Source: Sedimenticola selenatireducens (GTDB lineage: Bacteria; Pseudomonadota; Gammaproteobacteria; Chromatiales; Chromatiaceae). From it: DNA of 64,000 nt. Position numbers and translations under genes: made by a program. The notes under the pieces are model-generated. The model was not told the origin of the DNA. It made no database searches and worked only from the letters and a program-made list of their open reading frames with translations. The stretch spans positions 1 to 64,000 of the forward strand of contig NZ_VMNH01000013.1 of assembly GCF_007625115.1 (NCBI RefSeq). Reading direction: 5' to 3'. This document shows positions 1-64,000 of this stretch, in pieces. Position 1 is the first letter of the stretch. Every line of letters starts with the position of its first letter.

Positions 1-150
1 ACCCATTATGGCCCGGCATCTGCGTATGCCACATTAAGAGGCCGGATATACGTATGCAGTCGCGCCTACCGTCAAACACAGGTTACTTGCAAACGAGGAG
101 GAGTCCATATACAGGACATATGCAATCTGAGATAGCCATGATACTGCACA

Positions 151-390
151 ATGTCTACGTCTACACAAGCAACACCAGAAACAACCACTAGCGGCCTATG
201 CGACGAGATTCTGAAAAGACTGGGCTGGATTAACTCAATGGCCTTGCAGGTAGGCTCTGAATCGTTCGCCGGATGGAGTGATGAGGTCCCGGACGACTAC
301 GCCGCCGCATTGGCAAACTACGCCAAAGAAGCGGAGGCAATGACCGGGCAGGTTCACCAAGCCGTATTGAAGGGGGCGAAAAATGGATAA
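151..390 (+). CDS. Small hypothetical protein (79 aa)
   Basis: I do not recognise this 79-residue acidic protein. It is soluble, has no signal peptide, and is predicted to be mainly helical after a Thr/Ser-rich N-terminus. Its stop overlaps the start of the next small ORF by 8 bases, which suggests the two are translated together. No clear Shine-Dalgarno sequence precedes the ATG at 151; a GGAGG lies some 50 bases upstream. The size, pairing and position next to a tRNA fit an accessory (phage- or island-borne) gene, but no function can be assigned. Confidence 0.45.
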   Translation: MSTSTQATPETTTSGLCDEILKRLGWINSMALQVGSESFAGWSDEVPDDYAAALANYAKEAEAMTGQVHQAVLKGAKNG

Positions 391-607
391 CATCATCCCA
401 CTAGCCGGGGCTAATCCGGGAGATCGAATAGGTCCGCACGTGGCAACTAGGGCTATCAAGGTGCGCCAGAGACAAGCGATCTCTATGCTTGAGGTTTCAC
501 AGGCACTACTTAGGATCAAAGAGCTAAATGATATAGATGGGCCAAGGGATGTAATTAGCGCAGATCTTGAGAAGCTGGCCTGGTATCTCCGCGATTCCGC
601 TTATTAA
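383..607 (+). CDS. Small hypothetical protein (74 aa)
   Basis: A 74-residue protein of unknown function, overlapping the preceding small ORF by 8 bases and preceded by GGGGGCG. The second half is a likely amphipathic helix pair (ISMLEVSQALLRIKEL and ISADLEKLAWYL). No signal peptide and no motif that I recognise. It ends about 20 bases before the first of three repeated terminator-like hairpins, so the pair of small ORFs forms a compact cassette with its own terminator. Confidence 0.45.
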   Translation: MDNIIPLAGANPGDRIGPHVATRAIKVRQRQAISMLEVSQALLRIKELNDIDGPRDVISADLEKLAWYLRDSAY

Positions 608-625
608 TAGCCGATTTACTCCCTA

Positions 626-660
626 CAACCCCGCTATGGTTCGCCTTGGTGGGGTTTTTT
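626..660 (+). terminator. Repeated terminator-like hairpin, copy 1
   Basis: AACCCC and GGGGTT form the stem around a loop reading GCTATGGTTCGCCTTGGT, followed by a run of six T. Near-identical loops recur at about 1717 and 1993, so the three are related copies. It lies just after the two small ORFs. Confidence 0.6.
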
Positions 661-733
661 GTTGGGAATTGCATTTATATAAAGCGAGGGATATTCTGGC
701 CTGGAAGGATGACTGTTTTACATGGTGGTAAAT

Positions 734-1204
734 ATGAAATGGATAGCACTACTCTTCGCTGCGATAATTTGCACACAGATAGCCCAAGCTGGCGGAATCA
801 AAAAATGGACGGACTCAGAGGGAAATGTTCATTTTGGGGATGCGCCACCTCCCACCCAGAAAACAAAACGCATCGAAGTTAAAGACCCTGCAACCGGCAA
901 CGGCAGCATGGTTAGGCCGGATGTGCTGCTATCCCGTAAAACCGAGCGCAGAAAATCCCATATACGCGATGAAGAGCCGGAGCGCGATTACGGCGAGCGC
1001 CTGCGCTATCGAAACGCAGCAGTTAAGGGCGAGGTGCTTATGGGGATGACATCAAAAGAAGTAGAGCGATCTCAAGGTAAGCCTATTGAAATCAATGAGT
1101 CTATGGGTAGCTACGGGGTCCGCGAACAGTGGGTATATCAGCGCCCCAATGGTTCGATGTACTTCATTTACTTGGATAACGGCAAAGTCACAGGGCGCAA
1201 CTAA
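734..1204 (+). CDS. DUF4124-domain periplasmic protein
   Basis: A 156-residue exported protein. Residues 1-20 form a signal peptide (MKWIALLFAAIICTQIAQA). Residues 21-50 carry the DUF4124 pattern KWTDSEGNVHFGDAPP. The C-terminal half (from about 105) reads GMTSKEVERSQGKP...EQWVYQ...YFIYLDNGKVT, which resembles the SmpA/OmlA (BamE-like) fold: a conserved helix and then beta strands. I chose the ATG at 734 because the signal peptide begins there; a start at 722 would only add MVVN. The stop and the next gene's start overlap (TAATG), so the two envelope proteins are probably co-translated. Exact function is unknown. DUF4124 proteins are common in Gammaproteobacteria and are thought to act in the periplasm. 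Confidence 0.75.
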   Translation: MKWIALLFAAIICTQIAQAGGIKKWTDSEGNVHFGDAPPPTQKTKRIEVKDPATGNGSMVRPDVLLSRKTERRKSHIRDEEPERDYGERLRYRNAAVKGEVLMGMTSKEVERSQGKPIEINESMGSYGVREQWVYQRPNGSMYFIYLDNGKVTGRN

Positions 1205-1668
1205 TGAATATACGAATCGTCGCCTTATCCTTCATGGTTCTATATGTCGCGCCTGCGGAATCTGCTGTTTACAAGTGTGTGCTAGATGGGAAAACCACCT
1301 ATAGCCAAAGGCCGTGCGAGGGTAAAATCTCGGAGGTGGAAATTAAGCCGCCACCCACATTATCTGGTAGCGCCAAAAGCACCAATGACTTTAAGGAAGC
1401 AAACAAGGAACTGGACGCGGCAATCAACGAGCGACGCGGACAGAGGAAACTTAGGGGGCTCAAACAGGATCTAGTTATCCTGAGAAAGAAAAGGGATGGG
1501 GAAATGGCGAAATACCGCTCTGAAATGCGGAGGGCTCTGACAAAGGCAGATGTAATAATAATCCAGCAGCATATCGCTAATCGGCGTAGTGAGTATGCCG
1601 AAGCCATAAAAAGTAAAGAAGATGAAATACGATCTGCGAGTAAGTCAATAGGCCCAGCCGGGTATTGA
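1204..1668 (+). CDS. DUF4124-domain protein with coiled coil
   Basis: A 154-residue exported protein. It has a signal peptide (residues 1-20, ending AESA), then the DUF4124 signature YKCVLDGKTTYSQRPC, in which two cysteines could form a disulfide. From about residue 60 it is highly charged and helical (KELDAAINERRGQRKLRGL..., EMAKYRSEMRRALTK), which suggests a coiled coil. Its start overlaps the stop of the upstream DUF4124 gene by one base. The pair probably forms a two-gene operon ending near the second hairpin repeat. Function is unknown. Confidence 0.7.
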   Translation: MNIRIVALSFMVLYVAPAESAVYKCVLDGKTTYSQRPCEGKISEVEIKPPPTLSGSAKSTNDFKEANKELDAAINERRGQRKLRGLKQDLVILRKKRDGEMAKYRSEMRRALTKADVIIIQQHIANRRSEYAEAIKSKEDEIRSASKSIGPAGY

Positions 1669-1716
1669 GCTTTTATTTAGGATTGCTGACTAAGAAATCT
1701 AAAATATGCGGAAGAA

Positions 1717-1749
1717 CAGCCCCGCTATGGTTCGCTTGGCAGGGTTTTT
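1717..1749. terminator. Repeated terminator-like hairpin, copy 2
   Basis: GCCCCGCTATGGTTCGCTTGGCAGGGTTTTTAA shares CCCCGCTATGGTTCGC and TTGG with copy 1. The stem is weaker (CCC/GGG). It sits between convergent genes, and the stop codon of the minus-strand ORF lies in its T tract, so it may serve both. Confidence 0.5.
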
Positions 1750-1957
1750 AATCCCCTTCAGTAGTCCGCCCGATCTCTTCCAGCAGCTTCTCCCGCTGCT
1801 GTTTTAATTCAACCAAGTGACGCGGTTCTTTGGCTTTAGGAGGATGATTAGCCCAAGGGTCGACGCTTTCCGCTCTATGCCGCTTCTCAGCCTCCAGAAT
1901 GTCGGATTCCAGAGAGAATAGGGCGTCTGTTAGGTCATCTAGGGTCATGGGTGACAA
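1748..1957 (-). CDS. Small hypothetical protein (up to 69 aa)
   Basis: A short, strongly charged protein: LTDALFSLESDILEAEKRHRAE, then a proline-containing linker, then a basic/acidic helix. The longest form starts at TTG (1957); an ATG at 1948 gives 66 residues and is the more likely start. No signal peptide and no family recognised. It is convergent with the DUF4124 pair and shares the hairpin between them. It is compact and probably helical, and could be real accessory content, but coding evidence is modest. Confidence 0.4.
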   Translation of the reverse strand: MSPMTLDDLTDALFSLESDILEAEKRHRAESVDPWANHPPKAKEPRHLVELKQQREKLLEEIGRTTEGD

Positions 1958-1992
1958 ACTCTACCATCTGCCAACATAAAGGTGTGCATCCC

Positions 1993-2021
1993 TCCCCGGT
2001 TCGCTTGGTGGGGTTTTTTAT
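1993..2021. terminator. Repeated terminator-like hairpin, copy 3
   Basis: CCCC-GGTTCGCTTGGT-GGGG followed by TTTTTT. It matches copies 1 and 2 over the GGTTCGC(C)TTGGTGGGGTTTTTT core. No clear gene ends here on the plus strand, so it may be the remnant of a lost cassette. Confidence 0.5.
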
Positions 2022-2120
2022 TGCCTTTAATTCGCAAAGAGTGGATTTACAGAGGATTTACAGGGGCTTTTTTGTTGGTCGCGCCGCACTAGAAATTGAA
2101 CGTAAGCTATTGTTTTTAAA

Positions 2121-2195
2121 TGGTGGGCGCGCCTGGGATCGAACCAGGGACCCCTACCGTGTGAAGGTAGTGCTCTCCCGCTGAGCTACGCGCCC
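2121..2195 (-). tRNA. tRNA-Val(CAC)
   Basis: On the minus strand a full cloverleaf can be folded. The acceptor stem GGGCGCG pairs with CGCGCCC. The D arm is AGCTCAGCGGGAGAGC. The anticodon stem CTACC/GGTAG surrounds the loop TTCACAC (anticodon CAC), and the T arm is CCTGG-TTCGATC-CCAGG. The CCA end is encoded. It reads valine GTG codons. Its 3' end faces the accessory segment to the left. Confidence 0.95.
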
Positions 2196-2316
2196 CCTGA
2201 GTGGAGGAGCGCAATTCTAGTGATTTGTTTCTGGCGGGTCAAATGCTCCATACGCAGATCAATACACATCTGATAGAATGCGCCTCTTTCCCGTATTGAC
2301 TGCCTATAGTGAGTTT

Positions 2317-3726
2317 ATGACTATTCGTACCCGTTTTGCTCCAAGTCCAACCGGTTACCTTCATGTGGGAGGTGCCCGCACTGCGTTGTTTTCATGGCTC
2401 TATGCCAGGCGTCATGGTGGTACCTTTGTATTGCGTATTGAAGATACCGATATTGAGCGTTCAACCGAAGAGGCGGTCAATGCCATCCTGGAAGGGATGA
2501 CTTGGCTGGGATTGGAGTATGAAGAGGGGCCGTTCTACCAGACCCACCGTTTTGAGCGGTACAATGAAGTGATTGATGAGCTGCTGGAGAGTGGTCACGC
2601 CTATCGTTGCAACTGTACCAAGGAGCGGCTGGATGAACTCCGTGCGACGGCTGAGAAGCAGGGCGGTATGCGAGGTTATGATGGTCATTGCCGGGATAAG
2701 TTTGTAGATCCTGCCAAGCCCCATGTGGTGCGCTTTCGTAACCCAGAAACCGGCGTGGTGATGTTTGACGACCAGGTGCATGGCAAGGTGGCGGTCAACA
2801 ACGAAGAGCTGGATGACCTGATTATACGCCGAACCGATGGTGCGCCGACCTATAATCTCACCGTTGTAGTGGATGATTATGATATGGGCATTACCCATGT
2901 TATTCGTGGCGATGATCACAAGCGCAACGCCTCCCGGCAGATCAACATCTTCAAGGCGCTCGGCTGGAAGATTCCGCACTATGCCCATGTGGCACTGATC
3001 ATGGGAGATGACGGGGCGAAGCTCTCCAAACGTCATGGTGCGGTGAGTGTGATGCAGTATAAGGAAGATGGCTTCCTGCCCGAGGCACTGCTGAACTATC
3101 TCGTACGCCTGGGTTGGTCCCATGGCGATCAGGAGATCTTCTCGGTCGATGAGCTGACTCAGCTATTTGATATTGAGGATGTCAACAAGGCCGCCTCGAC
3201 CTTCAACACGGAAAAGTTGCTGTGGTTGAATCAGCACTATATAAAAAGCAGTGATCCGGCCCATCTGGCTCACTTGCTTAGCTATCATATGGGAAATCTG
3301 GGTATTGATCCTTCGCAAGGGCCTGATCTGATTGAAGTGGTCAAGGCGCAACAGGAGCGGGCCAGAACATTGGTTGAGATGGCGGAGATCAGTGCCTTCT
3401 TTTACCGTGATTTCGAATCTTTTGATGAGGATGCGGCAAAGAAGAATCTGCGTCCGGTGGCTCGTGAACCGCTGGAGAAGATGCGCGCGGCCCTTGAGTC
3501 ACAGGATGATTGGTCGCCAGAGGCGCTACACCAGTTGGTGATGGATGTCTCCGAGTCGCTGGAACTTAAAATGGGCAAAGTGGCGCAACCCCTGCGTGTG
3601 GCAGTTGTCGGGCGTGCGGCTTCACCGGGTATTGATGTGACGCTGCAACTGGTGGGTAAGGCCGCCTGTCTGCGTCGTATCGATATGGCGCTGGACTTTA
3701 TTACCCAACGTGAGGCGAACGCCTGA
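2317..3726 (+). CDS. gltX: Glutamyl-tRNA synthetase
   Basis: Class I aminoacyl-tRNA synthetase that charges tRNA-Glu with glutamate in the cytosol. The Rossmann catalytic core opens with [17 protein letters not shown], which holds the HIGH-type motif (HVGG). The KMSKS-type motif appears as KLSKRHG near residue 240. The C-terminal anticodon-binding helical domain follows. At 469 residues it matches the usual bacterial length. I chose ATG 2317 because the conserved N-terminus ([13 protein letters not shown]) starts there; the in-frame ATG at 2278 would add 13 unconserved residues. glnS follows 57 bases downstream, and a tRNA-Glu gene lies 2 kb further on. Confidence 0.97.
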
Positions 3727-3783
3727 TCAGGCTCGCTTTGTTGTTAATCACTCAGTAAACGCAACCCTTTGGCAAAATCTGTA

Positions 3784-5475
3784 ATGAGCAATAAAGAAAC
3801 CTCTGCACCCACCCATTTTATCCGTCAGATCATTGAGCGGGATCTGGCTGCCGGGAAGAACGATGGCAAGATTCATACTCGTTTCCCACCCGAACCCAAT
3901 GGTTACCTGCACATAGGGCATGCCAAATCTATTTGCCTCAACTTCGGTCTGGCAAAGGATTATGCTGGCGGGCAGTGCAATCTGCGGTTTGATGATACCA
4001 ATCCGCATAAAGAGAATGAGGATTACGTTAATGCTATCAAGGAAGATGTAAAATGGCTCGGTTTTGACTGGGAAGACCGGCTCTACTATGCCTCTGACTA
4101 TTTCGAAAAACTTTACGGTTATGCAGTTGAACTGATCAAAGCCGGCAAGGCTTATGTCTGTGATCTGAATGCCGAGCAGACCCGGGAATACAGAGGGACG
4201 CTGACCGATCCAGGCCGTGAAAGCCCCTATCGAAATCGCTCTGTCGAAGAGAATCTGGATCTGTTTGCACGTATTCGTGCCGGTGAGTTTGAAGATGGAA
4301 GCCGGGTCCTACGTGCCAAGATCGATATGGCCTCACCCAACATGAACATGCGTGATCCGACCCTTTATCGTATCCGTCATGGTGTTATTCATCATCAGAC
4401 CGGTGAGGCGTGGTGCATCTATCCGATGTATGACTTTACTCATCCGATCTCGGATGCCCTGGAAGGTATTACCCACTCACTCTGTACACTGGAGTTTGAA
4501 GATCATCGCCCGCTGTATGACTGGATACTGGATAACATCACCATTGATTGCCATCCACAGCAGATTGAGTTCTCCCGACTCAATCTTGAATATACTGTGA
4601 TGAGTAAACGCAAGCTGACCCAGTTGGTGGATGAAGGCTTGATGACGGGCTGGGATGATCCGCGTATGCCAACAATTGCTGGACTGCGCAGGCGTGGCTA
4701 TACACCCAAATCCATTCGCACCTTCTGTGAACGCATAGGCGTCACCAAATCGGCCAACTCGGTTGAGATGGGGATGCTGGAAGCCTGTATTCGGGAAGAC
4801 CTCGATCAACATGCCCGTCGGGCACTGGCGGTACTGGATCCGCTCAAGGTAGTGATTGAGAACTATCCGGAAGAGAAAGTCGAGATGCTGGATGCGCCTT
4901 ATCATCCGAAGGATGAGTCGATGGGAAGTCGTCAGTTGGCTTTTACCCGTGAGATCTATATAGATCGCGCGGATTTCAGGGAAGAGGCCAATAAGAAGTA
5001 CAAGCGCATGGTGACGGGTGGTGAAGTTCGCCTCCGTAATGCCTACGTCATCAAGTGCGAGCAGGTGATCAAGGATGATGACGGTGAGATCATCGAACTG
5101 CGCTGCAGCTATGATCCGGAAACCCTGGGTGCCAATCCTGTCGGTCGAAAGGTGCGGGGCGTGATTCACTGGGCTTCTGCGTCACAGGGCGTGCCGGCAG
5201 AAGTCCGTATCTATGACCGGTTGTTTAATCATCCTGCCCCGGATAGTGATAAGTCGGTTGAGTCTTTTTTACAGCACATTAATCCTGACTCTTTACGCAC
5301 GGTTCAAGCGATCGTTGAGCCGAGTCTGCGGCAGGCAGAGGTGGGCGAACAGTTCCAGTTTGAACGAGAGGGCTACTTCTGTGTGGATCAAGAGAGTTCC
5401 CACGATAAAGTGATTTTCAATCGCACGGTTACCTTACGTGATACTTGGGCCAAGATTGAAGGAGAGGGTAGCTAA
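3784..5475 (+). CDS. glnS: Glutaminyl-tRNA synthetase
   Basis: Class I synthetase that charges tRNA-Gln directly; gammaproteobacteria have it through ancient transfer. The N-terminus [17 protein letters not shown], then [17 protein letters not shown] (HIGH motif), and VMSKRKL (KMSKS motif) near residue 270 are diagnostic. Two C-terminal beta-barrel anticodon-binding domains follow. The 563-residue length is normal. The ATG at 3784 aligns with the family start; an upstream TTG at 3769 is less likely. It follows gltX closely, so the pair may be co-transcribed. Confidence 0.97.
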
Positions 5476-5582
5476 CGATAGCAATATCGTGCAGGTCCAT
5501 ACGGGTTAATCAGGGTATGAAAAATAACAGGCCTTTGTCTGGACAAACGGCGCAGCATATCTTAATATGCGCGCCTCGTTTC

Positions 5583-5658
5583 GGGGCCATAGCTCAGCTG
5601 GGAGAGCGCTACACTGGCAGTGTCGAGGTCGGCGGTTCGATCCCGCCTGGCTCCACCA
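5583..5658 (+). tRNA. tRNA-Ala(GGC)
   Basis: The acceptor stem GGGGCCA pairs with TGGCTCC (with a wobble). D arm GCTCAGCTGGGAGAGC; anticodon loop CTGGCAG (anticodon GGC); T arm GGCGG-TTCGATC-CCGCC; encoded CCA. It reads alanine GCC/GCU codons. An identical copy lies at 28720. Confidence 0.95.
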
Positions 5659-5726
5659 AAACAGAGAAAAGGCCGGATGCCTGACCGACAATCCAGCATG
5701 TTGGTTACTTAATGGAAATAGTCCAA

Positions 5727-5802
5727 GTCCCCTTCGTCTAGAGGCCTAGGACACCGCCCTTTCACGGCGGTAACAGGGGTTCGAACCCCCTAGGGGACGC
5801 CA
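5727..5802 (+). tRNA. tRNA-Glu(TTC)
   Basis: The acceptor stem GTCCCCT pairs with AGGGGAC. The anticodon stem CCGCC/GGCGG surrounds CTTTCAC (anticodon TTC). The T arm is GGGG-TTCGAAC-CCCC type, and CCA is encoded. It reads glutamate codons. An identical copy lies at 28862. Probably co-transcribed with the tRNA-Ala 68 bases upstream. Confidence 0.95.
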
Positions 5803-5858
5803 TATAAAAGCCAGTCAGATACAGTGTAATGCACTTGCATTTGAGCATGGCATCAGTC

Positions 5859-5890
5859 AAAAGCGATCATTATGGTCGCTTTTTTCTTTT
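5859..5890 (+). terminator. Rho-independent terminator after the first tRNA pair
   Basis: AAAGCGA-TCATTATGG-TCGCTTT followed by a T-rich run. It closes the glnS/tRNA unit before the large operon begins. Confidence 0.75.
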
Positions 5891-6287
5891 CCTCTTTTTT
5901 ACTTCCCAACCTGTTCTATTGTTGATATAAATAAGCTTATAAAAATAAAGGTATAAAGATACTCAGGCAGGTACTCCCATGGCTGGATGCTTTGCTTATG
6001 TCACGCCTTAGCAATTACACACCATCGATGGACCAATTGATCAACAGATGAAGGTTTTTTCATTTGGCGGTTGTATTGATATGTATCATTGAAGGATTTT
6101 GTGAAAGTGTGATGCTTATCCCAAGGTTCAGAGCAAATAAATAAAGATTCCAGGGTTGTGAGAATGGGATGCCAACAAGAAAAAGTCTCGCGCTAGCAAG
6201 GAAATGACTTTCACTTGCGCTTCATGCCAATCATTTGCAAATCCACCCTGCTATCGTCCTATCAATTTGTCGTGTCGGTAGAATAAA
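5891..6287 (+). promoter_or_regulatory. Non-coding leader upstream of the large envelope operon
   Basis: Nearly 400 bases without a gene, AT-rich at its left end. It holds a 10-base palindrome (CCATCGATGG, 6022-6031) and a hairpin GCAAGGAAA/TTTCACTTGC (6196-6218). The operon promoter must lie here. TTGCAA at 6234 followed by TATCAA is a possible but weak -35/-10 pair. No known riboswitch is recognisable. The ribosome binding site before the first gene (GGTAGAA) is weak. Confidence 0.45.
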
Positions 6288-8162
6288 ATGAATAAAAATA
6301 TTGGGTCCCTATTGTTAAGTTGTCTGTTATTCCTGCCTGCCTGGGTGAGTGCCGATGTGCCGACTGATTGGAAGCAGATAACTCATGGTGGTTTGACGTT
6401 CTCCATGCCAGCTGATTGGGTGCCAATTAAGGAGCGGGATTTTGAAGGGCAGTGGGGCATTAAGGATGATGAGAAACGTCAGGCCGTTGTATTTTCTATA
6501 GCCCGTGAGCGGCATCCAGAGCGCATGCTCAAAGGGGCAGAAAAGGATGGTATGACTGTTCAATCACAAGGCGTGATAGCAGTTGGCGCGCTGTCCGGTG
6601 AGCAGCATCAGATCTCCGGCAGCATGAAAGATCAAGATCTCTTCCTCAAGCTGGTAATCCTTGATGGGTTACTTCCCAAAGGTGACAAAATCACATTTAA
6701 CGCCTCAATTGTCAGTATGCCTGTAGATCAATGGCAGCCCGTGATTGAGCAGGTGATGGCAAGTGTAGTACCAACCTCTGAGTTGGAAGCGCTATTACAA
6801 GGGTACAGCCAACATAAACTGTTTGATGGATTGATCACTCTTGACGTGCGCAATAATTGGGATATGACCGACCATACTGACAATGTCTCATGGGAGCCAC
6901 CCTTGGTATCGATCTACGGAGCCCAGATGATCCGTTTTGCCCATGGCTACAATCTTACCGGCAGCAACGGATTGTTAAGCAAGATGAAGGATCCGGTCAT
7001 TGAAAAGTCTGAAATGTATGGTATTCCGGCCTGGAAGATTGTTGGTACAGGAGTGGGCGTCACCTATACCACTCCGATGCGTACCAAAACCATTCCAGCC
7101 ACTACCGTTCTTTATCTCTCGGATATCTGCCTTGCCAAAGGTGATCGCTTTGGCTATGCCATTACGGCGAGTGATGAGATGTTGGTCGAACATAAGGCGG
7201 AGCTGGATAAACTGTTGTCCAGCGTGAAGCTAACCCTGCCTGAAGAGGCCGGTCCCTGTGATGATTTGGTGACCTATGAATGGAATGAAGGACTAAAGAT
7301 TGGTGTGCCTCGCAGCTGGCGAAAAAATCAGGATTCCAAGTTTCAGATCTCCTGGTATGACCGGGCCCTCACTACAGGTGCTGATATCAGAGTCAGCATT
7401 AACCATCACACCACTGACGTGCATCCGATAACGGGTTATGACCATCCTGCTGAGACCCTGGAGCAGCTGACCATAGACGGTTATCCGGCAACCCATTACC
7501 GCAAAACCCATACCGGCTCTGACAAAATTGAGAAGATATACGATTACTACATCATCGATAGCCGGATGCGTTTTAAGGCGGCCACTCAGCAGAACACCCC
7601 CTCATTTTTTATCGTGCAGTTTACAACCAGCCCCTCTGCTGTGGCTCAGCCGGATATTGCCACTCACCAGCGGGTGCTCGACTCCATCGTCTTTGGCCCG
7701 GAGTGGGAGAGTGAAACGCTGGTTAAGAGAGAGGCGCAATCTGTGACGAACATTCAGGGAGTTGATGATCCACAGACCGGACCATTGGGCAAGGCTGTAG
7801 ATGTTACTGAAACTGTAAAAAACAGTGAACCAACAACTGAGGAAGCTGCGGTGGATGCGCCTGCGGCTGATCCAATTCAAGCAGAAGATGCAGCAGATGA
7901 AACACCAGTTAACCCTCCGATTGATGAACCAAAAACAGAAAAACCAGCTGCTCCATCTGAAGCAGTAGCTATCCAGGATGATGCCCGGCAACGTTATGAG
8001 CAGGCCAAGGCGTTGCGTGAAGCGGGTGCGTTGCTTCAGAAGCAGGGAAAGCTCGTTGAAGCGGTAGAAAAATATCGCTCAAGTTTGTCATTTTATCCAG
8101 ATGACAAACTGGAAGAACATGTCAGACGGATAGAACAGATGCTGGGTAATGGGGGGCGGTAA
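6288..8162 (+). CDS. Exported protein with three DcrB/PsbP-like domains and a C-terminal repeat module
   Basis: First gene of the large operon. The 624-residue protein has a signal peptide (residues 1-22, cut after VSA). Three successive regions of about 150 residues (about 25-165, 170-325 and 325-475) each carry the pattern of a beta strand, then a 'P..W' turn, then a strand set (FSMPADWVP; VRNNWDM; IGVPRSWRK). These resemble DcrB/DUF1795 (PsbP-like) folds. A linker of about 100 residues rich in Pro, Ala, Glu and Asp follows. The last 60 residues (QRYEQAKALREAGALLQKQG...) form a TPR-like helical pair that closely matches the end of the 2105-residue protein in the same operon. Likely periplasmic or surface-located. 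Function is unknown. Confidence 0.8.
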   Translation: MNKNIGSLLLSCLLFLPAWVSADVPTDWKQITHGGLTFSMPADWVPIKERDFEGQWGIKDDEKRQAVVFSIARERHPERMLKGAEKDGMTVQSQGVIAVGALSGEQHQISGSMKDQDLFLKLVILDGLLPKGDKITFNASIVSMPVDQWQPVIEQVMASVVPTSELEALLQGYSQHKLFDGLITLDVRNNWDMTDHTDNVSWEPPLVSIYGAQMIRFAHGYNLTGSNGLLSKMKDPVIEKSEMYGIPAWKIVGTGVGVTYTTPMRTKTIPATTVLYLSDICLAKGDRFGYAITASDEMLVEHKAELDKLLSSVKLTLPEEAGPCDDLVTYEWNEGLKIGVPRSWRKNQDSKFQISWYDRALTTGADIRVSINHHTTDVHPITGYDHPAETLEQLTIDGYPATHYRKTHTGSDKIEKIYDYYIIDSRMRFKAATQQNTPSFFIVQFTTSPSAVAQPDIATHQRVLDSIVFGPEWESETLVKREAQSVTNIQGVDDPQTGPLGKAVDVTETVKNSEPTTEEAAVDAPAADPIQAEDAADETPVNPPIDEPKTEKPAAPSEAVAIQDDARQRYEQAKALREAGALLQKQGKLVEAVEKYRSSLSFYPDDKLEEHVRRIEQMLGNGGR

Positions 8163-8181
8163 TGATAATGAGGGAAGTAAC

Positions 8182-9486
8182 ATGTCTATGAGTTGTTTAC
8201 GTGATCTGCTATTAATTGCTGCCCTGTTTTCGCTTTCAACTGTTTATCTTCAGGCGGATCAAGCGGGTGTGATTCTTGATAACACGGTCGCTGCACCTGT
8301 AGAGAGTGTGCCACTCAAGCCGACACGATTCACTCTCTATGACACACGTACCATCACTCAAATTCGGACTTTTCATTGGAATAAGGGAAAGGGTTCTTTT
8401 CCCGGTTCTATCGCGTTACAGGATAAAAATAAACGTCTGATTGGACCTTGGAAGGCGACTGGTATTGATGACCAGGGAGTGGCTAATGCCTACTGGGAAG
8501 TTTCTCCGGATATCGTGCTGGAGGCGGGTATCTATACCGTGCTGGATTCAGAGCCAAGCACATGGTCTCGCAATCCAGCAAAAGGTGATATGGGTATTGT
8601 GCGTGTATTGGGACAGATGGGTGATGCAACAGCAGATGAAGTGACGAAGGCAGAGAATAATGCACCTGCTGTCACTAATGAACCGCCTTCGCTAACGCTG
8701 GAAGAGCAACAGACGCTCGCAGCGGAGCTGTTTGAGCAGATCCGTCAGGCCGACACCTACGATTATGCACAGATTGAACAGCTCTACCTGCAACTGTTAC
8801 AGGAATGCCCTGATACTGAACAGGCCGAGGAGTCCTACTTCAGACTATCAAATCTCTACCGTATGGGTATGGATCCACCAGAGTATCAAAAACTCAGGGT
8901 GTTGTTAGAAGAGTATATGGTTCGGTATCCGACATCAGAGATGGCACCAGAGATGAGTCAACGTCTGCGACGTGCCTATGAAGATACCGGACAGTGGCCC
9001 CAGGTAGTGGAACTCTATGAAACAGAGGTGTCCGAGCTTACTGAAGAGAATCCCTACTACCTGGTGACAATGCTTGATTATGCCAAAGCACTGGAGGGTA
9101 GTGGCATTCGCGACAAAGCGCTTGAGGTTTACCAACAGGTCGCGACAACAGCCGGCAGTGAAAAGGCCGGTAATTATGATATGAGCGATCTATGGTTGCG
9201 GGTTGCGCAACAACGAATCGAAATTATTGGCCTGTTGAATACCGAACAGTGGAACGAACTGGTTGAAGTGTACCGTAAGCAGTTCGCCAATATGGCCTTT
9301 GCTGAGATGCCACAGATTCAGGAACTGCTGGAATATGCGCAGGCGCTGGAGAAGAGTGGTGATCGCTCCGCCGCTATTGCGCAGTATCGGCAGGTGATGC
9401 GAACGGATCAGGGCAACCGAACACTTCAGGGTCAGCAGGCCAGTGAAAGGTTGATTGAGCTGGTAGGAGTCGACTGGCATGAGTAA
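8182..9486 (+). CDS. Exported protein with an N-terminal beta domain and TPR repeats
   Basis: A 434-residue protein. I chose the ATG at 8182 because AGGGAAG lies just before it and a signal peptide (MSMSCLRDLLLIAALFSLS) follows. Residues about 30-140 form a beta-rich domain ending AYWEVSPDIVLEAGIYTVLDSEPSTWSRN, a pattern I have seen in exported proteins of unknown function. Residues about 170-430 are tetratricopeptide-like helical repeats (ALEGSGIRDKALEVYQQV, ALEKSGDRSAAIAQYRQV). It lies 19 bases after the first gene. TPRs usually scaffold protein complexes, so an assembly role in the periplasm is plausible. Confidence 0.75.
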   Translation: MSMSCLRDLLLIAALFSLSTVYLQADQAGVILDNTVAAPVESVPLKPTRFTLYDTRTITQIRTFHWNKGKGSFPGSIALQDKNKRLIGPWKATGIDDQGVANAYWEVSPDIVLEAGIYTVLDSEPSTWSRNPAKGDMGIVRVLGQMGDATADEVTKAENNAPAVTNEPPSLTLEEQQTLAAELFEQIRQADTYDYAQIEQLYLQLLQECPDTEQAEESYFRLSNLYRMGMDPPEYQKLRVLLEEYMVRYPTSEMAPEMSQRLRRAYEDTGQWPQVVELYETEVSELTEENPYYLVTMLDYAKALEGSGIRDKALEVYQQVATTAGSEKAGNYDMSDLWLRVAQQRIEIIGLLNTEQWNELVEVYRKQFANMAFAEMPQIQELLEYAQALEKSGDRSAAIAQYRQVMRTDQGNRTLQGQQASERLIELVGVDWHE

Positions 9487-9510
9487 GTGGAATTAACGGG
9501 AGAAGGGTTG

Positions 9511-10410
9511 ATGCAAAGCAAACTATCAGGCAATCACCTGTGCCAATCGAGTCGCACCGTGCGATGGCTGGCCGCTATGCTGCTGGTCGCTATTCTGGCT
9601 ATTTCATTCAATTTGCAGAGCGGGGAAGTGGCCGTGGATGAACGATTCAAACTGGCTGAGCAAGCGCTGAGCGAGGGCAGTATCGAACAAGGGAGGGCGC
9701 ACCTTGAAGCTATCCTGAAGGAGAATCCTGCAGACAAGGATGCCTGTAATCTCCTCGGTAACATTGCACTCTCGCAGGGGGAGTTAGAGCAGGCAAAAAA
9801 CTACTACAACTGCGCCCTGGATGCCGACCCGCTGTTTGCCGAGGCCTATAACAATCTCGGTGTACTGGCTTTGAAACAGGGCCAGATGAATGAGGCCATG
9901 ATCAACTTCCAGGCTGCCGTGAAGATCGATCCAAAGCGCGCTGATGCCTGGTACAACATGGGTCAGATCCTGATGGCGGCTGGCCAGGTGGGTCCTGCCG
10001 AGGAGTACCTGCGGCGTGCCACGCGGGCGGACCCCAATCACGCGGCATCACGTCACCGCCTGGCGGTTCTGCTGCTCGGACTGCGCCGGGGTGATGAGGC
10101 GAATCAGGTATTGGAAGAGGCGGTCAAGGCAACACCTGACAACCCCGAGATACTCTTCCTGTTGGCAACAGTGCTGGATGATCTTGGTCGCATAGAAGAG
10201 GCGTCGATACGCTATCAGGAGGCGCGCAGTGCCGGTAACACCTCCCCGGTTCTCCCGCTCTATCTGGCTGAAACCCAGATTAAGCTTGGCCAAAAAGCGG
10301 CCGCGAAGAGGGAGCTTCGCACCATTCTGGATAGTGCCAAAGCCGATGCGGCCGTTAAGGAGAAAGCTGCCATCCTGATGAAGGAGATGGGCGATGACGG
10401 TACCGAATAA
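9511..10410 (+). CDS. Membrane-anchored TPR protein
   Basis: A 299-residue protein. Residues about 20-38 (WLAAMLLVAILAISFNL) are a signal anchor or signal peptide. The rest is at least six TPR units (NLLGNIALSQGELEQAKNYY, NNLGVLALKQGQMNEAMINF, YNMGQILMAAGQVGPAEEYL and so on), with the canonical W/L-G-Y-A-P spacing. The ATG at 9511 is preceded by GGGAGAAGGG; an in-frame GTG at 9487 is less likely. It overlaps the next gene by 17 bases. Such proteins act as docking scaffolds, as PilF does in pilus secretin assembly. Its partners here are presumably other products of this operon. Confidence 0.8.
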   Translation: MQSKLSGNHLCQSSRTVRWLAAMLLVAILAISFNLQSGEVAVDERFKLAEQALSEGSIEQGRAHLEAILKENPADKDACNLLGNIALSQGELEQAKNYYNCALDADPLFAEAYNNLGVLALKQGQMNEAMINFQAAVKIDPKRADAWYNMGQILMAAGQVGPAEEYLRRATRADPNHAASRHRLAVLLLGLRRGDEANQVLEEAVKATPDNPEILFLLATVLDDLGRIEEASIRYQEARSAGNTSPVLPLYLAETQIKLGQKAAAKRELRTILDSAKADAAVKEKAAILMKEMGDDGTE

Positions 10411-13402
10411 GCGCACTCTCCTGCAGCCCCTAATTATGCTGTCAAACCTCTATCGGTGGCTGCTGGCCCTTGTTCTGCTGATTCTGATCAGCCAGCCGCT
10501 CACACTATTTGCGGCCGACAATATCGAAGAGCTTCGGGTTCGTCAGCAGAATGCACTGAAAGTCCTGGAAAGCAGTTATCACAACAGGGTCCGTAGCAAT
10601 CCGGCTTTAATCAAGCCCGATGGTACGGTGGATACCAGCCATCCTGACTACCAGCAGGTGCTGAGTGACTACAGTAAAGACAAGGCTCAAATTCAGTCAC
10701 AGTTCAATGATCAAGATAGCCGAGGACAGGACCTTGCAGATCTGCAGCAGCGCTATGGTTCCAATCTCAAGACCACCGGCAGTTCCCCGAAAGATGTCAG
10801 GGCGGATGTTGATATCACTGCCAATAACAGCGATGTCGCCGCACAGATCGCTGACGAGTGGCGGGCTCGGGGTGATGATGTCGATTATGATGAAAATCTT
10901 GGTATCTACATCAACAAGACAAAAGATACCACCCTCTGGCAACCTCCTTCTGACACCCAGTTAGCTGAAAGACAGAAATACCATGATGCCTTCTCAACGC
11001 CGGGCGGTAAGCAGGCGACCAATGTAAAGGGTGCCGAGTCGGTAAGGGATCCCGAGGGGTATGTCTTGGATAATGAAAAAAAGTTTATCCACGGCGCGGA
11101 GGACCTGGAAAGCACCGATATCAACAGCCGCTCTCCAGAGGCGCAACTGAAACGTGACATGGCCCTGAAAACTATGGGCAAGAGTGTCAGCAAAACAGCT
11201 GATGAAGTGGGTCATGACTCGAAGGTGATTAATCAGGCCCGTCAGTTGAGAAACTATGGGGACAAGTTCGAGACCGGCATCACCCCCCTGGGCGCAACCC
11301 CCGAACAACAGAAGTCTGACGAGAAAAAGTGGATACAGAAAGCTGACCAGGAGATACAAAATACCAAGCCGATAGCGGCTGACCAATCAAGAAAGATTCG
11401 TGATGTACGTGAGGCAGTTGCAAAGACCGCGGAAGAGCATTCAAAAGGCCGTCCAACGTCCAAGCCTGCCCCGGGAGAGGTGCCCGAGAATACTGCACAG
11501 AATATCCGTAACCGGAACAAAACGCTCGACAGCGCCAACGAAGAGGCCCGCACAGCCAACACCGAGGCGCGTAAAAAGGCCGGTTTGCCCAAACAACCGG
11601 AGCCAGACAAGAAGGCAATCGACAGCCAAGCGGATAACCGGGCCCGCCAAGCGGCACAAAAACAGCAGGAACAACAGCAGCGTGTGACCTCAAGCGAGCG
11701 CAAGGGTCAGTCAAAAAATAGCAAATGGAAAGTCACTGACGAGCGTCAAGGCAAGACAAATACCAAGACCATCACCTCGAAAACAAGCAATGCTGATGGC
11801 AGTGATACTACACGAACGACCCGTACTGAGAGCAAGCGTACTCCCAGTGGTGGAACAACCACCCAGCAAAATAGAAAAATAACTGAAAAAGGGGCTGATG
11901 GTTCAAGTAAAAGCACCCGTCAGAAAACCACAGGATACGAGGGAAAGAACACAGGTTCAGCCACCACAAAAACAACTGAGATGGAACGGGATGCCAGTGG
12001 TCAGGTCACCCGCCGGAGTGATTCAACCAAGACCACCACTACCCGCAATAACAAGAGTGGCAAACAGATCAGTACCAACGAACAGTCCACCACCCACCAG
12101 GCCAGGAATAGCTGGCTGCCCGGAAGTACAGGTACCACCACCACAGAGAGCAACAAGCACACCATTGTCCATGAACAGGGTGGTCAAACACGGAAAACAG
12201 AAACCGGGCGTACAACCACTACCGATAACAATACGGGCTTCAAGACCACCACTAACACCCAGGCAACCACTAACACCCGCAAGGATGATGAGGGGCGTGA
12301 AACAACCACTAGGGTAACCACCACCACGACAGATAAACCTTGGCAGAAGAGCCGGACAACAACGGGTGGCTATGAACGGGATCTCAAACCCGGTGGTGAT
12401 CCAAACGAGCCGGAGGATGGGAAAAGAATCGGTGATCCAACCAAGGTCAATGTAAAGATTGCCGGCGGCAAGCTTTTCGAGCCGATTGATGAGGCGAATA
12501 GTACTGCCGCAACCAGTACTGCGGGAAGGACAGATTCGGGTATTGAATACGGTGGTGAGGCCAAGGTGCAGGTCGGTCAATATGGCTCGAGTGGTAACTG
12601 GGAGGTAACGGCTAACCAGCGGGGTCTGCATGCCAAGGTGGATGTGAATGCTGAGGTCAATGCAATCAAGGCCACGGCTACCGGTAGTGCCGAGAAGAAA
12701 ATCGGCAATGCGACCCTTGGCGCCAAGGTGAGTACTACTGCCAAGTTGGGTGCGGAGGGAAAGGGCTCGGGTGAGCTTCATCTGGGATCTGACCGTGTTG
12801 CCGGTTCTCTTGAGGCAAAGGTCTTTGTTGGCGGCAAGGCGGAGGCGGCGGCTGAGGCATCACTCTCATGGTGGGGGATCAAGCTCACTGGCAAGGCCCA
12901 GGGAGAGGTCACTGCCGGTGCCGGTGCAGAGGCTAAGGTGGACGCTGAACTGTCATGGACAAAGATCCGTCTTGGCGCAAAATTGTCGGCCACCCTGGGT
13001 CTGGGTGCAGGTGGTGGTACATCGGTTGAATTTGATGCGACCGAAGCGATCACCGGCTATGATCCCGCGGCTCTCGATCAACAGTTCCAGGCCGGCGACA
13101 GTATTGTGCGAATCTGCCGTGATCTGCGGTCGGGGCGTCTGCGCCTGCCACCTGGCGTCAAGTTCTCGGATATCCGTGACCGTCTGCAGAAAAATGCAGA
13201 ACTCTTTGCCAAGCATCCTCAGCTGACCAAGGACGGTAAAAAAATCAGTCTGGTTGACTCGTTGATCAATGACCTGAATCTGAAGAAGGGCAAGAACAAC
13301 ACTTATATCACGGCCCATCACAAACAGAAGGACTGGTACTGTACCAACAGACCTCAGATCGAAGCGCCAGTTGTCCTACCTTCTATCGTGGAGCGCAAAT
13401 GA
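10394..13402 (+). CDS. Large Thr-rich repetitive exported protein (1002 aa)
   Basis: ATG 10394 has a strong AAGGAG seven bases upstream and lies inside the previous gene. The signal peptide (about residues 15-40) ends LTLFAAD. Residues 40-430 are charged, Gln/Lys-rich and mostly helical, with a WW-like stretch between W156 and W182 (YINKTKDTTLWQPP). Residues about 430-690 are low-complexity, Thr/Arg/Gly/Asn-rich short repeats such as TTTTRNNKSGKQ and TTTTDNNTGFKT. Residues about 700-880 are Gly/Ala-rich alternating strands (GKAEAAAEASLSWWGIKLTGKAQGEV), likely an extended beta sheet. The last 120 residues look globular and contain two cysteines. This composition suggests a surface fibre, adhesin or matrix protein. 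No enzyme motif is visible. The repeats are not RHS (no YD repeats). Confidence 0.75.
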   Translation: MTVPNKRTLLQPLIMLSNLYRWLLALVLLILISQPLTLFAADNIEELRVRQQNALKVLESSYHNRVRSNPALIKPDGTVDTSHPDYQQVLSDYSKDKAQIQSQFNDQDSRGQDLADLQQRYGSNLKTTGSSPKDVRADVDITANNSDVAAQIADEWRARGDDVDYDENLGIYINKTKDTTLWQPPSDTQLAERQKYHDAFSTPGGKQATNVKGAESVRDPEGYVLDNEKKFIHGAEDLESTDINSRSPEAQLKRDMALKTMGKSVSKTADEVGHDSKVINQARQLRNYGDKFETGITPLGATPEQQKSDEKKWIQKADQEIQNTKPIAADQSRKIRDVREAVAKTAEEHSKGRPTSKPAPGEVPENTAQNIRNRNKTLDSANEEARTANTEARKKAGLPKQPEPDKKAIDSQADNRARQAAQKQQEQQQRVTSSERKGQSKNSKWKVTDERQGKTNTKTITSKTSNADGSDTTRTTRTESKRTPSGGTTTQQNRKITEKGADGSSKSTRQKTTGYEGKNTGSATTKTTEMERDASGQVTRRSDSTKTTTTRNNKSGKQISTNEQSTTHQARNSWLPGSTGTTTTESNKHTIVHEQGGQTRKTETGRTTTTDNNTGFKTTTNTQATTNTRKDDEGRETTTRVTTTTTDKPWQKSRTTTGGYERDLKPGGDPNEPEDGKRIGDPTKVNVKIAGGKLFEPIDEANSTAATSTAGRTDSGIEYGGEAKVQVGQYGSSGNWEVTANQRGLHAKVDVNAEVNAIKATATGSAEKKIGNATLGAKVSTTAKLGAEGKGSGELHLGSDRVAGSLEAKVFVGGKAEAAAEASLSWWGIKLTGKAQGEVTAGAGAEAKVDAELSWTKIRLGAKLSATLGLGAGGGTSVEFDATEAITGYDPAALDQQFQAGDSIVRICRDLRSGRLRLPPGVKFSDIRDRLQKNAELFAKHPQLTKDGKKISLVDSLINDLNLKKGKNNTYITAHHKQKDWYCTNRPQIEAPVVLPSIVERK

Positions 13403-16400
13403 TGAAGTCACTCACTGTACGGTTACTCCATGGCTTGTTGCTTCTGGGTATGATTACCTCTGCTGTTGTCTATGCTGAGGCACCGGGTCCCTTGGCGGTA
13501 AAGGTCTTTGAACAGACCGTTGACGGTACACGCAAGCCGCTGGCCAATGTCCGGGTGCATATTGGTCAACGCCATGCCGCCACAGATACCCAAGGCATGG
13601 CCATCTTTGAAGGTTTGCCCGGAGGCAGTTACAAACTGAGTGTGGAGCAGCCAGATTATCAGACCTTGACTCAGCAGATTGTTCTGGCCAATGGCGCCCG
13701 TCAGGCAATCGAGCTGACACTGACACCAGCGGCAGTGGTGCAGTGGGGTGGTCGGGTTGTGATTGAGGGGCTGGATCAACCCATAATCGGTGTGATGGTG
13801 GTGCTTGATCCTATCCAGGTAAAGTCGTCCCTCTCCGGTCAGGCACACTCGATCACCACATGGGATGGTCGCTTTGAGTTTATCGATCTTCCCGTCGGGC
13901 GGTATCAACTGAGTGCCACGGCCCCCGGCTTTGCCGTGATCAGCCAGGCGGTGGAGGTTCTCCCCCTGGACAGGTCAAAACAGGCGGAGTTTGATGCGCC
14001 GATGGTCGATGGCGTGGCGCTGGATATCTGTCGTGAATGGGGCAATAACTGCAACAAACCGGCAGCCGACCTGTTTTGTCAGCAACAGAACTTCTTTGAG
14101 TCGGAGACCTTTAGGATAGGCAACGATCAGCCACCCACCCGCATCATCACCTCCGGTAAGCTCTGTGAAGACAAGGGTTGTGACCGTTTCAGCTGGATCA
14201 AATGTGTGGGTGAGCCTCAGGAGCCGCTGGTTCTGAAGTTGCAGGCGGTAACAAAAAATATCAGCCAGGTGATCAAGGTGACCGATGTCGTGACCAGTCA
14301 GGCGATACCAGGGGCTCGGCTGCAGCTGGCAGAGACTTGGCCCAGTGGTCTCATTGCTGAGGTGAAAAGTGACCGCTCAGGCAGGGCACAGTTTAATGCA
14401 TTGAAACTCGGTGTGGTCAATCGCCAAGACGAAAAGGGCGCGGTTGCGATTACACGGCGGCAGGCTACTGTCCGGGTTGAGGCGGAAGGGTATGTCCCGA
14501 CAGTTGTACCACTGATGCTCTCTGAGAGCGCTTCTGAGTTGGATGTCTCACTCACTCCGCTGACAGAGCTGGAGGAGGTGGAACCCAATAACGACCTGGA
14601 ACACGGACAGACGGTGGGCGTCGGAGCACCGATCCGCTTCAAGATCGCCGAGCGGGGTGATAAGGACGTCTTCAAATTCAGGCTGGTCGAATCGGCAAAG
14701 CTGCGCCTGTCGATAGAGGATGGCGCCCTGGATACCGTGATTCAACTGCGTGACAGTGATGGCAAACTGATGAAAGAGCAGGGGGGGCATGCCGGAAAGA
14801 CAAACAGTTTTGAATCCTGGCTGAACAGCGGCAGCTACTCGGTTGCTGTTACCGAATGGGGGAATAATGCCAGCGACCCCGAAAAGAGCATGATACTGAA
14901 CGTCACCGCAGAGCCTGCGGTGGACCCCAATGAACCCAACCAGACGCTTGACTCGGCAAGGGTTATTCACCTCAACCAGCAGGTATCCGGTCTGATCTGG
15001 CCGGTAGGTGATCGGGACTTTTACCAGCTTGAGGTGAAACAGGCCGGTATTCTCCGGCTCAGCGATCTGCACACGAGTTTGCAGCGGCATGTGAAGATCT
15101 ACTCCAATCTGGGGAAACTGCTGGCAGAGCAGGGCAGCTACGCCAATAAACCCCTCTCCCTTGAGTATGCGGTCATCCCGGGTACCTATGTCATTGAGAT
15201 GCAGGAGTGGGGTAACAATGATGCATCCCTGGAACCCTACCGTCTGGCGGTTGAGATGTTGCCTGACGACGGCGTGGTCGATCCGCTGCAGGAACCCGGG
15301 GAGATGCTGGCAGCTCGCTCGCTTCAATCTCACACCTGGTTTGCCAGCACCATCCTGCCGATTGGCGATCGTGATCTCTTCAGTGTCACCATACCCGGTG
15401 CTGGTGTGCTGCGTATGCAGAGCAAGGGACCAATGCAGCGTCACCTCAAGGTGTTTGACGCCAAGGGGACTCTGCTACAGGAGGTGGGGGCTTATGAAAA
15501 CAAGCCAGGAGAACTCAACTGGCATGCCAACGGGCCACAGACGGTCTTTGCCTCTATCGAGGAGTGGGGGAATAACAGCTACTCACCACTGCCGTATTCG
15601 ATGCGGGTCTGGTTTGAACGGGCGGATGAGGTCGATTTCCAGCAGCGCAACGAGAGCTTTGATCAGGCGGCCCCGCTGATGCCGGGTGATACCATTCACG
15701 GCAGTTACCTGCCGCTCGGGGATCAGGACTTCTACGTGGTGGACATCGATTTCCCCGGGATGCTGCAAGTAAGCGCAAAGTCTGCCCAGCAGACTCACCT
15801 GCGGGTATTTGACAGTCAACGCAAGATGATTGCGGAGAGCGGTGCTTATGAAAACAAAACGGCCACAGTGAGGCCGGAGGTCAACCAGGGGATCTACTAT
15901 ATCCAGGTCAATGAATGGGGTAACAATACAGCCTCGACTGAGCCCTATGAACTAAAGCTGGCGTTGCAGCGAGCCGAGCCAGATGAGACTGAACCCCTGG
16001 TCGAAGATGAACCACGTTTGCTGCTCGATGGCGTGGCGCAATCGTTCTCTATCGACCAGCGGGGTGACCGGGATCGTTTTCTCTTCGAACTGGCCAAGGC
16101 CGGTGAGGTCAAGCTGAATATCGCCAGCCAGGTGCAGACGCTGGTGCGTGTATTTGATGATCAGAGCGGCAAAATGATCCACGAATCCGGCCACTACAAT
16201 CCGGTCAAATGGAGTCTGCCATTGAAGTTCGATGGTCCGATCCGCCTTCGCATTGAACTGAGTGAGTGGGGCAACAACGAAACTTCACTGGAGCCGGGCT
16301 TCATCATGATCGACAGCCGGGGCCGTACGCTACAGGCCGATCACATCGAGTCCACCCCCGATGGCTCCTTCCCCGAGCGTGTATCGTTCAAAAAGGTGGC

Positions 16401-19400
16401 CCTTAAGCATGCCGATCCGGCACAACGGTGCGAACTGGATCTTGACGGTGATGGACGTGCCGACCTGACTCTCGACAGTGACCAGGCAAAAAGCGGCCGC
16501 TTCCCCCGTGAGGGTCGTTACGTGGTTGAGTCAAAGTGCATTGGCGCCGACGGACAGGTCGCCAGGGAGAGACTCTGGGTGCAGGCCACCGGCAACCGTT
16601 CACGTGAGGGAATTGCACTGTTCCTCAATACACCGATGGAGGGGCAGACCATTGACCGGCCAGTCAAATTGGCTGCCCAGGTGATCAGTTACAGTGGGCG
16701 ACCCGTGGCTGGAGTGCGCTACCGCCTGGATGGCCAGGCCCTGGCAACGGATTACTCAGCCCCCTACGACGTCGATGTGAACTGGCAGACACTGGCGGCG
16801 GGAAAACACACTGTGGAGGTGGTGGCCTATGATGCCAATGGTGTCGAGGCCAAGGTGAGTCGGCAATTCAATCTGTCCGAGTATTTTGATATCTCACCGC
16901 CCAATGGGGCGGTACTTTCCGGCGAGTCTATCCGGGTCAGCTGGCTGGCTCCGAAGTACGGCGAGTCACTGCTTCGTTACCGCAAGCAGGGCAGTGAAGA
17001 GTGGCAGACGCTTCGCGGTCAGAGTGGCCGCCTGCGGGTGGTCGAACTGAAAGAACTGGATGCCGCGGTGCCTTACGAGGTTCAGCCACTGGGTGGGGTT
17101 GAGGATGGTCCTGTACAGACCCTCACCCGGGTCAAGGGGCTTGCCTTCAGCCGCAGCCGATACGGCGCCAATGTCCGGCGGGACTATGATCAGCGAGTGG
17201 CTATCAGTGTGCGCAATAATGGGGATGAGCCGTTGAGTGTCCGCCTCGAGTGCGGAAAACCGAAGGATCCCACCCTGCTGGTTGGTTTTGTCGGTGAAGG
17301 CTCAGAGGATAAGCCGATCAACCTGGCACCTGGTGAGGCGCGGGATTTCCTCCTTGGTATCAGCGCCCAGGATGTGAACACCGCCGACCATTCAGTCCCT
17401 ATCCGTATCGTCTCGAATAATGGTCTGAGTGACGAGGCCGAGGTGGCGGTGCATGTGCGCCTGCCCCATGTCGAACTGGCATGGGAGGATCTTGGGCCTC
17501 TGCCGCTGGGGCATGGACGCAAACTGCGCTTGCGCAATAAGGGGGATACCATCACCGACCTCCAGGTGAGCAGCGAAAAGAACCAGGCGGTACGGATCTC
17601 ACCGACCATTCAGCACGGCCTGCTGCAAAGTGGCCGCAGCATCGAGTTTACCGTGACCCCACGCTTCTATGAGGGCTTCACGGGTGTCCAGAGCAAGATC
17701 CTTGCCCGTGGTCTGGATAAATCCTTCGACTACCCCTACGAGATGAAACTGGCCGAGGGTGAGCGTGTACGTCGCATCTGGCTCTTTCCGGGTATCGATC
17801 CCACCGATGAGGTACTGCGTGACAAGGAGCCGGAGCTGATCGCCCATGCGGCGAAGGCTGAACAGCTGGATCCGGCAAAGGTCGATTGGCGCCGTCGTGA
17901 CAACCCGGAGGATCTCGACCGTGATGGCCGTGCAGATCGCTGGTCGATGAATATCGGTGAGGTACGCTGGGTCGGGGATGACACCGATGCCGATGGCGAG
18001 ATCGACTTCGTCCATGCCGATATCGCCGATGACGGTATCTTTGAATACTCCGCCATCCTGGAGCAGGAAACGTGGCACAAGACCAATCTGGTGGAGGCCT
18101 GGCTGGAGATGGGCTTCAGCTTGCCGTGGAACCGGACCAGCTACCATCCCCATGATACGGATATCGTGCTCAACGGCACGGTGATCGGAAGTCTGCGGGA
18201 TACCATTCCCGAGGGCAACTACAGTTTCCGCATACCACCGGCTGCGCTGCGGTTTGACAAGAGTGGCATGCCCGGGAGTAACAAGGTGGGTATCAACTCC
18301 AAGCACCTGCGGGGAGGTCACTACGTGGTGAACAGTGATTTCCGCTTCAAGTTTCGCCTCACCGCCACACCGGTCTGGACCGTGGCGAAATCCGAGGCAG
18401 ATGCCCGCCAGTCAGTAGCCCAGCTCGGTGGGGTGGCGATCGCCTCGCCGGATCTGAGTATCTCCTCTGCAGAACTCAGGCTGGATGCCCCGACCGAGGC
18501 CAAGGCGGGGGATGAGATCAAGGTTGAGATACCGGTGCGCAACCTGGGGTCGGTGGCTGTGCCCGAGGCCGACGTGGTGCTGTTTCGTGAAACGCGTGGT
18601 AGGGCAAGGGAGGAGATCGCCCGGGTGGTGGTCGACCAGGTCACCCTTCACGGCTCGGCAACAGCAAAGATGGCCTGGAAGGCGACGGCAGGATCGAGCA
18701 AGTTCATCCTGGTGGCTGACCCGGATAACCAGCTCGATGATCTCGATACAGTAAACAACGAAGCGGTATTTTTCCTGCCGATCAAGGGTGAGGAGAAGCC
18801 GATAAAGATCACCTTTAACCAGCCGAAGACGAATGTTACATCGGCGACACCACAGGTCACACTCGATGCAACGGTGAATCCGGAGGCGGGAAGTGTCGAA
18901 CAGTCTCTGTCGATCGATGGCGGACTCTGGAGCGAACTTGCTCCTACGAAGGAGAAGATCAGGGCGGAGTTGTTGTTGCAGCCGGGTAATCATCGTATTG
19001 AACTGAGAGTGGTGGATACCGAGGGTAACAGTGCAACTGAAGCCGTTACGGTAACGGTCAATGCGGCAGAGCCGGATGCACGGATAATAACCCCCAAGAA
19101 GGCAGAGACGATTGCAGAGCGACATGCCCATGTGATGATTGCTATCCCGGAAAAAACGGCACTTGTCGGGGTGCGTGCGGCAGGTGGGCCCTGGCATAAA
19201 GCCGTGCTAGCCGGTACAGAGGCACATGTGGATTTACCACTGCGGTTTGGTAAACAGACGATTGATGCCATGGTCGTCAACCAACAGGGTGTTGTTAAAC
19301 CATTATCGGTAGATGTTGTCTGTGCTGCCCAACCCAAGGAGGGAGAAGAACGGGTTGTGGCTGGCGCGGAACAACAGGGGCTGTTGTGGCCAAATTCTGA

Positions 19401-19716
19401 GAGTGAGTTGGCACTTGATCTGTTTCAAACGACTAATGGCGTTATGCAACGAGTGAAGCGGGAAGAGAGACTTGCAGCTCAGCGTGTTGAATCTGCAGCA
19501 GCTGCGAATACCGCTGCCATGGATCCAAAAATGCGTGAACGCTATGAGCAGGCCAAACGATTACGCATAGAGGGTGGAAAACTGCAGGCAAAGGGACGTC
19601 TGCAGGAGGCGATCAACATGTATCGTCAGAGTCTCAGGTTATATCCGGATTATCGATTGGAAAAACATATCCAGTTAGTCGATGGGGTATTGAACGGGAA
19701 GGCGTCCACTCAATGA
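13399..19716 (+). CDS. Giant multi-domain secreted protein with PPC, CARDB and carboxypeptidase-regulatory-like domains (2105 aa)
   Basis: Signal peptide at residues 1-26. Carboxypeptidase-regulatory-like beta sandwiches lie at about 30-110, 113-205 and 290-385. A cysteine-rich domain at about 208-275 reads CREWGNNC...CQQQ...CEDKGC. Five PPC-type domains follow (about 394-970), nearly all ending EWGNN. Ca-binding-like loops (DLDGDGRADLTLD near 1014; DLDRDGRADRW near 1505) interrupt Ig-like domains. A CARDB domain lies at about 1687-1795 (VPVRNLGSVAVPEADVVLF, DDLDTVNNE). The final 65 residues (RERYEQAKRLRIEGGKLQAKG...) match the end of the first operon protein. ATG 13399 overlaps the upstream stop. 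All recognised domains are non-catalytic and typical of extracellular scaffolds, so this is probably a surface or secreted structural or adhesive protein. Confidence 0.85.
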   Translation: MMKSLTVRLLHGLLLLGMITSAVVYAEAPGPLAVKVFEQTVDGTRKPLANVRVHIGQRHAATDTQGMAIFEGLPGGSYKLSVEQPDYQTLTQQIVLANGARQAIELTLTPAAVVQWGGRVVIEGLDQPIIGVMVVLDPIQVKSSLSGQAHSITTWDGRFEFIDLPVGRYQLSATAPGFAVISQAVEVLPLDRSKQAEFDAPMVDGVALDICREWGNNCNKPAADLFCQQQNFFESETFRIGNDQPPTRIITSGKLCEDKGCDRFSWIKCVGEPQEPLVLKLQAVTKNISQVIKVTDVVTSQAIPGARLQLAETWPSGLIAEVKSDRSGRAQFNALKLGVVNRQDEKGAVAITRRQATVRVEAEGYVPTVVPLMLSESASELDVSLTPLTELEEVEPNNDLEHGQTVGVGAPIRFKIAERGDKDVFKFRLVESAKLRLSIEDGALDTVIQLRDSDGKLMKEQGGHAGKTNSFESWLNSGSYSVAVTEWGNNASDPEKSMILNVTAEPAVDPNEPNQTLDSARVIHLNQQVSGLIWPVGDRDFYQLEVKQAGILRLSDLHTSLQRHVKIYSNLGKLLAEQGSYANKPLSLEYAVIPGTYVIEMQEWGNNDASLEPYRLAVEMLPDDGVVDPLQEPGEMLAARSLQSHTWFASTILPIGDRDLFSVTIPGAGVLRMQSKGPMQRHLKVFDAKGTLLQEVGAYENKPGELNWHANGPQTVFASIEEWGNNSYSPLPYSMRVWFERADEVDFQQRNESFDQAAPLMPGDTIHGSYLPLGDQDFYVVDIDFPGMLQVSAKSAQQTHLRVFDSQRKMIAESGAYENKTATVRPEVNQGIYYIQVNEWGNNTASTEPYELKLALQRAEPDETEPLVEDEPRLLLDGVAQSFSIDQRGDRDRFLFELAKAGEVKLNIASQVQTLVRVFDDQSGKMIHESGHYNPVKWSLPLKFDGPIRLRIELSEWGNNETSLEPGFIMIDSRGRTLQADHIESTPDGSFPERVSFKKVALKHADPAQRCELDLDGDGRADLTLDSDQAKSGRFPREGRYVVESKCIGADGQVARERLWVQATGNRSREGIALFLNTPMEGQTIDRPVKLAAQVISYSGRPVAGVRYRLDGQALATDYSAPYDVDVNWQTLAAGKHTVEVVAYDANGVEAKVSRQFNLSEYFDISPPNGAVLSGESIRVSWLAPKYGESLLRYRKQGSEEWQTLRGQSGRLRVVELKELDAAVPYEVQPLGGVEDGPVQTLTRVKGLAFSRSRYGANVRRDYDQRVAISVRNNGDEPLSVRLECGKPKDPTLLVGFVGEGSEDKPINLAPGEARDFLLGISAQDVNTADHSVPIRIVSNNGLSDEAEVAVHVRLPHVELAWEDLGPLPLGHGRKLRLRNKGDTITDLQVSSEKNQAVRISPTIQHGLLQSGRSIEFTVTPRFYEGFTGVQSKILARGLDKSFDYPYEMKLAEGERVRRIWLFPGIDPTDEVLRDKEPELIAHAAKAEQLDPAKVDWRRRDNPEDLDRDGRADRWSMNIGEVRWVGDDTDADGEIDFVHADIADDGIFEYSAILEQETWHKTNLVEAWLEMGFSLPWNRTSYHPHDTDIVLNGTVIGSLRDTIPEGNYSFRIPPAALRFDKSGMPGSNKVGINSKHLRGGHYVVNSDFRFKFRLTATPVWTVAKSEADARQSVAQLGGVAIASPDLSISSAELRLDAPTEAKAGDEIKVEIPVRNLGSVAVPEADVVLFRETRGRAREEIARVVVDQVTLHGSATAKMAWKATAGSSKFILVADPDNQLDDLDTVNNEAVFFLPIKGEEKPIKITFNQPKTNVTSATPQVTLDATVNPEAGSVEQSLSIDGGLWSELAPTKEKIRAELLLQPGNHRIELRVVDTEGNSATEAVTVTVNAAEPDARIITPKKAETIAERHAHVMIAIPEKTALVGVRAAGGPWHKAVLAGTEAHVDLPLRFGKQTIDAMVVNQQGVVKPLSVDVVCAAQPKEGEERVVAGAEQQGLLWPNSESELALDLFQTTNGVMQRVKREERLAAQRVESAAAANTAAMDPKMRERYEQAKRLRIEGGKLQAKGRLQEAINMYRQSLRLYPDYRLEKHIQLVDGVLNGKASTQ

Positions 19717-19730
19717 AAAGAAAGCACAAG

Positions 19731-19755
19731 TTATTAATGGATCAATTATTAATGG
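19731..19755 (+). repeat. Tandem 10-base direct repeat before the vWA gene
   Basis: TTATTAATGG occurs at 19731-19740 and again at 19746-19755, a 15-base period, in the only sizeable gap (85 bases) inside the operon. It could be a regulator site or part of an internal promoter. No matching sigma-70 pair is evident. Confidence 0.4.
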
Positions 19756-19801
19756 TTTCAGGTGATATCAGATTCCTGGTCTTAAATTCGGAGGTGGCGT
19801 T

Positions 19802-21943
19802 GTGAACAGGCATGATGGGCTTAAATGGTTGAGTACCGTGCTGTTAAGCGGATTGATATGGAGCAACGCAGCGATTGCCAATACCGGGACTGATGCCTTG
19901 GAAGGGGGCAATGGTGTGGGTGCTGATGCACTTGAAGGTGGCGGAACAATGTCAGCCGATGCGTTGGAGGGAGGCATCAATGCTTCGCCAGTAAAGTGTG
20001 ATGGACAATCACCCTGTATTGAAACCAGCACAGGCCTGCCACTGAAGGTGCTCCCCAGACCTTTCAGTAATATCTATCTGGAGCAGCAGGCCAATGCAAA
20101 TGCGGTGGCAATGGCTAATGTGCAGGCTTTTAGTCCTCTGTATGTGTTCGCCCGTGAAGGAATCGATCTTTCCGACCCATCTGAGCCACAAGGCTGGTAC
20201 CAGGTGGGCAGCAATGCTACGCAAGCTGCGGGTTGGATGCAGGCGCGGGACGCGTTGGAATGGCGTCAGGCACTGGTTGTAGCCTATACCCATCCTGGGG
20301 GTATTGCAGAGGGGCGCAAGCCGGTATTGATGTTTAAGGATGCAGAATCACTGCGCAGTATTGTTGACGCGGAGGATATGGCGTCCAAGGCGGCCGGAGT
20401 GTATGCCGCGGTAGAAAAGTCTGAACCACCTGAGTCAGTGATCAGCATGGAACCGAAGCGCTACATCGATATTAACCGACAGTTTTATATCCTGCCCATT
20501 CTCGATTGGGAACAGCTGGATATCTATGGCGATGAAGTACGCTTGCTCCAGATTGCGGCAGCGGTACCGGGTCAACGTGGTGCTGACACGTTGAATGATA
20601 GCGGCTATATGGATCAGGCCAATACCGGTCGCGAGGTTGATCAGGGCGCTGGACTGGACAATTTGTCGATTGATGTGGTGTTTGTAATGGATACCACCCG
20701 CAGCATGCAGCCCTACATAGATAAAACCCGCGATGCGGTAAAACGCATGGTTCAGGCGACGGGTGACAGATTAAAAGACAAGGTGAAGTTTGGCCTGGTG
20801 GGTTATCGTGATTCAGTTGCGGCTGCTCCAGCGGTTGAGTACACCAGTCGTAATTTCACCCCGGAACTGGTTGATGCCAATGCCTTAATTGATGTGCTTA
20901 CGAATGATGCCAAGGCGACTCCGGCCGGTAGTCTTGACTATGCAGAAGAGGTGTTTGCAGGTGTGGATGTCGGCCTGCGCTCAGAGTGGCGACCTGGTGC
21001 ATTGCGCTTTATTGTTCTGGTCGGTGATGCGAGTGCCCATCCCCGGGGACATCCTCAGAATACCACCGGAAAAGATGAAACAGACTTGCGCCGCGAACTG
21101 GATGATGCGGGTGTTCATCTGATCTCGATTCATCTTCAGGATCAGCGTGCGGCGGAAGATCACAATCAGGCCATTGTTCAGTTTGGCCAACTGGCCCAGG
21201 TTCGTGGTAGTGATGGGCAACAGGCACTGATCGTGGTGAATGCGTTTAAAGAGGGTGATTTTGAAGCGGCTGTTGATAGCGTAGTAGGTGGTGTGGTGAC
21301 CCGTTTTGAACAGTCTCTGGCACTGCGTAGCCTACCACCCCCACCGCCGATGCCGGAGTATGGCGCTGACTTGGATACAGCGACTCAGGGTCAGGTGGCG
21401 ATTAACAAGGTCTGGGAAGCCGCCTTGATCGAATACCTGGGCAAAGGTGCTCGGCCGCCAAAAGATATCGTCGCTTGGGCAATGGACCGGGATCTGCTAA
21501 ATCCAACGGACACCGCGCTGGAAGTCCGTGTGTTGGTTACGCGTGAACAGCTGAGCAGTTTGGTACAGGCGTTGGATCGTGTGCTGGAAGCATTTGAAAA
21601 GTCTGAAAAGAGTCAGGGTCAGTTTTTTGAGGCGCTGCAGAGCCTCTCAGGCCAGGCTATGAAACGCCCGGAAGATTTGGGGCATGCACAGAACTTGGCA
21701 GAAACCGGGCTATTGCCTTCCTTTATACAGAGTCTGCCCTATCACAGCGCTATTCTTTCGCTGACTAATGATATGTATGCCAGCTTTACCCCAGAGCAGC
21801 GGGTTCAACTGGAATGGGGATTAAAGGCCAAGCTGGCTCAGTATGTGGCTATCAATGAAGAGGTGGATGCTTGGCATCGGTTGAATGAGTCCGATCCTGC
21901 CAGTGAACTGGTTCATCCGCTGCATATTGATTATTTGCCGTGA
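19802..21943 (+). CDS. Periplasmic PpkA-like von Willebrand factor A protein with DALEGG repeats
   Basis: A 713-residue protein starting at GTG 19802 behind GGAGGTGG. The signal peptide ends AIAN. Residues 31-58 hold three DALEGG motifs at an 11-residue period. Residues about 95-160 resemble an SH3-like module (PLYVFAREGIDL...WYQVG...GWMQARDALEWRQALV), as in the non-kinase part of PpkA-type proteins. Residues about 290-490 form a vWA domain with the metal-site motif DTTRS (D297, T299, S301) and a later GDA. No kinase domain is present. The C-terminal 200 residues are helical. vWA domains bind protein partners through a divalent metal. The next gene starts inside its stop codon (GTGA). Confidence 0.85.
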   Translation: MNRHDGLKWLSTVLLSGLIWSNAAIANTGTDALEGGNGVGADALEGGGTMSADALEGGINASPVKCDGQSPCIETSTGLPLKVLPRPFSNIYLEQQANANAVAMANVQAFSPLYVFAREGIDLSDPSEPQGWYQVGSNATQAAGWMQARDALEWRQALVVAYTHPGGIAEGRKPVLMFKDAESLRSIVDAEDMASKAAGVYAAVEKSEPPESVISMEPKRYIDINRQFYILPILDWEQLDIYGDEVRLLQIAAAVPGQRGADTLNDSGYMDQANTGREVDQGAGLDNLSIDVVFVMDTTRSMQPYIDKTRDAVKRMVQATGDRLKDKVKFGLVGYRDSVAAAPAVEYTSRNFTPELVDANALIDVLTNDAKATPAGSLDYAEEVFAGVDVGLRSEWRPGALRFIVLVGDASAHPRGHPQNTTGKDETDLRRELDDAGVHLISIHLQDQRAAEDHNQAIVQFGQLAQVRGSDGQQALIVVNAFKEGDFEAAVDSVVGGVVTRFEQSLALRSLPPPPPMPEYGADLDTATQGQVAINKVWEAALIEYLGKGARPPKDIVAWAMDRDLLNPTDTALEVRVLVTREQLSSLVQALDRVLEAFEKSEKSQGQFFEALQSLSGQAMKRPEDLGHAQNLAETGLLPSFIQSLPYHSAILSLTNDMYASFTPEQRVQLEWGLKAKLAQYVAINEEVDAWHRLNESDPASELVHPLHIDYLP

Positions 21944-22743
21944 TTGATGTGAACGTTACCGACCCTGTTGCAAGAGTGAATACATCGCTAGCTGCGAAGG
22001 AAAGCGGGTCGGTGCCACTCTTATTGTTGCAACAAGTGGTCAAGTCCCGGTCACATGCAGGTAGCAGTTTTCAACTTGTAGTACCTGAACTGTCGGTTTC
22101 GCCTGGCGAGTTTGTTGCAGTTGTTGGTGAGAGTGGTTGTGGTAAAAGTACCTTGCTTGATCTGCTGGCACTGATCTCCAAACCTGACGCCGCTGATTGT
22201 TATCGGCTGGTATTTGCAGACAGTGAGCAGCACGATGTGGCTGATCTATGGAGCCGCAATGACGAGTATGCCCTTGCGAGTATAAGACGCCAGCACCTCG
22301 GGTATGTTTTACAGACAGGTGGTTTACTGCCTTATCTGAATGTGCGTGACAACCTGCTTTTACCCATGCGTATTAATCGACTCCCGGGTGGTAGTAAACG
22401 CGTAAAGGAGATGGCAGAACGCATGGGTGTAGCGGACTGCTTGAATCGCCTGCCAGAATCACTCTCCGGTGGTCAACGTCAACGGGTGGCTATATTACGG
22501 GCCCTCTCTCATTCGCCTCGGTTGGTATTGGCCGATGAACCTACCGCTGCCGTGGATAAACGACGCGCCCGGTTAATTGTGCAAGATTTACGCTCGTTGG
22601 CTCGGGATGAAGGGCTATCAATCATTATGGTTACGCATGATCTGGATTTGGTTCATGAAGTAGCGGATAGGACCTATGGATTTGAAGTGAGCCAGGTCTC
22701 GGAAAATGAAACGCTCTCCATCTGTAGCCAAGAGGTGTTGTGA
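21940..22743 (+). CDS. ABC transporter ATP-binding protein, MacB/LolD type
   Basis: A 267-residue ATPase. Walker A GESGCGKST lies near residue 65. The signature LSGGQRQRVAI is near 178, Walker B LVLADEPTA near 200, and the H-loop VTHD near 230. The overall pattern fits the MacB/LolD/FtsE family, which drives mechanotransmission permeases. It starts at GTG inside the previous stop (4-base overlap), and the permease start overlaps its own stop, so it is tightly coupled to both neighbours. An N-terminal extension of about 25 residues precedes the first strand. It presumably forms a 2+2 complex with the permease and powers a periplasmic process rather than solute import. Confidence 0.93.
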   Translation: MIDVNVTDPVARVNTSLAAKESGSVPLLLLQQVVKSRSHAGSSFQLVVPELSVSPGEFVAVVGESGCGKSTLLDLLALISKPDAADCYRLVFADSEQHDVADLWSRNDEYALASIRRQHLGYVLQTGGLLPYLNVRDNLLLPMRINRLPGGSKRVKEMAERMGVADCLNRLPESLSGGQRQRVAILRALSHSPRLVLADEPTAAVDKRRARLIVQDLRSLARDEGLSIIMVTHDLDLVHEVADRTYGFEVSQVSENETLSICSQEVL

Positions 22744-24578
22744 TGGATAGTGGGGTAAGTCAACGACTGAGAGTATTTGGGCTTGCGGCGGCTCACCTGA
22801 AACATGAATGGGTTTTGACCCTGTGTCTGGTATCAGCCTTGGCGGCAGTACTTGCTCCGTTATTAATTTTAATGGGTTTGAAAGAGGGAACGATTGAGAC
22901 ATTGCGTGATCGTTTGGTACAGGATCCAGTGTATCGGGAAATTCGTCCTGCAATTACCCGTACCTTTGACAAGGAGTGGATGGAACAGCTTCAGAGTGAT
23001 GAACGTGTGGCCTTTCTTACAACCACTATTTTACCTGCATCGTCAATGATCCATCTTGTTGCTAATGGTACGGATGCCGAGTTGATTGATCTGGTCCCCA
23101 CCGCAGATGATGACCCTCTGTTACTGGAAAATGATGGGGCAATCCCGCAGGAAGGTGAATGCGTCTTGAGCAATGAAGCGGCAAGACGTCTGGGTGTAAA
23201 AGTCAATGAGTCCATTGTGGCACGCGTCACGCGCAGTCGAGGGGGGCGTTACGAAACAGTTGAACAAGACCTTCGTGTAAAGGCGGTTTTATCATCTCGT
23301 GCAGGGAGTTTGGCAAGGGTATACACGCCGCTTGAATTTGTTGTGGATGTTGAATCTTATAAAGAGGGGCGAGGTGTTGCAGCACGTGGCTGGGCGGGAC
23401 AATCTTCACAGCCGTATATGAGTTTTGATGGTGTGCTGGTGTTATCCCAATCAATGCTTGATCCTGTTCTCCGTACTGGCCTGGTGGTTAATACAGGACT
23501 GCTTAAGGCAGACCCTATGGATAGTGAGGCCTTTGCTTCACTAACTGGTCTCTCCTTGCCTGATGGTTGGTACCCCTACAATCTCTCCATTCCGGCCGGC
23601 AGTGTAAATTATTCAAGCATTGAAGCACTGAAACGAAAACTACGCGGTAGAGAAGCCCTGTTAATTCCCTATGTGAATGATCTGATATTACAGCTACCTG
23701 AAAAGGAGCTTGCCATTGTGGGGCTTTCCATCAATACGGATTGGGCTGAAAAATTGGCTTGGCCCGCCTTGCCCTGGGGACAACTCTCGGCAACTGCACT
23801 GGAGTCGACTCGACTGATGCAGATTCTATTACCAGGAGATGATGTTTCTGTCGGCACTTCGTTAATGGCCACTTTTTATGGTGCCAGTCCGGTGACCTTC
23901 CCCTTGAAGGTAGTGGGTGCACCATCCCAAGTTAAACGAGCGCTGGTTCCAATCGAGCTGATTGGTATGCTGCGTACAGCCCGTGATCGGGCGGTTGTTT
24001 ATCAGGCCGAAACGGATGATCTTGTTCTGCAACGTGCCGGTTTTCGAGGATTTCGACTCTACGCGCGAAATATCGACGACGTCCCATCCCTGGTGGCGCA
24101 GCTTCGGGGGCAAGGTCTGGAGGTTGTTGCGGCTGTGGACGCTATTGAACGTATCCAGGTGCTGGATCGTGGTTTGACCCAGCTCTTTTGGCTGATTGCT
24201 GTATTAGGTGTCGTTGGCGCGAGTGCCGTACTGATCGCCAGTCTTTATGCTGCGGTTGAGCGTGAACGCAAGGACTTGGGTGTTTTGCGTCTGATCGGTT
24301 TGGCGCGTAAGGATGTGTTTCTGTTTCCTGTATTTCAGGGTGCGCTTATCGCCATGTTGGGTGTCGCTCTTGCATGGGGCGGTTATTCACTGTTATCAGA
24401 GGTGATTAATCGCGTGTTTGGGAATGAGTTATCTGATGGACAGGCGATCTGCCGATTGCCAGCAGGCTATCCCTGGTTGGCTATGCTGGCGACTCTCACC
24501 TTGGCAATAATGAGCTCCCTGATTGCCGCCTGGAAGGCGACACTGATTGAACCTGCGGAGGCAATACGTGAAGAATAG
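22743..24578 (+). CDS. FtsX/MacB-type ABC permease
   Basis: A 611-residue inner-membrane protein. One N-terminal membrane helix (about residues 18-42, LTLCLVSALAAVLAPLLILMG) is followed by a periplasmic region of about 420 residues. Three C-terminal helices end the protein (LFWLIAVLGVVGASAVLIASL, FQGALIAMLGVALAWGGYSLL, WLAMLATLTLAIMSSLIAAW). This is the FtsX/MacB topology. The cytoplasmic loop ERERKDLGVLRLIGLARKDV is the usual ATPase-coupling segment. ATG 22743 overlaps the ATPase stop. No membrane-fusion protein or TolC-like gene is in the operon, so a classical tripartite pump is not complete here. Confidence 0.9.
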   Translation: MDSGVSQRLRVFGLAAAHLKHEWVLTLCLVSALAAVLAPLLILMGLKEGTIETLRDRLVQDPVYREIRPAITRTFDKEWMEQLQSDERVAFLTTTILPASSMIHLVANGTDAELIDLVPTADDDPLLLENDGAIPQEGECVLSNEAARRLGVKVNESIVARVTRSRGGRYETVEQDLRVKAVLSSRAGSLARVYTPLEFVVDVESYKEGRGVAARGWAGQSSQPYMSFDGVLVLSQSMLDPVLRTGLVVNTGLLKADPMDSEAFASLTGLSLPDGWYPYNLSIPAGSVNYSSIEALKRKLRGREALLIPYVNDLILQLPEKELAIVGLSINTDWAEKLAWPALPWGQLSATALESTRLMQILLPGDDVSVGTSLMATFYGASPVTFPLKVVGAPSQVKRALVPIELIGMLRTARDRAVVYQAETDDLVLQRAGFRGFRLYARNIDDVPSLVAQLRGQGLEVVAAVDAIERIQVLDRGLTQLFWLIAVLGVVGASAVLIASLYAAVERERKDLGVLRLIGLARKDVFLFPVFQGALIAMLGVALAWGGYSLLSEVINRVFGNELSDGQAICRLPAGYPWLAMLATLTLAIMSSLIAAWKATLIEPAEAIREE

Positions 24579-26220
24579 GGTGCTTTGGTTTCTGTGTCTG
24601 CTGTTATTGGCACTGAATGTCTGGCCAGCGATTCCAGCGAAGAGTATCTATAACCCGAGTCCGGAGGAGGGTGATCTGGTGCTGCCGATGCCCAATGGTG
24701 CTGAACTGGTACTGCGTCCTATCAGGGTGCCAGGAAAAGGTTTCTGGGGTGACCGGGAACGGGTTGTGCAACTGGGTGATGCCACGGGTGGTGCGTTTGA
24801 AGGGGTACAGCAATCCATGGTTGCAGGATCATTTGAAGAACCTGGAAATCAGCGATGGGTAATCTGGCTGGCCAAGTATGAACTGACCAAAGGACAGTTT
24901 GTTGCCGTTATGGGTGCCGAGGCCCTGGCAGCTGCCAGCGGCAACCCGGTAGATATGAAATATGCAGAATTAACGGGGCGGAATTTAAAGCAGGCCCAGG
25001 CAATGCCGCTGTCATGGATAGATTATCAGGCAGTTGAAGATTTTCTGCGTGCCTATAATCACTGGCTGTTTGATCCGGAGCATCCTGAGCGCCGGACTGA
25101 ATTGCCAACGATTGATGGCGTTCCAGGTTTCATCCGATTGGCGGCTGAAGATGAGTGGGAGTATGCGGCTCGCGGTGGTATGGCTGCCTTGAAGGATGGA
25201 ACCTTTAGTGACCGTTTACCTTTTTCACCACGTCAGCTCAACGAGTATGCCTGGCATCTGGGTAATGCGAAAAACAAACCACGCCCGATTGGCCTGCGAA
25301 AAGCCAATCAATTAGGACTGCATGATCTCTATGGCAATGTTCATGAAATGACAGCAGGGCTGTTCCGGCCCGAAATATGGCAGGGAAAGCCTGGTGGGGT
25401 TCCCGTGCGGGGTGCCAGCGTTTCAAGTCCTGTTGGTGATGTGCGCTCGAGTTATAGAACAGAGTTTGATACTTATGCCTGGAATGCAGAAACAAAGGAG
25501 ATGGGATTGCGGCGGACATTCAATATTGGTGCGCGTCTTGCCCTTGGTTCGAATGTGGTAGTTAGCTCATCTACGCGTAACCGGCTTGAAAATGAGTATG
25601 CCGAATACAGAAAAACATTACGTCGCGAAACCCCAGTGGGTCGGACGCTGGATAATCTTGTTAGCCAGGCATCCAGTCAGTTGGATACCGTTGATAGTGT
25701 CCTTAAAAGGCTGCTTGATCGTTATCCGGATGCACAAGATCAAGTTGCGTCAATACAAAGCTATGTCGACACTGCGAGAGGCCAGCTTGTTCAGGCGCAG
25801 CGTGATAACGCCCGCAGTCTGCTGCAGGACGCTTCGCGAAATGGCACAAATTTAAGTGTACTGATCAGTAAACGCGTGACCCTTGATAGAGCTATGGAAA
25901 CGGCCAGTCGTTTGCTGAGTAAATCGACCCGCTATCAGGCACAAGTGGATGCGGTTCAGAAAACCCTTGATGAAAACAGTTCCGCAGCGAATGAGCAGTA
26001 CAAAGCGTATTTGGATAAGGTGCTTCTGATCGGGGAGTATCAGCAGGAATTCAGGGAGCATGCATTCAAGGTGATGCGTGAAAAGAAACTGAGCTCGAGA
26101 GAGAGTCGGGTTTTGGAATTAGCAGAGCAACACGTACAACATTACAGTGAGAACCGTGCGGAGGATAAACCGGGCTGGTTAGCGCAGTTTAATAATATTT
26201 TTAAAGCATTCACGGAATAA
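24568..26220 (+). CDS. Exported SUMF1 (FGE-like) protein with coiled-coil tail, no catalytic cysteines
   Basis: A 550-residue protein starting at GTG 24568 (GGAG upstream), inside the permease gene. Signal peptide at residues 1-24. Residues about 35-330 form a SUMF1/formylglycine-generating fold: YELTKGQFVAVMG, LAAEDEWEYAARGG, LGLHDLYGNVHEMTAG, VPVRGASVSSPVGDVRSSYR, GARLAL. True FGE enzymes use a cysteine pair near the last motif. Here the mature protein has no cysteine at all, so oxidase activity is very unlikely and a binding or structural role is more plausible. Residues about 340-550 are long charged helices (coiled coil). Its place after the ABC pair suggests a periplasmic accessory subunit. 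Confidence 0.85.
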   Translation: MKNRVLWFLCLLLLALNVWPAIPAKSIYNPSPEEGDLVLPMPNGAELVLRPIRVPGKGFWGDRERVVQLGDATGGAFEGVQQSMVAGSFEEPGNQRWVIWLAKYELTKGQFVAVMGAEALAAASGNPVDMKYAELTGRNLKQAQAMPLSWIDYQAVEDFLRAYNHWLFDPEHPERRTELPTIDGVPGFIRLAAEDEWEYAARGGMAALKDGTFSDRLPFSPRQLNEYAWHLGNAKNKPRPIGLRKANQLGLHDLYGNVHEMTAGLFRPEIWQGKPGGVPVRGASVSSPVGDVRSSYRTEFDTYAWNAETKEMGLRRTFNIGARLALGSNVVVSSSTRNRLENEYAEYRKTLRRETPVGRTLDNLVSQASSQLDTVDSVLKRLLDRYPDAQDQVASIQSYVDTARGQLVQAQRDNARSLLQDASRNGTNLSVLISKRVTLDRAMETASRLLSKSTRYQAQVDAVQKTLDENSSAANEQYKAYLDKVLLIGEYQQEFREHAFKVMREKKLSSRESRVLELAEQHVQHYSENRAEDKPGWLAQFNNIFKAFTE

Positions 26221-26230
26221 GAGGTGAAGT

Positions 26231-26926
26231 ATGAAAACCTTAGCAAGAAAAATTATACCGACACTATTGATCGGAGCAATGGTCACGGGTTGTGTAAGTA
26301 ATCAACCAAAAAATGATTCGGCTAGTACAGCTGGATCACCTCAGCCACAGTCAGATTCCAGCCGAACAAAAACGGAAGGCGCTGTTTTTGGTGCGCTCTT
26401 GGGTGGGCTTCTCGGTATGGCTACGGGTGACAAGAAAAATGCTGCGGTCGGTGCGGTGATAGGTGCCGGTGTGGGCTATGTCGTAGGCAATGAGATAGCC
26501 AAACGCAAACAAGCTTATGCAACTAATGAGGAGTTCCTTGATGCGGAAATAGCACGGACAGCCGAGTTTAATCAAACCGCCAGAGCGCATCATGAGCGTC
26601 TGCGTGTAGAGATTGCAGCACTTGATGATGAGGCAGAAACATTACGTGCGCAATATAAATCTGGTCAGGCAAATAGACAGCAAATGCTGGCAAAACAGCA
26701 GCAGTTGAAAGAGAAACTGGACAAAAATAATGAGCTTGAGTCAGTACTGCAAAAAGAGTTTGAGATTAACTCGGAAGTCCTTGCTGAAGAGCGTAAGACA
26801 CGAAATACCGAAGACCCGTATCTGATCGCACTTGAGAAAGAAAATAGTGATCTTAAGGCTCAGATACAAACATTGCGCAATGACAGCACTCAGCTAGCTG
26901 AGATCAATGAGAGGTTGTCAGTATGA
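26231..26926 (+). CDS. Glycine-zipper lipoprotein with coiled coil
   Basis: A 231-residue protein. The lipobox VTGC puts the acylated cysteine at about residue 21. Residues about 50-90 form a glycine-zipper segment (GALLGGLLGMATG, GAVIGAGVGYVVGNEIAKRK), as in the OmpA-associated/YmgG and SlyB-type families, which insert in or span membranes. Residues about 95-231 are a long charged coiled coil. It starts 10 bases after the SUMF1 gene, and its stop overlaps the next lipoprotein (ATGA). It could anchor the complex in the outer membrane and reach across the periplasm. Confidence 0.82.
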   Translation: MKTLARKIIPTLLIGAMVTGCVSNQPKNDSASTAGSPQPQSDSSRTKTEGAVFGALLGGLLGMATGDKKNAAVGAVIGAGVGYVVGNEIAKRKQAYATNEEFLDAEIARTAEFNQTARAHHERLRVEIAALDDEAETLRAQYKSGQANRQQMLAKQQQLKEKLDKNNELESVLQKEFEINSEVLAEERKTRNTEDPYLIALEKENSDLKAQIQTLRNDSTQLAEINERLSV

Positions 26927-27492
26927 AGATTCAATCAATACAGCTCATTGCATTGGTTGCCCTTTTGAGTGGTTGTGTGGCGAATGAGAACCCAAAGGAA
27001 GGTGGGTTGTTTGGTGGCATTCATGGTCTTTCAAGTGGTGCGTATGAACGGCGCGCACAAGAACGGGAAGATAATCTGGCAAAAATGCGGGCATTGCAGG
27101 AAGAACTCAATCAGGAGACGACAAGCCTTGATGCGCAAAAGCAGAAGCGGCAGATGATACTTGATGAGGAAAGACGTCAGTTAGCAACACTCACTACTGA
27201 TGTCAAAGCGTTGGAAATCAAATTGGCATCAATGCAAAAGGAGAAAGGGGCGTCGGACAAGCGGCTGGCTGCTATACAAACACGGTTGAAGGATTTGAAA
27301 TCACAACTATCAACACAGCAAAACTCGTTGGATGCGCTTGAAGGTAACGGTGTGGGTGGTGCAGATGCACTGGAAGGCACCCGTTCAGGCATGCCAACCG
27401 ATTCTCGTCGTCAACAACTGGAAGCGCAACGGCTGGAACTGCAGCAGGAGTATGATGATCTTCTCAATCTGACACTGATGCTGGCAAAGTGA
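26923..27492 (+). CDS. Coiled-coil lipoprotein with DALEG repeats
   Basis: A 189-residue protein. Signal peptide with lipobox LLSGC (Cys at about 18). Residues about 40-135 are a continuous coiled coil rich in Glu, Gln, Lys and Arg. Residues 137-141 and 148-152 are DALEG, spaced 11 residues, in the context DALEGNGVGGADALEG. This nearly copies the N-terminal repeat of the vWA protein of the same operon. A short final helix follows. The overlap with both neighbours (ATGA, GTGA) points to strict co-expression. The shared repeat suggests both proteins bind one partner or are handled by the same factor. Confidence 0.82.
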   Translation: MKIQSIQLIALVALLSGCVANENPKEGGLFGGIHGLSSGAYERRAQEREDNLAKMRALQEELNQETTSLDAQKQKRQMILDEERRQLATLTTDVKALEIKLASMQKEKGASDKRLAAIQTRLKDLKSQLSTQQNSLDALEGNGVGGADALEGTRSGMPTDSRRQQLEAQRLELQQEYDDLLNLTLMLAK

Positions 27493-28562
27493 AATGTAAA
27501 GGTATTAGCCTGATTCTGATGGGTTGTTTTATCTGGCCGGCAGCTGTAATGGCGTCTGAATCAACGCTGGTAGAGGAGATCCGAACTATCTTGAGAGAGC
27601 AGGCACTCAACAAGCCGGATGAATCACAACTCAATGCCTTGACGAGTCAAAACCTAAAAAAGGGGTTAAAGGCGATTGATCCTTGGGCTGATGTAATTAT
27701 AAAGCCTGACTTATTGAGTGATTCGTCTACGGCAGGTATTGGTGGAGAACTCTATATGGATAAAGGCCGCCCCTGGGTGATGCCTTATGCCAATAGTCCA
27801 CTTACCCGGGCAGGCATAGAGGATCGGATTGAATTATACGCGGTTAACGATAAACTGGTGGAAGGAGTGCCACTTGCCGAAATAGCCCAACTCCTGACAG
27901 GTAATGAGGGGCGTGTACTGGGGTTAAAAATATGTCGGTCCGGGTGTGACGAACCCGAAAATCTACAAATAGCGCTTGAACCCATTCGTAAAAGCTCAGT
28001 AGAACAAGTGACAGTCGCTGGGCAAACTATTCTGCGGGTGCGCGGCTTTAAAGTTTGGGAAACGCGTTTTTTATTGGAGCGATCTCTGGCAACAATGGAT
28101 GGGTTTACGCCGTTAATCCTGGATTTACGCGATTGTCAGGGTGGGGATCTATTCGAGGCCATGGATGTAGCAGCGCTGTTTCTACAAGGAGGCAAAGAGC
28201 TGGCGGCCACGGTGGATAGAGAGAGCAGAAGGAGACGCTATTATTCACCCTACTCAATCAAGGTCACCAAGCCATTGACCCTTCTTGTCAGTCGCAATAC
28301 GGCAAGTGCAGGTGAGGTGTTTGCTGGTATTCTTCAGGCACAAGGGCGTGCTGTCTTGGCCGGGAAGCAAACAAGAGGTAAATGCGTTTCACAAACAGTC
28401 AGGCGCTTATCCGATGGTTCACAGCTTCATTTTACCAATTTTGAGATTGAGTTACCTGACGGCATCCATTGCCAGGATAAAGGGCTTCAACCCGATATTG
28501 AATTGACGGAGGAGGAAGTCCGTAACGATACTCTACTGATGGCACGTCTTCGCGGCCAGTAA
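27489..28562 (+). CDS. S41-family (C-terminal processing) peptidase
   Basis: A 357-residue protein, the last gene of the operon, starting at GTG 27489 inside the previous stop. Signal peptide at residues 1-22. Residues about 75-165 form a PDZ-like domain (GIGGELYMDKGRPWVMPY, IELYAVNDKLVEGV). Residues about 190-345 are the S41 core: LILDLRDCQGGDL, then NTASAGEVFAGIL with the candidate nucleophile S273, then GKQTRGKCVSQ with the candidate general base K298. The 25-residue Ser-Lys spacing equals that of known tail-specific proteases. It probably processes or degrades periplasmic proteins, perhaps products of this operon. C217 and C299 are unusual extras near the active-site loops. Confidence 0.88.
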   Translation: MKCKGISLILMGCFIWPAAVMASESTLVEEIRTILREQALNKPDESQLNALTSQNLKKGLKAIDPWADVIIKPDLLSDSSTAGIGGELYMDKGRPWVMPYANSPLTRAGIEDRIELYAVNDKLVEGVPLAEIAQLLTGNEGRVLGLKICRSGCDEPENLQIALEPIRKSSVEQVTVAGQTILRVRGFKVWETRFLLERSLATMDGFTPLILDLRDCQGGDLFEAMDVAALFLQGGKELAATVDRESRRRRYYSPYSIKVTKPLTLLVSRNTASAGEVFAGILQAQGRAVLAGKQTRGKCVSQTVRRLSDGSQLHFTNFEIELPDGIHCQDKGLQPDIELTEEEVRNDTLLMARLRGQ

Positions 28563-28719
28563 GAATGGCTCATCGCATGGCTATACGAATATTAATTCCC
28601 ACGGTTCTGTTAATTGCAGATAAGCAGCAATCAAAGCTAACTGCCCAAGTAATGTGAATAAAATGGGGTGCAGTGCTAGACAAATTCGACTGGATACCTT
28701 ACCATGCGCGGCTTGTTTC

Positions 28720-28795
28720 GGGGCCATAGCTCAGCTGGGAGAGCGCTACACTGGCAGTGTCGAGGTCGGCGGTTCGATCCCGCCTGGCTCCACCA
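28720..28795 (+). tRNA. tRNA-Ala(GGC), second copy
   Basis: Identical to the tRNA at 5583: acceptor GGGGCCA/TGGCTCC, anticodon GGC in loop CTGGCAG, T arm GGCGG/CCGCC, encoded CCA. Confidence 0.95.
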
Positions 28796-28861
28796 AAACA
28801 GAGAAAGGCCGGAGGCCTGACCGATAAACCAGCCTGTCGGTGTTATACGGAAGCAGTCCAA

Positions 28862-28937
28862 GTCCCCTTCGTCTAGAGGCCTAGGACACCGCCCTTTCAC
28901 GGCGGTAACAGGGGTTCGAACCCCCTAGGGGACGCCA
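28862..28937 (+). tRNA. tRNA-Glu(TTC), second copy
   Basis: Identical to the tRNA at 5727: acceptor GTCCCCT/AGGGGAC, anticodon TTC in loop CTTTCAC, encoded CCA. Confidence 0.95.
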
Positions 28938-28944
28938 ACAGAGA

Positions 28945-28986
28945 GACTCGATCAGCGATGGTCGGGTCTTTTTTTTGACTGAATGA
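28945..28986 (+). terminator. Rho-independent terminator after the second tRNA pair
   Basis: GACTCGA-TCAGCGATGG-TCGGGTC followed by eight T. It closes the tRNA unit and sits directly at the 3' end of the convergent AraC-family gene. Confidence 0.85.
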
Positions 28987-29901
28987 TCACTGCCTGGCTT
29001 GGGTGCTCCTGTTCTGGTAAGCACGTGGAGAATGCCCAAAAAAATCCCGAAAACGGCGACTGAAATGGCTTGGATTTGAGAAGCCAAGATCATAACAAAC
29101 GGCGGTAATCTGTTCACCTTTCTCCAATCGTTTAGCGGCTTGTTTAAGTCGCAGTTGCTGTTGTAATTCGCTTGGGGAACAGCCGAGTTGGTTTTTAAAT
29201 TCGGTGTACAGACGGCTGCGACTCATGCAGGCCAGTTTTGTCAGTCGATCAATATCCAGTGGTTCAGAGAGATGTTTCTCTATGTGATTGAGTGCGCTAC
29301 TTAGACCGCTGGAATCGGGCGTGTTGCGACAATAGTTGAGCAGGAATTCGCGTTCCTGATGTCGCAGCATTCTGATAATCAATTCCGAGACACCAAAATC
29401 TACCATGACATCCCGGTCAGGGTGATTTTCAGTAAAGAAAGAGACCAGCCGCATTAACAGATGTTGTGTCTCTGAGGTGTGATGGGTGTGCAGTATCTGG
29501 CTGCTATAGTGCCAGCCCTCGGGTCCGGATTCGAGAGGATAAACATCCATCATGCGCTCGGACAGTTTTTCAACTTTTTCCTTCGATATCTCAACAGTGA
29601 GGCAGGTGGTGGGGTTGGCAATCGTTGCATCGGGAAAGTCAATCTCAACATACTCACCAGGCGCCATGACAAAGGACTCATGGGGTAGGAATACCTGGTC
29701 TGCAGTGTCATGCTTGTCGTGCATGATCTTGCGACCCTTGACCATGCCACAATAGAGTAGCTGATCAGCATCCAGCCCAACCCTTGAGGCTGCATAGTAG
29801 GTGTCATAGATGCTTAGTTCGGATTCAGGACCCGCAAAACTGATGCGATTCTCAACCAGCTTTTGAGGTTGTCGCAGCTTACTCAATTCTGCTGAACGCA
29901 T
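28987..29901 (-). CDS. AraC-family transcriptional regulator
   Basis: A 304-residue regulator. Residues about 200-300 are the double helix-turn-helix of AraC/XylS proteins: LDIDRLTKLACMSRSRLYTEFKNQLG, then ITAVCYDLGFSNPSHFSRRFRDFFGHSPRAYQ. The N-terminal 190 residues form a cupin-like sensing domain (MAPGEYVEIDFPDA), of the kind seen in AraC regulators linked to alcohol or aldehyde oxidation. It is divergent from the ExaC-like aldehyde dehydrogenase across a 200-base intergenic region and probably activates that gene. The ATG at 29901 gives the full domain. Confidence 0.88.
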   Translation of the reverse strand: MRSAELSKLRQPQKLVENRISFAGPESELSIYDTYYAASRVGLDADQLLYCGMVKGRKIMHDKHDTADQVFLPHESFVMAPGEYVEIDFPDATIANPTTCLTVEISKEKVEKLSERMMDVYPLESGPEGWHYSSQILHTHHTSETQHLLMRLVSFFTENHPDRDVMVDFGVSELIIRMLRHQEREFLLNYCRNTPDSSGLSSALNHIEKHLSEPLDIDRLTKLACMSRSRLYTEFKNQLGCSPSELQQQLRLKQAAKRLEKGEQITAVCYDLGFSNPSHFSRRFRDFFGHSPRAYQNRSTQARQ

Positions 29902-30102
29902 GTCAGCTCCTCACTTTGAATACTTTAATCAGAAAAGAAATTGATCAAAAGTCAGAGGTCTTAATGCCCCTTGATGACGAATAGCATGCGTTGTGAATGG
30001 ATCCTGAGTCAAGTGATATGGAATACCAGACAAGTTTTCGACAGGTGATAGCGGTAGGTTAATCCTGCAGATTTTCAACTAGAAAAGCAGGAGGAGATAT
30101 CC

Positions 30103-31623
30103 ATGATATATGCCATGCCAGGAACAGAAGGTTCGGTTGTTTCATTTAACGCACGTTATGAGAATTTTATAGGGGGAGAGTGGGTTGCACCGGTCAAGGG
30201 CGCCTATTTTGCCAATCACAGTCCAGTTACTGGTGAGGTTATCTGTGAAATACCCCGATCCACCGCTGAGGATATTGATCTGGCGCTGGATGCCGCACAT
30301 GCTGCAAAAGTTTCATGGGGCAAGACCTCTGTGACCGCACGGTCCAACTTGCTACTTAAAATTGCCGACAGAATTGAGCAGAATCTGGAAGCGCTTGCGG
30401 TTGCCGAGACTTGGGATAACGGGAAGGCCGTGCGTGAGACGCTGGCTGCGGATGTACCGCTCGCCGTAGATCATTTCCGCTACTATGCAGGTTGTATCCG
30501 TGCCCAGGAGGGTTCAGTCGGCGAGATTGATGAACATACCGTGGCCTATCATTTCCATGAGCCGCTGGGTGTGGTTGGACAGATCATACCCTGGAATTTT
30601 CCCTTACTGATGGCGGCCTGGAAGATTGCTCCAGCATTGGCTGCGGGTAACTGTGTTGTATTGAAACCGGCGGAACAGACGCCGGCCTCTATTCTTAAGC
30701 TGATGGAGGTGATTGAAGATCTGTTGCCAGCGGGTGTACTGAATATCGTCAATGGTTATGGTAAAGAAGCTGGCCAAGCCTTGGCGACCAGCACTCGTAT
30801 TGCCAAGATTGCCTTCACAGGTTCCACTCCGGTCGGTTCGCATATCCTGAAATGTGCTGCTGAGAATATTATACCTTCGACAGTGGAATTGGGTGGCAAG
30901 TCGCCAAACATCTACTTTAACGATGTGTTACAGCAGGAAGATGCCTATGTCAGTAAATGTATTGAGGGGGCAGTACTGGCTTTCTTCAACCAAGGTGAGG
31001 TCTGTACCTGTCCCTCACGTTTGCTGATACAGGAAGATATCTACGAAGATTTTATTGCCAAGATTGTAGAGCGGGCCAAACAGATTAAACGGGGTAATCC
31101 CCTAGACACCGAGACCATGGTGGGCGCGCAGGCCTCTCAAGAGCAGTTTGACAAGATCCTGACCTATCTGGAGATCGGTAAACAAGAGGGTGCTGAGGTG
31201 CTCATCGGTGGTGGTATTGAACAGATGGGTGATGGTCTTGGTGCAGGCTATTATATTCAGCCAACACTCTTAAAAGGTAACAATAAGATGCGGGTATTCC
31301 AGGAGGAGATATTTGGTCCGGTAGTATCGGTTACAACTTTCAAGGATGAAGCCGAGGCGTTGGCTATTGCCAATGATACCGAGTTTGGTCTGGGTGCCGG
31401 AGTCTGGACCCGGGATATGAATCTTGCCTACCGTATGGGTCGTGGCATTGAGGCTGGACGTGTCTGGACCAATTGTTATCATCACTATCCGGCACATGCT
31501 GCATTTGGAGGTTACAAAAAATCCGGTGTGGGACGTGAAACTCATAAGATGATGTTGGATCACTATCAGCAGACCAAGAATCTACTGGTCAGTTACGATG
31601 TAAATCCACTCGGTTTTTTCTGA
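30103..31623 (+). CDS. exaC: NAD-dependent aldehyde dehydrogenase, ExaC/AldB type
   Basis: Oxidises acetaldehyde and similar aldehydes to carboxylic acids using NAD(P)+. At 506 residues it matches Pseudomonas ExaC length. The start ([28 protein letters not shown]) is characteristic of the subfamily. The catalytic cysteine is C301 in [11 protein letters not shown] and the general base is E262 in VELGGKSPN; the NAD-binding stretch [13 protein letters not shown] is intact. AGGAGG lies 8 bases before ATG 30103. Expression is probably controlled by the divergent AraC-family protein. The extra CTC next to the nucleophile is usual in this group. Confidence 0.93.
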
Positions 31624-31679
31624 GGACGAAACCTGCCTGTGGATACTGTGGAATAAAACGTAATTGAGGTATTCATGAC

Positions 31680-31714
31680 AAGCAAAAGCCCGGCGAATAG
31701 CCGGGCTTTTGCTT
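31680..31714. terminator. Bidirectional terminator
   Basis: AAGCAAAAGCCCGGC-GAATA-GCCGGGCTTTTGCTT is a perfect 15-bp stem with T tracts on both strands. It lies between the convergent exaC-like gene and the DsbA-like gene and can serve both. Confidence 0.92.
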
Positions 31715-31729
31715 TGGGGGAGGAAAAAC

Positions 31730-32743
31730 TTACTTGGTGTTGAGTAAGTATTTTTCAATAGCGGCTATAAACACGGTAGCAGGCTGAGCTCCAGAGATGA
31801 GTTCACCTTCCAGAGTGCCGTCAGCAGGATTGTGGAAGCCAATAATAAAGCCAGGGGTACCTGTGATACCAACGGACTGTCCCACAGCCATATCACGGGA
31901 TACACGCGCGCTGTAGGTGTTGTTGTCGAGACAGTTGTTGAATTTTTCCAGATCTTTCAGCTCAATCTGTTTGGCCACCGCTTTTAACTGGTCAGGGAAC
32001 AGTTGGTCGGGCTGATTGAATAAGATCTCGTGCATGGCTTCAAAGCCACCTTGGTCACGCGCGCATTCAACAGCGTTGGAGGCTTCATCGGCTTCTTTGT
32101 GAAAGGCCAGTGGGAAGTGGCGATAACCAAAGGCAACACGATCGTTGTATTGTTCAATAAGTGCTTTAACGGTGCTTTGTGCCCGCTTACAGAAGGGACA
32201 TTGATAATCAGAAAACTCCATGACCATAACCCGAGCTTTGTCATTACCGCGTAAAAATGCGGTTTCTACGGGGAGTTTAAGCAGCATCTCCTGAGGCTTG
32301 CTGAGGTTTGATACGATATCGCCTTTGCTGCTGGCTCGCTGATAGAGTTCGATTTCGCTGCGTGCCTTATCCATACCTTCCATATATTCCCGGATCATTG
32401 GACCTAATTGATCCATCGACCCGCGACTCTGCAGGTTGTTCTTAAGGTAAAAAGTTTCGACCTGTTCATCCGTGATGACGGTACTTGGCGCGAGTTTGTA
32501 ATCGCCTGATGTTTCTGTGAGTTGCTTGACTGCTTGACGGATAAAGGCTTCCTGAAGGGCATCGTGCAGTTGTATGCGCAGCTCATTGATCTTTTGATCT
32601 TCGATGTCTGAAAGGCGAACCTCTTTGCCGTCTACGGTCCCAATGACACTCTGTTCTGTCAGCAGGCTATCGGCTGCAACGAGGTTTGAGAGAGAGAAAC
32701 TGAACAGGGTCAGGGTGATTGCGAACAGCTTGAATGGCTTCAT
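31730..32743 (-). CDS. Periplasmic SurA-like/DsbA fusion thioredoxin protein
   Basis: A 337-residue exported protein with a signal peptide at residues 1-24. Residues about 33-140 resemble the N-terminal helical part of SurA-type chaperones (VIGTVDGKEVRLSDIEDQKINELR). Residues about 160-335 form a DsbA-like thioredoxin domain with the active site C182-P-F-C185 and the cis-proline loop GITGTPGFIIG. It probably acts in disulfide exchange or protein folding in the periplasm. The combination is known among 'DsbA family protein' entries, so it is not unique. It is transcribed alone and ends at the bidirectional hairpin. Confidence 0.87.
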   Translation of the reverse strand: MKPFKLFAITLTLFSFSLSNLVAADSLLTEQSVIGTVDGKEVRLSDIEDQKINELRIQLHDALQEAFIRQAVKQLTETSGDYKLAPSTVITDEQVETFYLKNNLQSRGSMDQLGPMIREYMEGMDKARSEIELYQRASSKGDIVSNLSKPQEMLLKLPVETAFLRGNDKARVMVMEFSDYQCPFCKRAQSTVKALIEQYNDRVAFGYRHFPLAFHKEADEASNAVECARDQGGFEAMHEILFNQPDQLFPDQLKAVAKQIELKDLEKFNNCLDNNTYSARVSRDMAVGQSVGITGTPGFIIGFHNPADGTLEGELISGAQPATVFIAAIEKYLLNTK

Positions 32744-32874
32744 CGATGATCCTTAAGGCTTGGATGCCCAACGGGCGTTAGTGTCTGTAAAAGTCCGACA
32801 GCGTACCCTGTAGCGAGTTCCAGGAAAAGCGCATTATCTTCTATTGGTTCTGCAAAACTGGCCGCTATTGTCCA

Positions 32875-33810
32875 TCATATTGAGAGATCGCCGCTTTTTG
32901 CCAGTCTGGCGGCCAAGATAGAATCGACAAACAACTGAAGGAAGTGAAACAGGATACAGGCCACAAGTGCAACGCCAATAGGTTGATTGAGCGCTGCCAG
33001 CACACCTACTGCAACCGGTAAAGTTTTTTGGGATGCCGTGAACATTAACGCGATCCACTCACCTCGATCTGAAGGATTAAATATGCGTGATCCCAGGCAG
33101 AGCAGTAAAAGAACGGCATGCAACAGGATTGCTCCAAAGATTATTATGCCAATCAGCGTCAGACTGATCTCCTTAAGTGTCTCGCTGGAAGCTGAGACCG
33201 ACATCCAGACTGTGGCGATCACACAGGTCGAAGGCAGATAACGGATTATTACGTGCTTGGGTGATATCTGCAGCGTACGTCGTCCCAACATGCCGATGAT
33301 AAATGGGATTAATACAATAATCATGAGTTGCTTTAAAAGTGGCCAGGGAGACAATTCGATACTCCCCACATTCTCAAGAACCACGGGGAGCATGAACGGA
33401 ATCGTAAAGACCCCGAGCAAGTTCAGCAGAATGGTTAGAAAAAGAGCCTTGGCGCTGTCACCCCCGGCTAGATGGGTCATCACAATGCCGGATGAAAGGG
33501 TTGAGGGTACGGTGGCTGTGACGATGATACCGATGGCGGCACCTGTAGGCAGTGCCAGGAGTGTGGCTGTTAGGAGGCCAAGAAACGGACTTAAAATAAG
33601 GTTAATGACCACGGCAATCAGGGCGGTGGTCCAAATCCTCCCAGATAGGGGCATCGCATTGAGTTGAGTCTGGTAACCATTAATCAAAAAGATGGTGACG
33701 ACCATCCAAGGTATCAGACCAATCTCTTGCAGTATCGCCCCTGCCTCTGGTGCAAACCAGGCAATTATGAATGCCAGCAGTAAGCCGCCGGGTAGATAAT
33801 AACTGTTCAT
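32875..33810 (-). CDS. Bile acid:sodium symporter family transporter
   Basis: An integral membrane protein of 311 residues with about nine to ten hydrophobic helices. It carries SBF-family features: the crossover region TATVPSTLSSGIVMTHLAGGD and the late motif MFTASQKTLPVAVGVLAAL. SBF-like (PF13593-type) proteins carry organic anions with sodium. The substrate cannot be told from sequence. It lies 17 bases downstream of csiV, in the same direction, so it could be read from the csiV transcript. Confidence 0.85.
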   Translation of the reverse strand: MNSYYLPGGLLLAFIIAWFAPEAGAILQEIGLIPWMVVTIFLINGYQTQLNAMPLSGRIWTTALIAVVINLILSPFLGLLTATLLALPTGAAIGIIVTATVPSTLSSGIVMTHLAGGDSAKALFLTILLNLLGVFTIPFMLPVVLENVGSIELSPWPLLKQLMIIVLIPFIIGMLGRRTLQISPKHVIIRYLPSTCVIATVWMSVSASSETLKEISLTLIGIIIFGAILLHAVLLLLCLGSRIFNPSDRGEWIALMFTASQKTLPVAVGVLAALNQPIGVALVACILFHFLQLFVDSILAARLAKSGDLSI

Positions 33811-33827
33811 TGAGCAGGCGTGCCTGA

Positions 33828-34571
33828 CTAGTTAGTCGTGGCCGTGGGTGCGGTTTTCTCGGTCGGCGCAGTTGGTTCTGTAATTTTTTCTGCGGCTGCT
33901 GTTGCCCCAGGTTCCTCCTGAGGCACCTCAATACGGCTGATCAAAATCAGTGCCCCCATCATGGGATGATCAATGTAATGCACTTCTCCGCTGCGCATGC
34001 GCCGATTGCCGGTAAAGCGGACGCTGCCATAGGATGGGCTTAGCAGCGCCTCAGCGTTATTCGATGGTGTGGGTGGGAGCGTGGCCTGTTTCAGGAGGAG
34101 ATCCAGATCGACATGCAGGTAGCGACTAACACTGATTTTGATTACACCTTCAAATGGTACAACAGTCGTGTCTCCTATTTGTGCAGATCCGAGGTTGATG
34201 GTCTTGGCGCTACCGGAGGATGCCACCGGCTGACGCCAAGCTTGATGAAACAGAGGCTCAATCTCACCGCGTGTTTTATGGAGTGCATTAAACACGGGTG
34301 TTAACCGCCAGTCCTTTCTGGGTAACAGGGTAAAGGGTTGTTGCTGGTCTGTTTTTTCTGCCCCTGCTGGGACCAGATTAATGCTGTTACTCCAGTCCGG
34401 GCTTCCTGGGTCTGCAGGCCAGTGCTCAGTGTTGCCGGCCCCCGGCGATCCCTGTTTAAACAGTATCAGTTCAACGTCATACCAGGTGGCTTCATTTTCT
34501 GCTGCGATTGCTTGCGATAATGGGGCGGCACTGAGTAGTAGCGCAAGAAGGAGTTGGGCCAGTTTCATCAT
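33828..34571 (-). CDS. csiV: CsiV-family periplasmic protein
   Basis: A 247-residue protein with a signal peptide (residues 1-24, ending AIAA). The first strand WYDVELILFKQ, the segment LHKTRGEIEPLFHQAWRQPV, and the end RFTGNRRMRSGEVHYIDHPMMGALILI are characteristic of the CsiV family (PF10972), described as peptidoglycan-binding cell-shape proteins in Pseudomonas. The tail is Thr/Ala/Pro/Glu-rich. It follows mfd in the same direction, the usual location for this family. Two adjacent ATG codons (34571 and 34568) can serve as start. Confidence 0.85.
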   Translation of the reverse strand: MMKLAQLLLALLLSAAPLSQAIAAENEATWYDVELILFKQGSPGAGNTEHWPADPGSPDWSNSINLVPAGAEKTDQQQPFTLLPRKDWRLTPVFNALHKTRGEIEPLFHQAWRQPVASSGSAKTINLGSAQIGDTTVVPFEGVIKISVSRYLHVDLDLLLKQATLPPTPSNNAEALLSPSYGSVRFTGNRRMRSGEVHYIDHPMMGALILISRIEVPQEEPGATAAAEKITEPTAPTEKTAPTATTN

Positions 34572-34704
34572 AATTTTTGCGAGTCAGATATTGAGCTGTT
34601 CTATCGATTAAGACGGATGATTGTCTCTGTCGTGTTAAAAAATGTATAGCGTAAATTAATTAATGACTGATTACGGGATCTCATTCTGATGGGCTGATCA
34701 CGAC

Positions 34705-37700
34705 TTAGCCACAAACTTCATTCAGAATATCAGTGACTTGGGGAATGCGGCGTTGTTGGTCACTGAGATCTTTAAAGAAGCGGATTTTTTCGCCGCCATC
34801 AAGTTTGAACTCCTTTGGTCGGGTCTGAATCAGGCGAATGATGCGCCCAGGATCGACTTTGGATTCACCGTCAAACAGAATACGGCCACCCGCGGGCCCG
34901 GCTTCGATTTTGCGAATCCCGAGTGGATTTACCTTTAGTTTCAGTTCTGTAATACCAAACAGATTTTTGGTTGCCTCAGGTAGAAGACCAAAGCGGTCAA
35001 TCATCTCAACCTGAATCTCACGCAGTTCATCTTTAGAGTTGGCACTGGCAATCCGTTTGTACAACACCAGGCGTGAATGGACATCTGGGAGATAGTCGTC
35101 TGGTAGTAGTGCAGGCAGTTGCAGATCGATCTCCGCGCCATGATCGAGCGGCCGGTCTAGATTGGGATGTTGCCCTGATTTCAAGGCTTTGACCGCGCGT
35201 TCCAGCAGTTCACTGTAGAGCGTAAAACCGACTTCGTGAATTTGTCCGCTTTGTCCTTCGCCCAGAAGTTCGCCAGCACCGCGTATCTCCAGGTCATGTG
35301 TTGCCAAGGTAAAGCCTGCGCCAAGGTCTTCAAGCGACTCGATCGCCTCCAGGCGTTTTTTTGCGTCGGCAGAGAGCATTTTTGGTGGCGGGGTGATCAG
35401 GTAGGCATAGGCCCTATGGTGAGAGCGGCCAACCCGACCCCGTAGCTGATGAAGTTGCGCCAGACCGAGCTTGTCTGCCCGGTTTATAACAATGGTGTTG
35501 GCACTGGGTACATCGATACCGCTTTCAACAATCGTTGTACAGACCAGGATGTTGAACCGTTGGTGATAGAAATCCCGCATGATCGATTCCAGTTCACGCT
35601 CGCGCATCTGACCGTGAGCCACCTGGACTTTTACTCCCGGTAGCAGTTTCTCCAGCTTTTGGGCGGTGTTCTCGATAGTGCTGACTTCGTTGTGGAGGAA
35701 GTAGACCTGGCCACCGCGTTTGATCTCGCGCTGGCAGGCTTCCACAACCAGTGCATCATTCCACTGGCTGATAAAGGTCTTAATTGGGTGTCTTGATGCT
35801 GGAGGCGTGGCAATGATAGAGAGATCACGCATCCCGGACATGGCCATATTCAGTGTTCTTGGGATGGGGGTAGCGGTCAGTGTCAGCATATCTACTTCAC
35901 TGCGCAATGCTTTCAGTTTTTCCTTATGGCGGACGCCAAAGCGATGTTCTTCGTCAATTACGACCAGGCCAAGATTTTTATAGCGAATACTCTCCTGGAG
36001 CAGCTTATGAGTGCCGACTACGATATCGACTTTACCCGCTGCCAAGCCGTCGATAATCGACTTCTGTTGTTTTGCAGTACGGAAGCGGGAGAGGCTCTCC
36101 ACCTTAACTGGCCAGTCAGCAAAGCGGTCTGAAAAGTTCTCGAAATGCTGCTGCGCCAGCAGGGTCGTAGGTACCAGGATGGCCACCTGCTTACCACCGT
36201 GCACGGCCATGAAGGCTGCGCGCATGGCGACTTCTGTTTTTCCGAATCCTACATCGCCACAGACAACCCGATCCATCGGATGGGGTGAGGTCATGTCACT
36301 AATCACTGCTTCTATGGTTTGCTGCTGGTCAGGTGTCTCTTCAAAATCAAAGGAAGCGGCAAAACTGGCATACTCCTCTTCTGCAGGCGGGAAGGCGTAT
36401 CCTTTATGTGCGGCCCGACGGGCATAAATTTCCAGCAGTTCTGCCGCCACATCACGTGCCCGCTCGGCGGCTTTGCGTTTAACCCGCTCCCATTGATCGC
36501 CACCTAACCGATGCAGAGGTGCCGTCTCGGCCGAGGCTCCCGCATAACGGCTAATCAGATGCAGTGATGAGACAGGGACATAAAGTTTATCGCCTTTGGC
36601 ATATTCCAGTGTCAGAAACTCAGTCGTCATACCGCCGACTTCAAGTACTTGTAGCCCCAGATAACGCCCAACCCCATGATTTTCATGAACTACCGGTGCA
36701 CCGACATGAAGTTCTGTCAGGTTGCGGACAATCTGGTCTGCGTCGCGTTGCTTGGCCTTTCTGCGGCGTTCCTGTCTGACTCGCTCGCCCAGTAGTTGAC
36801 TCTCAGGGATTACAACCAGTCGCGGTTGATCCAACCATAACCCCTCCTCAAGGGGCGCAACAGTCAACAGCAACTTTTCATCAGAATCAATAAATGCTTG
36901 CCACCCCTCTATGAGTCTGGGGCGAATGTCATAGCTGGCCAGCGTCTCTTTAAGCATCTCTCGGCGGCCGGCACTTTCAGCGATGAACAGGATTTTACCG
37001 GGTTCTTCTGCAATGAACTGTTGCAGTGCGGCGGCAGGATGCTCAGCCCTTGCTTGAAAGCTGAGTGGCCTCGGTTGTCGGGTAGAGAAATTATAAAAAC
37101 TGCTGTAACCGCGTTTACGTTCAATAATCTCGGTCCGTTGAATCCGGATAGACTGACCCTGGTTTAAGTGTGAAATTAATTGATCGACCCTCAGATAGAG
37201 GGTATCTGGACTGAGAATAGGACGCTCTATGTCATAACGACGTTGCTCGTAACGCTCACCAACCTGGGTCAGGAATTGATCAGCCCGATCACGGGTTTCG
37301 TCTGTTCGAATTATTAGTAGATTGTCAGGAAGGAAGTCGAATAGCGTTGCTGTCTGCTCGAAAAAGAGAGGGAGGTAGTACTCTAATCCTCCTGGGGCGC
37401 GGCCGGCGGAAACTTCACTGTAGATCAGGCTGCGTTGAGGGTCTCCTTCAAAGGAGTTGCGAAAGGCTTGACGGAAGTGAGTAATGCCCGCTTCATCCAG
37501 AGGGTACTCTCTTGCGGGTAACATTTTGATCCCTTCAACACGATCAATAGTTCGTTGTGTCTCAGGGTCAAACGTCCGGATACTCTCAATTTCCTCATCG
37601 AACAGATCAATCCGAAAAGGGATATTATTTCCCATTGGGAAGATATCTAGCAGCGAACCACGAATCGTAAACTCACCATGCCCTACCACCTGAGAGACAC

Positions 37701-38196
37701 ATTGATAACCGGCCTGCTCGAGTTGCAGACGCATACCATCCAATGAAAGCGTATCACCCACATTCAGCATCAGGGTATTGGCATGAATGTAGGGTTTAGG
37801 GGGGAGTCGTTGTAACAGCGTCCCAACCGGGACGATCAATACAGCTGGTTGTGCCTGTTCAAGTTGATAGAGGGTAAGGAGTCGCTGTGAAACCAATTCA
37901 GGAAGAGGAGAGAAGACATCGTAGGGCAGGGTCTCCCAATCTGGAAAGCCTAATATGCTAATGGCCTGATCTTTCAAGAAAAAACGCAAGCCATCTTCAA
38001 TTTTTGCCGCACTCTGAGCATCATCTGCAACGACCAGTGTAATGCCAGAAAATGCTTTAGCTGCAGAGGCCATAGCGACCACATCACCCATGCCATAGAG
38101 ACGCCCCCACTGAATGCGTTCCTGCTCCTTAGTGGGTACGGGTGGAATGAGTGGATTAGTCAATATATCGGCGTTCGGTGATGGCGGATTGGTCAT
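34705..38196 (-). CDS. mfd: Transcription-repair coupling factor
   Basis: DNA translocase that removes stalled RNA polymerase and recruits UvrA. At 1163 residues it is the usual size. The UvrB-homology region (LGFPDWETLPYDVFSPLPELVSQRL) comes first, then the RNA-polymerase-interaction domain (HENHGVGRYLGL). Next is the RecG-like helicase with Walker A GDVGFGKTEVA and Walker B IDEEHRFGVRHKE. QLRGRVGRSHHRAYAYL is motif VI, and the C-terminal TRCF domain closes it. I chose ATG 38196; a GTG at 38235 would add 13 residues without family support. Confidence 0.96.
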   Translation of the reverse strand: MTNPPSPNADILTNPLIPPVPTKEQERIQWGRLYGMGDVVAMASAAKAFSGITLVVADDAQSAAKIEDGLRFFLKDQAISILGFPDWETLPYDVFSPLPELVSQRLLTLYQLEQAQPAVLIVPVGTLLQRLPPKPYIHANTLMLNVGDTLSLDGMRLQLEQAGYQCVSQVVGHGEFTIRGSLLDIFPMGNNIPFRIDLFDEEIESIRTFDPETQRTIDRVEGIKMLPAREYPLDEAGITHFRQAFRNSFEGDPQRSLIYSEVSAGRAPGGLEYYLPLFFEQTATLFDFLPDNLLIIRTDETRDRADQFLTQVGERYEQRRYDIERPILSPDTLYLRVDQLISHLNQGQSIRIQRTEIIERKRGYSSFYNFSTRQPRPLSFQARAEHPAAALQQFIAEEPGKILFIAESAGRREMLKETLASYDIRPRLIEGWQAFIDSDEKLLLTVAPLEEGLWLDQPRLVVIPESQLLGERVRQERRRKAKQRDADQIVRNLTELHVGAPVVHENHGVGRYLGLQVLEVGGMTTEFLTLEYAKGDKLYVPVSSLHLISRYAGASAETAPLHRLGGDQWERVKRKAAERARDVAAELLEIYARRAAHKGYAFPPAEEEYASFAASFDFEETPDQQQTIEAVISDMTSPHPMDRVVCGDVGFGKTEVAMRAAFMAVHGGKQVAILVPTTLLAQQHFENFSDRFADWPVKVESLSRFRTAKQQKSIIDGLAAGKVDIVVGTHKLLQESIRYKNLGLVVIDEEHRFGVRHKEKLKALRSEVDMLTLTATPIPRTLNMAMSGMRDLSIIATPPASRHPIKTFISQWNDALVVEACQREIKRGGQVYFLHNEVSTIENTAQKLEKLLPGVKVQVAHGQMRERELESIMRDFYHQRFNILVCTTIVESGIDVPSANTIVINRADKLGLAQLHQLRGRVGRSHHRAYAYLITPPPKMLSADAKKRLEAIESLEDLGAGFTLATHDLEIRGAGELLGEGQSGQIHEVGFTLYSELLERAVKALKSGQHPNLDRPLDHGAEIDLQLPALLPDDYLPDVHSRLVLYKRIASANSKDELREIQVEMIDRFGLLPEATKNLFGITELKLKVNPLGIRKIEAGPAGGRILFDGESKVDPGRIIRLIQTRPKEFKLDGGEKIRFFKDLSDQQRRIPQVTDILNEVCG

Positions 38197-38305
38197 AGCG
38201 GTTGCTGGCAAAGAATCAGCTCGCAATTTTCGCACACCTGGGCTGAGTATCGAAGGTCTAATTTATAGTCATGGACAAGAAAAAAAATCCCATGTTTGGC
38301 GTTTG

Positions 38306-38358
38306 TTGATATAGGTCAACAAGAACTCTGTGCAACTGGAAAACTTGATTTAGGTCAA
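38306..38358 (+). promoter_or_regulatory. Two FNR/Anr-like boxes upstream of nap
   Basis: TTGAT-ATAG-GTCAA (38306-38319) and TTGAT-TTAG-GTCAA (38345-38358) each match the FNR consensus TTGATNNNNATCAA at 9 of 10 positions. Their centres are 39 bases apart. The second box is placed as in class II FNR promoters relative to the -10 at 38381, so anaerobic activation of the nap operon is strongly suggested. Confidence 0.8.
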
Positions 38359-38380
38359 CGATGGTCCGTGATGGCAGGTC

Positions 38381-38386
38381 TATAAA
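38381..38386 (+). promoter_or_regulatory. Candidate -10 of the nap promoter
   Basis: TATAAA lies so that a start site at 38393 would be 41.5 bases from the centre of the second FNR-like box, the standard class II spacing. Confidence 0.65.
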
Positions 38387-38428
38387 GCCCTAAATTGAGT
38401 AGGTGATTATAGTCTCAAACATACGCTT

Positions 38429-38947
38429 ATGGATCATAACGTCAGTCGAGCACAGTTGTTGAGGGGTGACCTCAGCGGGGAGAAAACGGTATTCCGTCCT
38501 CCGTGGGCATTGGCTGAGATTGAATTTATTGAACAGTGTACGGGCTGTGGGGACTGCATCGCGATCTGTCCAGACACATTGATTATTCAGGGGCGTGGCA
38601 AGCTACCCCAAATGGATTTCACCCGGGGTGGCTGTGATTTTTGCGGCGACTGCCTGACAGCCTGCGAGCCCGCCGCATTGAAGTTGGATTCTGAACAGGC
38701 ATCCCCCCCTTGGGATATTAAGGCGACGATTCAACCGAATTGTCTTTCCATGAATGCAGTGATCTGCAGATCTTGTGGTGAGGTCTGTGATGAGCGAGCC
38801 ATTCGTTTCAAATTAGAGGTTGGCGGCGTGGCGACACCGTTGCTCGATCTCGATCAGTGTACGGGCTGTGGTGCTTGTTTTGCCGTCTGCCCCATACGAG
38901 CAGTAACGCTATCTTCAATAAACGAACCGCGCGATCAAGCCGCGTAA
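38429..38947 (+). CDS. napF: NapF, ferredoxin-type accessory protein of periplasmic nitrate reductase
   Basis: A 172-residue cytoplasmic iron-sulfur protein with four cysteine clusters: CTGCGDCIAICPD, CDFCGDCLTACEP, CRSCGEVCDE and CTGCGACFAVCPI. NapF helps insert or activate the NapA cofactor before export. It is the first gene of napFDAGHB, 36 bases downstream of the inferred start site. The Shine-Dalgarno sequence is weak. Confidence 0.93.
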   Translation: MDHNVSRAQLLRGDLSGEKTVFRPPWALAEIEFIEQCTGCGDCIAICPDTLIIQGRGKLPQMDFTRGGCDFCGDCLTACEPAALKLDSEQASPPWDIKATIQPNCLSMNAVICRSCGEVCDERAIRFKLEVGGVATPLLDLDQCTGCGACFAVCPIRAVTLSSINEPRDQAA

Positions 38948-38965
38948 AAGGAGTGAATTACAACA

Positions 38966-39223
38966 ATGAATATCTGTAGCGCCATTGTACATGCCAAGCC
39001 TGAAGTGGCCGGTATCGTTCAGGCAAGTTTAGAGGAGTTTGCTGGAGTTCAGGTACATGGTGGAGCGGAACAGGGGAAGTTGATCGTGACTCTCGAAGGG
39101 GAGGGTGATGATGCCCTGGCGGACACCATGGCCAAATTTAATGATGTATCCGGTGTAATCAATACAGTGATGATTTATCACTACTGCGGGGATGAACCTG
39201 CTGATATGGAGGTAATGAAGTGA
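38966..39223 (+). CDS. napD: NapD, chaperone for NapA Tat signal
   Basis: An 85-residue protein of the NapD family ([13 protein letters not shown]..., then [10 protein letters not shown] and [14 protein letters not shown]). It binds the twin-arginine signal of NapA and holds back export until the cofactor is in place. AAAAGGAGTG precedes the ATG. Its stop overlaps the napA start (GTGA). Confidence 0.93.
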
Positions 39224-41781
39224 AACTAACCAGGCGTGACTTTGTTAAGAGCAATGCGGCAGCAGCAGCAGCCGTGGCAGCAGGTGTATCACTGCCAGCC
39301 ATTCAAGTGGCCAATGCAGCAACTGCCGACGGTATGGATGCTGACGGAATTCGTTGGGACAAGATAGCCTGCCGCTTCTGCGGTACTGGCTGTTCAGTTT
39401 TGGTCGGAACCAAGGGTGGCAAGATGGTTGCCAGCCAGGGCGACCCGGACGCACCTGTAAATAAAGGATTGAACTGTATCAAGGGTTATTTCCTACCTAA
39501 GATCCTCTACGGAGAGGATCGTCTGACTCAGCCACTGCTGCGTAAGAAAGGCGGGAAATTTGCCAAAGACGGTAAGTTCGAGCCGGTTTCCTGGGATGAA
39601 GCCTTTGATGTCATGGCCGAGCACTGGAAAGTGGCCCTGAAGAAGGATATGGAAAAGAATGCCGGTCAGCCGGTCGACAAGATGACCTCCTCTGTCGGTA
39701 TGTTCGGTTCTGGTCAGTGGACTGTTTGGGAAGGTTATGCCGCATCAAAATTGATGAAGGCCGGTTTCCGTTCCAATAATCTGGACCCCAATGCCCGCCA
39801 CTGTATGGCCTCAGCTGTAGGTGCGTTTATGCGAGCCTTTGGTATTGATGAGCCAATGGGCTGCTACGATGATCTGGAACACGCCGATGCATTCGTGCTC
39901 TGGGGCGCCAATATGGCCGAGATGCACCCGATCCTCTGGTCTCGTCTGACCGACACCCGACTCACCAAGAAAGACTGTGAAGTGCATGTCCTCTCAACCT
40001 ATGAGCATCGCTGTTTCGAGTTGGCTGATAATGGCATGGTATTCCATCCACAGTCAGATTTGGCAATTGCTAACTATATTGCCAACTACATCATTCAGAA
40101 CAAGGCCTACAATCAAGACTTTATTGGTAAGCATGTCAATTTCACTCAGACAGCTACCGACATTGGTTATGGTTTGCGTCCTGATCATCCCCTTGAGAAG
40201 GCAGCTAAAAATGCAGGTAAGGGTGCTCTCTCTAAGATCAGCTTTGAAGAGTATGCGGCTTCAGTAGCACCTTATACCCTTGAGAAGGCCGCTGAGATGT
40301 CCGGTGTTCCAGCGAAAGACTTGGAGCGCTTGGCCAAACTTTATGCCGATCCCAATAAGAAGGTCACTTCTTACTGGACCATGGGTATGAACCAACACAC
40401 CCGTGGTGTCTGGATCAATGGACTGGTTTACAACATCCATCTGCTGATGGGTAAGATCTCTGAGCCTGGAAACAGCCCATTCTCACTGACCGGACAACCT
40501 TCTGCCTGTGGTACGGCTCGCGAAGTCGGTACTTTCTGTCATCGTCTGCCAGCGGATTTGGTTGTGGCTAATCCTGCACATCGTAAGTTCTCGGAGCAGG
40601 TATGGAAACTACCTGAAGGAACCTTGAACGGTAAGGTCGGCTATCACGCTGTATTGATGCATCGTATGCTCAAAGACAGCAAGATGAACACCTTCTGGGT
40701 CATGTGTAACAACAACATGCAGGCTGCGGCTAACTTAAATGAAGAGTCTTATCCTGGTTGGCGTAATCCGGCCAATTTCATCACCGTATCTGACCCCTAC
40801 CCAACTGTCTCGGCGATGGCGGCTGATCTAATTCTGCCAACGGCTATGTGGGCAGAGAAAGAGGGTGCCTACGGTAATGCAGAGCGTCGTACACAGTTCT
40901 GGCGTCAACAGGTTAAAGCGCCTGGTGAGTCCAAATCAGATCTGTGGCAGCTGATGGAGTTTGCCAAACGCTTCAATATGGAAGAGGTATGGCCTGCAGA
41001 GTTGCTTGACAAAGCGCCCGAGTATAAGGGCAAGACCCTGTTTGACATCCTTTATACCAACGACCAGGTGAATAAATTTGCCGTCCAGGAAGTGAAGGAT
41101 AGTCAGGGCAACGTCTATGACAATGATGAGATGGCTGACTTTGGTTTCTATCCTCAGAAAGGCCTGTTTGAAGAGTATAGGATGTTTAACTCTGCAGACA
41201 ACATCATCAAGAAAGGCCATGAAATGGCACCTTTTGATGCTTATCACACCGCCCGTGGATTGCGTTGGCCTGTGATTGATGGGAAGGAGACGCTGTGGCG
41301 TTTCCGTGAGGGTTATGATCCCCATGTTGCCAAAGGAGAAGGGGTGAAGTTTTATGGTAAGCCTGACGGCAAAGCCAACATTATTTCTGCACCTTTCGAG
41401 CCTGCTGCCGAGAGCCCGGACAAAGAGTTTGATCTTTGGCTCTGTACTGGACGTGTGCTTGAGCATTGGCACTCTGGCTCTATGACCAATCGCGTGCCTG
41501 AGCTGCATCGTGCAGTACCCGATGCTGTGGTCTTCATGCATAGGAACGATGCCAAGAAACGTAAGCTGCGTGATGGCCAAATGGCCAAGCTGCAGACACG
41601 TCGTGGTGAGCTTGTGGCACGTGTTGAGACTCGTGGACGTAACCGGCCTCCTGAGGGCTTGGTTTTCATCCCCTGGTTTGATGCCAGCCGATTGGTTAAC
41701 AAGTTGACCCTGGATGCAACCGACCCGCTGTCCAAAGAAACGGACTACAAGAAGTGTGCGGTGAAGGTCATCAAGGCGTAA
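39220..41781 (+). CDS. napA: Periplasmic nitrate reductase catalytic subunit
   Basis: An 853-residue molybdo-bis-MGD enzyme that reduces nitrate to nitrite in the periplasm. The Tat signal TRRDFVK is at residues 4-10. The 4Fe-4S cluster is held by C51, C54, C58 and C86. The probable molybdenum ligand is C195 in [12 protein letters not shown]. The family motif [24 protein letters not shown] follows, and the C-terminal domain ([24 protein letters not shown]) is complete. It starts at GTG 39220, overlapping napD. Length and order fit NapA rather than assimilatory NasA. Confidence 0.97.
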
Positions 41782-41871
41782 TGAGCGGCTGAATGATCTA
41801 GCCGGATAATACCGGTTGGATCAGCAAGCTGGAATAGAGAACTACCGGATCGATAACAGAGCAGTAACAAG

Positions 41872-42738
41872 ATGTCAGATTCAGGTGAAAGCAAAGGTAA
41901 AGGCGTCAATCGTCGGCAGTTTTTGAGCCAAACGCTCAAGACCGCCTGCGGTGTAGGCCTGATGGGTATGGGGCTCGGCTTTTATGCTAGACAGGCCGAG
42001 TCTCTGCCAGCGATGGCGATCAGACCGCCAGGGGCGTTGCCGGAAGAGGATTTCCTTGGCGCCTGCATTCGGTGTGGTCTGTGCGTGCGGGATTGTCCGT
42101 ATGACATCTTGTCGCTGGGGCAGTTGGGGGATGAGGTGGCGACAGGCACACCTTACTTTTACGCGAGGACGGATCCTTGCGAGATGTGTGAGGATATCCC
42201 CTGTGTGGTGGCTTGCCCGACCAATGCACTTGATCATGAGTTAACCGATATAAACGATGCCCGCATGGGCTTGGCTGTATTGGTAGATCAAGAGACCTGT
42301 ATCGCTTTTTTGGGACTGCGTTGTGAAGTCTGTTTCAACATCTGTCCAATTCGGGGTAAGGCGATATCACTGGAGTACGAGCACAACGTGCGTTCAGGAA
42401 AACATGCCAGGTTTTTACCTGTCGTCCATTCTGAAGCATGTACCGGCTGCGGCCTCTGTGAAAAAGCCTGCATCCTCGAAGAGGCAGCAATCAAAATCTT
42501 CCCTACCCATATGGCGAAGGGAGAATTGGGCAGACACTATCGACTCGGTTGGAAAGAGAAGGAGAAGGCAGGTAAATCGCTGGTGACACCGGATGTAGAG
42601 CACCGTTACAACCTTCCTGAAGGGGTGCAATACGACTTGCAGGGTAAGGGCTTGATAGTGGAGCCGGAGGGACAACAGCAATCGCCGTTTTCCTCTAATC
42701 CGCTCGATAGACTTAACCGTGGACTGGAGAATCAATAA
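41872..42738 (+). CDS. napG: NapG, ferredoxin-type quinol-dehydrogenase subunit
   Basis: A 288-residue periplasmic iron-sulfur protein with a Tat signal (NRRQFLS) and four cysteine clusters (CIRCGLCVRDCP, CEMCEDIPCVVACP, CEVCFNICP, CTGCGLCEKAC). With NapH it carries electrons from quinol toward NapA. Its stop and the napH start overlap (TAATG). Confidence 0.95.
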   Translation: MSDSGESKGKGVNRRQFLSQTLKTACGVGLMGMGLGFYARQAESLPAMAIRPPGALPEEDFLGACIRCGLCVRDCPYDILSLGQLGDEVATGTPYFYARTDPCEMCEDIPCVVACPTNALDHELTDINDARMGLAVLVDQETCIAFLGLRCEVCFNICPIRGKAISLEYEHNVRSGKHARFLPVVHSEACTGCGLCEKACILEEAAIKIFPTHMAKGELGRHYRLGWKEKEKAGKSLVTPDVEHRYNLPEGVQYDLQGKGLIVEPEGQQQSPFSSNPLDRLNRGLENQ

Positions 42739-43661
42739 TGGCTGAGAAGTTAGTCGTAGGTGCCGATGCCATTGCCACCAAAGGTTGGTTGAAAGCCCAT
42801 CAGTGGTTGATTCTTCGTCGTGTCAGTCAGCTTTCGATTCTGGCTCTTTTTCTTATTGGTCCTTTAGCAGGGATATGGATAGTGAAAGGCAATCTGGCAG
42901 CCAGTATGACACTGGACGTACTGCCGCTTACCGATCCCCATGTCCTGTTACAGTCTGCGCTTTCGGGTGTGGTACCTGAGTTGTCGGCCATTGTCGGTGT
43001 TGTCATTGTGATTGCCTTCTATCTGCTGGTGGGAGGAAGGGTCTACTGCTCCTGGGTATGCCCGGTAAACATGGTGACGGATGCTGCTGCCTGGTTACGC
43101 CGGAAACTGGGTATTAAAACCACCTCCCAGATTTCCCGGTCGACACGTTACTGGATGTTGGGGTTGACGCTGATCCTGCCACTGGTAACGGGTTCCCTGG
43201 TCTGGGAGTTGTTCAACCCGGTGTCAATGCTGTTTCGTGGCATTGTCTTCGGGATGGGCATGGCGTGGATTCTGATTGTGGGAGTCTTTCTGTTCGATCT
43301 GTTAGTAGCGAAAGATGGATGGTGTGGAAGACTCTGCCCGGTAGGAGCGTTTTATAGCCTGCTGGGAACCAGGAGCGCAGTCAGGGTTGTTGCAGTTGAG
43401 CGGGAGCACTGTAACGACTGTATGGATTGCTTTGTCATCTGTCCGGAAAAGCAGGTGATCAAGCCTGCCCTAAAGGGCGCAGAGCAAGGTATTGGGCCGG
43501 TGATTCTCTCTGCTAATTGCACAAATTGTGGTCGTTGTATTGATGTCTGTGCAAAAGATGTATTCCAGTTTGGTAGCCGTTTTAACAACCTGATGGTGAA
43601 CGCATCCGGGACAGAAGGCATGAGTGGCAAGCAAGAGTCTGCCAAGCCTTCAAAAACTTGA
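42738..43661 (+). CDS. napH: NapH, membrane quinol-dehydrogenase subunit
   Basis: A 307-residue membrane protein with four hydrophobic helices, the conserved CSWVCPVNM and CGRLCPVGAF motifs, and two C-terminal 4Fe-4S clusters facing the cytoplasm (CNDCMDCFVICP and CTNCGRCIDVC). It pairs with NapG to oxidise quinol. Located between napG and napB. Confidence 0.95.
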   Translation: MAEKLVVGADAIATKGWLKAHQWLILRRVSQLSILALFLIGPLAGIWIVKGNLAASMTLDVLPLTDPHVLLQSALSGVVPELSAIVGVVIVIAFYLLVGGRVYCSWVCPVNMVTDAAAWLRRKLGIKTTSQISRSTRYWMLGLTLILPLVTGSLVWELFNPVSMLFRGIVFGMGMAWILIVGVFLFDLLVAKDGWCGRLCPVGAFYSLLGTRSAVRVVAVEREHCNDCMDCFVICPEKQVIKPALKGAEQGIGPVILSANCTNCGRCIDVCAKDVFQFGSRFNNLMVNASGTEGMSGKQESAKPSKT

Positions 43662-43709
43662 ACCTTCAAGCATCCGGATATCATGATTAAGAGCTTTATG
43701 GAGATCGAG

Positions 43710-44141
43710 ATGAAAAAAGTAATCGTAACCCTTCTGGTTGCCATGGTGACACTCATGTTCACTACGGCTGCCTTTTCCACTGGAGTGGCTTCACTTCGGG
43801 GTGATAAAGAGCTAACAGCCCCCGCTGATGAGAATCCTATGCGCAAGCAAGTGATTACTCAGGGTGGTGTTGAACGCAGCTATAAAATTCAACCTCCGAT
43901 GATCCCACATAAGATCGATAAGGAAACCATTAACCTGAAGACTAACACCTGCATGAAGTGTCACTCTGAAAAGACCTTTGAAGAGAAAAAGGCACCTAAA
44001 GCAGGTGATTCACACTATGTTACTCGTGATGGCAAAGTGTTGGAAACTGTCTCAAGCCGTCGTTATTTTTGTAACCAGTGTCATGCACCTCAGTTAGATG
44101 CATCGCCTATCGTTGAGAACAAATTCGAAGGCGCGAAATAA
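43710..44141 (+). CDS. napB: NapB, diheme cytochrome c subunit
   Basis: A 143-residue periplasmic electron-transfer subunit. The signal peptide MKKVIVTLLVAMVTLMFTTA starts at ATG 43710, with GGAG just upstream; an in-frame ATG at 43683 is less likely. Two heme-binding motifs, CMKCH and CNQCH, are present, with the distal-ligand region of the family around HKIDKETINLKTN. It forms the NapAB complex. A terminator hairpin follows. Confidence 0.95.
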   Translation: MKKVIVTLLVAMVTLMFTTAAFSTGVASLRGDKELTAPADENPMRKQVITQGGVERSYKIQPPMIPHKIDKETINLKTNTCMKCHSEKTFEEKKAPKAGDSHYVTRDGKVLETVSSRRYFCNQCHAPQLDASPIVENKFEGAK

Positions 44142-44166
44142 GCCTGTTTGTTGATGTGAAAATTAT

Positions 44167-44202
44167 CCCCGATCTAACAATTTGTTGGGTCGGGGTTTTT
44201 TA
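44167..44202 (+). terminator. Terminator after napB
   Basis: CCCCGAtCTAACAA and TTGTTGGGTCGGGG form an imperfect stem followed by TTTTTT. It separates napFDAGHB from napC. Confidence 0.8.
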
Positions 44203-44244
44203 TTGATCATAGGCAATTACTTACAAAGACGTCATCGTTATTAT
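44203..44244 (+). promoter_or_regulatory. Candidate napC promoter with a weak FNR-like box
   Basis: TTGAT-CATA-GGCAA (44203-44216) matches FNR at 8 of 10 half-site positions. TATTAT at 44239-44244 lies where the -10 of a class II promoter would be. The implied start site (44251) falls after the GTG at 44247, which supports the ATG at 44283 as the napC start. Confidence 0.45.
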
Positions 44245-44282
44245 GCGTGCTAGATAATATTAAAGACAGTGGGGTTATTAAA

Positions 44283-44846
44283 ATGAACAAAGGCGCAAAG
44301 CGCGGAGTAATGGGTTTGCTTGTCATGGGCATTGTCTTGGGTATCATCCTCTGGGGTGGATTCAACACAGCCATGGAGGCAACCAACACGGAGCAATTCT
44401 GTATCTCATGCCATGAAATGGAAGAGAATGTATATCAGGAGTTACAGGACACTATCCATTTCACCAACAGAACAGGCGTGCGAGCTACCTGCCCCGATTG
44501 CCATGTTCCTAAAGAGTGGATACACAAGGTTGTCCGCAAGATTCAGGCGAGTAATGAGATCTATCACAAACTGATGGGCACCATCGACACCCCTGAGAAG
44601 TTTGAAGAGAAACGTCTTCAGCTTGCGCAAAATGTCTGGAAGGCGATGAAGAAGACCGACTCACGCGAGTGTCGAAATTGCCACGATTTTGATTCAATGG
44701 ATTTCAGTCGTCAGGAGAGCCGCAGTGCGGATTCTCATGATGACGCTATCGAGAAGGGTTACACCTGTATCGACTGTCATAAGGGTATTGCACACTCATT
44801 GCCCGAGGGATATGACCCCTCGGAAGATGCACCGGGTGGGAATTGA
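44283..44846 (+). CDS. napC: NapC, tetraheme quinol-oxidising cytochrome c
   Basis: A 187-residue membrane-anchored cytochrome of the NapC/NirT family. One N-terminal helix ([19 protein letters not shown]) is followed by four heme motifs: CISCH, CPDCH, CRNCH and CIDCH. It passes electrons from the quinol pool to NapB. A hairpin terminator separates it from napB, and it has its own possible promoter, unlike the fused napFDAGHBC operons. Confidence 0.95.
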
Positions 44847-44877
44847 GCGTTTAGGTGTATTATTCTTTTTGAGCAGG

Positions 44878-44914
44878 GCCCGATGGAAAGCACCATCGGG
44901 CTATTGTTTTTTAA
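44878..44914 (+). terminator. Terminator after napC
   Basis: GCCCGATGG-AAAGCA-CCATCGGGC, a perfect 9-bp stem, followed by TATTGTTTTTT. Confidence 0.9.
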
Positions 44915-44960
44915 GTGAGAACAGGAAACAATTGCATTTCACTTGGTAGGATAGAAATCC

Positions 44961-45941
44961 ATGACTGCACTCATCGACCGTTTCAATCGAAAGATCGAGT
45001 ATCTGCGACTCTCCGTAACGGATCGGTGTGATTTTCGTTGCTTCTACTGTATCCCTAAAGGGTTTAAAGGATTCACCGAGGTTGAGGATCGACTGAAGCT
45101 GGATGAGTTCATCCGCTTGATTCGGGTATTCAGTGAAATGGGTGTGAGCAAGGTCCGCCTGACCGGGGGGGAGCCGCTTATCCACAAGGATATTGAAGCA
45201 ATGGTGCGGGGTATTGCCGCGCTACCGGATATTGAAGATTTTTCCATGAGCACCAATGCCTCTCATCTGGCTGATCATGCCCAGATGCTGAAAGATACGG
45301 GTGTTGGACGAGTCAATGTCAGCCTCGATTCACTTAATCCAGATACCTTCCGTCAGATTACTCAGGGTGATCTGAGCAAGGTCATTGCAGGTCTAATGGA
45401 GGCGAAACGTGTCGATCTCCATCCTATCAAGATTAATATGGTTGTGATGCGTGATCTGAATCTCTCCGAAGTGGGGGATATGGTTGATTTCTGTATTAAG
45501 AACCGATTTACCCTGCGGTTTATCGAGACCATGCCTGTTGGCGCCGCAGGCCAGGAGGCAAGGGATCGTTATGTGCCACTGGATGAAGTGCGTGAAATCC
45601 TTGAGCAGCGATTTAAACTGGAGCCGGCCCGAATGAAAGGTGCGGGGCCTGCAAAATATTTCAAAATTGTGGATAAGCGGATCAAGATCGGCTTCATCAC
45701 CCCCATGTCCCAGCACTTCTGTGAAGACTGCAATCGTGTCAGGCTCTCTTCAGAAGGCACGCTTTATCTCTGTCTCGGACAGCAAGATAAACTGGAACTG
45801 AAGCCACTGCTTCGGAAAGGACTCTCTGATGAACAGCTCAAAGAAGAGATTCTGGCGGCCATTCAGCGAAAGCCAGAGAAGCATGAGTTCAATACTAATC
45901 CGGATCAAGTGGTTCGGGTAATGTCTATGACAGGTGGATAA
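44961..45941 (+). CDS. moaA: GTP 3',8-cyclase (molybdenum cofactor biosynthesis)
   Basis: Radical-SAM enzyme for the first step of molybdopterin synthesis. The N-terminal cluster is C23-x3-C27-x2-C30. The C-terminal cluster region is FCEDCNRVRLSSEGTLYLCL. The protein ends in the required Gly-Gly (MSMTGG). At 326 residues it is the standard length. It lies directly after napC and can supply the cofactor needed by NapA. The other moa/mob genes are not in this window. Confidence 0.95.
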   Translation: MTALIDRFNRKIEYLRLSVTDRCDFRCFYCIPKGFKGFTEVEDRLKLDEFIRLIRVFSEMGVSKVRLTGGEPLIHKDIEAMVRGIAALPDIEDFSMSTNASHLADHAQMLKDTGVGRVNVSLDSLNPDTFRQITQGDLSKVIAGLMEAKRVDLHPIKINMVVMRDLNLSEVGDMVDFCIKNRFTLRFIETMPVGAAGQEARDRYVPLDEVREILEQRFKLEPARMKGAGPAKYFKIVDKRIKIGFITPMSQHFCEDCNRVRLSSEGTLYLCLGQQDKLELKPLLRKGLSDEQLKEEILAAIQRKPEKHEFNTNPDQVVRVMSMTGG

Positions 45942-45962
45942 TCACTGACCTGGGTATAAGAC

Positions 45963-46607
45963 ATGCACAGCCCAAAAAAGATTGTTTGGTATTACGACTT
46001 TATCTCTCCATACGCCTATCTGGCGAGTCAGGCGTTAGATCGGTTTCCGAGTACCGTTGAGATTGAATGTCGCCCCATACTGTTTGCAGGGATCTTGAAA
46101 CAGTGGGATACCAGAGGGCCTGGGGAGATTGCGCCCATGCGTAAATTCACCTATCGGCAGATCGCTTGGTTGGCTGAAAAACATGCAATACCACTCAATT
46201 TTCCTCCTATTCATCCCTTTAACCCGTTAAAACTGTTGCGCCTCAATATTGCATTGGGTGAGCGCCTGGACATTGCCGACAGGCTTTTTCGCTTTGTCTG
46301 GGCGGAAGGTAATAGTAGCGATGACCCTGTGGCTTGGGCTGCATTGGTCTCTGATTTTGGTTTAACCGTTGAACAGGCGGAGAAGCTGATTGGCGATCAA
46401 GCTGTCAAGGCGCGACTCATCTCTGAAACGGATGCGGCGATTGCAAAAGGGATTTTTGGTGTGCCCGGGTTCATCGTTGAAGACGAGGTATTCTGGGGTT
46501 TTGATTCAATGCCCTTCATTATGGATTACCTTGAAGAGCCGAAGCTCTTCACCCAGCCCACTATGCATCAGGCGGATGGCGTGGGTGAAGGGATTAAGCG
46601 GAAGTAG
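45963..46607 (+). CDS. 2-hydroxychromene-2-carboxylate isomerase-like (DsbA-fold) protein
   Basis: A 214-residue cytosolic protein of the kappa-class GST/HCCA isomerase family. The start KIVWYYDFISPYAYLASQAL carries the family's SPYAYL motif in place of the DsbA CxxC; the end GIFGVPGFIVEDEVFWGFDSM holds the cis-proline loop. These enzymes use glutathione; the true substrate is unknown. It follows moaA by 21 bases in the same direction. Confidence 0.88.
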   Translation: MHSPKKIVWYYDFISPYAYLASQALDRFPSTVEIECRPILFAGILKQWDTRGPGEIAPMRKFTYRQIAWLAEKHAIPLNFPPIHPFNPLKLLRLNIALGERLDIADRLFRFVWAEGNSSDDPVAWAALVSDFGLTVEQAEKLIGDQAVKARLISETDAAIAKGIFGVPGFIVEDEVFWGFDSMPFIMDYLEEPKLFTQPTMHQADGVGEGIKRK

Positions 46608-46625
46608 TTACCAAACCTGAATGAC

Positions 46626-46925
46626 TCAGGGCAGTACTTTGTTATACGGTTTAACCGAGATCTGAGAAAAAACGCCGGTCTGAGTATAGGGATCGGTGTC
46701 GGCCCACGCCTTGGCGTCTTCGAGGCTTGGGAATTCAGCCACGATAAGACTGCCAGTGAATCCGGCAGGACCAGGATCGGGACTGTCAATGGCGGGATGC
46801 GGCCCGGCAATCAGCAGGCGTCCCTCATTCTGCAACTGTTTGAGCCTTTCCACATGTTCTGGGCGAGCCAGCATACGTGCTTCCAGACTGTCTTCTCTAT
46901 CCGTACCCATGATTGCGTAAAACAC
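46626..46925 (-). CDS. YciI-family protein
   Basis: A 99-residue protein of the YciI/YCII fold: MFYAIMGTDREDSLEARMLARPEHVERLKQL, then the conserved GPHPAIDS with the active-site-like histidine, and AEFPSLEDAKAWADTDPY. The biochemical role is poorly known. It lies next to yciB, as yciI does near yciB in many proteobacteria. Confidence 0.9.
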   Translation of the reverse strand: MFYAIMGTDREDSLEARMLARPEHVERLKQLQNEGRLLIAGPHPAIDSPDPGPAGFTGSLIVAEFPSLEDAKAWADTDPYTQTGVFSQISVKPYNKVLP

Positions 46926-47483
46926 TTAACTCTCCTCCTGCGTGGCAGCCTGATCTGTTTCGGAAATATATCGTGCCAGATAAAAGGCTTGCAATATAAC
47001 AAACAGAAAGGTCATGCCCATCATGCCGAATAATTTGAAGTTGACCCATGTCTCTTCGGTATAGTTGAAGGCGACGTAAAGATTGACAACGCCCATAACG
47101 ACGAAGAACAGGGTCCAGGCGATATTCAACCGGAACCAGATAGGTGAGGGCAGAGAGACACTATTGCGCATCATTCGCTCTACCAGAGGTATTTTTCCGA
47201 TAAAGTGGCTTCCTAGAAATACTATGGCAAACAACCAGTTGACCACGGTTGGCTTCCATTTTAGAAACAAAGGGTCTTTTAGATAGAGTGTTAGTCCACC
47301 AAACACCAGCACCAGTACAAGGGTGATCAGGTGCATCCGTTCAACTTTATGGTGTTTAATCCAGCCATATCCGACTTGGACGATGGTGGCGACGATTATT
47401 ACCGCGGTAGCGACATAGAAGTCATACATCTTGTACGCGATAAAAAAGAGGATGACAGGGAAAAGGTCGTGAAGAAATTTCAT
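46926..47483 (-). CDS. yciB: Septation protein A / intracellular septation (YciB)
   Basis: A 185-residue inner-membrane protein with five to six hydrophobic helices. The start MKFLHDLFPVILFFIAYK and the stretch FGGLTLYLKDPLFLKWKPTVVNWLFA are diagnostic of YciB/IspZ. It acts in cell-envelope synthesis at the septum. I chose ATG 47483; the upstream 14 codons are not conserved. It sits directly upstream of the YciI gene, on the same strand. Confidence 0.93.
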   Translation of the reverse strand: MKFLHDLFPVILFFIAYKMYDFYVATAVIIVATIVQVGYGWIKHHKVERMHLITLVLVLVFGGLTLYLKDPLFLKWKPTVVNWLFAIVFLGSHFIGKIPLVERMMRNSVSLPSPIWFRLNIAWTLFFVVMGVVNLYVAFNYTEETWVNFKLFGMMGMTFLFVILQAFYLARYISETDQAATQEES

Positions 47484-47632
47484 GATTCTGCTTTGATAAT
47501 GCTTAATATCAGCCCAGCATAGCATATTTCTGCTTTAGCCAGTGAAATAGGCTTGGCCCCGAATACAGACGCTCGATCCTTTAACAACTCAGTGGTGAAT
47601 CAATCCCTAACGCTTTGAGTTACAATGCCCGA

Positions 47633-48490
47633 ATGATGGCCCAGTACGACCTGCATACGCATTCCACCGCATCAGATGGCACCCTGACCCCGACAGCCCT
47701 GGTTGACCTCGCGGTTGAGGCTGGGGTGGATGTACTTGCCTTGACCGACCACGATACCACGGAGGGTTTGGCGGAAGCCGCTGTGGCGGCGGCTGACAGG
47801 TCGATTCACCTCGTTACGGGGGTAGAGATTTCAGTCACCTGGGGAGCTCAGGTGGTGCATATTGTCGGCTTAGGTTTTGATCCAGCGGATAAAGCTTTGC
47901 AGGCGGGGCTCGCGGGTTTACGTGAGTTTCGTCACTGGCGAGCCAAAGAGATTGGAAGGCGTTTGAGTAAGAAAGGGATTGATGGCGCCTATGAAGGCGC
48001 GAAGGCCCTGTCAAACGGTCGCCTGATCAGTCGTACTCATTTTGCCCGATTTCTGGTTGCCAACGGCTATTCGACTGATATGAAAAAGGTGTTTAAACAC
48101 TATCTTACGACAGGTAAACCAGGGCATGTTTCGGGTGAATGGGCCGAGCTGGGTCAAGCGGTGGAGTGGATCAATAACGCGGGAGGAGAGGCTGTGATCG
48201 CTCATCCTGCGCGCTACTCAATGACCCGTAGCAAATTGCGACGCTTGATCGGTGAGTTTCAGGAGGCCGGTGGTGTGGCCCTTGAGGTCGTCTCGAGCAG
48301 CCACAGCCGGGATGAAATATTTACCATGGCCCGACACGCAAAAGAGCACTCGCTTTTGGCCTCGGTGGGGTCCGATTACCACGGACCAGAGACACCCTGG
48401 GCCAATTTGGGTAGACTCTCTGCCCTACCGGATCAGATCCGCCCGATTTGGGACAATTGGACGATTGCTGCAGAGACCGATTCTGCCTAA
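47633..48490 (+). CDS. rnm: PHP-domain phosphoesterase, RNase AM/YciV type
   Basis: A 285-residue metal-dependent phosphoesterase. The PHP motifs are YDLHTHSTASDGTLTP (first metal site), ALTDHDTTEGL (second), GVEISVTW, and VGSDYHGPE near the end. The family (YciV/TrpH, now Rnm) trims 5' ends of RNAs and hydrolyses 3',5'-bisphosphates. Two ATG codons, 47633 and 47636, are possible starts. It is followed by yciO, the conserved neighbour. Confidence 0.9.
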   Translation: MMAQYDLHTHSTASDGTLTPTALVDLAVEAGVDVLALTDHDTTEGLAEAAVAAADRSIHLVTGVEISVTWGAQVVHIVGLGFDPADKALQAGLAGLREFRHWRAKEIGRRLSKKGIDGAYEGAKALSNGRLISRTHFARFLVANGYSTDMKKVFKHYLTTGKPGHVSGEWAELGQAVEWINNAGGEAVIAHPARYSMTRSKLRRLIGEFQEAGGVALEVVSSSHSRDEIFTMARHAKEHSLLASVGSDYHGPETPWANLGRLSALPDQIRPIWDNWTIAAETDSA

Positions 48491-48528
48491 TCCACCTTAA
48501 TTTTTATTTATCTTTCGATACCTTATTC

Positions 48529-49152
48529 ATGGCACAGTTTTTTCAGATCCACCCCGAAAATCCACAGTTACGACTGATTCGCAGCGCAGTAGAGATCATC
48601 CGCCAAGGGGGAGTGGTGATCTATCCTACTGACTCCAGTTATGCCTTGGGCTGCCATATTGGTGATAAAAACGCCATGGAGCGTATTCGTACCATACGTA
48701 AGCTGGATGACAAGCATAATTTCACCTTGGTCTGTCGTGATCTGTCGGAAATTGCGGTCTATGCCAAGATAGAAAACCAGCACTACCGGATGCTCAAAAG
48801 CCTCACACCAGGCCCTTATACTTTTATCCACAAGGCGACCAAGCAGGTTCCCCGGCGGCTTCAGCATCCCAAGAAAAAAACCATTGGTATCCGTGTTCCT
48901 GAAAATCCAATTGCCCAGGCCCTGCTCGCAGAATTGGCTGAGCCGATGATGAGTTCAACCCTGATTTTACCGGGTGAAGAACTGCCCTTAACCGACCCTT
49001 ATGAGATGCGTGATATCCTAAGTCATCAAGTGGATCTGGTGATTGATGGGGGTTATTGTGGCATCGAGGATTCCACGGTAGTGGATATGGAAGGTGATAC
49101 TCCGTTTGTTGTCCGTGCCGGCAAAGGCGACACCTCGCTGTTTGATGTCTGA
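48529..49152 (+). CDS. yciO: YciO, Sua5/YrdC-like protein
   Basis: A 207-residue relative of the threonylcarbamoyl-AMP synthase TsaC. GGVVIYPTDSSYALGC, RTIRKLDDKHNFTLVCRDL and KKKTIGIRVPENPI are typical of YciO. YciO shares the fold but its role in tRNA modification is less certain. The ATG at 48529 fits the family start. Confidence 0.92.
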   Translation: MAQFFQIHPENPQLRLIRSAVEIIRQGGVVIYPTDSSYALGCHIGDKNAMERIRTIRKLDDKHNFTLVCRDLSEIAVYAKIENQHYRMLKSLTPGPYTFIHKATKQVPRRLQHPKKKTIGIRVPENPIAQALLAELAEPMMSSTLILPGEELPLTDPYEMRDILSHQVDLVIDGGYCGIEDSTVVDMEGDTPFVVRAGKGDTSLFDV

Positions 49153-49178
49153 TCGGTTGCCACAGGAATAATCAATCG

Positions 49179-49835
49179 ATGGAAGGTTTAACAACAATTC
49201 AAAAGCTGGCCGTGCTGTTCCTGCCCGTTCTGTTCGCGATCACCGCACACGAGGCGGCACATGGCTGGATGGCTAAACGTCTTGGGGATCAGACCGCTGC
49301 ACTTCTTGGGCGTGTTACGCTCAATCCACTGAAACATATTGATCTGATTGGCACGATTATATTGCCTATGGCCATGTTTGCCCTGACAGGGTTTCTTTTT
49401 GGCTGGGCAAAACCGGTGCCGGTAGATGGCAGAAACCTCAGGCAGCCGAGACGCGATATGGCGCTGGTTGCGATCGCCGGTCCTGGAGCCAACCTGATCA
49501 TGGCGATCTGTTGGGCAGGTCTTATTCATCTGGGAATTATCTTCGGTGATGAGTATGCCTGGTTTGCGCTACCCATGATCTATATGGGCTCAGCGGGTAT
49601 TTTGATTAATGCCTTTTTGATGGTGCTGAACCTGATTCCGATTTTACCCCTTGATGGGGGGCGGGTTGTTGCTGCTCTCTTGCCGCCACGTCTCGCCATA
49701 CAGTACGCAAGATTAGAGCCTTGGGGACTGATGATTGTGGTCGCATTGCTGTTTACAGGCGTTTTGGGAAATATAGTCCATCCTGGCGTAGGGTTGGTAC
49801 AAAGTTTTAGCGCCTGGATAGTAGGTTTAGGTTGA
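49179..49835 (+). CDS. Site-2-type M50 family metalloprotease
   Basis: A 218-residue polytopic membrane protein. The zinc motif HEAAH lies in the first helix (ITAHEAAHGWMAKRLGD). The second motif, NLIPILPLDGGRVV, supplies the third ligand. Small M50 proteases of this type often sit between yciO and trpS. The substrate is unknown. Confidence 0.9.
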   Translation: MEGLTTIQKLAVLFLPVLFAITAHEAAHGWMAKRLGDQTAALLGRVTLNPLKHIDLIGTIILPMAMFALTGFLFGWAKPVPVDGRNLRQPRRDMALVAIAGPGANLIMAICWAGLIHLGIIFGDEYAWFALPMIYMGSAGILINAFLMVLNLIPILPLDGGRVVAALLPPRLAIQYARLEPWGLMIVVALLFTGVLGNIVHPGVGLVQSFSAWIVGLG

Positions 49836-49911
49836 ATGGTTTGTTAATCTTATTCCTGATAATTGATACTGACGTTGCTGATAAAGAAAACATTAACTTG
49901 AGGTGGAAATC

Positions 49912-51129
49912 TTGAACTCTGTTCCTGCACAACATGCCCGTGTACTCTCTGGCATGCGACCGACTGGCCGGCTTCATCTGGGCCACTACCATGGCGTATT
50001 GAAAAACTGGGTCGAACTCCAGCACGAATATGAGTGCTTCTTCTTTGTGGCGGACTGGCATGCCCTGACCACCCACTACGAAGATCCCACGATTATCCCT
50101 AACAGCGTCAGTGAGATGGTGATTGACTGGCTGGCCGCAGGGGTCAATCAGGGTGAGGCCAAAATCTTCATTCAGTCGCAGGTGCCAGAGCACGCCGAAC
50201 TGCATCTGTTGTTGTCCATGATTACCCCTTTGGGTTGGTTGGAACGCGTCCCAAGCTATAAAGATCAACAGGAGAAGCTGAAAGAGAAGGATCTGGCCAC
50301 CTATGGCTTCTTGGGTTACCCACTGCTGCAGGCCGCAGATATCCTGATGTATAAAGCCGGTTTGGTGCCCGTGGGCGAAGATCAGGTCGCCCACGTAGAA
50401 CTGACACGTGAGGTTGCTCGGCGGTTCAACCATATTTATGGACGGGAGACCGGGTTCGAGGATTTGGCCGAACAGGCCATCAAGAAAATGGGCAAAAAGA
50501 ACGCCAAGGTCTATAACCGATATCGCAAGTCATATCAGGAGCAGGGTGACCAGGATGCACTGGATGCGGCGAGGGCGTTGCTCGATAGTCAGCAGAATAT
50601 CACGGTAAATGATCGTGATAGGTTGTTTGGTTATCTCGAGGGCAGCGGTCGTGTAATCCTACCGGAGCCCCAGCCCTTGTTGACCAAAGCGTCTAAGATG
50701 CCAGGGCTGGATGGTCAGAAGATGTCCAAATCCTATGGTAATACGATTGCCCTGCGGGATGATCCTGAAGTAATCGAGAAAGCCCTACGTACCATGCCGA
50801 CAGATACCAATCGGGTGAGACGAACCGATCCTGGAGAGCCTGAGCGCTGCCCGGTGTGGCAATTTCATCTGGTTTATTCAGATGAGTCTGTTAAGGCTTG
50901 GGTTCAGGAAGGCTGCCGCAGTGCGGGGATCGGCTGTGTTGAGTGCAAACAGCCTGTGATTGATGCGGTACTCCAGGAATTGAAGCCGATTCAAGCGCGC
51001 GCCAGAGCGTTTGAAAGTCAGCCTGATGTGGTGCGAAATATTATTGCCGAAGGGTGTGAGGCAGCACGGGACATGGCGCAATCAACCATGGCAGAAGTGC
51101 GTCACGCCATGTCACTCAATTATCGTTAA
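49912..51129 (+). CDS. trpS: Tryptophanyl-tRNA synthetase
   Basis: Class I synthetase of 405 residues that charges tRNA-Trp. SGMRPTGRLHLGHYHG holds the HIGH-type motif (HLGH), and KMSKSYGN is perfect. I prefer the TTG at 49912 because GAGGTGG lies 5-6 bases upstream; an in-frame GTG at 49903 would place the ribosome-binding sequence inside the gene. A long insertion around residues 170-215 (KKNAKVYNRYRKSYQEQGD) is seen in this longer TrpS subgroup. Confidence 0.93.
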   Translation: MNSVPAQHARVLSGMRPTGRLHLGHYHGVLKNWVELQHEYECFFFVADWHALTTHYEDPTIIPNSVSEMVIDWLAAGVNQGEAKIFIQSQVPEHAELHLLLSMITPLGWLERVPSYKDQQEKLKEKDLATYGFLGYPLLQAADILMYKAGLVPVGEDQVAHVELTREVARRFNHIYGRETGFEDLAEQAIKKMGKKNAKVYNRYRKSYQEQGDQDALDAARALLDSQQNITVNDRDRLFGYLEGSGRVILPEPQPLLTKASKMPGLDGQKMSKSYGNTIALRDDPEVIEKALRTMPTDTNRVRRTDPGEPERCPVWQFHLVYSDESVKAWVQEGCRSAGIGCVECKQPVIDAVLQELKPIQARARAFESQPDVVRNIIAEGCEAARDMAQSTMAEVRHAMSLNYR

Positions 51130-51217
51130 TGGATATGGCTCTGCGTAATCATTCGCAAAGCCCCCATAAGCTGATAGGGTATCAGGCTCCATTACAGCGA
51201 TCGGCCAAAGGCACAAG

Positions 51218-52051
51218 ATGACAGATAACGAGTTGAATTTGCCGCTCCATCCTCATCCTGAACAGGAAGAGATGCCTTTTGCCGTGGTACAGGGCGCACC
51301 CTGGTCAACGATGCCCAAGGACCTCTATATCCCGCCTGATGCGCTAGAGGTCTTTCTGGATGCCTTTGAGGGGCCTTTGGACTTGTTGCTTTATCTGATC
51401 AAGCGACAGAATCTGGATATTCTGGACATACCCATTGCGCAAATTACTGCGCAGTACATGGAGTATGTCGATCTCATGAAGGACATCCGACTGGAGTTGG
51501 CGGCTGAGTATCTGGTCATGGCGGCCATGCTGGCAGAGATTAAATCCCGCATGTTGCTGCCGCGTCAGGAAGACCTTGAAGATGAAGAGGGTGATCCCCG
51601 CGCTGAGCTGATAAGACGGCTGCAAGAGTATGAACGCTACAAGCAGGCGGCGGAAGATATCGATAATCTTCCCAGGTTGGGACGGGATCTGTTCCAGGCA
51701 GAAGCCGATGTGCCTGATCGGATCATACAGCGGCGGCCACCGGACGTAGATTTGCGTGAGATCCTGTTTGCGTTAAAAGAGGTACTGCATCGGGTGGATA
51801 TGTTCAGTCACCATCATGTGCAGATGGAAGCACTCTCGGTGCGTGAAAAAATGTCTGGTATCCTGGAGCGTCTCACTGCAGAAAGCTTCACCCTGTTTAC
51901 AGATCTCTTTGAGCCCAGTGAAGGTCGCCTTGGCGTGGTCGTAACTTTTCTTGCCATCCTGGAACTCATCAAAGGATCGCTGATCGATATGATTCAGGCA
52001 GAAAGCTTTGGCCCAATCCATGTCAAAGCCGTATCAGTGGCCGAGCACTAG
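51218..52051 (+). CDS. scpA: Segregation and condensation protein A
   Basis: A 277-residue kleisin. FEGPLDLLLYLIKRQNLDILDIPIAQITAQYMEYV is the family hallmark. Its C-terminal winged helix binds the SMC head. Together with ScpB it would form part of an SMC condensin; no smc gene is in the window. Confidence 0.94.
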   Translation: MTDNELNLPLHPHPEQEEMPFAVVQGAPWSTMPKDLYIPPDALEVFLDAFEGPLDLLLYLIKRQNLDILDIPIAQITAQYMEYVDLMKDIRLELAAEYLVMAAMLAEIKSRMLLPRQEDLEDEEGDPRAELIRRLQEYERYKQAAEDIDNLPRLGRDLFQAEADVPDRIIQRRPPDVDLREILFALKEVLHRVDMFSHHHVQMEALSVREKMSGILERLTAESFTLFTDLFEPSEGRLGVVVTFLAILELIKGSLIDMIQAESFGPIHVKAVSVAEH

Positions 52052-52131
52052 CCGTTCAATAATTCCTTATCGGCTGATTTATAGGGCCGATATTAAACCC
52101 TTTCGATGAGACTTGATTAGCTGAACAATCG

Positions 52132-52962
52132 ATGATGGATAAACTAAAACAGATTGTAGAAGCCGCACTGCTGGCAGCGGGTGAGCCGTTGACTCTTGAT
52201 CGCTTGCAGGAGCTGTTTCTTGAAGAAGAGCGTCCGGAGAAAAAAGACTTACGTGACGCCCTTGCTGCGTTAAGCGATGATTATATCGGACGTGGGATCG
52301 AAATAGCAGAAGTAGGCGGTGGCTTTCGTATCAATGTCAGGGAACAATTTGCTCCCTGGGTGTCCAGATTATGGGAAGAGCGGGCACCGCGCTACTCCAG
52401 AGCGTTGATGGAGACATTGGCGTTGATCGCCTATCGCCAACCAATCACCCGAAGCGAGATAGAAGAGGTTCGTGGCGTTAGTGTCAGCAGCAACATCGTA
52501 AAGACCCTGTTGGAGCGTGAGTGGGTGCGCGTCGTAGGAACCCGTGATGTACCGGGTAAGCCTTCGCTTTATGCGACTACCCGTGAATTTCTAAACTACT
52601 TTGGCCTCAAGAGTTTGGATGAACTGCCCACACTGCAGCAAATTCGTGATCTTGATTCCATTAACCGAGAACTGGAACTGGCTGATCCGGGCAGTGAAAT
52701 CCCGGAAGATGAAGCGCTTTCTCAATTGACTGAATCCGCTGTCAATTTACTGGATGATGAAGATGCGCAAGCCGATGAAGCCGATGTTTTTGCTGAGCCG
52801 GAACATCTCGCAGAGGTGATTGCGATCCATCCTGAACCTGATAGTTCAGCAGATCTTACAGCAGACAATGAGCAAACCTCTGAATCGACCAATGATGACC
52901 AGATAATGGCTTTAACCGAAGAGAGCATACAGACTGATTCAGATGAAACGAGAAAAGAGTAA
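52132..52962 (+). CDS. scpB: Segregation and condensation protein B
   Basis: A 276-residue partner of ScpA with two winged-helix domains ([44 protein letters not shown]). A C-terminal extension of about 80 residues, rich in Asp and Glu, follows residue 195. Its end overlaps rluB by 20 bases. Confidence 0.94.
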
Positions 52963-53806
52963 CAAACAAGCGCCGGCTGCAACGGGTGAACGATTGCAGA
53001 AAGTGCTGGCAAATGCTGGATTCGGTTCGCGACGCGAATTGGAAAAGCAGATTGAAGCCGGTGAGGTTTCAGTCAATGGCGAGACGGCTAAACTGGGTGA
53101 CAGGGTAACCCCAGAGGACATCATCTATATAGGACGGACCCGAGTGGGGGCGTGGCGACTCAAGCCACAGGAACACCAGACGATTGTTTATAATAAACCC
53201 GAAGGGGTGCTGGTCACTCGGAGTGATCCAGAAGGTCGGTCGACAGTATTCACTCAATTGCCTAAATTGGTAGGTGGGCGCTGGATTGCTGTTGGGCGTC
53301 TCGATTTGAACACCACTGGGTTGATGCTATTTACTACGGATGGTGAGTTGGCCAATAAGTTGATGCACCCCTCACAACTGATCGAGCGGGAGTATGCCGT
53401 TCGAGTCAACGGTGATGCCACTGAGGAAAAGCTCAAGCAGCTTGTTAACGGCGTTGAGCTGGATGATGGCCCGGCTCGATTTGAAGAGATTGTGGAATCT
53501 GGCGGTGAAGGGAGAAATCGTTGGTTCCATGTCGTGATCATGGAAGGGCGTAACCGCGAGGTTCGACGACTTTGGGAAGCGGTGGACCTGAAAGTCAATC
53601 GACTAAAACGGGTGCGTTATGGCCCCATATTCCTGGATAGTAGTCTTGCTGTGGGCAAATATCGGGCGCTCACCGAAGATGAACTGAAGGAGTTGGTGGT
53701 GGCGACCGCCGGAGAAAAAAGTGCCGAAGCTCCCAAAAAAGGCCGCGCTAAAAAAATGGCTGTAAAAGGCAGGGCACCCCGTCGAAAATCACCCGTCAAG
53801 AGATGA
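52943..53806 (+). CDS. rluB: 23S rRNA pseudouridine(2605) synthase
   Basis: A 287-residue enzyme with an N-terminal S4 RNA-binding domain ([30 protein letters not shown]). The catalytic motif [14 protein letters not shown] contains the essential aspartate. The C-terminus is a basic Lys/Arg/Ala-rich tail. It overlaps scpB and the next gene (ATGA). Confidence 0.93.
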
Positions 53807-54468
53807 CGGTAAATGGGTCTCTTGCAGAGGCCGATCTCCGTAATATATACGACCGGCTATTGGCAGAATATGGTCCACAGCAGTGGTGGCCGGGAGAGAC
53901 CTCGTTCGAAGTGATGGTGGGTGCCGTGTTGACCCAGAATACGGCCTGGCCAAATGTTGAACGTGCTATTCAAAACTTGAAGCAGGCCGGAATACTCTCG
54001 CCACAAGCGATTGATCACTCTCCACAAACGGCGCTTGCGGATCTTCTGCGGCCTTCCGGCTACTTTAATGTAAAGGCTGTTCGATTAAAGAATCTGTGTA
54101 AGTGGGTTCTGGAGTTGGGACTTGAAGAGGGCCGGGATCTCTCTACGGACTCATTGCGATCAACCTTACTCGCAGTGAATGGGATAGGTCCAGAGACAGC
54201 GGATGATATCCTTCTGTATGCCTACGATAGACCTGTATTCGTGATCGATGCGTATACCCGACGGATTTTTTCAAGAATAGGACTCGTGTCCGGTAATGAA
54301 TCCTATGAGACGCTCCGAGCACAGTTTGAACGTGAGCTTGGTGCTAGTGCAGCAATTTATAACGAGTATCATGCATTGATTGTCTATCACGCCAAGTACG
54401 CTTGTCGCGTAAAACCGCGCTGTGATCAGTGCATAATCAAGTTACATTGCCAGTTCAGTAAGAAATAG
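53803..54468 (+). CDS. Endonuclease III-like HhH-GPD DNA glycosylase
   Basis: A 221-residue protein. The helix-hairpin-helix reads [19 protein letters not shown] and the catalytic aspartate lies in VIDAYTRRI. Four cysteines near the end (C-x5-C-x2-C-x5-C) can bind a 4Fe-4S cluster. Standard Nth carries a catalytic lysine at the position of the glutamate in GPETA, so this enzyme would lack lyase activity and belong to a divergent 'endonuclease III related' branch. It overlaps rluB by four bases. Confidence 0.87.
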
Positions 54469-54560
54469 TATGATTGTCTTACGAATGACCTGAAAAATTT
54501 TTCGCCTAACTGATAAAGGCAATGTTAATATTATCCTTTTAGACGACGATGGGAACACGC

Positions 54561-55817
54561 ATGGCATACGATAAGATTATAGTTCCGGCTGATGGTGAAA
54601 AAATCACCGTAAATTCCGATTTTTCCCTCAGCGTGCCCAATCACCCGATCATCCCCTTTATTGAAGGTGACGGTATCGGTATTGATATCACGCCCGTGAT
54701 GATTAAGGTGATCAATGCGGCGGTGGAAAAGGCCTATAACGGCGAACGTAGTATTGCTTGGATGGAAATCTATGCCGGTGAAAAGGCCAATAATCTCTAC
54801 GGTGGGGATACCTGGCTGCCCGATGAAACCTACGAAGCAGTAAAAGAGTTTGCTGTTTCCATTAAAGGCCCACTCACGACGCCTGTTGGCGGTGGGATGC
54901 GCTCACTGAACGTTGCATTGCGTCAAGTGCTCGACCTCTATGTCTGCCTGCGTCCTATTCGATATTACGATGGCACTCCAAGTCCGCTGAAGCGTCCAGA
55001 CCTTACTAATATGGTGATCTTCCGTGAAAATTCAGAAGACATCTATGCCGGTATCGAATGGGAAGAGGGGACCGATGATGTGAAGAAGATTATCGATTTT
55101 CTTCAGAAGGAGATGGGTGTTACCAAGATTCGTTTCCCTGAGTGTTCCGGTATCGGTGTGAAGCCCGTATCGCGTGATGGTACCCGTCGTCTGGTTCGTA
55201 AGGCCCTGCAGTATGCCATTGATAACGATCGCAGCTCTGTTACCTTGGTGCACAAGGGAAACATCATGAAATTTACCGAAGGTGCCTTCAAAAATTGGGG
55301 CTATGAAATCGCCAAAGAAGAGTTTGGTGCGGTCGAAATTGACGGTGGACCTTGGTGTCGCTTCAAGAATCCTAAAACCGGCAATGAAATTACTGTAAAA
55401 GATTCAATTGCGGATGCCTTCCTTCAGCAGATTCTTCTACGTCCCGCAGAGTATGACGTGATTGCTACCCTGAATCTGAATGGTGATTATGTCTCTGATG
55501 CGCTCGCGGCTCAGGTGGGTGGTATTGGCATTGCACCAGGCGCCAATTTGTCAGATGACGTGGCCATGTTTGAAGCAACCCACGGTACTGCGCCAAAGTA
55601 TGCAGGCCTGGATAAGGTGAACCCCGGTTCCTTGATTCTGTCAGCTGAGATGATGCTACGTCACATGGGTTGGATTGAGGCCGCAGATTTGGTTGTTAAG
55701 GCGATGTCTGGCGCTATCAAGGCTCAGACAGTCACCTATGACTTTGAACGACTCATGGATGACGCTACGCTGTTGAGTTGCTCGGCCTTTGGTGATGCCA
55801 TGATTGACAATATGTAA
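54561..55817 (+). CDS. icd: NADP-dependent isocitrate dehydrogenase
   Basis: TCA-cycle enzyme converting isocitrate to 2-oxoglutarate. At 418 residues it aligns along its whole length with the E. coli type: [15 protein letters not shown], the phosphorylatable-serine region [29 protein letters not shown], and the end [27 protein letters not shown] 54561 matches the family start. A strong hairpin follows. Confidence 0.96.
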
Positions 55818-55835
55818 ACCGAAAAAACGCGTACT

Positions 55836-55873
55836 AAAAAGGCCTGCAGTGATATTTCACTGCAGGCCTTTTT
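55836..55873. terminator. Strong bidirectional terminator after icd
   Basis: AAAAAGGCCTGCAGTGA-TATT-TCACTGCAGGCCTTTTT, a perfect 17-bp stem with T and A tracts on either side. It can stop transcription from icd, and possibly from cspD on the other strand. Confidence 0.93.
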
Positions 55874-56018
55874 GTGTATTAGAGCTCATGATTTACAGAT
55901 TACGCAGTTTTAAGAACACCTGCCCGCTTAACATTAGGGTGCTAAGTGGGTGCAGCATTAATTATTCTGTATTCCCGGATTCAATGCTCAGCAGGTGAGG
56001 CCGGGATAATACCTGAAA

Positions 56019-56231
56019 TCAGATCTCTGTTACCGATTGAAGATTGGCTGCATGTAGCCCTTTTGGACCCTCTTCCAGTTCAAATTGAACCTTCTGGCCC
56101 TCTTTCAGTGTTTTATAGCCATCCATTGTGATAGCGGAAAAGTGGATGAATATATCTTGCTCGCCATGATCCGGGGTTACAAACCCATAGCCCTTTGCGT
56201 TGTTGAACCATTTTACAGTGCCAGTTGCCAT
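56019..56231 (-). CDS. cspD: Cold-shock-domain protein CspD
   Basis: A 70-residue OB-fold protein: [15 protein letters not shown] (RNP1) and DIFIHFSAI (RNP2). The stretch [23 protein letters not shown] marks CspD rather than CspA. ATG 56231 follows GGAGGAG. It is divergent from clpS, as in E. coli. CspD binds single-stranded DNA and slows replication in stationary phase. Confidence 0.92.
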
Positions 56232-56267
56232 AACGCGTACTCCTCCAGTACTCCAGTACAGACTCAT

Positions 56268-56595
56268 TTCGCTTCGGCATGGATGGTTGGGCTATAGTTA
56301 TTGGACGCTGCCCTTTACATCATGCTTGCCACGACTACTTGAGAGGGTTGAAAACAGAGTAGCTATAAAATAAATTTCTACCCCTCTCAATCTAATTAGT
56401 ATAACGATTCGGTAGAATTGGTCAAATATTATACATTTTTCTTAAATATAATAGGGTAGTACGACTAGATCATTTTGGCGTTAAATAGGCGATAATTGAT
56501 AACCAAGGGTTATTGCATGTTAAGGATTTAACCCCACTTTATAATTTTCCTTAAGTTCGTAATATTACGGAACAAATTTTTACTAGAATTGGATT
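56268..56595. promoter_or_regulatory. Divergent cspD-clpS intergenic region
   Basis: About 330 bases, AT-rich near clpS, with no ORF. It should hold the cspD and clpS promoters. I see no operator that can be named with confidence. Confidence 0.4.
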
Positions 56596-56919
56596 ATGAC
56601 GGATAAATCGAACCCTTATGACGATGATGGTGGATTGGCGGTTGAGACGGCAAAGCCTAAACTCAAAAGACCACCTATGTATAAGGTACTACTGTTGAAT
56701 GACGACTATACTCCCATGGAGTTCGTGGTCTTGGTGCTGGAGTCTTTTTTCAAACTGAACCGTGAGAAAGCGACTCAGATCATGTTGAATGTTCACACGC
56801 GTGGCGTTGGCGTTTGTGGCGTCTACACTAAGGATGTAGCAGAGACGAAAGTGGCACAGGTGAATGAATTTTCCCGAAGCCATCAACATCCACTGCTTTG
56901 TGCTTCGGAGGAAGCATGA
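56596..56919 (+). CDS. clpS: ClpS, N-degron adaptor of ClpAP
   Basis: A 107-residue adaptor. [27 protein letters not shown] is the substrate-binding core; the N-terminal tail that regulates ClpA is present. It delivers proteins with destabilising N-terminal residues (Leu, Phe, Trp, Tyr) to ClpAP. clpA follows by 91 bases. Confidence 0.95.
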
Positions 56920-57010
56920 GACAGGATGTCGAACTGTTCGATGATTAGGTAGTCAATAGATTGTACGACCTGTATTTGTCACGCTATGTTACCAGGAAGC
57001 GAAGTCTGCC

Positions 57011-59269
57011 ATGTTAAGTAAAGAGCTAGAACTCACCCTCAATCAGGCCTTCATGGAGGCCCGAGACAGGCATCATGAGTACATGACGGTGGAACACCTG
57101 TTGTTGGCTTTGCTGGATAATCCAACAGCCGCCAATGTCTTGCGGGCATGCGGGGCAGATACAGAGGCTCTGCGACAGGATATCGATCAATTCATTGAGG
57201 AAACCACTCCGTTACTGCCCGATGACACTGAGCATGAAACCCAGCCAACACTCGGTTTTCAGCGGGTTCTCCAGCGGGCGGTTTATCATGTCCAATCCTC
57301 GGGGCGTGATGAAGTGACCGGGGCTAATGTGCTGGTCGCTATTTTTAGTGAGCAAGAGTCCCAGGCTGTGTTCTTTTTGCATCAGCAGGATATCGCCCGC
57401 CTCGACATCGTTAATTATATCTCCCATGGCATTTCTAAGGTTCATGGTGAATCAGAACAGCAGAGTGAGATCGGCAGAAGCAGCGAAGAGATTGAAGTGG
57501 ACTCTTCTTCATCAAATCCGCTGGAAAATTTTGCTTCTAACCTGAATGAACAGGCGAAACTTGGGAAAATTGATCCCTTGATTGGCCGCAGTAATGAAAT
57601 TGAGCGTACGATTCAGATTCTTTGTCGCCGGCGCAAAAACAATCCACTGCTGGTCGGTGAAGCGGGTGTGGGTAAGACCGCTATCGCAGAAGGATTAGCC
57701 AAGAAAATTGTAGACAGCCAAGTGCCAGAGATTCTCTCTAAATGTACGATCTATTCACTGGATCTGGGTAGCCTGGTTGCCGGAACAAAATATCGTGGAG
57801 ATTTCGAGAAGAGACTCAAAGCAGTATTGGCGCAACTTAAAAAAGAACCCGAAACAATACTCTTTATTGACGAGATTCATACCGTCATTGGCGCGGGTGC
57901 CGCGTCAGGCGGTGTTATGGATGCGTCTAACCTGATCAAGCCCGTATTGGCCTCTGGTGAATTGCGCTGTATCGGATCTACTACCTATCAAGAGTTTCGC
58001 GGGATTTTTGAAAAAGATCGGGCGCTTGCGCGGCGTTTTCAGAAGATTGATGTTGAAGAGCCCTCGGTGGAAGAGACCATTGAGATCCTTAAGGGCTTGA
58101 AAAGCCGCTTCGAGGCGCACCACAAGATCAGTTACTCGATGGAGGCATTGAGAACTGCCGCCGAACTTTCTGAGCGGTATATCAACGACAGGCATCTGCC
58201 TGACAAGGCGATCGACGTCATTGATGAGGCAGGAGCCAGTGTCCAGTTGATGGATGCTGAAAACAGAAAAACCAGCATTGAAGTGGCGGATATTGAGAAT
58301 ATTATTGCCAAAATGGCACGTATTCCACCCAAGAGCGTCTCCGTCTCCGATGTTGAAGCATTGAAGAATCTTGACCGTGATCTAAAGATGGTGGTCTATG
58401 GTCAAGATGAGGCTATCTCCACCTTAACAGCGGCGATTCGTATGAGTCGTTCTGGTCTCGGATCAGATCAAAAACCTGTGGGGTCATTCCTGTTCGCGGG
58501 TCCAACAGGTGTTGGTAAAACTGAAGTTACACGACAACTTGCAAGAATTTTGGGTATTGAATTGATCCGCTTTGATATGTCTGAATACATGGAGCGTCAT
58601 ACCGTTTCGCGCCTCATTGGCGCCCCTCCTGGGTATGTAGGTTATGACCAGGGTGGTTTGTTAACTGAGGAGATTAGTAAACATCCACACTCTGTTCTGT
58701 TATTGGATGAAGTAGAGAAGGCCCATCCTGATGTGTTTAACCTGTTACTGCAGGTAATGGATCATGGGACACTGACGGATAACAATGGCAGAAAAGCGGA
58801 TTTCAGAAATGTCGTGATCGTGATGACTACCAATGCCGGTGCTGGGGAGATGGCACGTTCATCCATTGGCTTTACCCATCAGGACCACACGAGTGATGGT
58901 ATGGAGTCGATTAAAAAGCTCTTTTCACCGGAATTCCGCAACCGACTGGATGCCATTATTCAGTTCAAATCACTGCCTCCTGATGTGATTACACATGTTG
59001 TGGAGAAGTTTGTTTTTGAATTGGAAGGTCAGCTAGAAGATAAGGGCGTAATCTTGAAGCTGGATGACAAGGCCAAATACTGGCTTGCTGAGCACGGTTA
59101 TGATGCAGCGATGGGAGCTCGTCCGATGGCGCGCTTGATCCAAGAGAGGATCAAAAAGCCCATGGCAGAGGAACTGCTCTTTGGTAGCCTTACTGAGGGC
59201 GGCATAATCCGCGTGACAGTTGTAGACGGAGAGCTGGTGCTGGATATGGAGGGCTGCGCCATTCACTGA
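57011..59269 (+). CDS. clpA: ClpA, ATPase subunit of ClpAP protease
   Basis: A 752-residue AAA+ unfoldase. It has an N-terminal double-helical domain that binds ClpS. The first ATPase has Walker [10 protein letters not shown] and Walker B ILFIDEIH; the second has GPTGVGKTE and [11 protein letters not shown]. It works with ClpP, which is not in the window. Confidence 0.96.
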
Positions 59270-59287
59270 CGCAGCGCAGAATCCTGA

Positions 59288-59506
59288 TTAGCGTGCGCGG
59301 TAGGTAATGCGGCCTTTGCTCAGGTCATAGGGCGTTAACTGTACAGTGACAGTGTCGCCGGTCAAGATACGGATATAGTGCTTACGCATTTTGCCTGAGA
59401 TGTGAGCGGTGACCACGTGGCCGTTTTCCAGCTCAACGCGAAACATAGTGTTGGGCAGAGTCTCAACGACTGTACCGTCCATCTCAATAAAATCTTCTTT
59501 AGCCAT
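59288..59506 (-). CDS. infA: Translation initiation factor IF-1
   Basis: A 72-residue S1-type OB-fold protein: [40 protein letters not shown] and [13 protein letters not shown] are nearly universal. It lies convergent to clpA, in its usual place beside the N-degron genes. Confidence 0.97.
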
Positions 59507-59617
59507 TCGGTTTCCTGGTTACCCTTGAGTCGCTAGCCGAGCATTATATCACAAAGCCGACTAAAACAAGCGCGCAATTATGAGTGAAAATCAACTAATG
59601 GCAAGCATTTTGTCCAA

Positions 59618-60367
59618 TTAAATGATTTTTTGGTGTGGCTTGTTGATTGAGTTTTTGACCCAAAGTCCATCGATAAAGGCTTCATGGGGATGAAATTGAT
59701 TCTTGTAGGCCATCTTTTTGCACCCCTTAATCCAATAGCCCAGATAAAGCCATGGGAGATTACGCCGTTTGCACTCTTCAATTTGCCAAAGCAGGCTGAA
59801 TGTTCCCAAACTCAGGAATTCAAGATTAGGGTCGAAAAAAGTATAGACAGCAGAGAGTCCGTCGCGGAGGAGATCCGTAACGGCAATAGCAACCAGTTCA
59901 TCCTTCTGGTGAAATGCAAATATGCGGCTGTCTGACCACTGGCTGGAGATAAAGTTTTGGTATTCGATCTCCGTCATGTCAGCCATCTCTCCCTCCTGGT
60001 GACGATGAATGACGTACTGTTTGAAGAGCGTGAAATGATCGGGATTGTACTCTGCCGGTTGTTCAACAATCTGGAGGTTGTCTTTCAGGCGTTTCCATGC
60101 ACGTTGCTGAGTACGCCGGGGTTTGAACTGATCCACGTCTAGCCGTAGCGAGATGCACTCTTGGCAGGATGTGCAATCAGGCCGATAGATCATCTCGCCA
60201 CTACGACGAAACCCCTGGTGAATCAGTTCATTGTAGAGGGCTTGCCTATGCGCTTGGTTTGGATCAACAAACAGGGTTCTGGCGATGTGTGCATCAAGAT
60301 AGGAGCAGGGGTGGTCACCTGACAGGTAAAGCATGACCCTTTGTGGTTGAGATCCTTGTTGGTTCAT
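59618..60367 (-). CDS. bpt: Aspartate/glutamate leucyltransferase (Bpt/Ate)
   Basis: A 249-residue enzyme of the bacterial arginyltransferase-like family. CSYL near residue 17 and CTSCQECISLRL carry the conserved cysteines; YLGYWIKGCKKMAYKNQFHPHE is the C-terminal hallmark. In gammaproteobacteria, Bpt adds leucine to N-terminal Asp or Glu. It starts inside the aat stop (ATGA), so translation is coupled. Confidence 0.92.
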   Translation of the reverse strand: MNQQGSQPQRVMLYLSGDHPCSYLDAHIARTLFVDPNQAHRQALYNELIHQGFRRSGEMIYRPDCTSCQECISLRLDVDQFKPRRTQQRAWKRLKDNLQIVEQPAEYNPDHFTLFKQYVIHRHQEGEMADMTEIEYQNFISSQWSDSRIFAFHQKDELVAIAVTDLLRDGLSAVYTFFDPNLEFLSLGTFSLLWQIEECKRRNLPWLYLGYWIKGCKKMAYKNQFHPHEAFIDGLWVKNSINKPHQKII

Positions 60368-61068
60368 TGTGGGTTGATGCCTTTTTGCCAAGAGCCAATA
60401 AAACCTGTCTGCTGGCAGTGGTGATTGAGTAGTTGTGTAAATGAGTCTCTGTCTATCTCTTCTGCGCCCAACGTGACCAAATGCGCGGTATAGACTTGGC
60501 AATCAATCAGTTCGAAGGCTTGTTCAGCTAAGGCATTTGCGAGATGTACGAGGGCAATCTTTGAGGCATCCCGTGACAAGCTGAACATTGACTCACCAAA
60601 GAAGACGCGACCAATCGCAACGCCGTAAAGACCGCCAACCAGGCGGTCTTCTTCCCACACCTCTGCCGAGTGTGCAAAGCCGAGCTTGTGAAGGTGAATA
60701 TAAGCATCCATCATCTCATCCGTTATCCAGGTCTCTTCTCTACCGGGTTGTGGCATGGCGCAATGGTTTATTACAGATGAAAAAGCTTGATCAAAACTAA
60801 AAACATATCCACGATTACGCAGTGTTTTATTTAAGCTTTTGGAGACTTTGATTTTCTGGGGAAATAGCACCATCCTGGGGTTGGGTGACCACCAGAGTAT
60901 GGGTTGTTCTTCAGAGTACCATGGGAAGATCCCCTGACGATATGCATTGAGCAGACGGACAGGGGAAAGGTCGCCGCCGACGGCGAGTAGCCCATCAGGT
61001 TCCCGTTCTGCGGAATCGACCGGGGGAAAGGGTGCGTGCGGGTTATCGGGGTCAAGTAATGAAATCAT
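60364..61068 (-). CDS. aat: Leucyl/phenylalanyl-tRNA-protein transferase
   Basis: A 234-residue enzyme, the same length as in E. coli. FPPVDSAEREPDGLLAVGGDL, GIFPWYSEEQPILWWSPNPRMVLFP and VGGLYGVAIGRVFFGESMFS are diagnostic. It adds Leu or Phe to N-terminal Lys or Arg, creating degrons for ClpS. I chose ATG 61068; a longer frame to 61167 is not conserved. Confidence 0.94.
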   Translation of the reverse strand: MISLLDPDNPHAPFPPVDSAEREPDGLLAVGGDLSPVRLLNAYRQGIFPWYSEEQPILWWSPNPRMVLFPQKIKVSKSLNKTLRNRGYVFSFDQAFSSVINHCAMPQPGREETWITDEMMDAYIHLHKLGFAHSAEVWEEDRLVGGLYGVAIGRVFFGESMFSLSRDASKIALVHLANALAEQAFELIDCQVYTAHLVTLGAEEIDRDSFTQLLNHHCQQTGFIGSWQKGINPQ

Positions 61069-61140
61069 ATTTTTACAGGCACTTGCCTTTTTACCAAATC
61101 TCTGCAATATGAAGAGTATAGGTATCTTGAAATAATTTCT

Positions 61141-61806
61141 ATGGCTGAAAAAATACTCAATCTGCATGTTGGTAACACACTTCAGTTACAGCGAATCTCA
61201 CCCGAGTATACCGATCGCTATACGGTCACATTGATCGGTTACCTTGAGGGGAGGGGGCTGATTGTTACCACACCGCTGGTACATGAAAAGGTCCAGTTTA
61301 TAAAAGATGGGATGCGCTTTGCAGTACGCATTCTTCAAGGCAGTAATGTGATGGGTTTTATCTCGACAGTCACACACTCGGCAACCAAACCATTTCCCCA
61401 TCTTCATTTGAGTTATCCGGAAAATATTGAAAGCCTTGCTGTACGCAATGCTGAGCGGATCAATGCCAATCTGCCTGCATTGGTGCGCAATACTCGGGAT
61501 CCTGATAATGATGATTCGTGGCAACCCGCATTGGTGAAGGATCTCAGTATGACTGGAGCCAGGTTGGAAAGTCTTGAGCCTCTCGGTCGAAAAGGCGAAC
61601 GTTTGGTGGTGAAGTTTGAGGTAGATGTGTGTGGCGAGAAGGAGCAGATTATGGTCCTGACAGATATCTGCAATCGATCAGTCATCAGTCACAATAATGA
61701 TCCTGAAGATAGTCGTTACTGCTGTGGTATCTCATTTCAGCAGGTCAATCGCTTCCAGGAAGTGATGCTGAACAACTGCGTCCTGAAATTAAAGGCTCGT
61801 AGTTGA
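61141..61806 (+). CDS. YcgR-like PilZ-domain c-di-GMP effector
   Basis: A 221-residue protein with a YcgR-type N-terminal beta domain (residues about 1-105), then a PilZ domain. The c-di-GMP motif is split as usual: RNAER (RxxxR) near residue 104 and DLSMTGARL (D-x-S-x2-G) near residue 138. Proteins of this kind slow flagellar motors or control other surface functions. It is divergent from aat across 72 bases and convergent with trxB. This place inside a housekeeping block is not the usual one for ycgR. Confidence 0.85.
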   Translation: MAEKILNLHVGNTLQLQRISPEYTDRYTVTLIGYLEGRGLIVTTPLVHEKVQFIKDGMRFAVRILQGSNVMGFISTVTHSATKPFPHLHLSYPENIESLAVRNAERINANLPALVRNTRDPDNDDSWQPALVKDLSMTGARLESLEPLGRKGERLVVKFEVDVCGEKEQIMVLTDICNRSVISHNNDPEDSRYCCGISFQQVNRFQEVMLNNCVLKLKARS

Positions 61807-61822
61807 AATCTGTCAGTACACG

Positions 61823-61859
61823 CGTCGCATCTACAGATTTCTGGTCTGTAGATGCGACG
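61823..61859. terminator. Hairpin between the PilZ gene and trxB
   Basis: CGTCGCATCTACAGA-TTTCTGG-TCTGTAGATGCGACG, a perfect 15-bp stem. The T tract is short (TTTCAT), so it is a probable bidirectional terminator between convergent genes. Confidence 0.75.
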
Positions 61860-61870
61860 TTTCATATAGA

Positions 61871-63150
<1,280 letters not shown>

Positions 63151-64000
63151 GTGGCGCAGGCCAGTCAAACAGAACAATTGCAGAACAACCCGGGAACGGT
63201 CGCTGGACAGCGGTTGCGAGAGGGTGCGCTGGTGCTGCTGGTGGCTATATCCGCCTACCTGCTACTCTCGTTGGTTACCTACACAGAGAATGATCCTGGG
63301 TGGTCCTATGCAGGGCCGCGTGAGTTTGCCGAAAATGCGGGTGGTCTTGTCGGCGCCTGGCTTGCAGACGTGCTGCTCAATCTGTTTGGGCTCTGGGGAT
63401 ATCTGTTTCCCCTGATGGTCGGCTGGAGTGGCTGGCTTATATTAAAAGAACGCAATCCAGACAATACGCTGAATATTCCAATGGTTACGTTGCGCTGGGT
63501 TGGATTTCTATTGACCCTCATTGCAGGGAGTAGTTTAGCCGCCCTGCATCTGACCCATGTGGCCACCTTCTTACCCAGTGGTTCTGGGGGCATCTTAGGT
63601 GCTTTCTTTCAAGAGCAGCTGGTTAGTGTATTCAGTTTTGCTGGCGGCAGCCTACTACTGCTTGCCCTGATGTTATCGGGCTTTACCCTGTTCACGGGAA
63701 TCTCCTGGTTCAGGGTGATGGATGGCTTGGGGGGGCTGGTACTCAGGCTTTTTCGTTATCTAGGGTCGATTCGAGGTCGCCTGGAGGAGACGCGCAGAGC
63801 GAAAGCGGTTAAAAAGAAGCGTAGCGAAACCTTCAAAGTGGAGAAGAAGCGCTTTGAGACCCGCACACCACCCAAAATCGAACCTACTATTCGTGAAGTC
63901 AAAACCAGCGAGCGGGTCGAAAAGGAGAAGCAGGTCCCGCTCTTTGATACCCCAGCTGAGGGGAGTCTGCCCCCGCTAGGTTTGCTGGATGTGGCCAGAA
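63151..64000 (+). CDS. ftsK: DNA translocase FtsK, N-terminal part (runs off the window)
   Basis: An open frame from GTG 63151 to the window edge (283 codons seen; an in-frame GTG at 63142 is also possible). Residues about 27-170 contain four to five membrane helices (ALVLLVAISAYLLLSLVTY, WGYLFPLMVGWSGWLIL, WVGFLLTLIAGSSLAAL, LLLLALMLSGFTLFTGISW), as in the FtsK septal anchor. A charged linker follows, then PPLGLLDVA, the usual entry to the alpha domain. The motor and gamma domains lie outside the window. Confidence 0.9.
   Translation, partial: MAQASQTEQLQNNPGTVAGQRLREGALVLLVAISAYLLLSLVTYTENDPGWSYAGPREFAENAGGLVGAWLADVLLNLFGLWGYLFPLMVGWSGWLILKERNPDNTLNIPMVTLRWVGFLLTLIAGSSLAALHLTHVATFLPSGSGGILGAFFQEQLVSVFSFAGGSLLLLALMLSGFTLFTGISWFRVMDGLGGLVLRLFRYLGSIRGRLEETRRAKAVKKKRSETFKVEKKRFETRTPPKIEPTIREVKTSERVEKEKQVPLFDTPAEGSLPPLGLLDVAR

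Follow-up and report, generated by a model that had tools for sequence, protein, structure and literature searches.

The closest described relative of the locus analysed here is the TagQRST-PpkA module of the type VI secretion system (T6SS), in which a vWA-containing PpkA is arrayed with TagT, TagS, TagR and TagQ. In PMC11881912, TagQ and PpkA are reported to be required for the T6SS response to indentation and outer-membrane damage, and TagQRST signalling from outer-membrane damage is ascribed there to an unknown signalling molecule. TagQ has been likened to the 17 kDa antigen family, and the module is also used outside the T6SS in SrfBC loci, with host-associated Desulfovibrio and Desulfobulbus named in this connection (PMC3608642). 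The sequence that we compared is that of Tistrella mobilis pTM1, whereas the H1 TagQRST-PpkA of P. aeruginosa was considered as described in the papers.

The window, a stretch of 64,000 nt from Sedimenticola selenatireducens (assembly GCF_007625115.1, contig NZ_VMNH01000013.1, positions 1-64,000), has twelve co-directional open reading frames at 6288-28562, all on the plus strand, as a preliminary description of this DNA had stated. The ORF listing gives lengths of 624, 445, 307, 1002, 2105, 713, 267, 612, 557, 231, 189 and 357 residues for g1 to g12, with junctions from g1/g2 to g11/g12 of -14, 0, -17, -4, +85, -4, -4, -32, +10, -4 and -4 bases (minus denoting overlap). The largest gap is indeed the 85 bases between g5 and g6, and most overlaps fall within the 1-17 bases described earlier, except for one of 32 bases between g8 and g9 that depends on a TTG start chosen by the ORF tool. 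The products had been called nearly all exported; judged by hydropathy and lipobox criteria only, this holds for 10 of the 12, which either begin with a hydrophobic segment or carry a lipobox, but the ATPase g7 has neither and the signal-like start of the vWA protein g6 lies below the hydropathy threshold. In addition, a tRNA-Ala(GGC)-tRNA-Glu(TTC) pair sits on either side of the operon (5583..5802 and 28720..28937, both plus strand), a feature absent from the preliminary description, and these pairs form the left and right borders of the site.

Genes g6 to g10 are colinear with PpkA(vWA)-TagT-TagS-TagR-TagQ. The vWA protein g6 (19802..21943; vWA 8.4e-8) corresponds to the vWA part of PpkA, has DALEGG repeats at 19892-19975, is 30.7% identical to the Tistrella vWA protein over residues 110-713, and aligns over nearly its full length with vWA proteins that adjoin kinases; its vWA profile has no PDB match by sequence. 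It is followed by a TagT-like ABC ATPase, g7 (21940..22743; PF00005, 1.9e-26), with Walker A, signature and Walker B all in place, and side by side with it a TagS-like FtsX-type permease of long form, g8 (22740..24578; FtsX, 1.6e-10), with a large periplasmic part. The TagR-like g9 (24547..26220; SUMF1, 1.8e-19) is an exported SUMF1 protein with only weak SUMF1-fold matches in the PDB by sequence. Its sole cysteine lies in the signal segment, so that the mature protein has none and is probably a binding fold rather than a formylglycine-generating enzyme. Compared to the SUMF1 lipoproteins of the type IX secretion system (T9SS), it scores far under the cut-offs, with 16.2 of 350 bits for GldK and 13.1 of 458 for GldJ. 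The Gly-zipper/17 kDa-antigen-type lipoprotein g10 (26231..26926; PF05433, 9.7e-8, with a lipobox) is TagQ-like by its sequence type. Downstream lie a coiled-coil lipoprotein, g11 (26923..27492), with two DALEG motifs at 27331-27381, and an exported S41 protease, g12 (27489..28562; S41, 5.4e-32), with the motif stretches of the Ser and Lys residues. These profile matches agree with the earlier calls of ABC ATPase, permease, vWA, SUMF1, lipoprotein and S41 products.

Despite this shared order, the two arrangements differ in their surroundings. In the Tistrella T6SS, relatives of g6 to g9 are placed next to a kinase, a phosphatase and TssM, in the order kinase-vWA-ATPase-permease-SUMF1, whereas the operon lacks an adjacent kinase, phosphatase, TagF and TssM. 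A Ser/Thr kinase domain, fused or adjacent, is absent from g6 and the other products, and the twelve products include no member of the phosphatase (PppA) or FHA (Fha) families. All five kinase matches of the own genome are on other contigs. The permease g8 is ~200 residues longer than its Tistrella counterpart, and the operon adds an extra lipoprotein, the S41 protease and giant exported proteins. Altogether, it is well supported that g6 to g10 represent a kinase-less TagQRST/PpkA(vWA) branch, here without a T6SS and in one operon with g1 to g5, g11 and g12. This relationship is missing from the preliminary description: the machine half, comprising five of the twelve genes, corresponds to the TagQRST/PpkA-vWA module found in T6SS as well as SrfABC loci, which makes it a known kind.

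An ABC ATPase paired with an FtsX-type permease might also serve envelope biogenesis of the LolCDE/MacB type, in which the ABC unit would extract lipoproteins or the giants, or move either towards the outer membrane, with SUMF1, vWA and TPR proteins as chaperones, S41 maturation and no sensing. The permease g8 has the same layout of hydrophobic segments, one N-terminal and three C-terminal, its C terminus matches lolCE (5.4e-9), g7 matches the LolD, DevA and MacB models, and the operon encodes two lipoproteins besides the protease. We nevertheless consider this alternative unlikely: the scores stay far under the curated cut-offs (lolCE 35.5 of 362 bits for g8, LolD 132.6 of 307.75 for g7), a MacA-type fusion protein, an outer-membrane channel and LolA/B are absent from the products, and the nearest relatives of the full module lie in T6SS and SrfABC loci. 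In agreement with the preliminary description, searches of the twelve products for TolC, fusion-protein, secretin and BAM families were empty.

The SrfABC loci share with the window the order vWA-ATPase-permease-SUMF1 outside the T6SS, as in the locus on pENTE01 of Enterobacter sp. 638, where no kinase is annotated in the stretch. As HMM scores failed to separate the two vWA groups, trees were used. They place the window vWA protein in a 26-row clade (SH-aLRT 99) that is separate from 31 Srf, one T6SS and three adjacent-kinase rows, and the vWA proteins of SrfABC loci thus belong to a different clade. Since L078 branches near the root without a settled place, its genome (G078) was left out, leaving 25 clade genomes. 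None of the 25 other clade loci has SrfB/C, TssM or a same-strand adjacent kinase, and SrfA is likewise missing from the clade loci; 13 of the 25 have an S41 protease, and at one (L060) a TssL-like gene lies immediately upstream on the opposite strand. One could envisage that the operon regulates, in trans, a T6SS or SrfABC system encoded elsewhere. TssB occurs somewhere in 14 of the 25 clade genomes, so that a T6SS link is possible in those 14, SrfB exceeds the cut-off in two, and kinases are found elsewhere in most genomes. However, such a role is very improbable given that TssB is lacking in the other 11, that genome searches found neither TssB nor SrfB in the own genome, and that the clade loci are devoid of the partners listed above.

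Whether the gene set occurs in other genomes was a check set by the preliminary description, and it does. All twelve genes are present in the same order in three other genomes (G002, G005 and G017), in G017 at a different genomic place; a genome of another family (G213) has 11 of the 12 together in reshuffled order, and a Desulfobulbaceae genome (G077) has a permuted set with a g5 relative. Among the carriers of the operon is Sedimenticola selenatireducens DSM 17993 (L056). The tandem tRNA-Ala-Glu site is itself variable, holding no gene in G003 and a molybdoenzyme set in G001, as would suit unrelated genes collected there by chance. That explanation has hardly any probability left against the conserved order at another place in G017, the reshuffled eleven in G213 and the permuted Desulfobulbaceae set. 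The operon is one conserved unit that combines an energised envelope module with large exported proteins. We found no paper on this gene set in the literature searched, in line with the earlier remark that no described system with this set was known to its author. What looks undescribed is the kinase-less coupling of the known module to giants and an S41 protease.

The first five genes encode the exported, TPR and giant proteins. The exported g1 (6288..8162) has a putative PsbP/DcrB-like part and a C-terminal TPR-like dock domain (7971-8159). The DcrB/PsbP likeness claimed earlier has no Pfam match behind it, but the PDB entries most similar to a low-confidence AlphaFold model (pLDDT 47.6) are PsbP, CyanoP, DcrB and LpqN, with E values from 1.6e-5 to 1e-3. 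By family profiles and hydropathy, g2 (8149..9486) is an exported TPR protein and g3 (9487..10410) a TPR protein with a hydrophobic N-terminal segment. The 2105-residue g5 (13399..19716) is an exported multi-domain protein with CarboxypepD_reg, weak PPC, Big_7 and CARDB matches and a C-terminal dock domain (19516-19713); the profiles bear out the earlier TPR and multi-domain calls. A T9SS-tail match in g5 is weak (28.5 bits, cut-off 23) and was not accepted as a sorting signal because of its position in mid-protein, and no other sorting-signal or pore family exceeds its cut-off in the twelve products. The surface display or export considered in the preliminary description gains no support here. 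The dock domain is common to g1 and g5 and occurs nowhere else in the own genome. Among 63 genomes, it is found at E<1e-20 in 7 of the 25 clade genomes versus none of 38 others, and the g5 core in 6 of 25 versus 0 of 38. As profiles detect each of g5, g4 and the dock domain in only a minority of clade genomes, the partner set is not constant.

The 1002-residue g4 (10394..13402) is an exported protein of no known family, with a Thr-rich middle and a conserved DWYCTNRP segment near the C terminus (13331-13354). The two giants had been regarded as clients, which fits g5, recurring in other clade members; g4 is constant among relatives, its C terminus included. Over 31 residues including DWYCTNRP, g4 is 51.6% identical to the G077 giant (pairwise E 3.4e-6), and this g5 relative continues for ~700 further residues past the motif, with a sub-threshold match to the pre-toxin PT-TG (17.6 bits, cut-off 23.5). 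These two features, together with the service of module relatives in T6SS and SrfABC loci, could speak for contact-dependent antagonism, in which the module would sense attack or contact and deploy a giant fibre bearing an effector-like part. We regard antagonism as distinctly improbable: compared to polymorphic toxin systems, the window products include no pre-toxin, toxin or immunity family, the C terminus of g4 is not variable, the likeness of g4 to Desulfobulbaceae tails is non-significant, and an anti-phage library searched with 10 of the 12 products gave nothing beyond generic ATPase matches for g7 and weak ones for g9 and g10.

By eye, the N-terminal part of g4 (TGSxxKDVRADVDI), with a nucleotidyltransferase-like pattern, is similar both to the tails at the C terminus of Desulfobulbaceae giants and to the protein that follows a g5 fragment in G059. 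A function of g4 derived from this remote homology was dropped, since profile and pairwise searches were non-significant. The g4 model has a mean pLDDT of 50, and Foldseek returned apolipoprotein and beta-barrel matches with a target TM-score of up to ~0.35 among the matches listed. With LIVMFWY making up only 7% of residues 431-646, a membrane barrel is unlikely there, and these structural matches were given no weight.

With neither a kinase nor a type VI system alongside, the operon seems to put a known sensing and energy module to an undescribed use. The best overall explanation, to which we give slightly less than an even chance, is a kinase-less third branch of TagQRST/PpkA that is coupled to giant exported proteins of its own and works by the mechanism proposed here. 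For this machine we infer the interactions, the signal, the output and any localisation not given by signal sequences, as follows. An ATP-driven trans-envelope complex would act on the giant exported proteins. The lipoprotein g10, predicted from its sequence type to sit in the outer membrane, and periplasmic g9 would connect that membrane with the ABC unit g7/g8 of the inner membrane, and the enlarged part of g8 in the periplasm would be set in motion by ATP cycles. Whereas the recipient in T6SS loci is a kinase, periplasmic g6 might here relay this movement to an assembly in the periplasm in which g5 and g1 are bound via their common dock domain, while g12 might trim a component. The trigger may be outer-membrane disturbance or contact, and the output may be the assembly, tensioning or release of an envelope structure containing g5 and g4. 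A more specific version is possible, though we find it doubtful, namely an undescribed Sedimenticolaceae trans-envelope machine with a TagQRST/vWA engine working without phosphorylation, dock-marked cargo and a giant surface or periplasm-spanning fibre that is effector-tipped in some lineages. Its placing of relatives in other Gammaproteobacteria, Desulfobacterota, Azospirillum and a PVC-group bacterium is equally tentative. Taken with the T6SS and SrfABC loci, the operon shows that the ABC/SUMF1/vWA core is an envelope module found in at least three genomic contexts. It also draws attention to a giant exported protein family and to the dock domain. A natural version lacking both kinase and T6SS, and fixed beside its probable partners, would separate the role of this core from the contribution of the kinase.

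As to transcription signals, a scan of 5800-6400 found no sigma-70-like promoter against 1.8 expected. The same interval has two terminator-like sites, one of them at 5859-5883 on the plus strand after the upstream tRNA-Glu, and 11 such sites versus 8.2 expected were found in 19600-28990.

The region 6288-28562 of the forward strand is filled by twelve genes of the same strand (g1-g12). Most of them overlap their neighbour by 4-17 bases; the largest overlap is 32 bases, with a TTG start, and the widest gap is 85 bases. It lies on contig C31 of a 4.03 Mb genome, the completeness of which is given as 99.99%. Products were assigned using Pfam and NCBIfam, together with motifs and hydropathy. An exported protein with a C-terminal TPR (g1) is followed by two TPR proteins (g2 and g3), a protein that matched no family (g4) and the 2105-residue g5, which contains CarboxypepD_reg, Big_7 and CARDB domains, a sub-threshold PPC match, six EWGNN stretches and three DxDxDG stretches. 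The remaining genes encode a vWA protein (g6), an ABC ATPase possessing Walker A, signature and Walker B motifs (g7), an FtsX permease (g8), a SUMF1 protein with its sole cysteine inside the signal segment (g9), a Gly-zipper lipoprotein (g10), a coiled-coil lipoprotein (g11) and an S41 protease with SAGE and GKxxxGK stretches (g12). DALEGG-type motifs occur in both the vWA protein g6 (19892-19975) and the lipoprotein g11 (27331-27381), as well as in related proteins of the loci L058, L059 and L069. A low-confidence model of g1 (pLDDT 47.6) gave PsbP, CyanoP, DcrB and LpqN as the top PDB matches, in agreement, for part of g1, with the DcrB/PsbP likeness noted in the preliminary description; the T6SS effector chaperones EagT6 and SciW ranked lower. 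Surface display, also considered there, is supported by nothing found in the analysis.

That description took the twelve genes for one possible system, and the gene set indeed recurs in other genomes. Among 55 genomes of relatives, own included, g9 has orthologues of 72-76% identity in G002, G005 and G017 and of 44% in G018. The first three carry all twelve genes in unchanged order, with in-frame stops in g11 and in the end of g4 of G017. G018 has two vWA genes, g7-g11 and an upstream 3798-residue giant with CarboxypepD_reg and Big_5 domains. A reshuffled set is found on one strand of G213, from another family, in the order g5, g3, g4, g2, g6, a 1461-residue NHL-repeat protein and g7-g12 (g5 49.5%, g3 58%, g4 43%, g2 48% over a partial match, g6 56%, g7-g12 33-53%); the search detected no separate g1 gene in this locus. 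Two Desulfobulbaceae have permuted sets: g9-g10-g11-g12-g6-g7-g8, an 820-residue protein and a 2789-residue g5 relative in G077, and g9-g10-(214 residues)-g12-g6-g7-g8 followed by proteins of 1131, 977, 279 and 724 residues in G075. A replicon of Azospirillum brasilense keeps g6-g12 in order. This recurrence in close relatives, G213, Desulfobulbaceae and Azospirillum brasilense shows that these genes form a genuine unit, whose core is constant and whose partners vary more.

In a sample of the class, a vWA protein of the g6 family (E ≤ 1e-60) is present in 25 of 369 genomes, own included. In a tree of the 22 full-length newcomers, from which two genomes with partial vWA proteins were left off, only G213 joins the clade of the window (support 99); tree placement thus shows the window's vWA branch in 2 of the 369. 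Within the genus, the operon is found in three of nine genomes, own included, and of the six that lack it, two have a completeness of 65% and 78%.

The operon is bounded on both sides by tRNA-Ala(GGC)-tRNA-Glu(TTC) pairs (5583-5802 and 28720-28937). Comparison of such sites, including the stretches L164, L165 and L166, revealed two adjacent pairs ~160 bases apart with no gene between them in G003. In G001, a two-component system lies between two such pairs, along with genes for EB_dh, NapC, 4Fe-4S, NrfD and molybdopterin-oxidoreductase domains; similar-sized ORFs occupy the site in G006. A pair lies downstream of the operon in G005, and two lie upstream in G002, with none downstream within the stretch read. 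The G017 operon has different neighbouring genes and no such pair in the stretch read. The operon's site, flanked by duplicated tRNA-Ala-Glu pairs, is variable in the genus.

We took g6-g10 to follow the order PpkA-TagT-TagS-TagR-TagQ, which was then tested by comparison with annotated loci. In P. aeruginosa, ppkA and pppA come after tagQRST. The latter genes are numbered PA0070 (tagQ), PA0071 (tagR), PA0072 (tagS) and PA0073 (tagT) (PMC6657622, in excerpt). Sequences were compared with Tistrella and Enterobacter, and P. aeruginosa TagQRST/PpkA by description only. The genes on Tistrella pTM1 run TssM, TagF, PP2C phosphatase, Ser/Thr kinase, vWA, ABC ATPase, FtsX permease, SUMF1, a hypothetical protein and VgrG. 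On pENTE01 of Enterobacter sp. 638, SrfA, SrfB, SrfC and a hypothetical protein precede vWA, ATPase, permease, SUMF1 and three hypothetical proteins. Over residues 110-713, the window vWA protein shares 30.7% identity with the Tistrella protein and 29.1% with that of Enterobacter sp. 638, and eleven vWA proteins of other genomes, one of them (G033) adjoining a kinase gene, align over almost the full length. Moreover, g10 matches the 17 kDa antigen family PF05433, and TagQ has been likened to the 17 kDa Rickettsia antigen (PMC3608642, in excerpt). The permeases of the window's clade are long (~600-670 residues by ORF lists), compared to ~390-420 in Tistrella, Enterobacter, G033, G019 and G021. 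Klebsiella accounts for 114 of the 125 plasmid records with a vWA relative; in L137 (Enterobacter sp. 638), the sole Enterobacterales stretch examined, SrfABC adjoins it. Two Thiotrichaceae have a second, shortened g6 copy (L064, 12055-13419; L066, 7688-9034), in which both protein ends are kept and the vWA middle is unmatched.

A contig scan with the vWA alignment gave 354 relatives, the nearest named ones being Sedimenticola loci; the best 80, chosen by likeness to the window, were used. These loci and L135-L137 were searched with the operon genes, Tistrella T6SS, kinase and phosphatase proteins, and SrfABC. In the midpoint-rooted tree of 84 vWA rows, the window falls inside a 26-row clade (SH-aLRT 99) with 13 loci that have an S41 match and 12 that do not. 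All 31 Srf loci fall among the other 58 rows, as do the T6SS locus, three adjacent-kinase loci and 23 rows of no assigned context, including the basal L078. SrfB/C, TssM or a same-strand adjacent kinase was found in none of the 25 other clade loci, many on short contigs and with T6SS queries from Tistrella only. A TssL-like gene lies immediately upstream in L060, and both L060 and L064 carry kinase-like genes at a distance of several kb; all of these are on the opposite strand. Separately, 14 rows, mostly gammaproteobacterial MAGs (e.g. L093, L096, L110, L122, L125, L130 and L133), group together with no SrfABC, T6SS or kinase match within the loci searched, possibly a further genomic context of the module.

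At genome level, a TssB match (PF05591) occurs somewhere in 14 of the 25 clade genomes, and 11 are without one. The genome of the window is among the 25 and has neither TssB nor SrfB. SrfB exceeds the cut-off in two of the 25 (G071 and G072), and all ten genomes taken from Srf loci have it. Five PF00069 kinase matches were found in the own genome, none on the operon's contig, and no such kinase (E ≤ 1e-8) was found in G071, G072 or G073 among the 23 clade genomes searched. TagQRST/PpkA homologues outside T6SS, in SrfBC loci of host-associated deltaproteobacteria, have already been published (PMC3608642, in excerpt); we recognised no description of the present gene set among the open-licence papers searched.

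In P. aeruginosa, the T6SS answer to indentation and polymyxin B nonapeptide requires TagQ and PpkA, and an unknown signalling molecule has been proposed to take part (PMC11881912, in excerpt); TssK assembly requires TagQ and TagR and is reduced on loss of TagS or TagT (PMC6657622). We propose that g10, g9, g7 and g8 might form a membrane-to-membrane link as the counterpart of the Tag proteins. Because a kinase domain to cross the inner membrane is absent, g6 would relay motion or a signal within the periplasm to the g1/g5/g4 set.

The conserved part of g5 (profile A3) was found in six of 63 genomes (G000, the own genome, and G002, G005, G017, G059 and G077), that is, 6/25 clade genomes versus 0/38 others. 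The C-termini of g1 and g5 are a homologous TPR-type domain of ~60 residues, named here the dock domain for its putative binding role; the own pair shares 44% identity, and window g1 and G002 g5 share 51% over 70 residues. Three proteins of G075 and one of G077 carry it at the N-terminus. At E < 1e-20, its profile (A6) matched only G000, G002, G005, G017, G074, G075 and G077 of the 63 genomes (7/25 clade, 0/38 others); g1 and g5 are its sole matches in the own genome. Weaker matches (1e-6 to 1e-9) occur in the clade genome G070 and the non-clade G025, G081 and G089. Among 11,837 ORFs of the collected loci, matches at E ≤ 0.01 are confined to clade loci; they include giants and, in the PVC-group locus L070/L143, the gene that follows S41. 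Upstream of that locus, the complement of 1758-9086 in L143 encodes a 2442-residue protein with about seven tandem dock-like repeats.

Among 64 genomes, g4 (profile A4) was found in G000, G002, G005, G017 and G213; the match in G027 is partial, N-terminal and in a protein that adjoins two dynamin-like GTPases. This neighbourhood is seen in L216 (3743-11286) for an exported 1236-residue protein with a g4-like N-terminal part, and the g9 search found no relative in that genome. Near its C-terminus, g4 carries the segment DWYCTNRP, which is also present within the 2789-residue giant of G077, where it is followed by a sub-threshold pre-toxin match.
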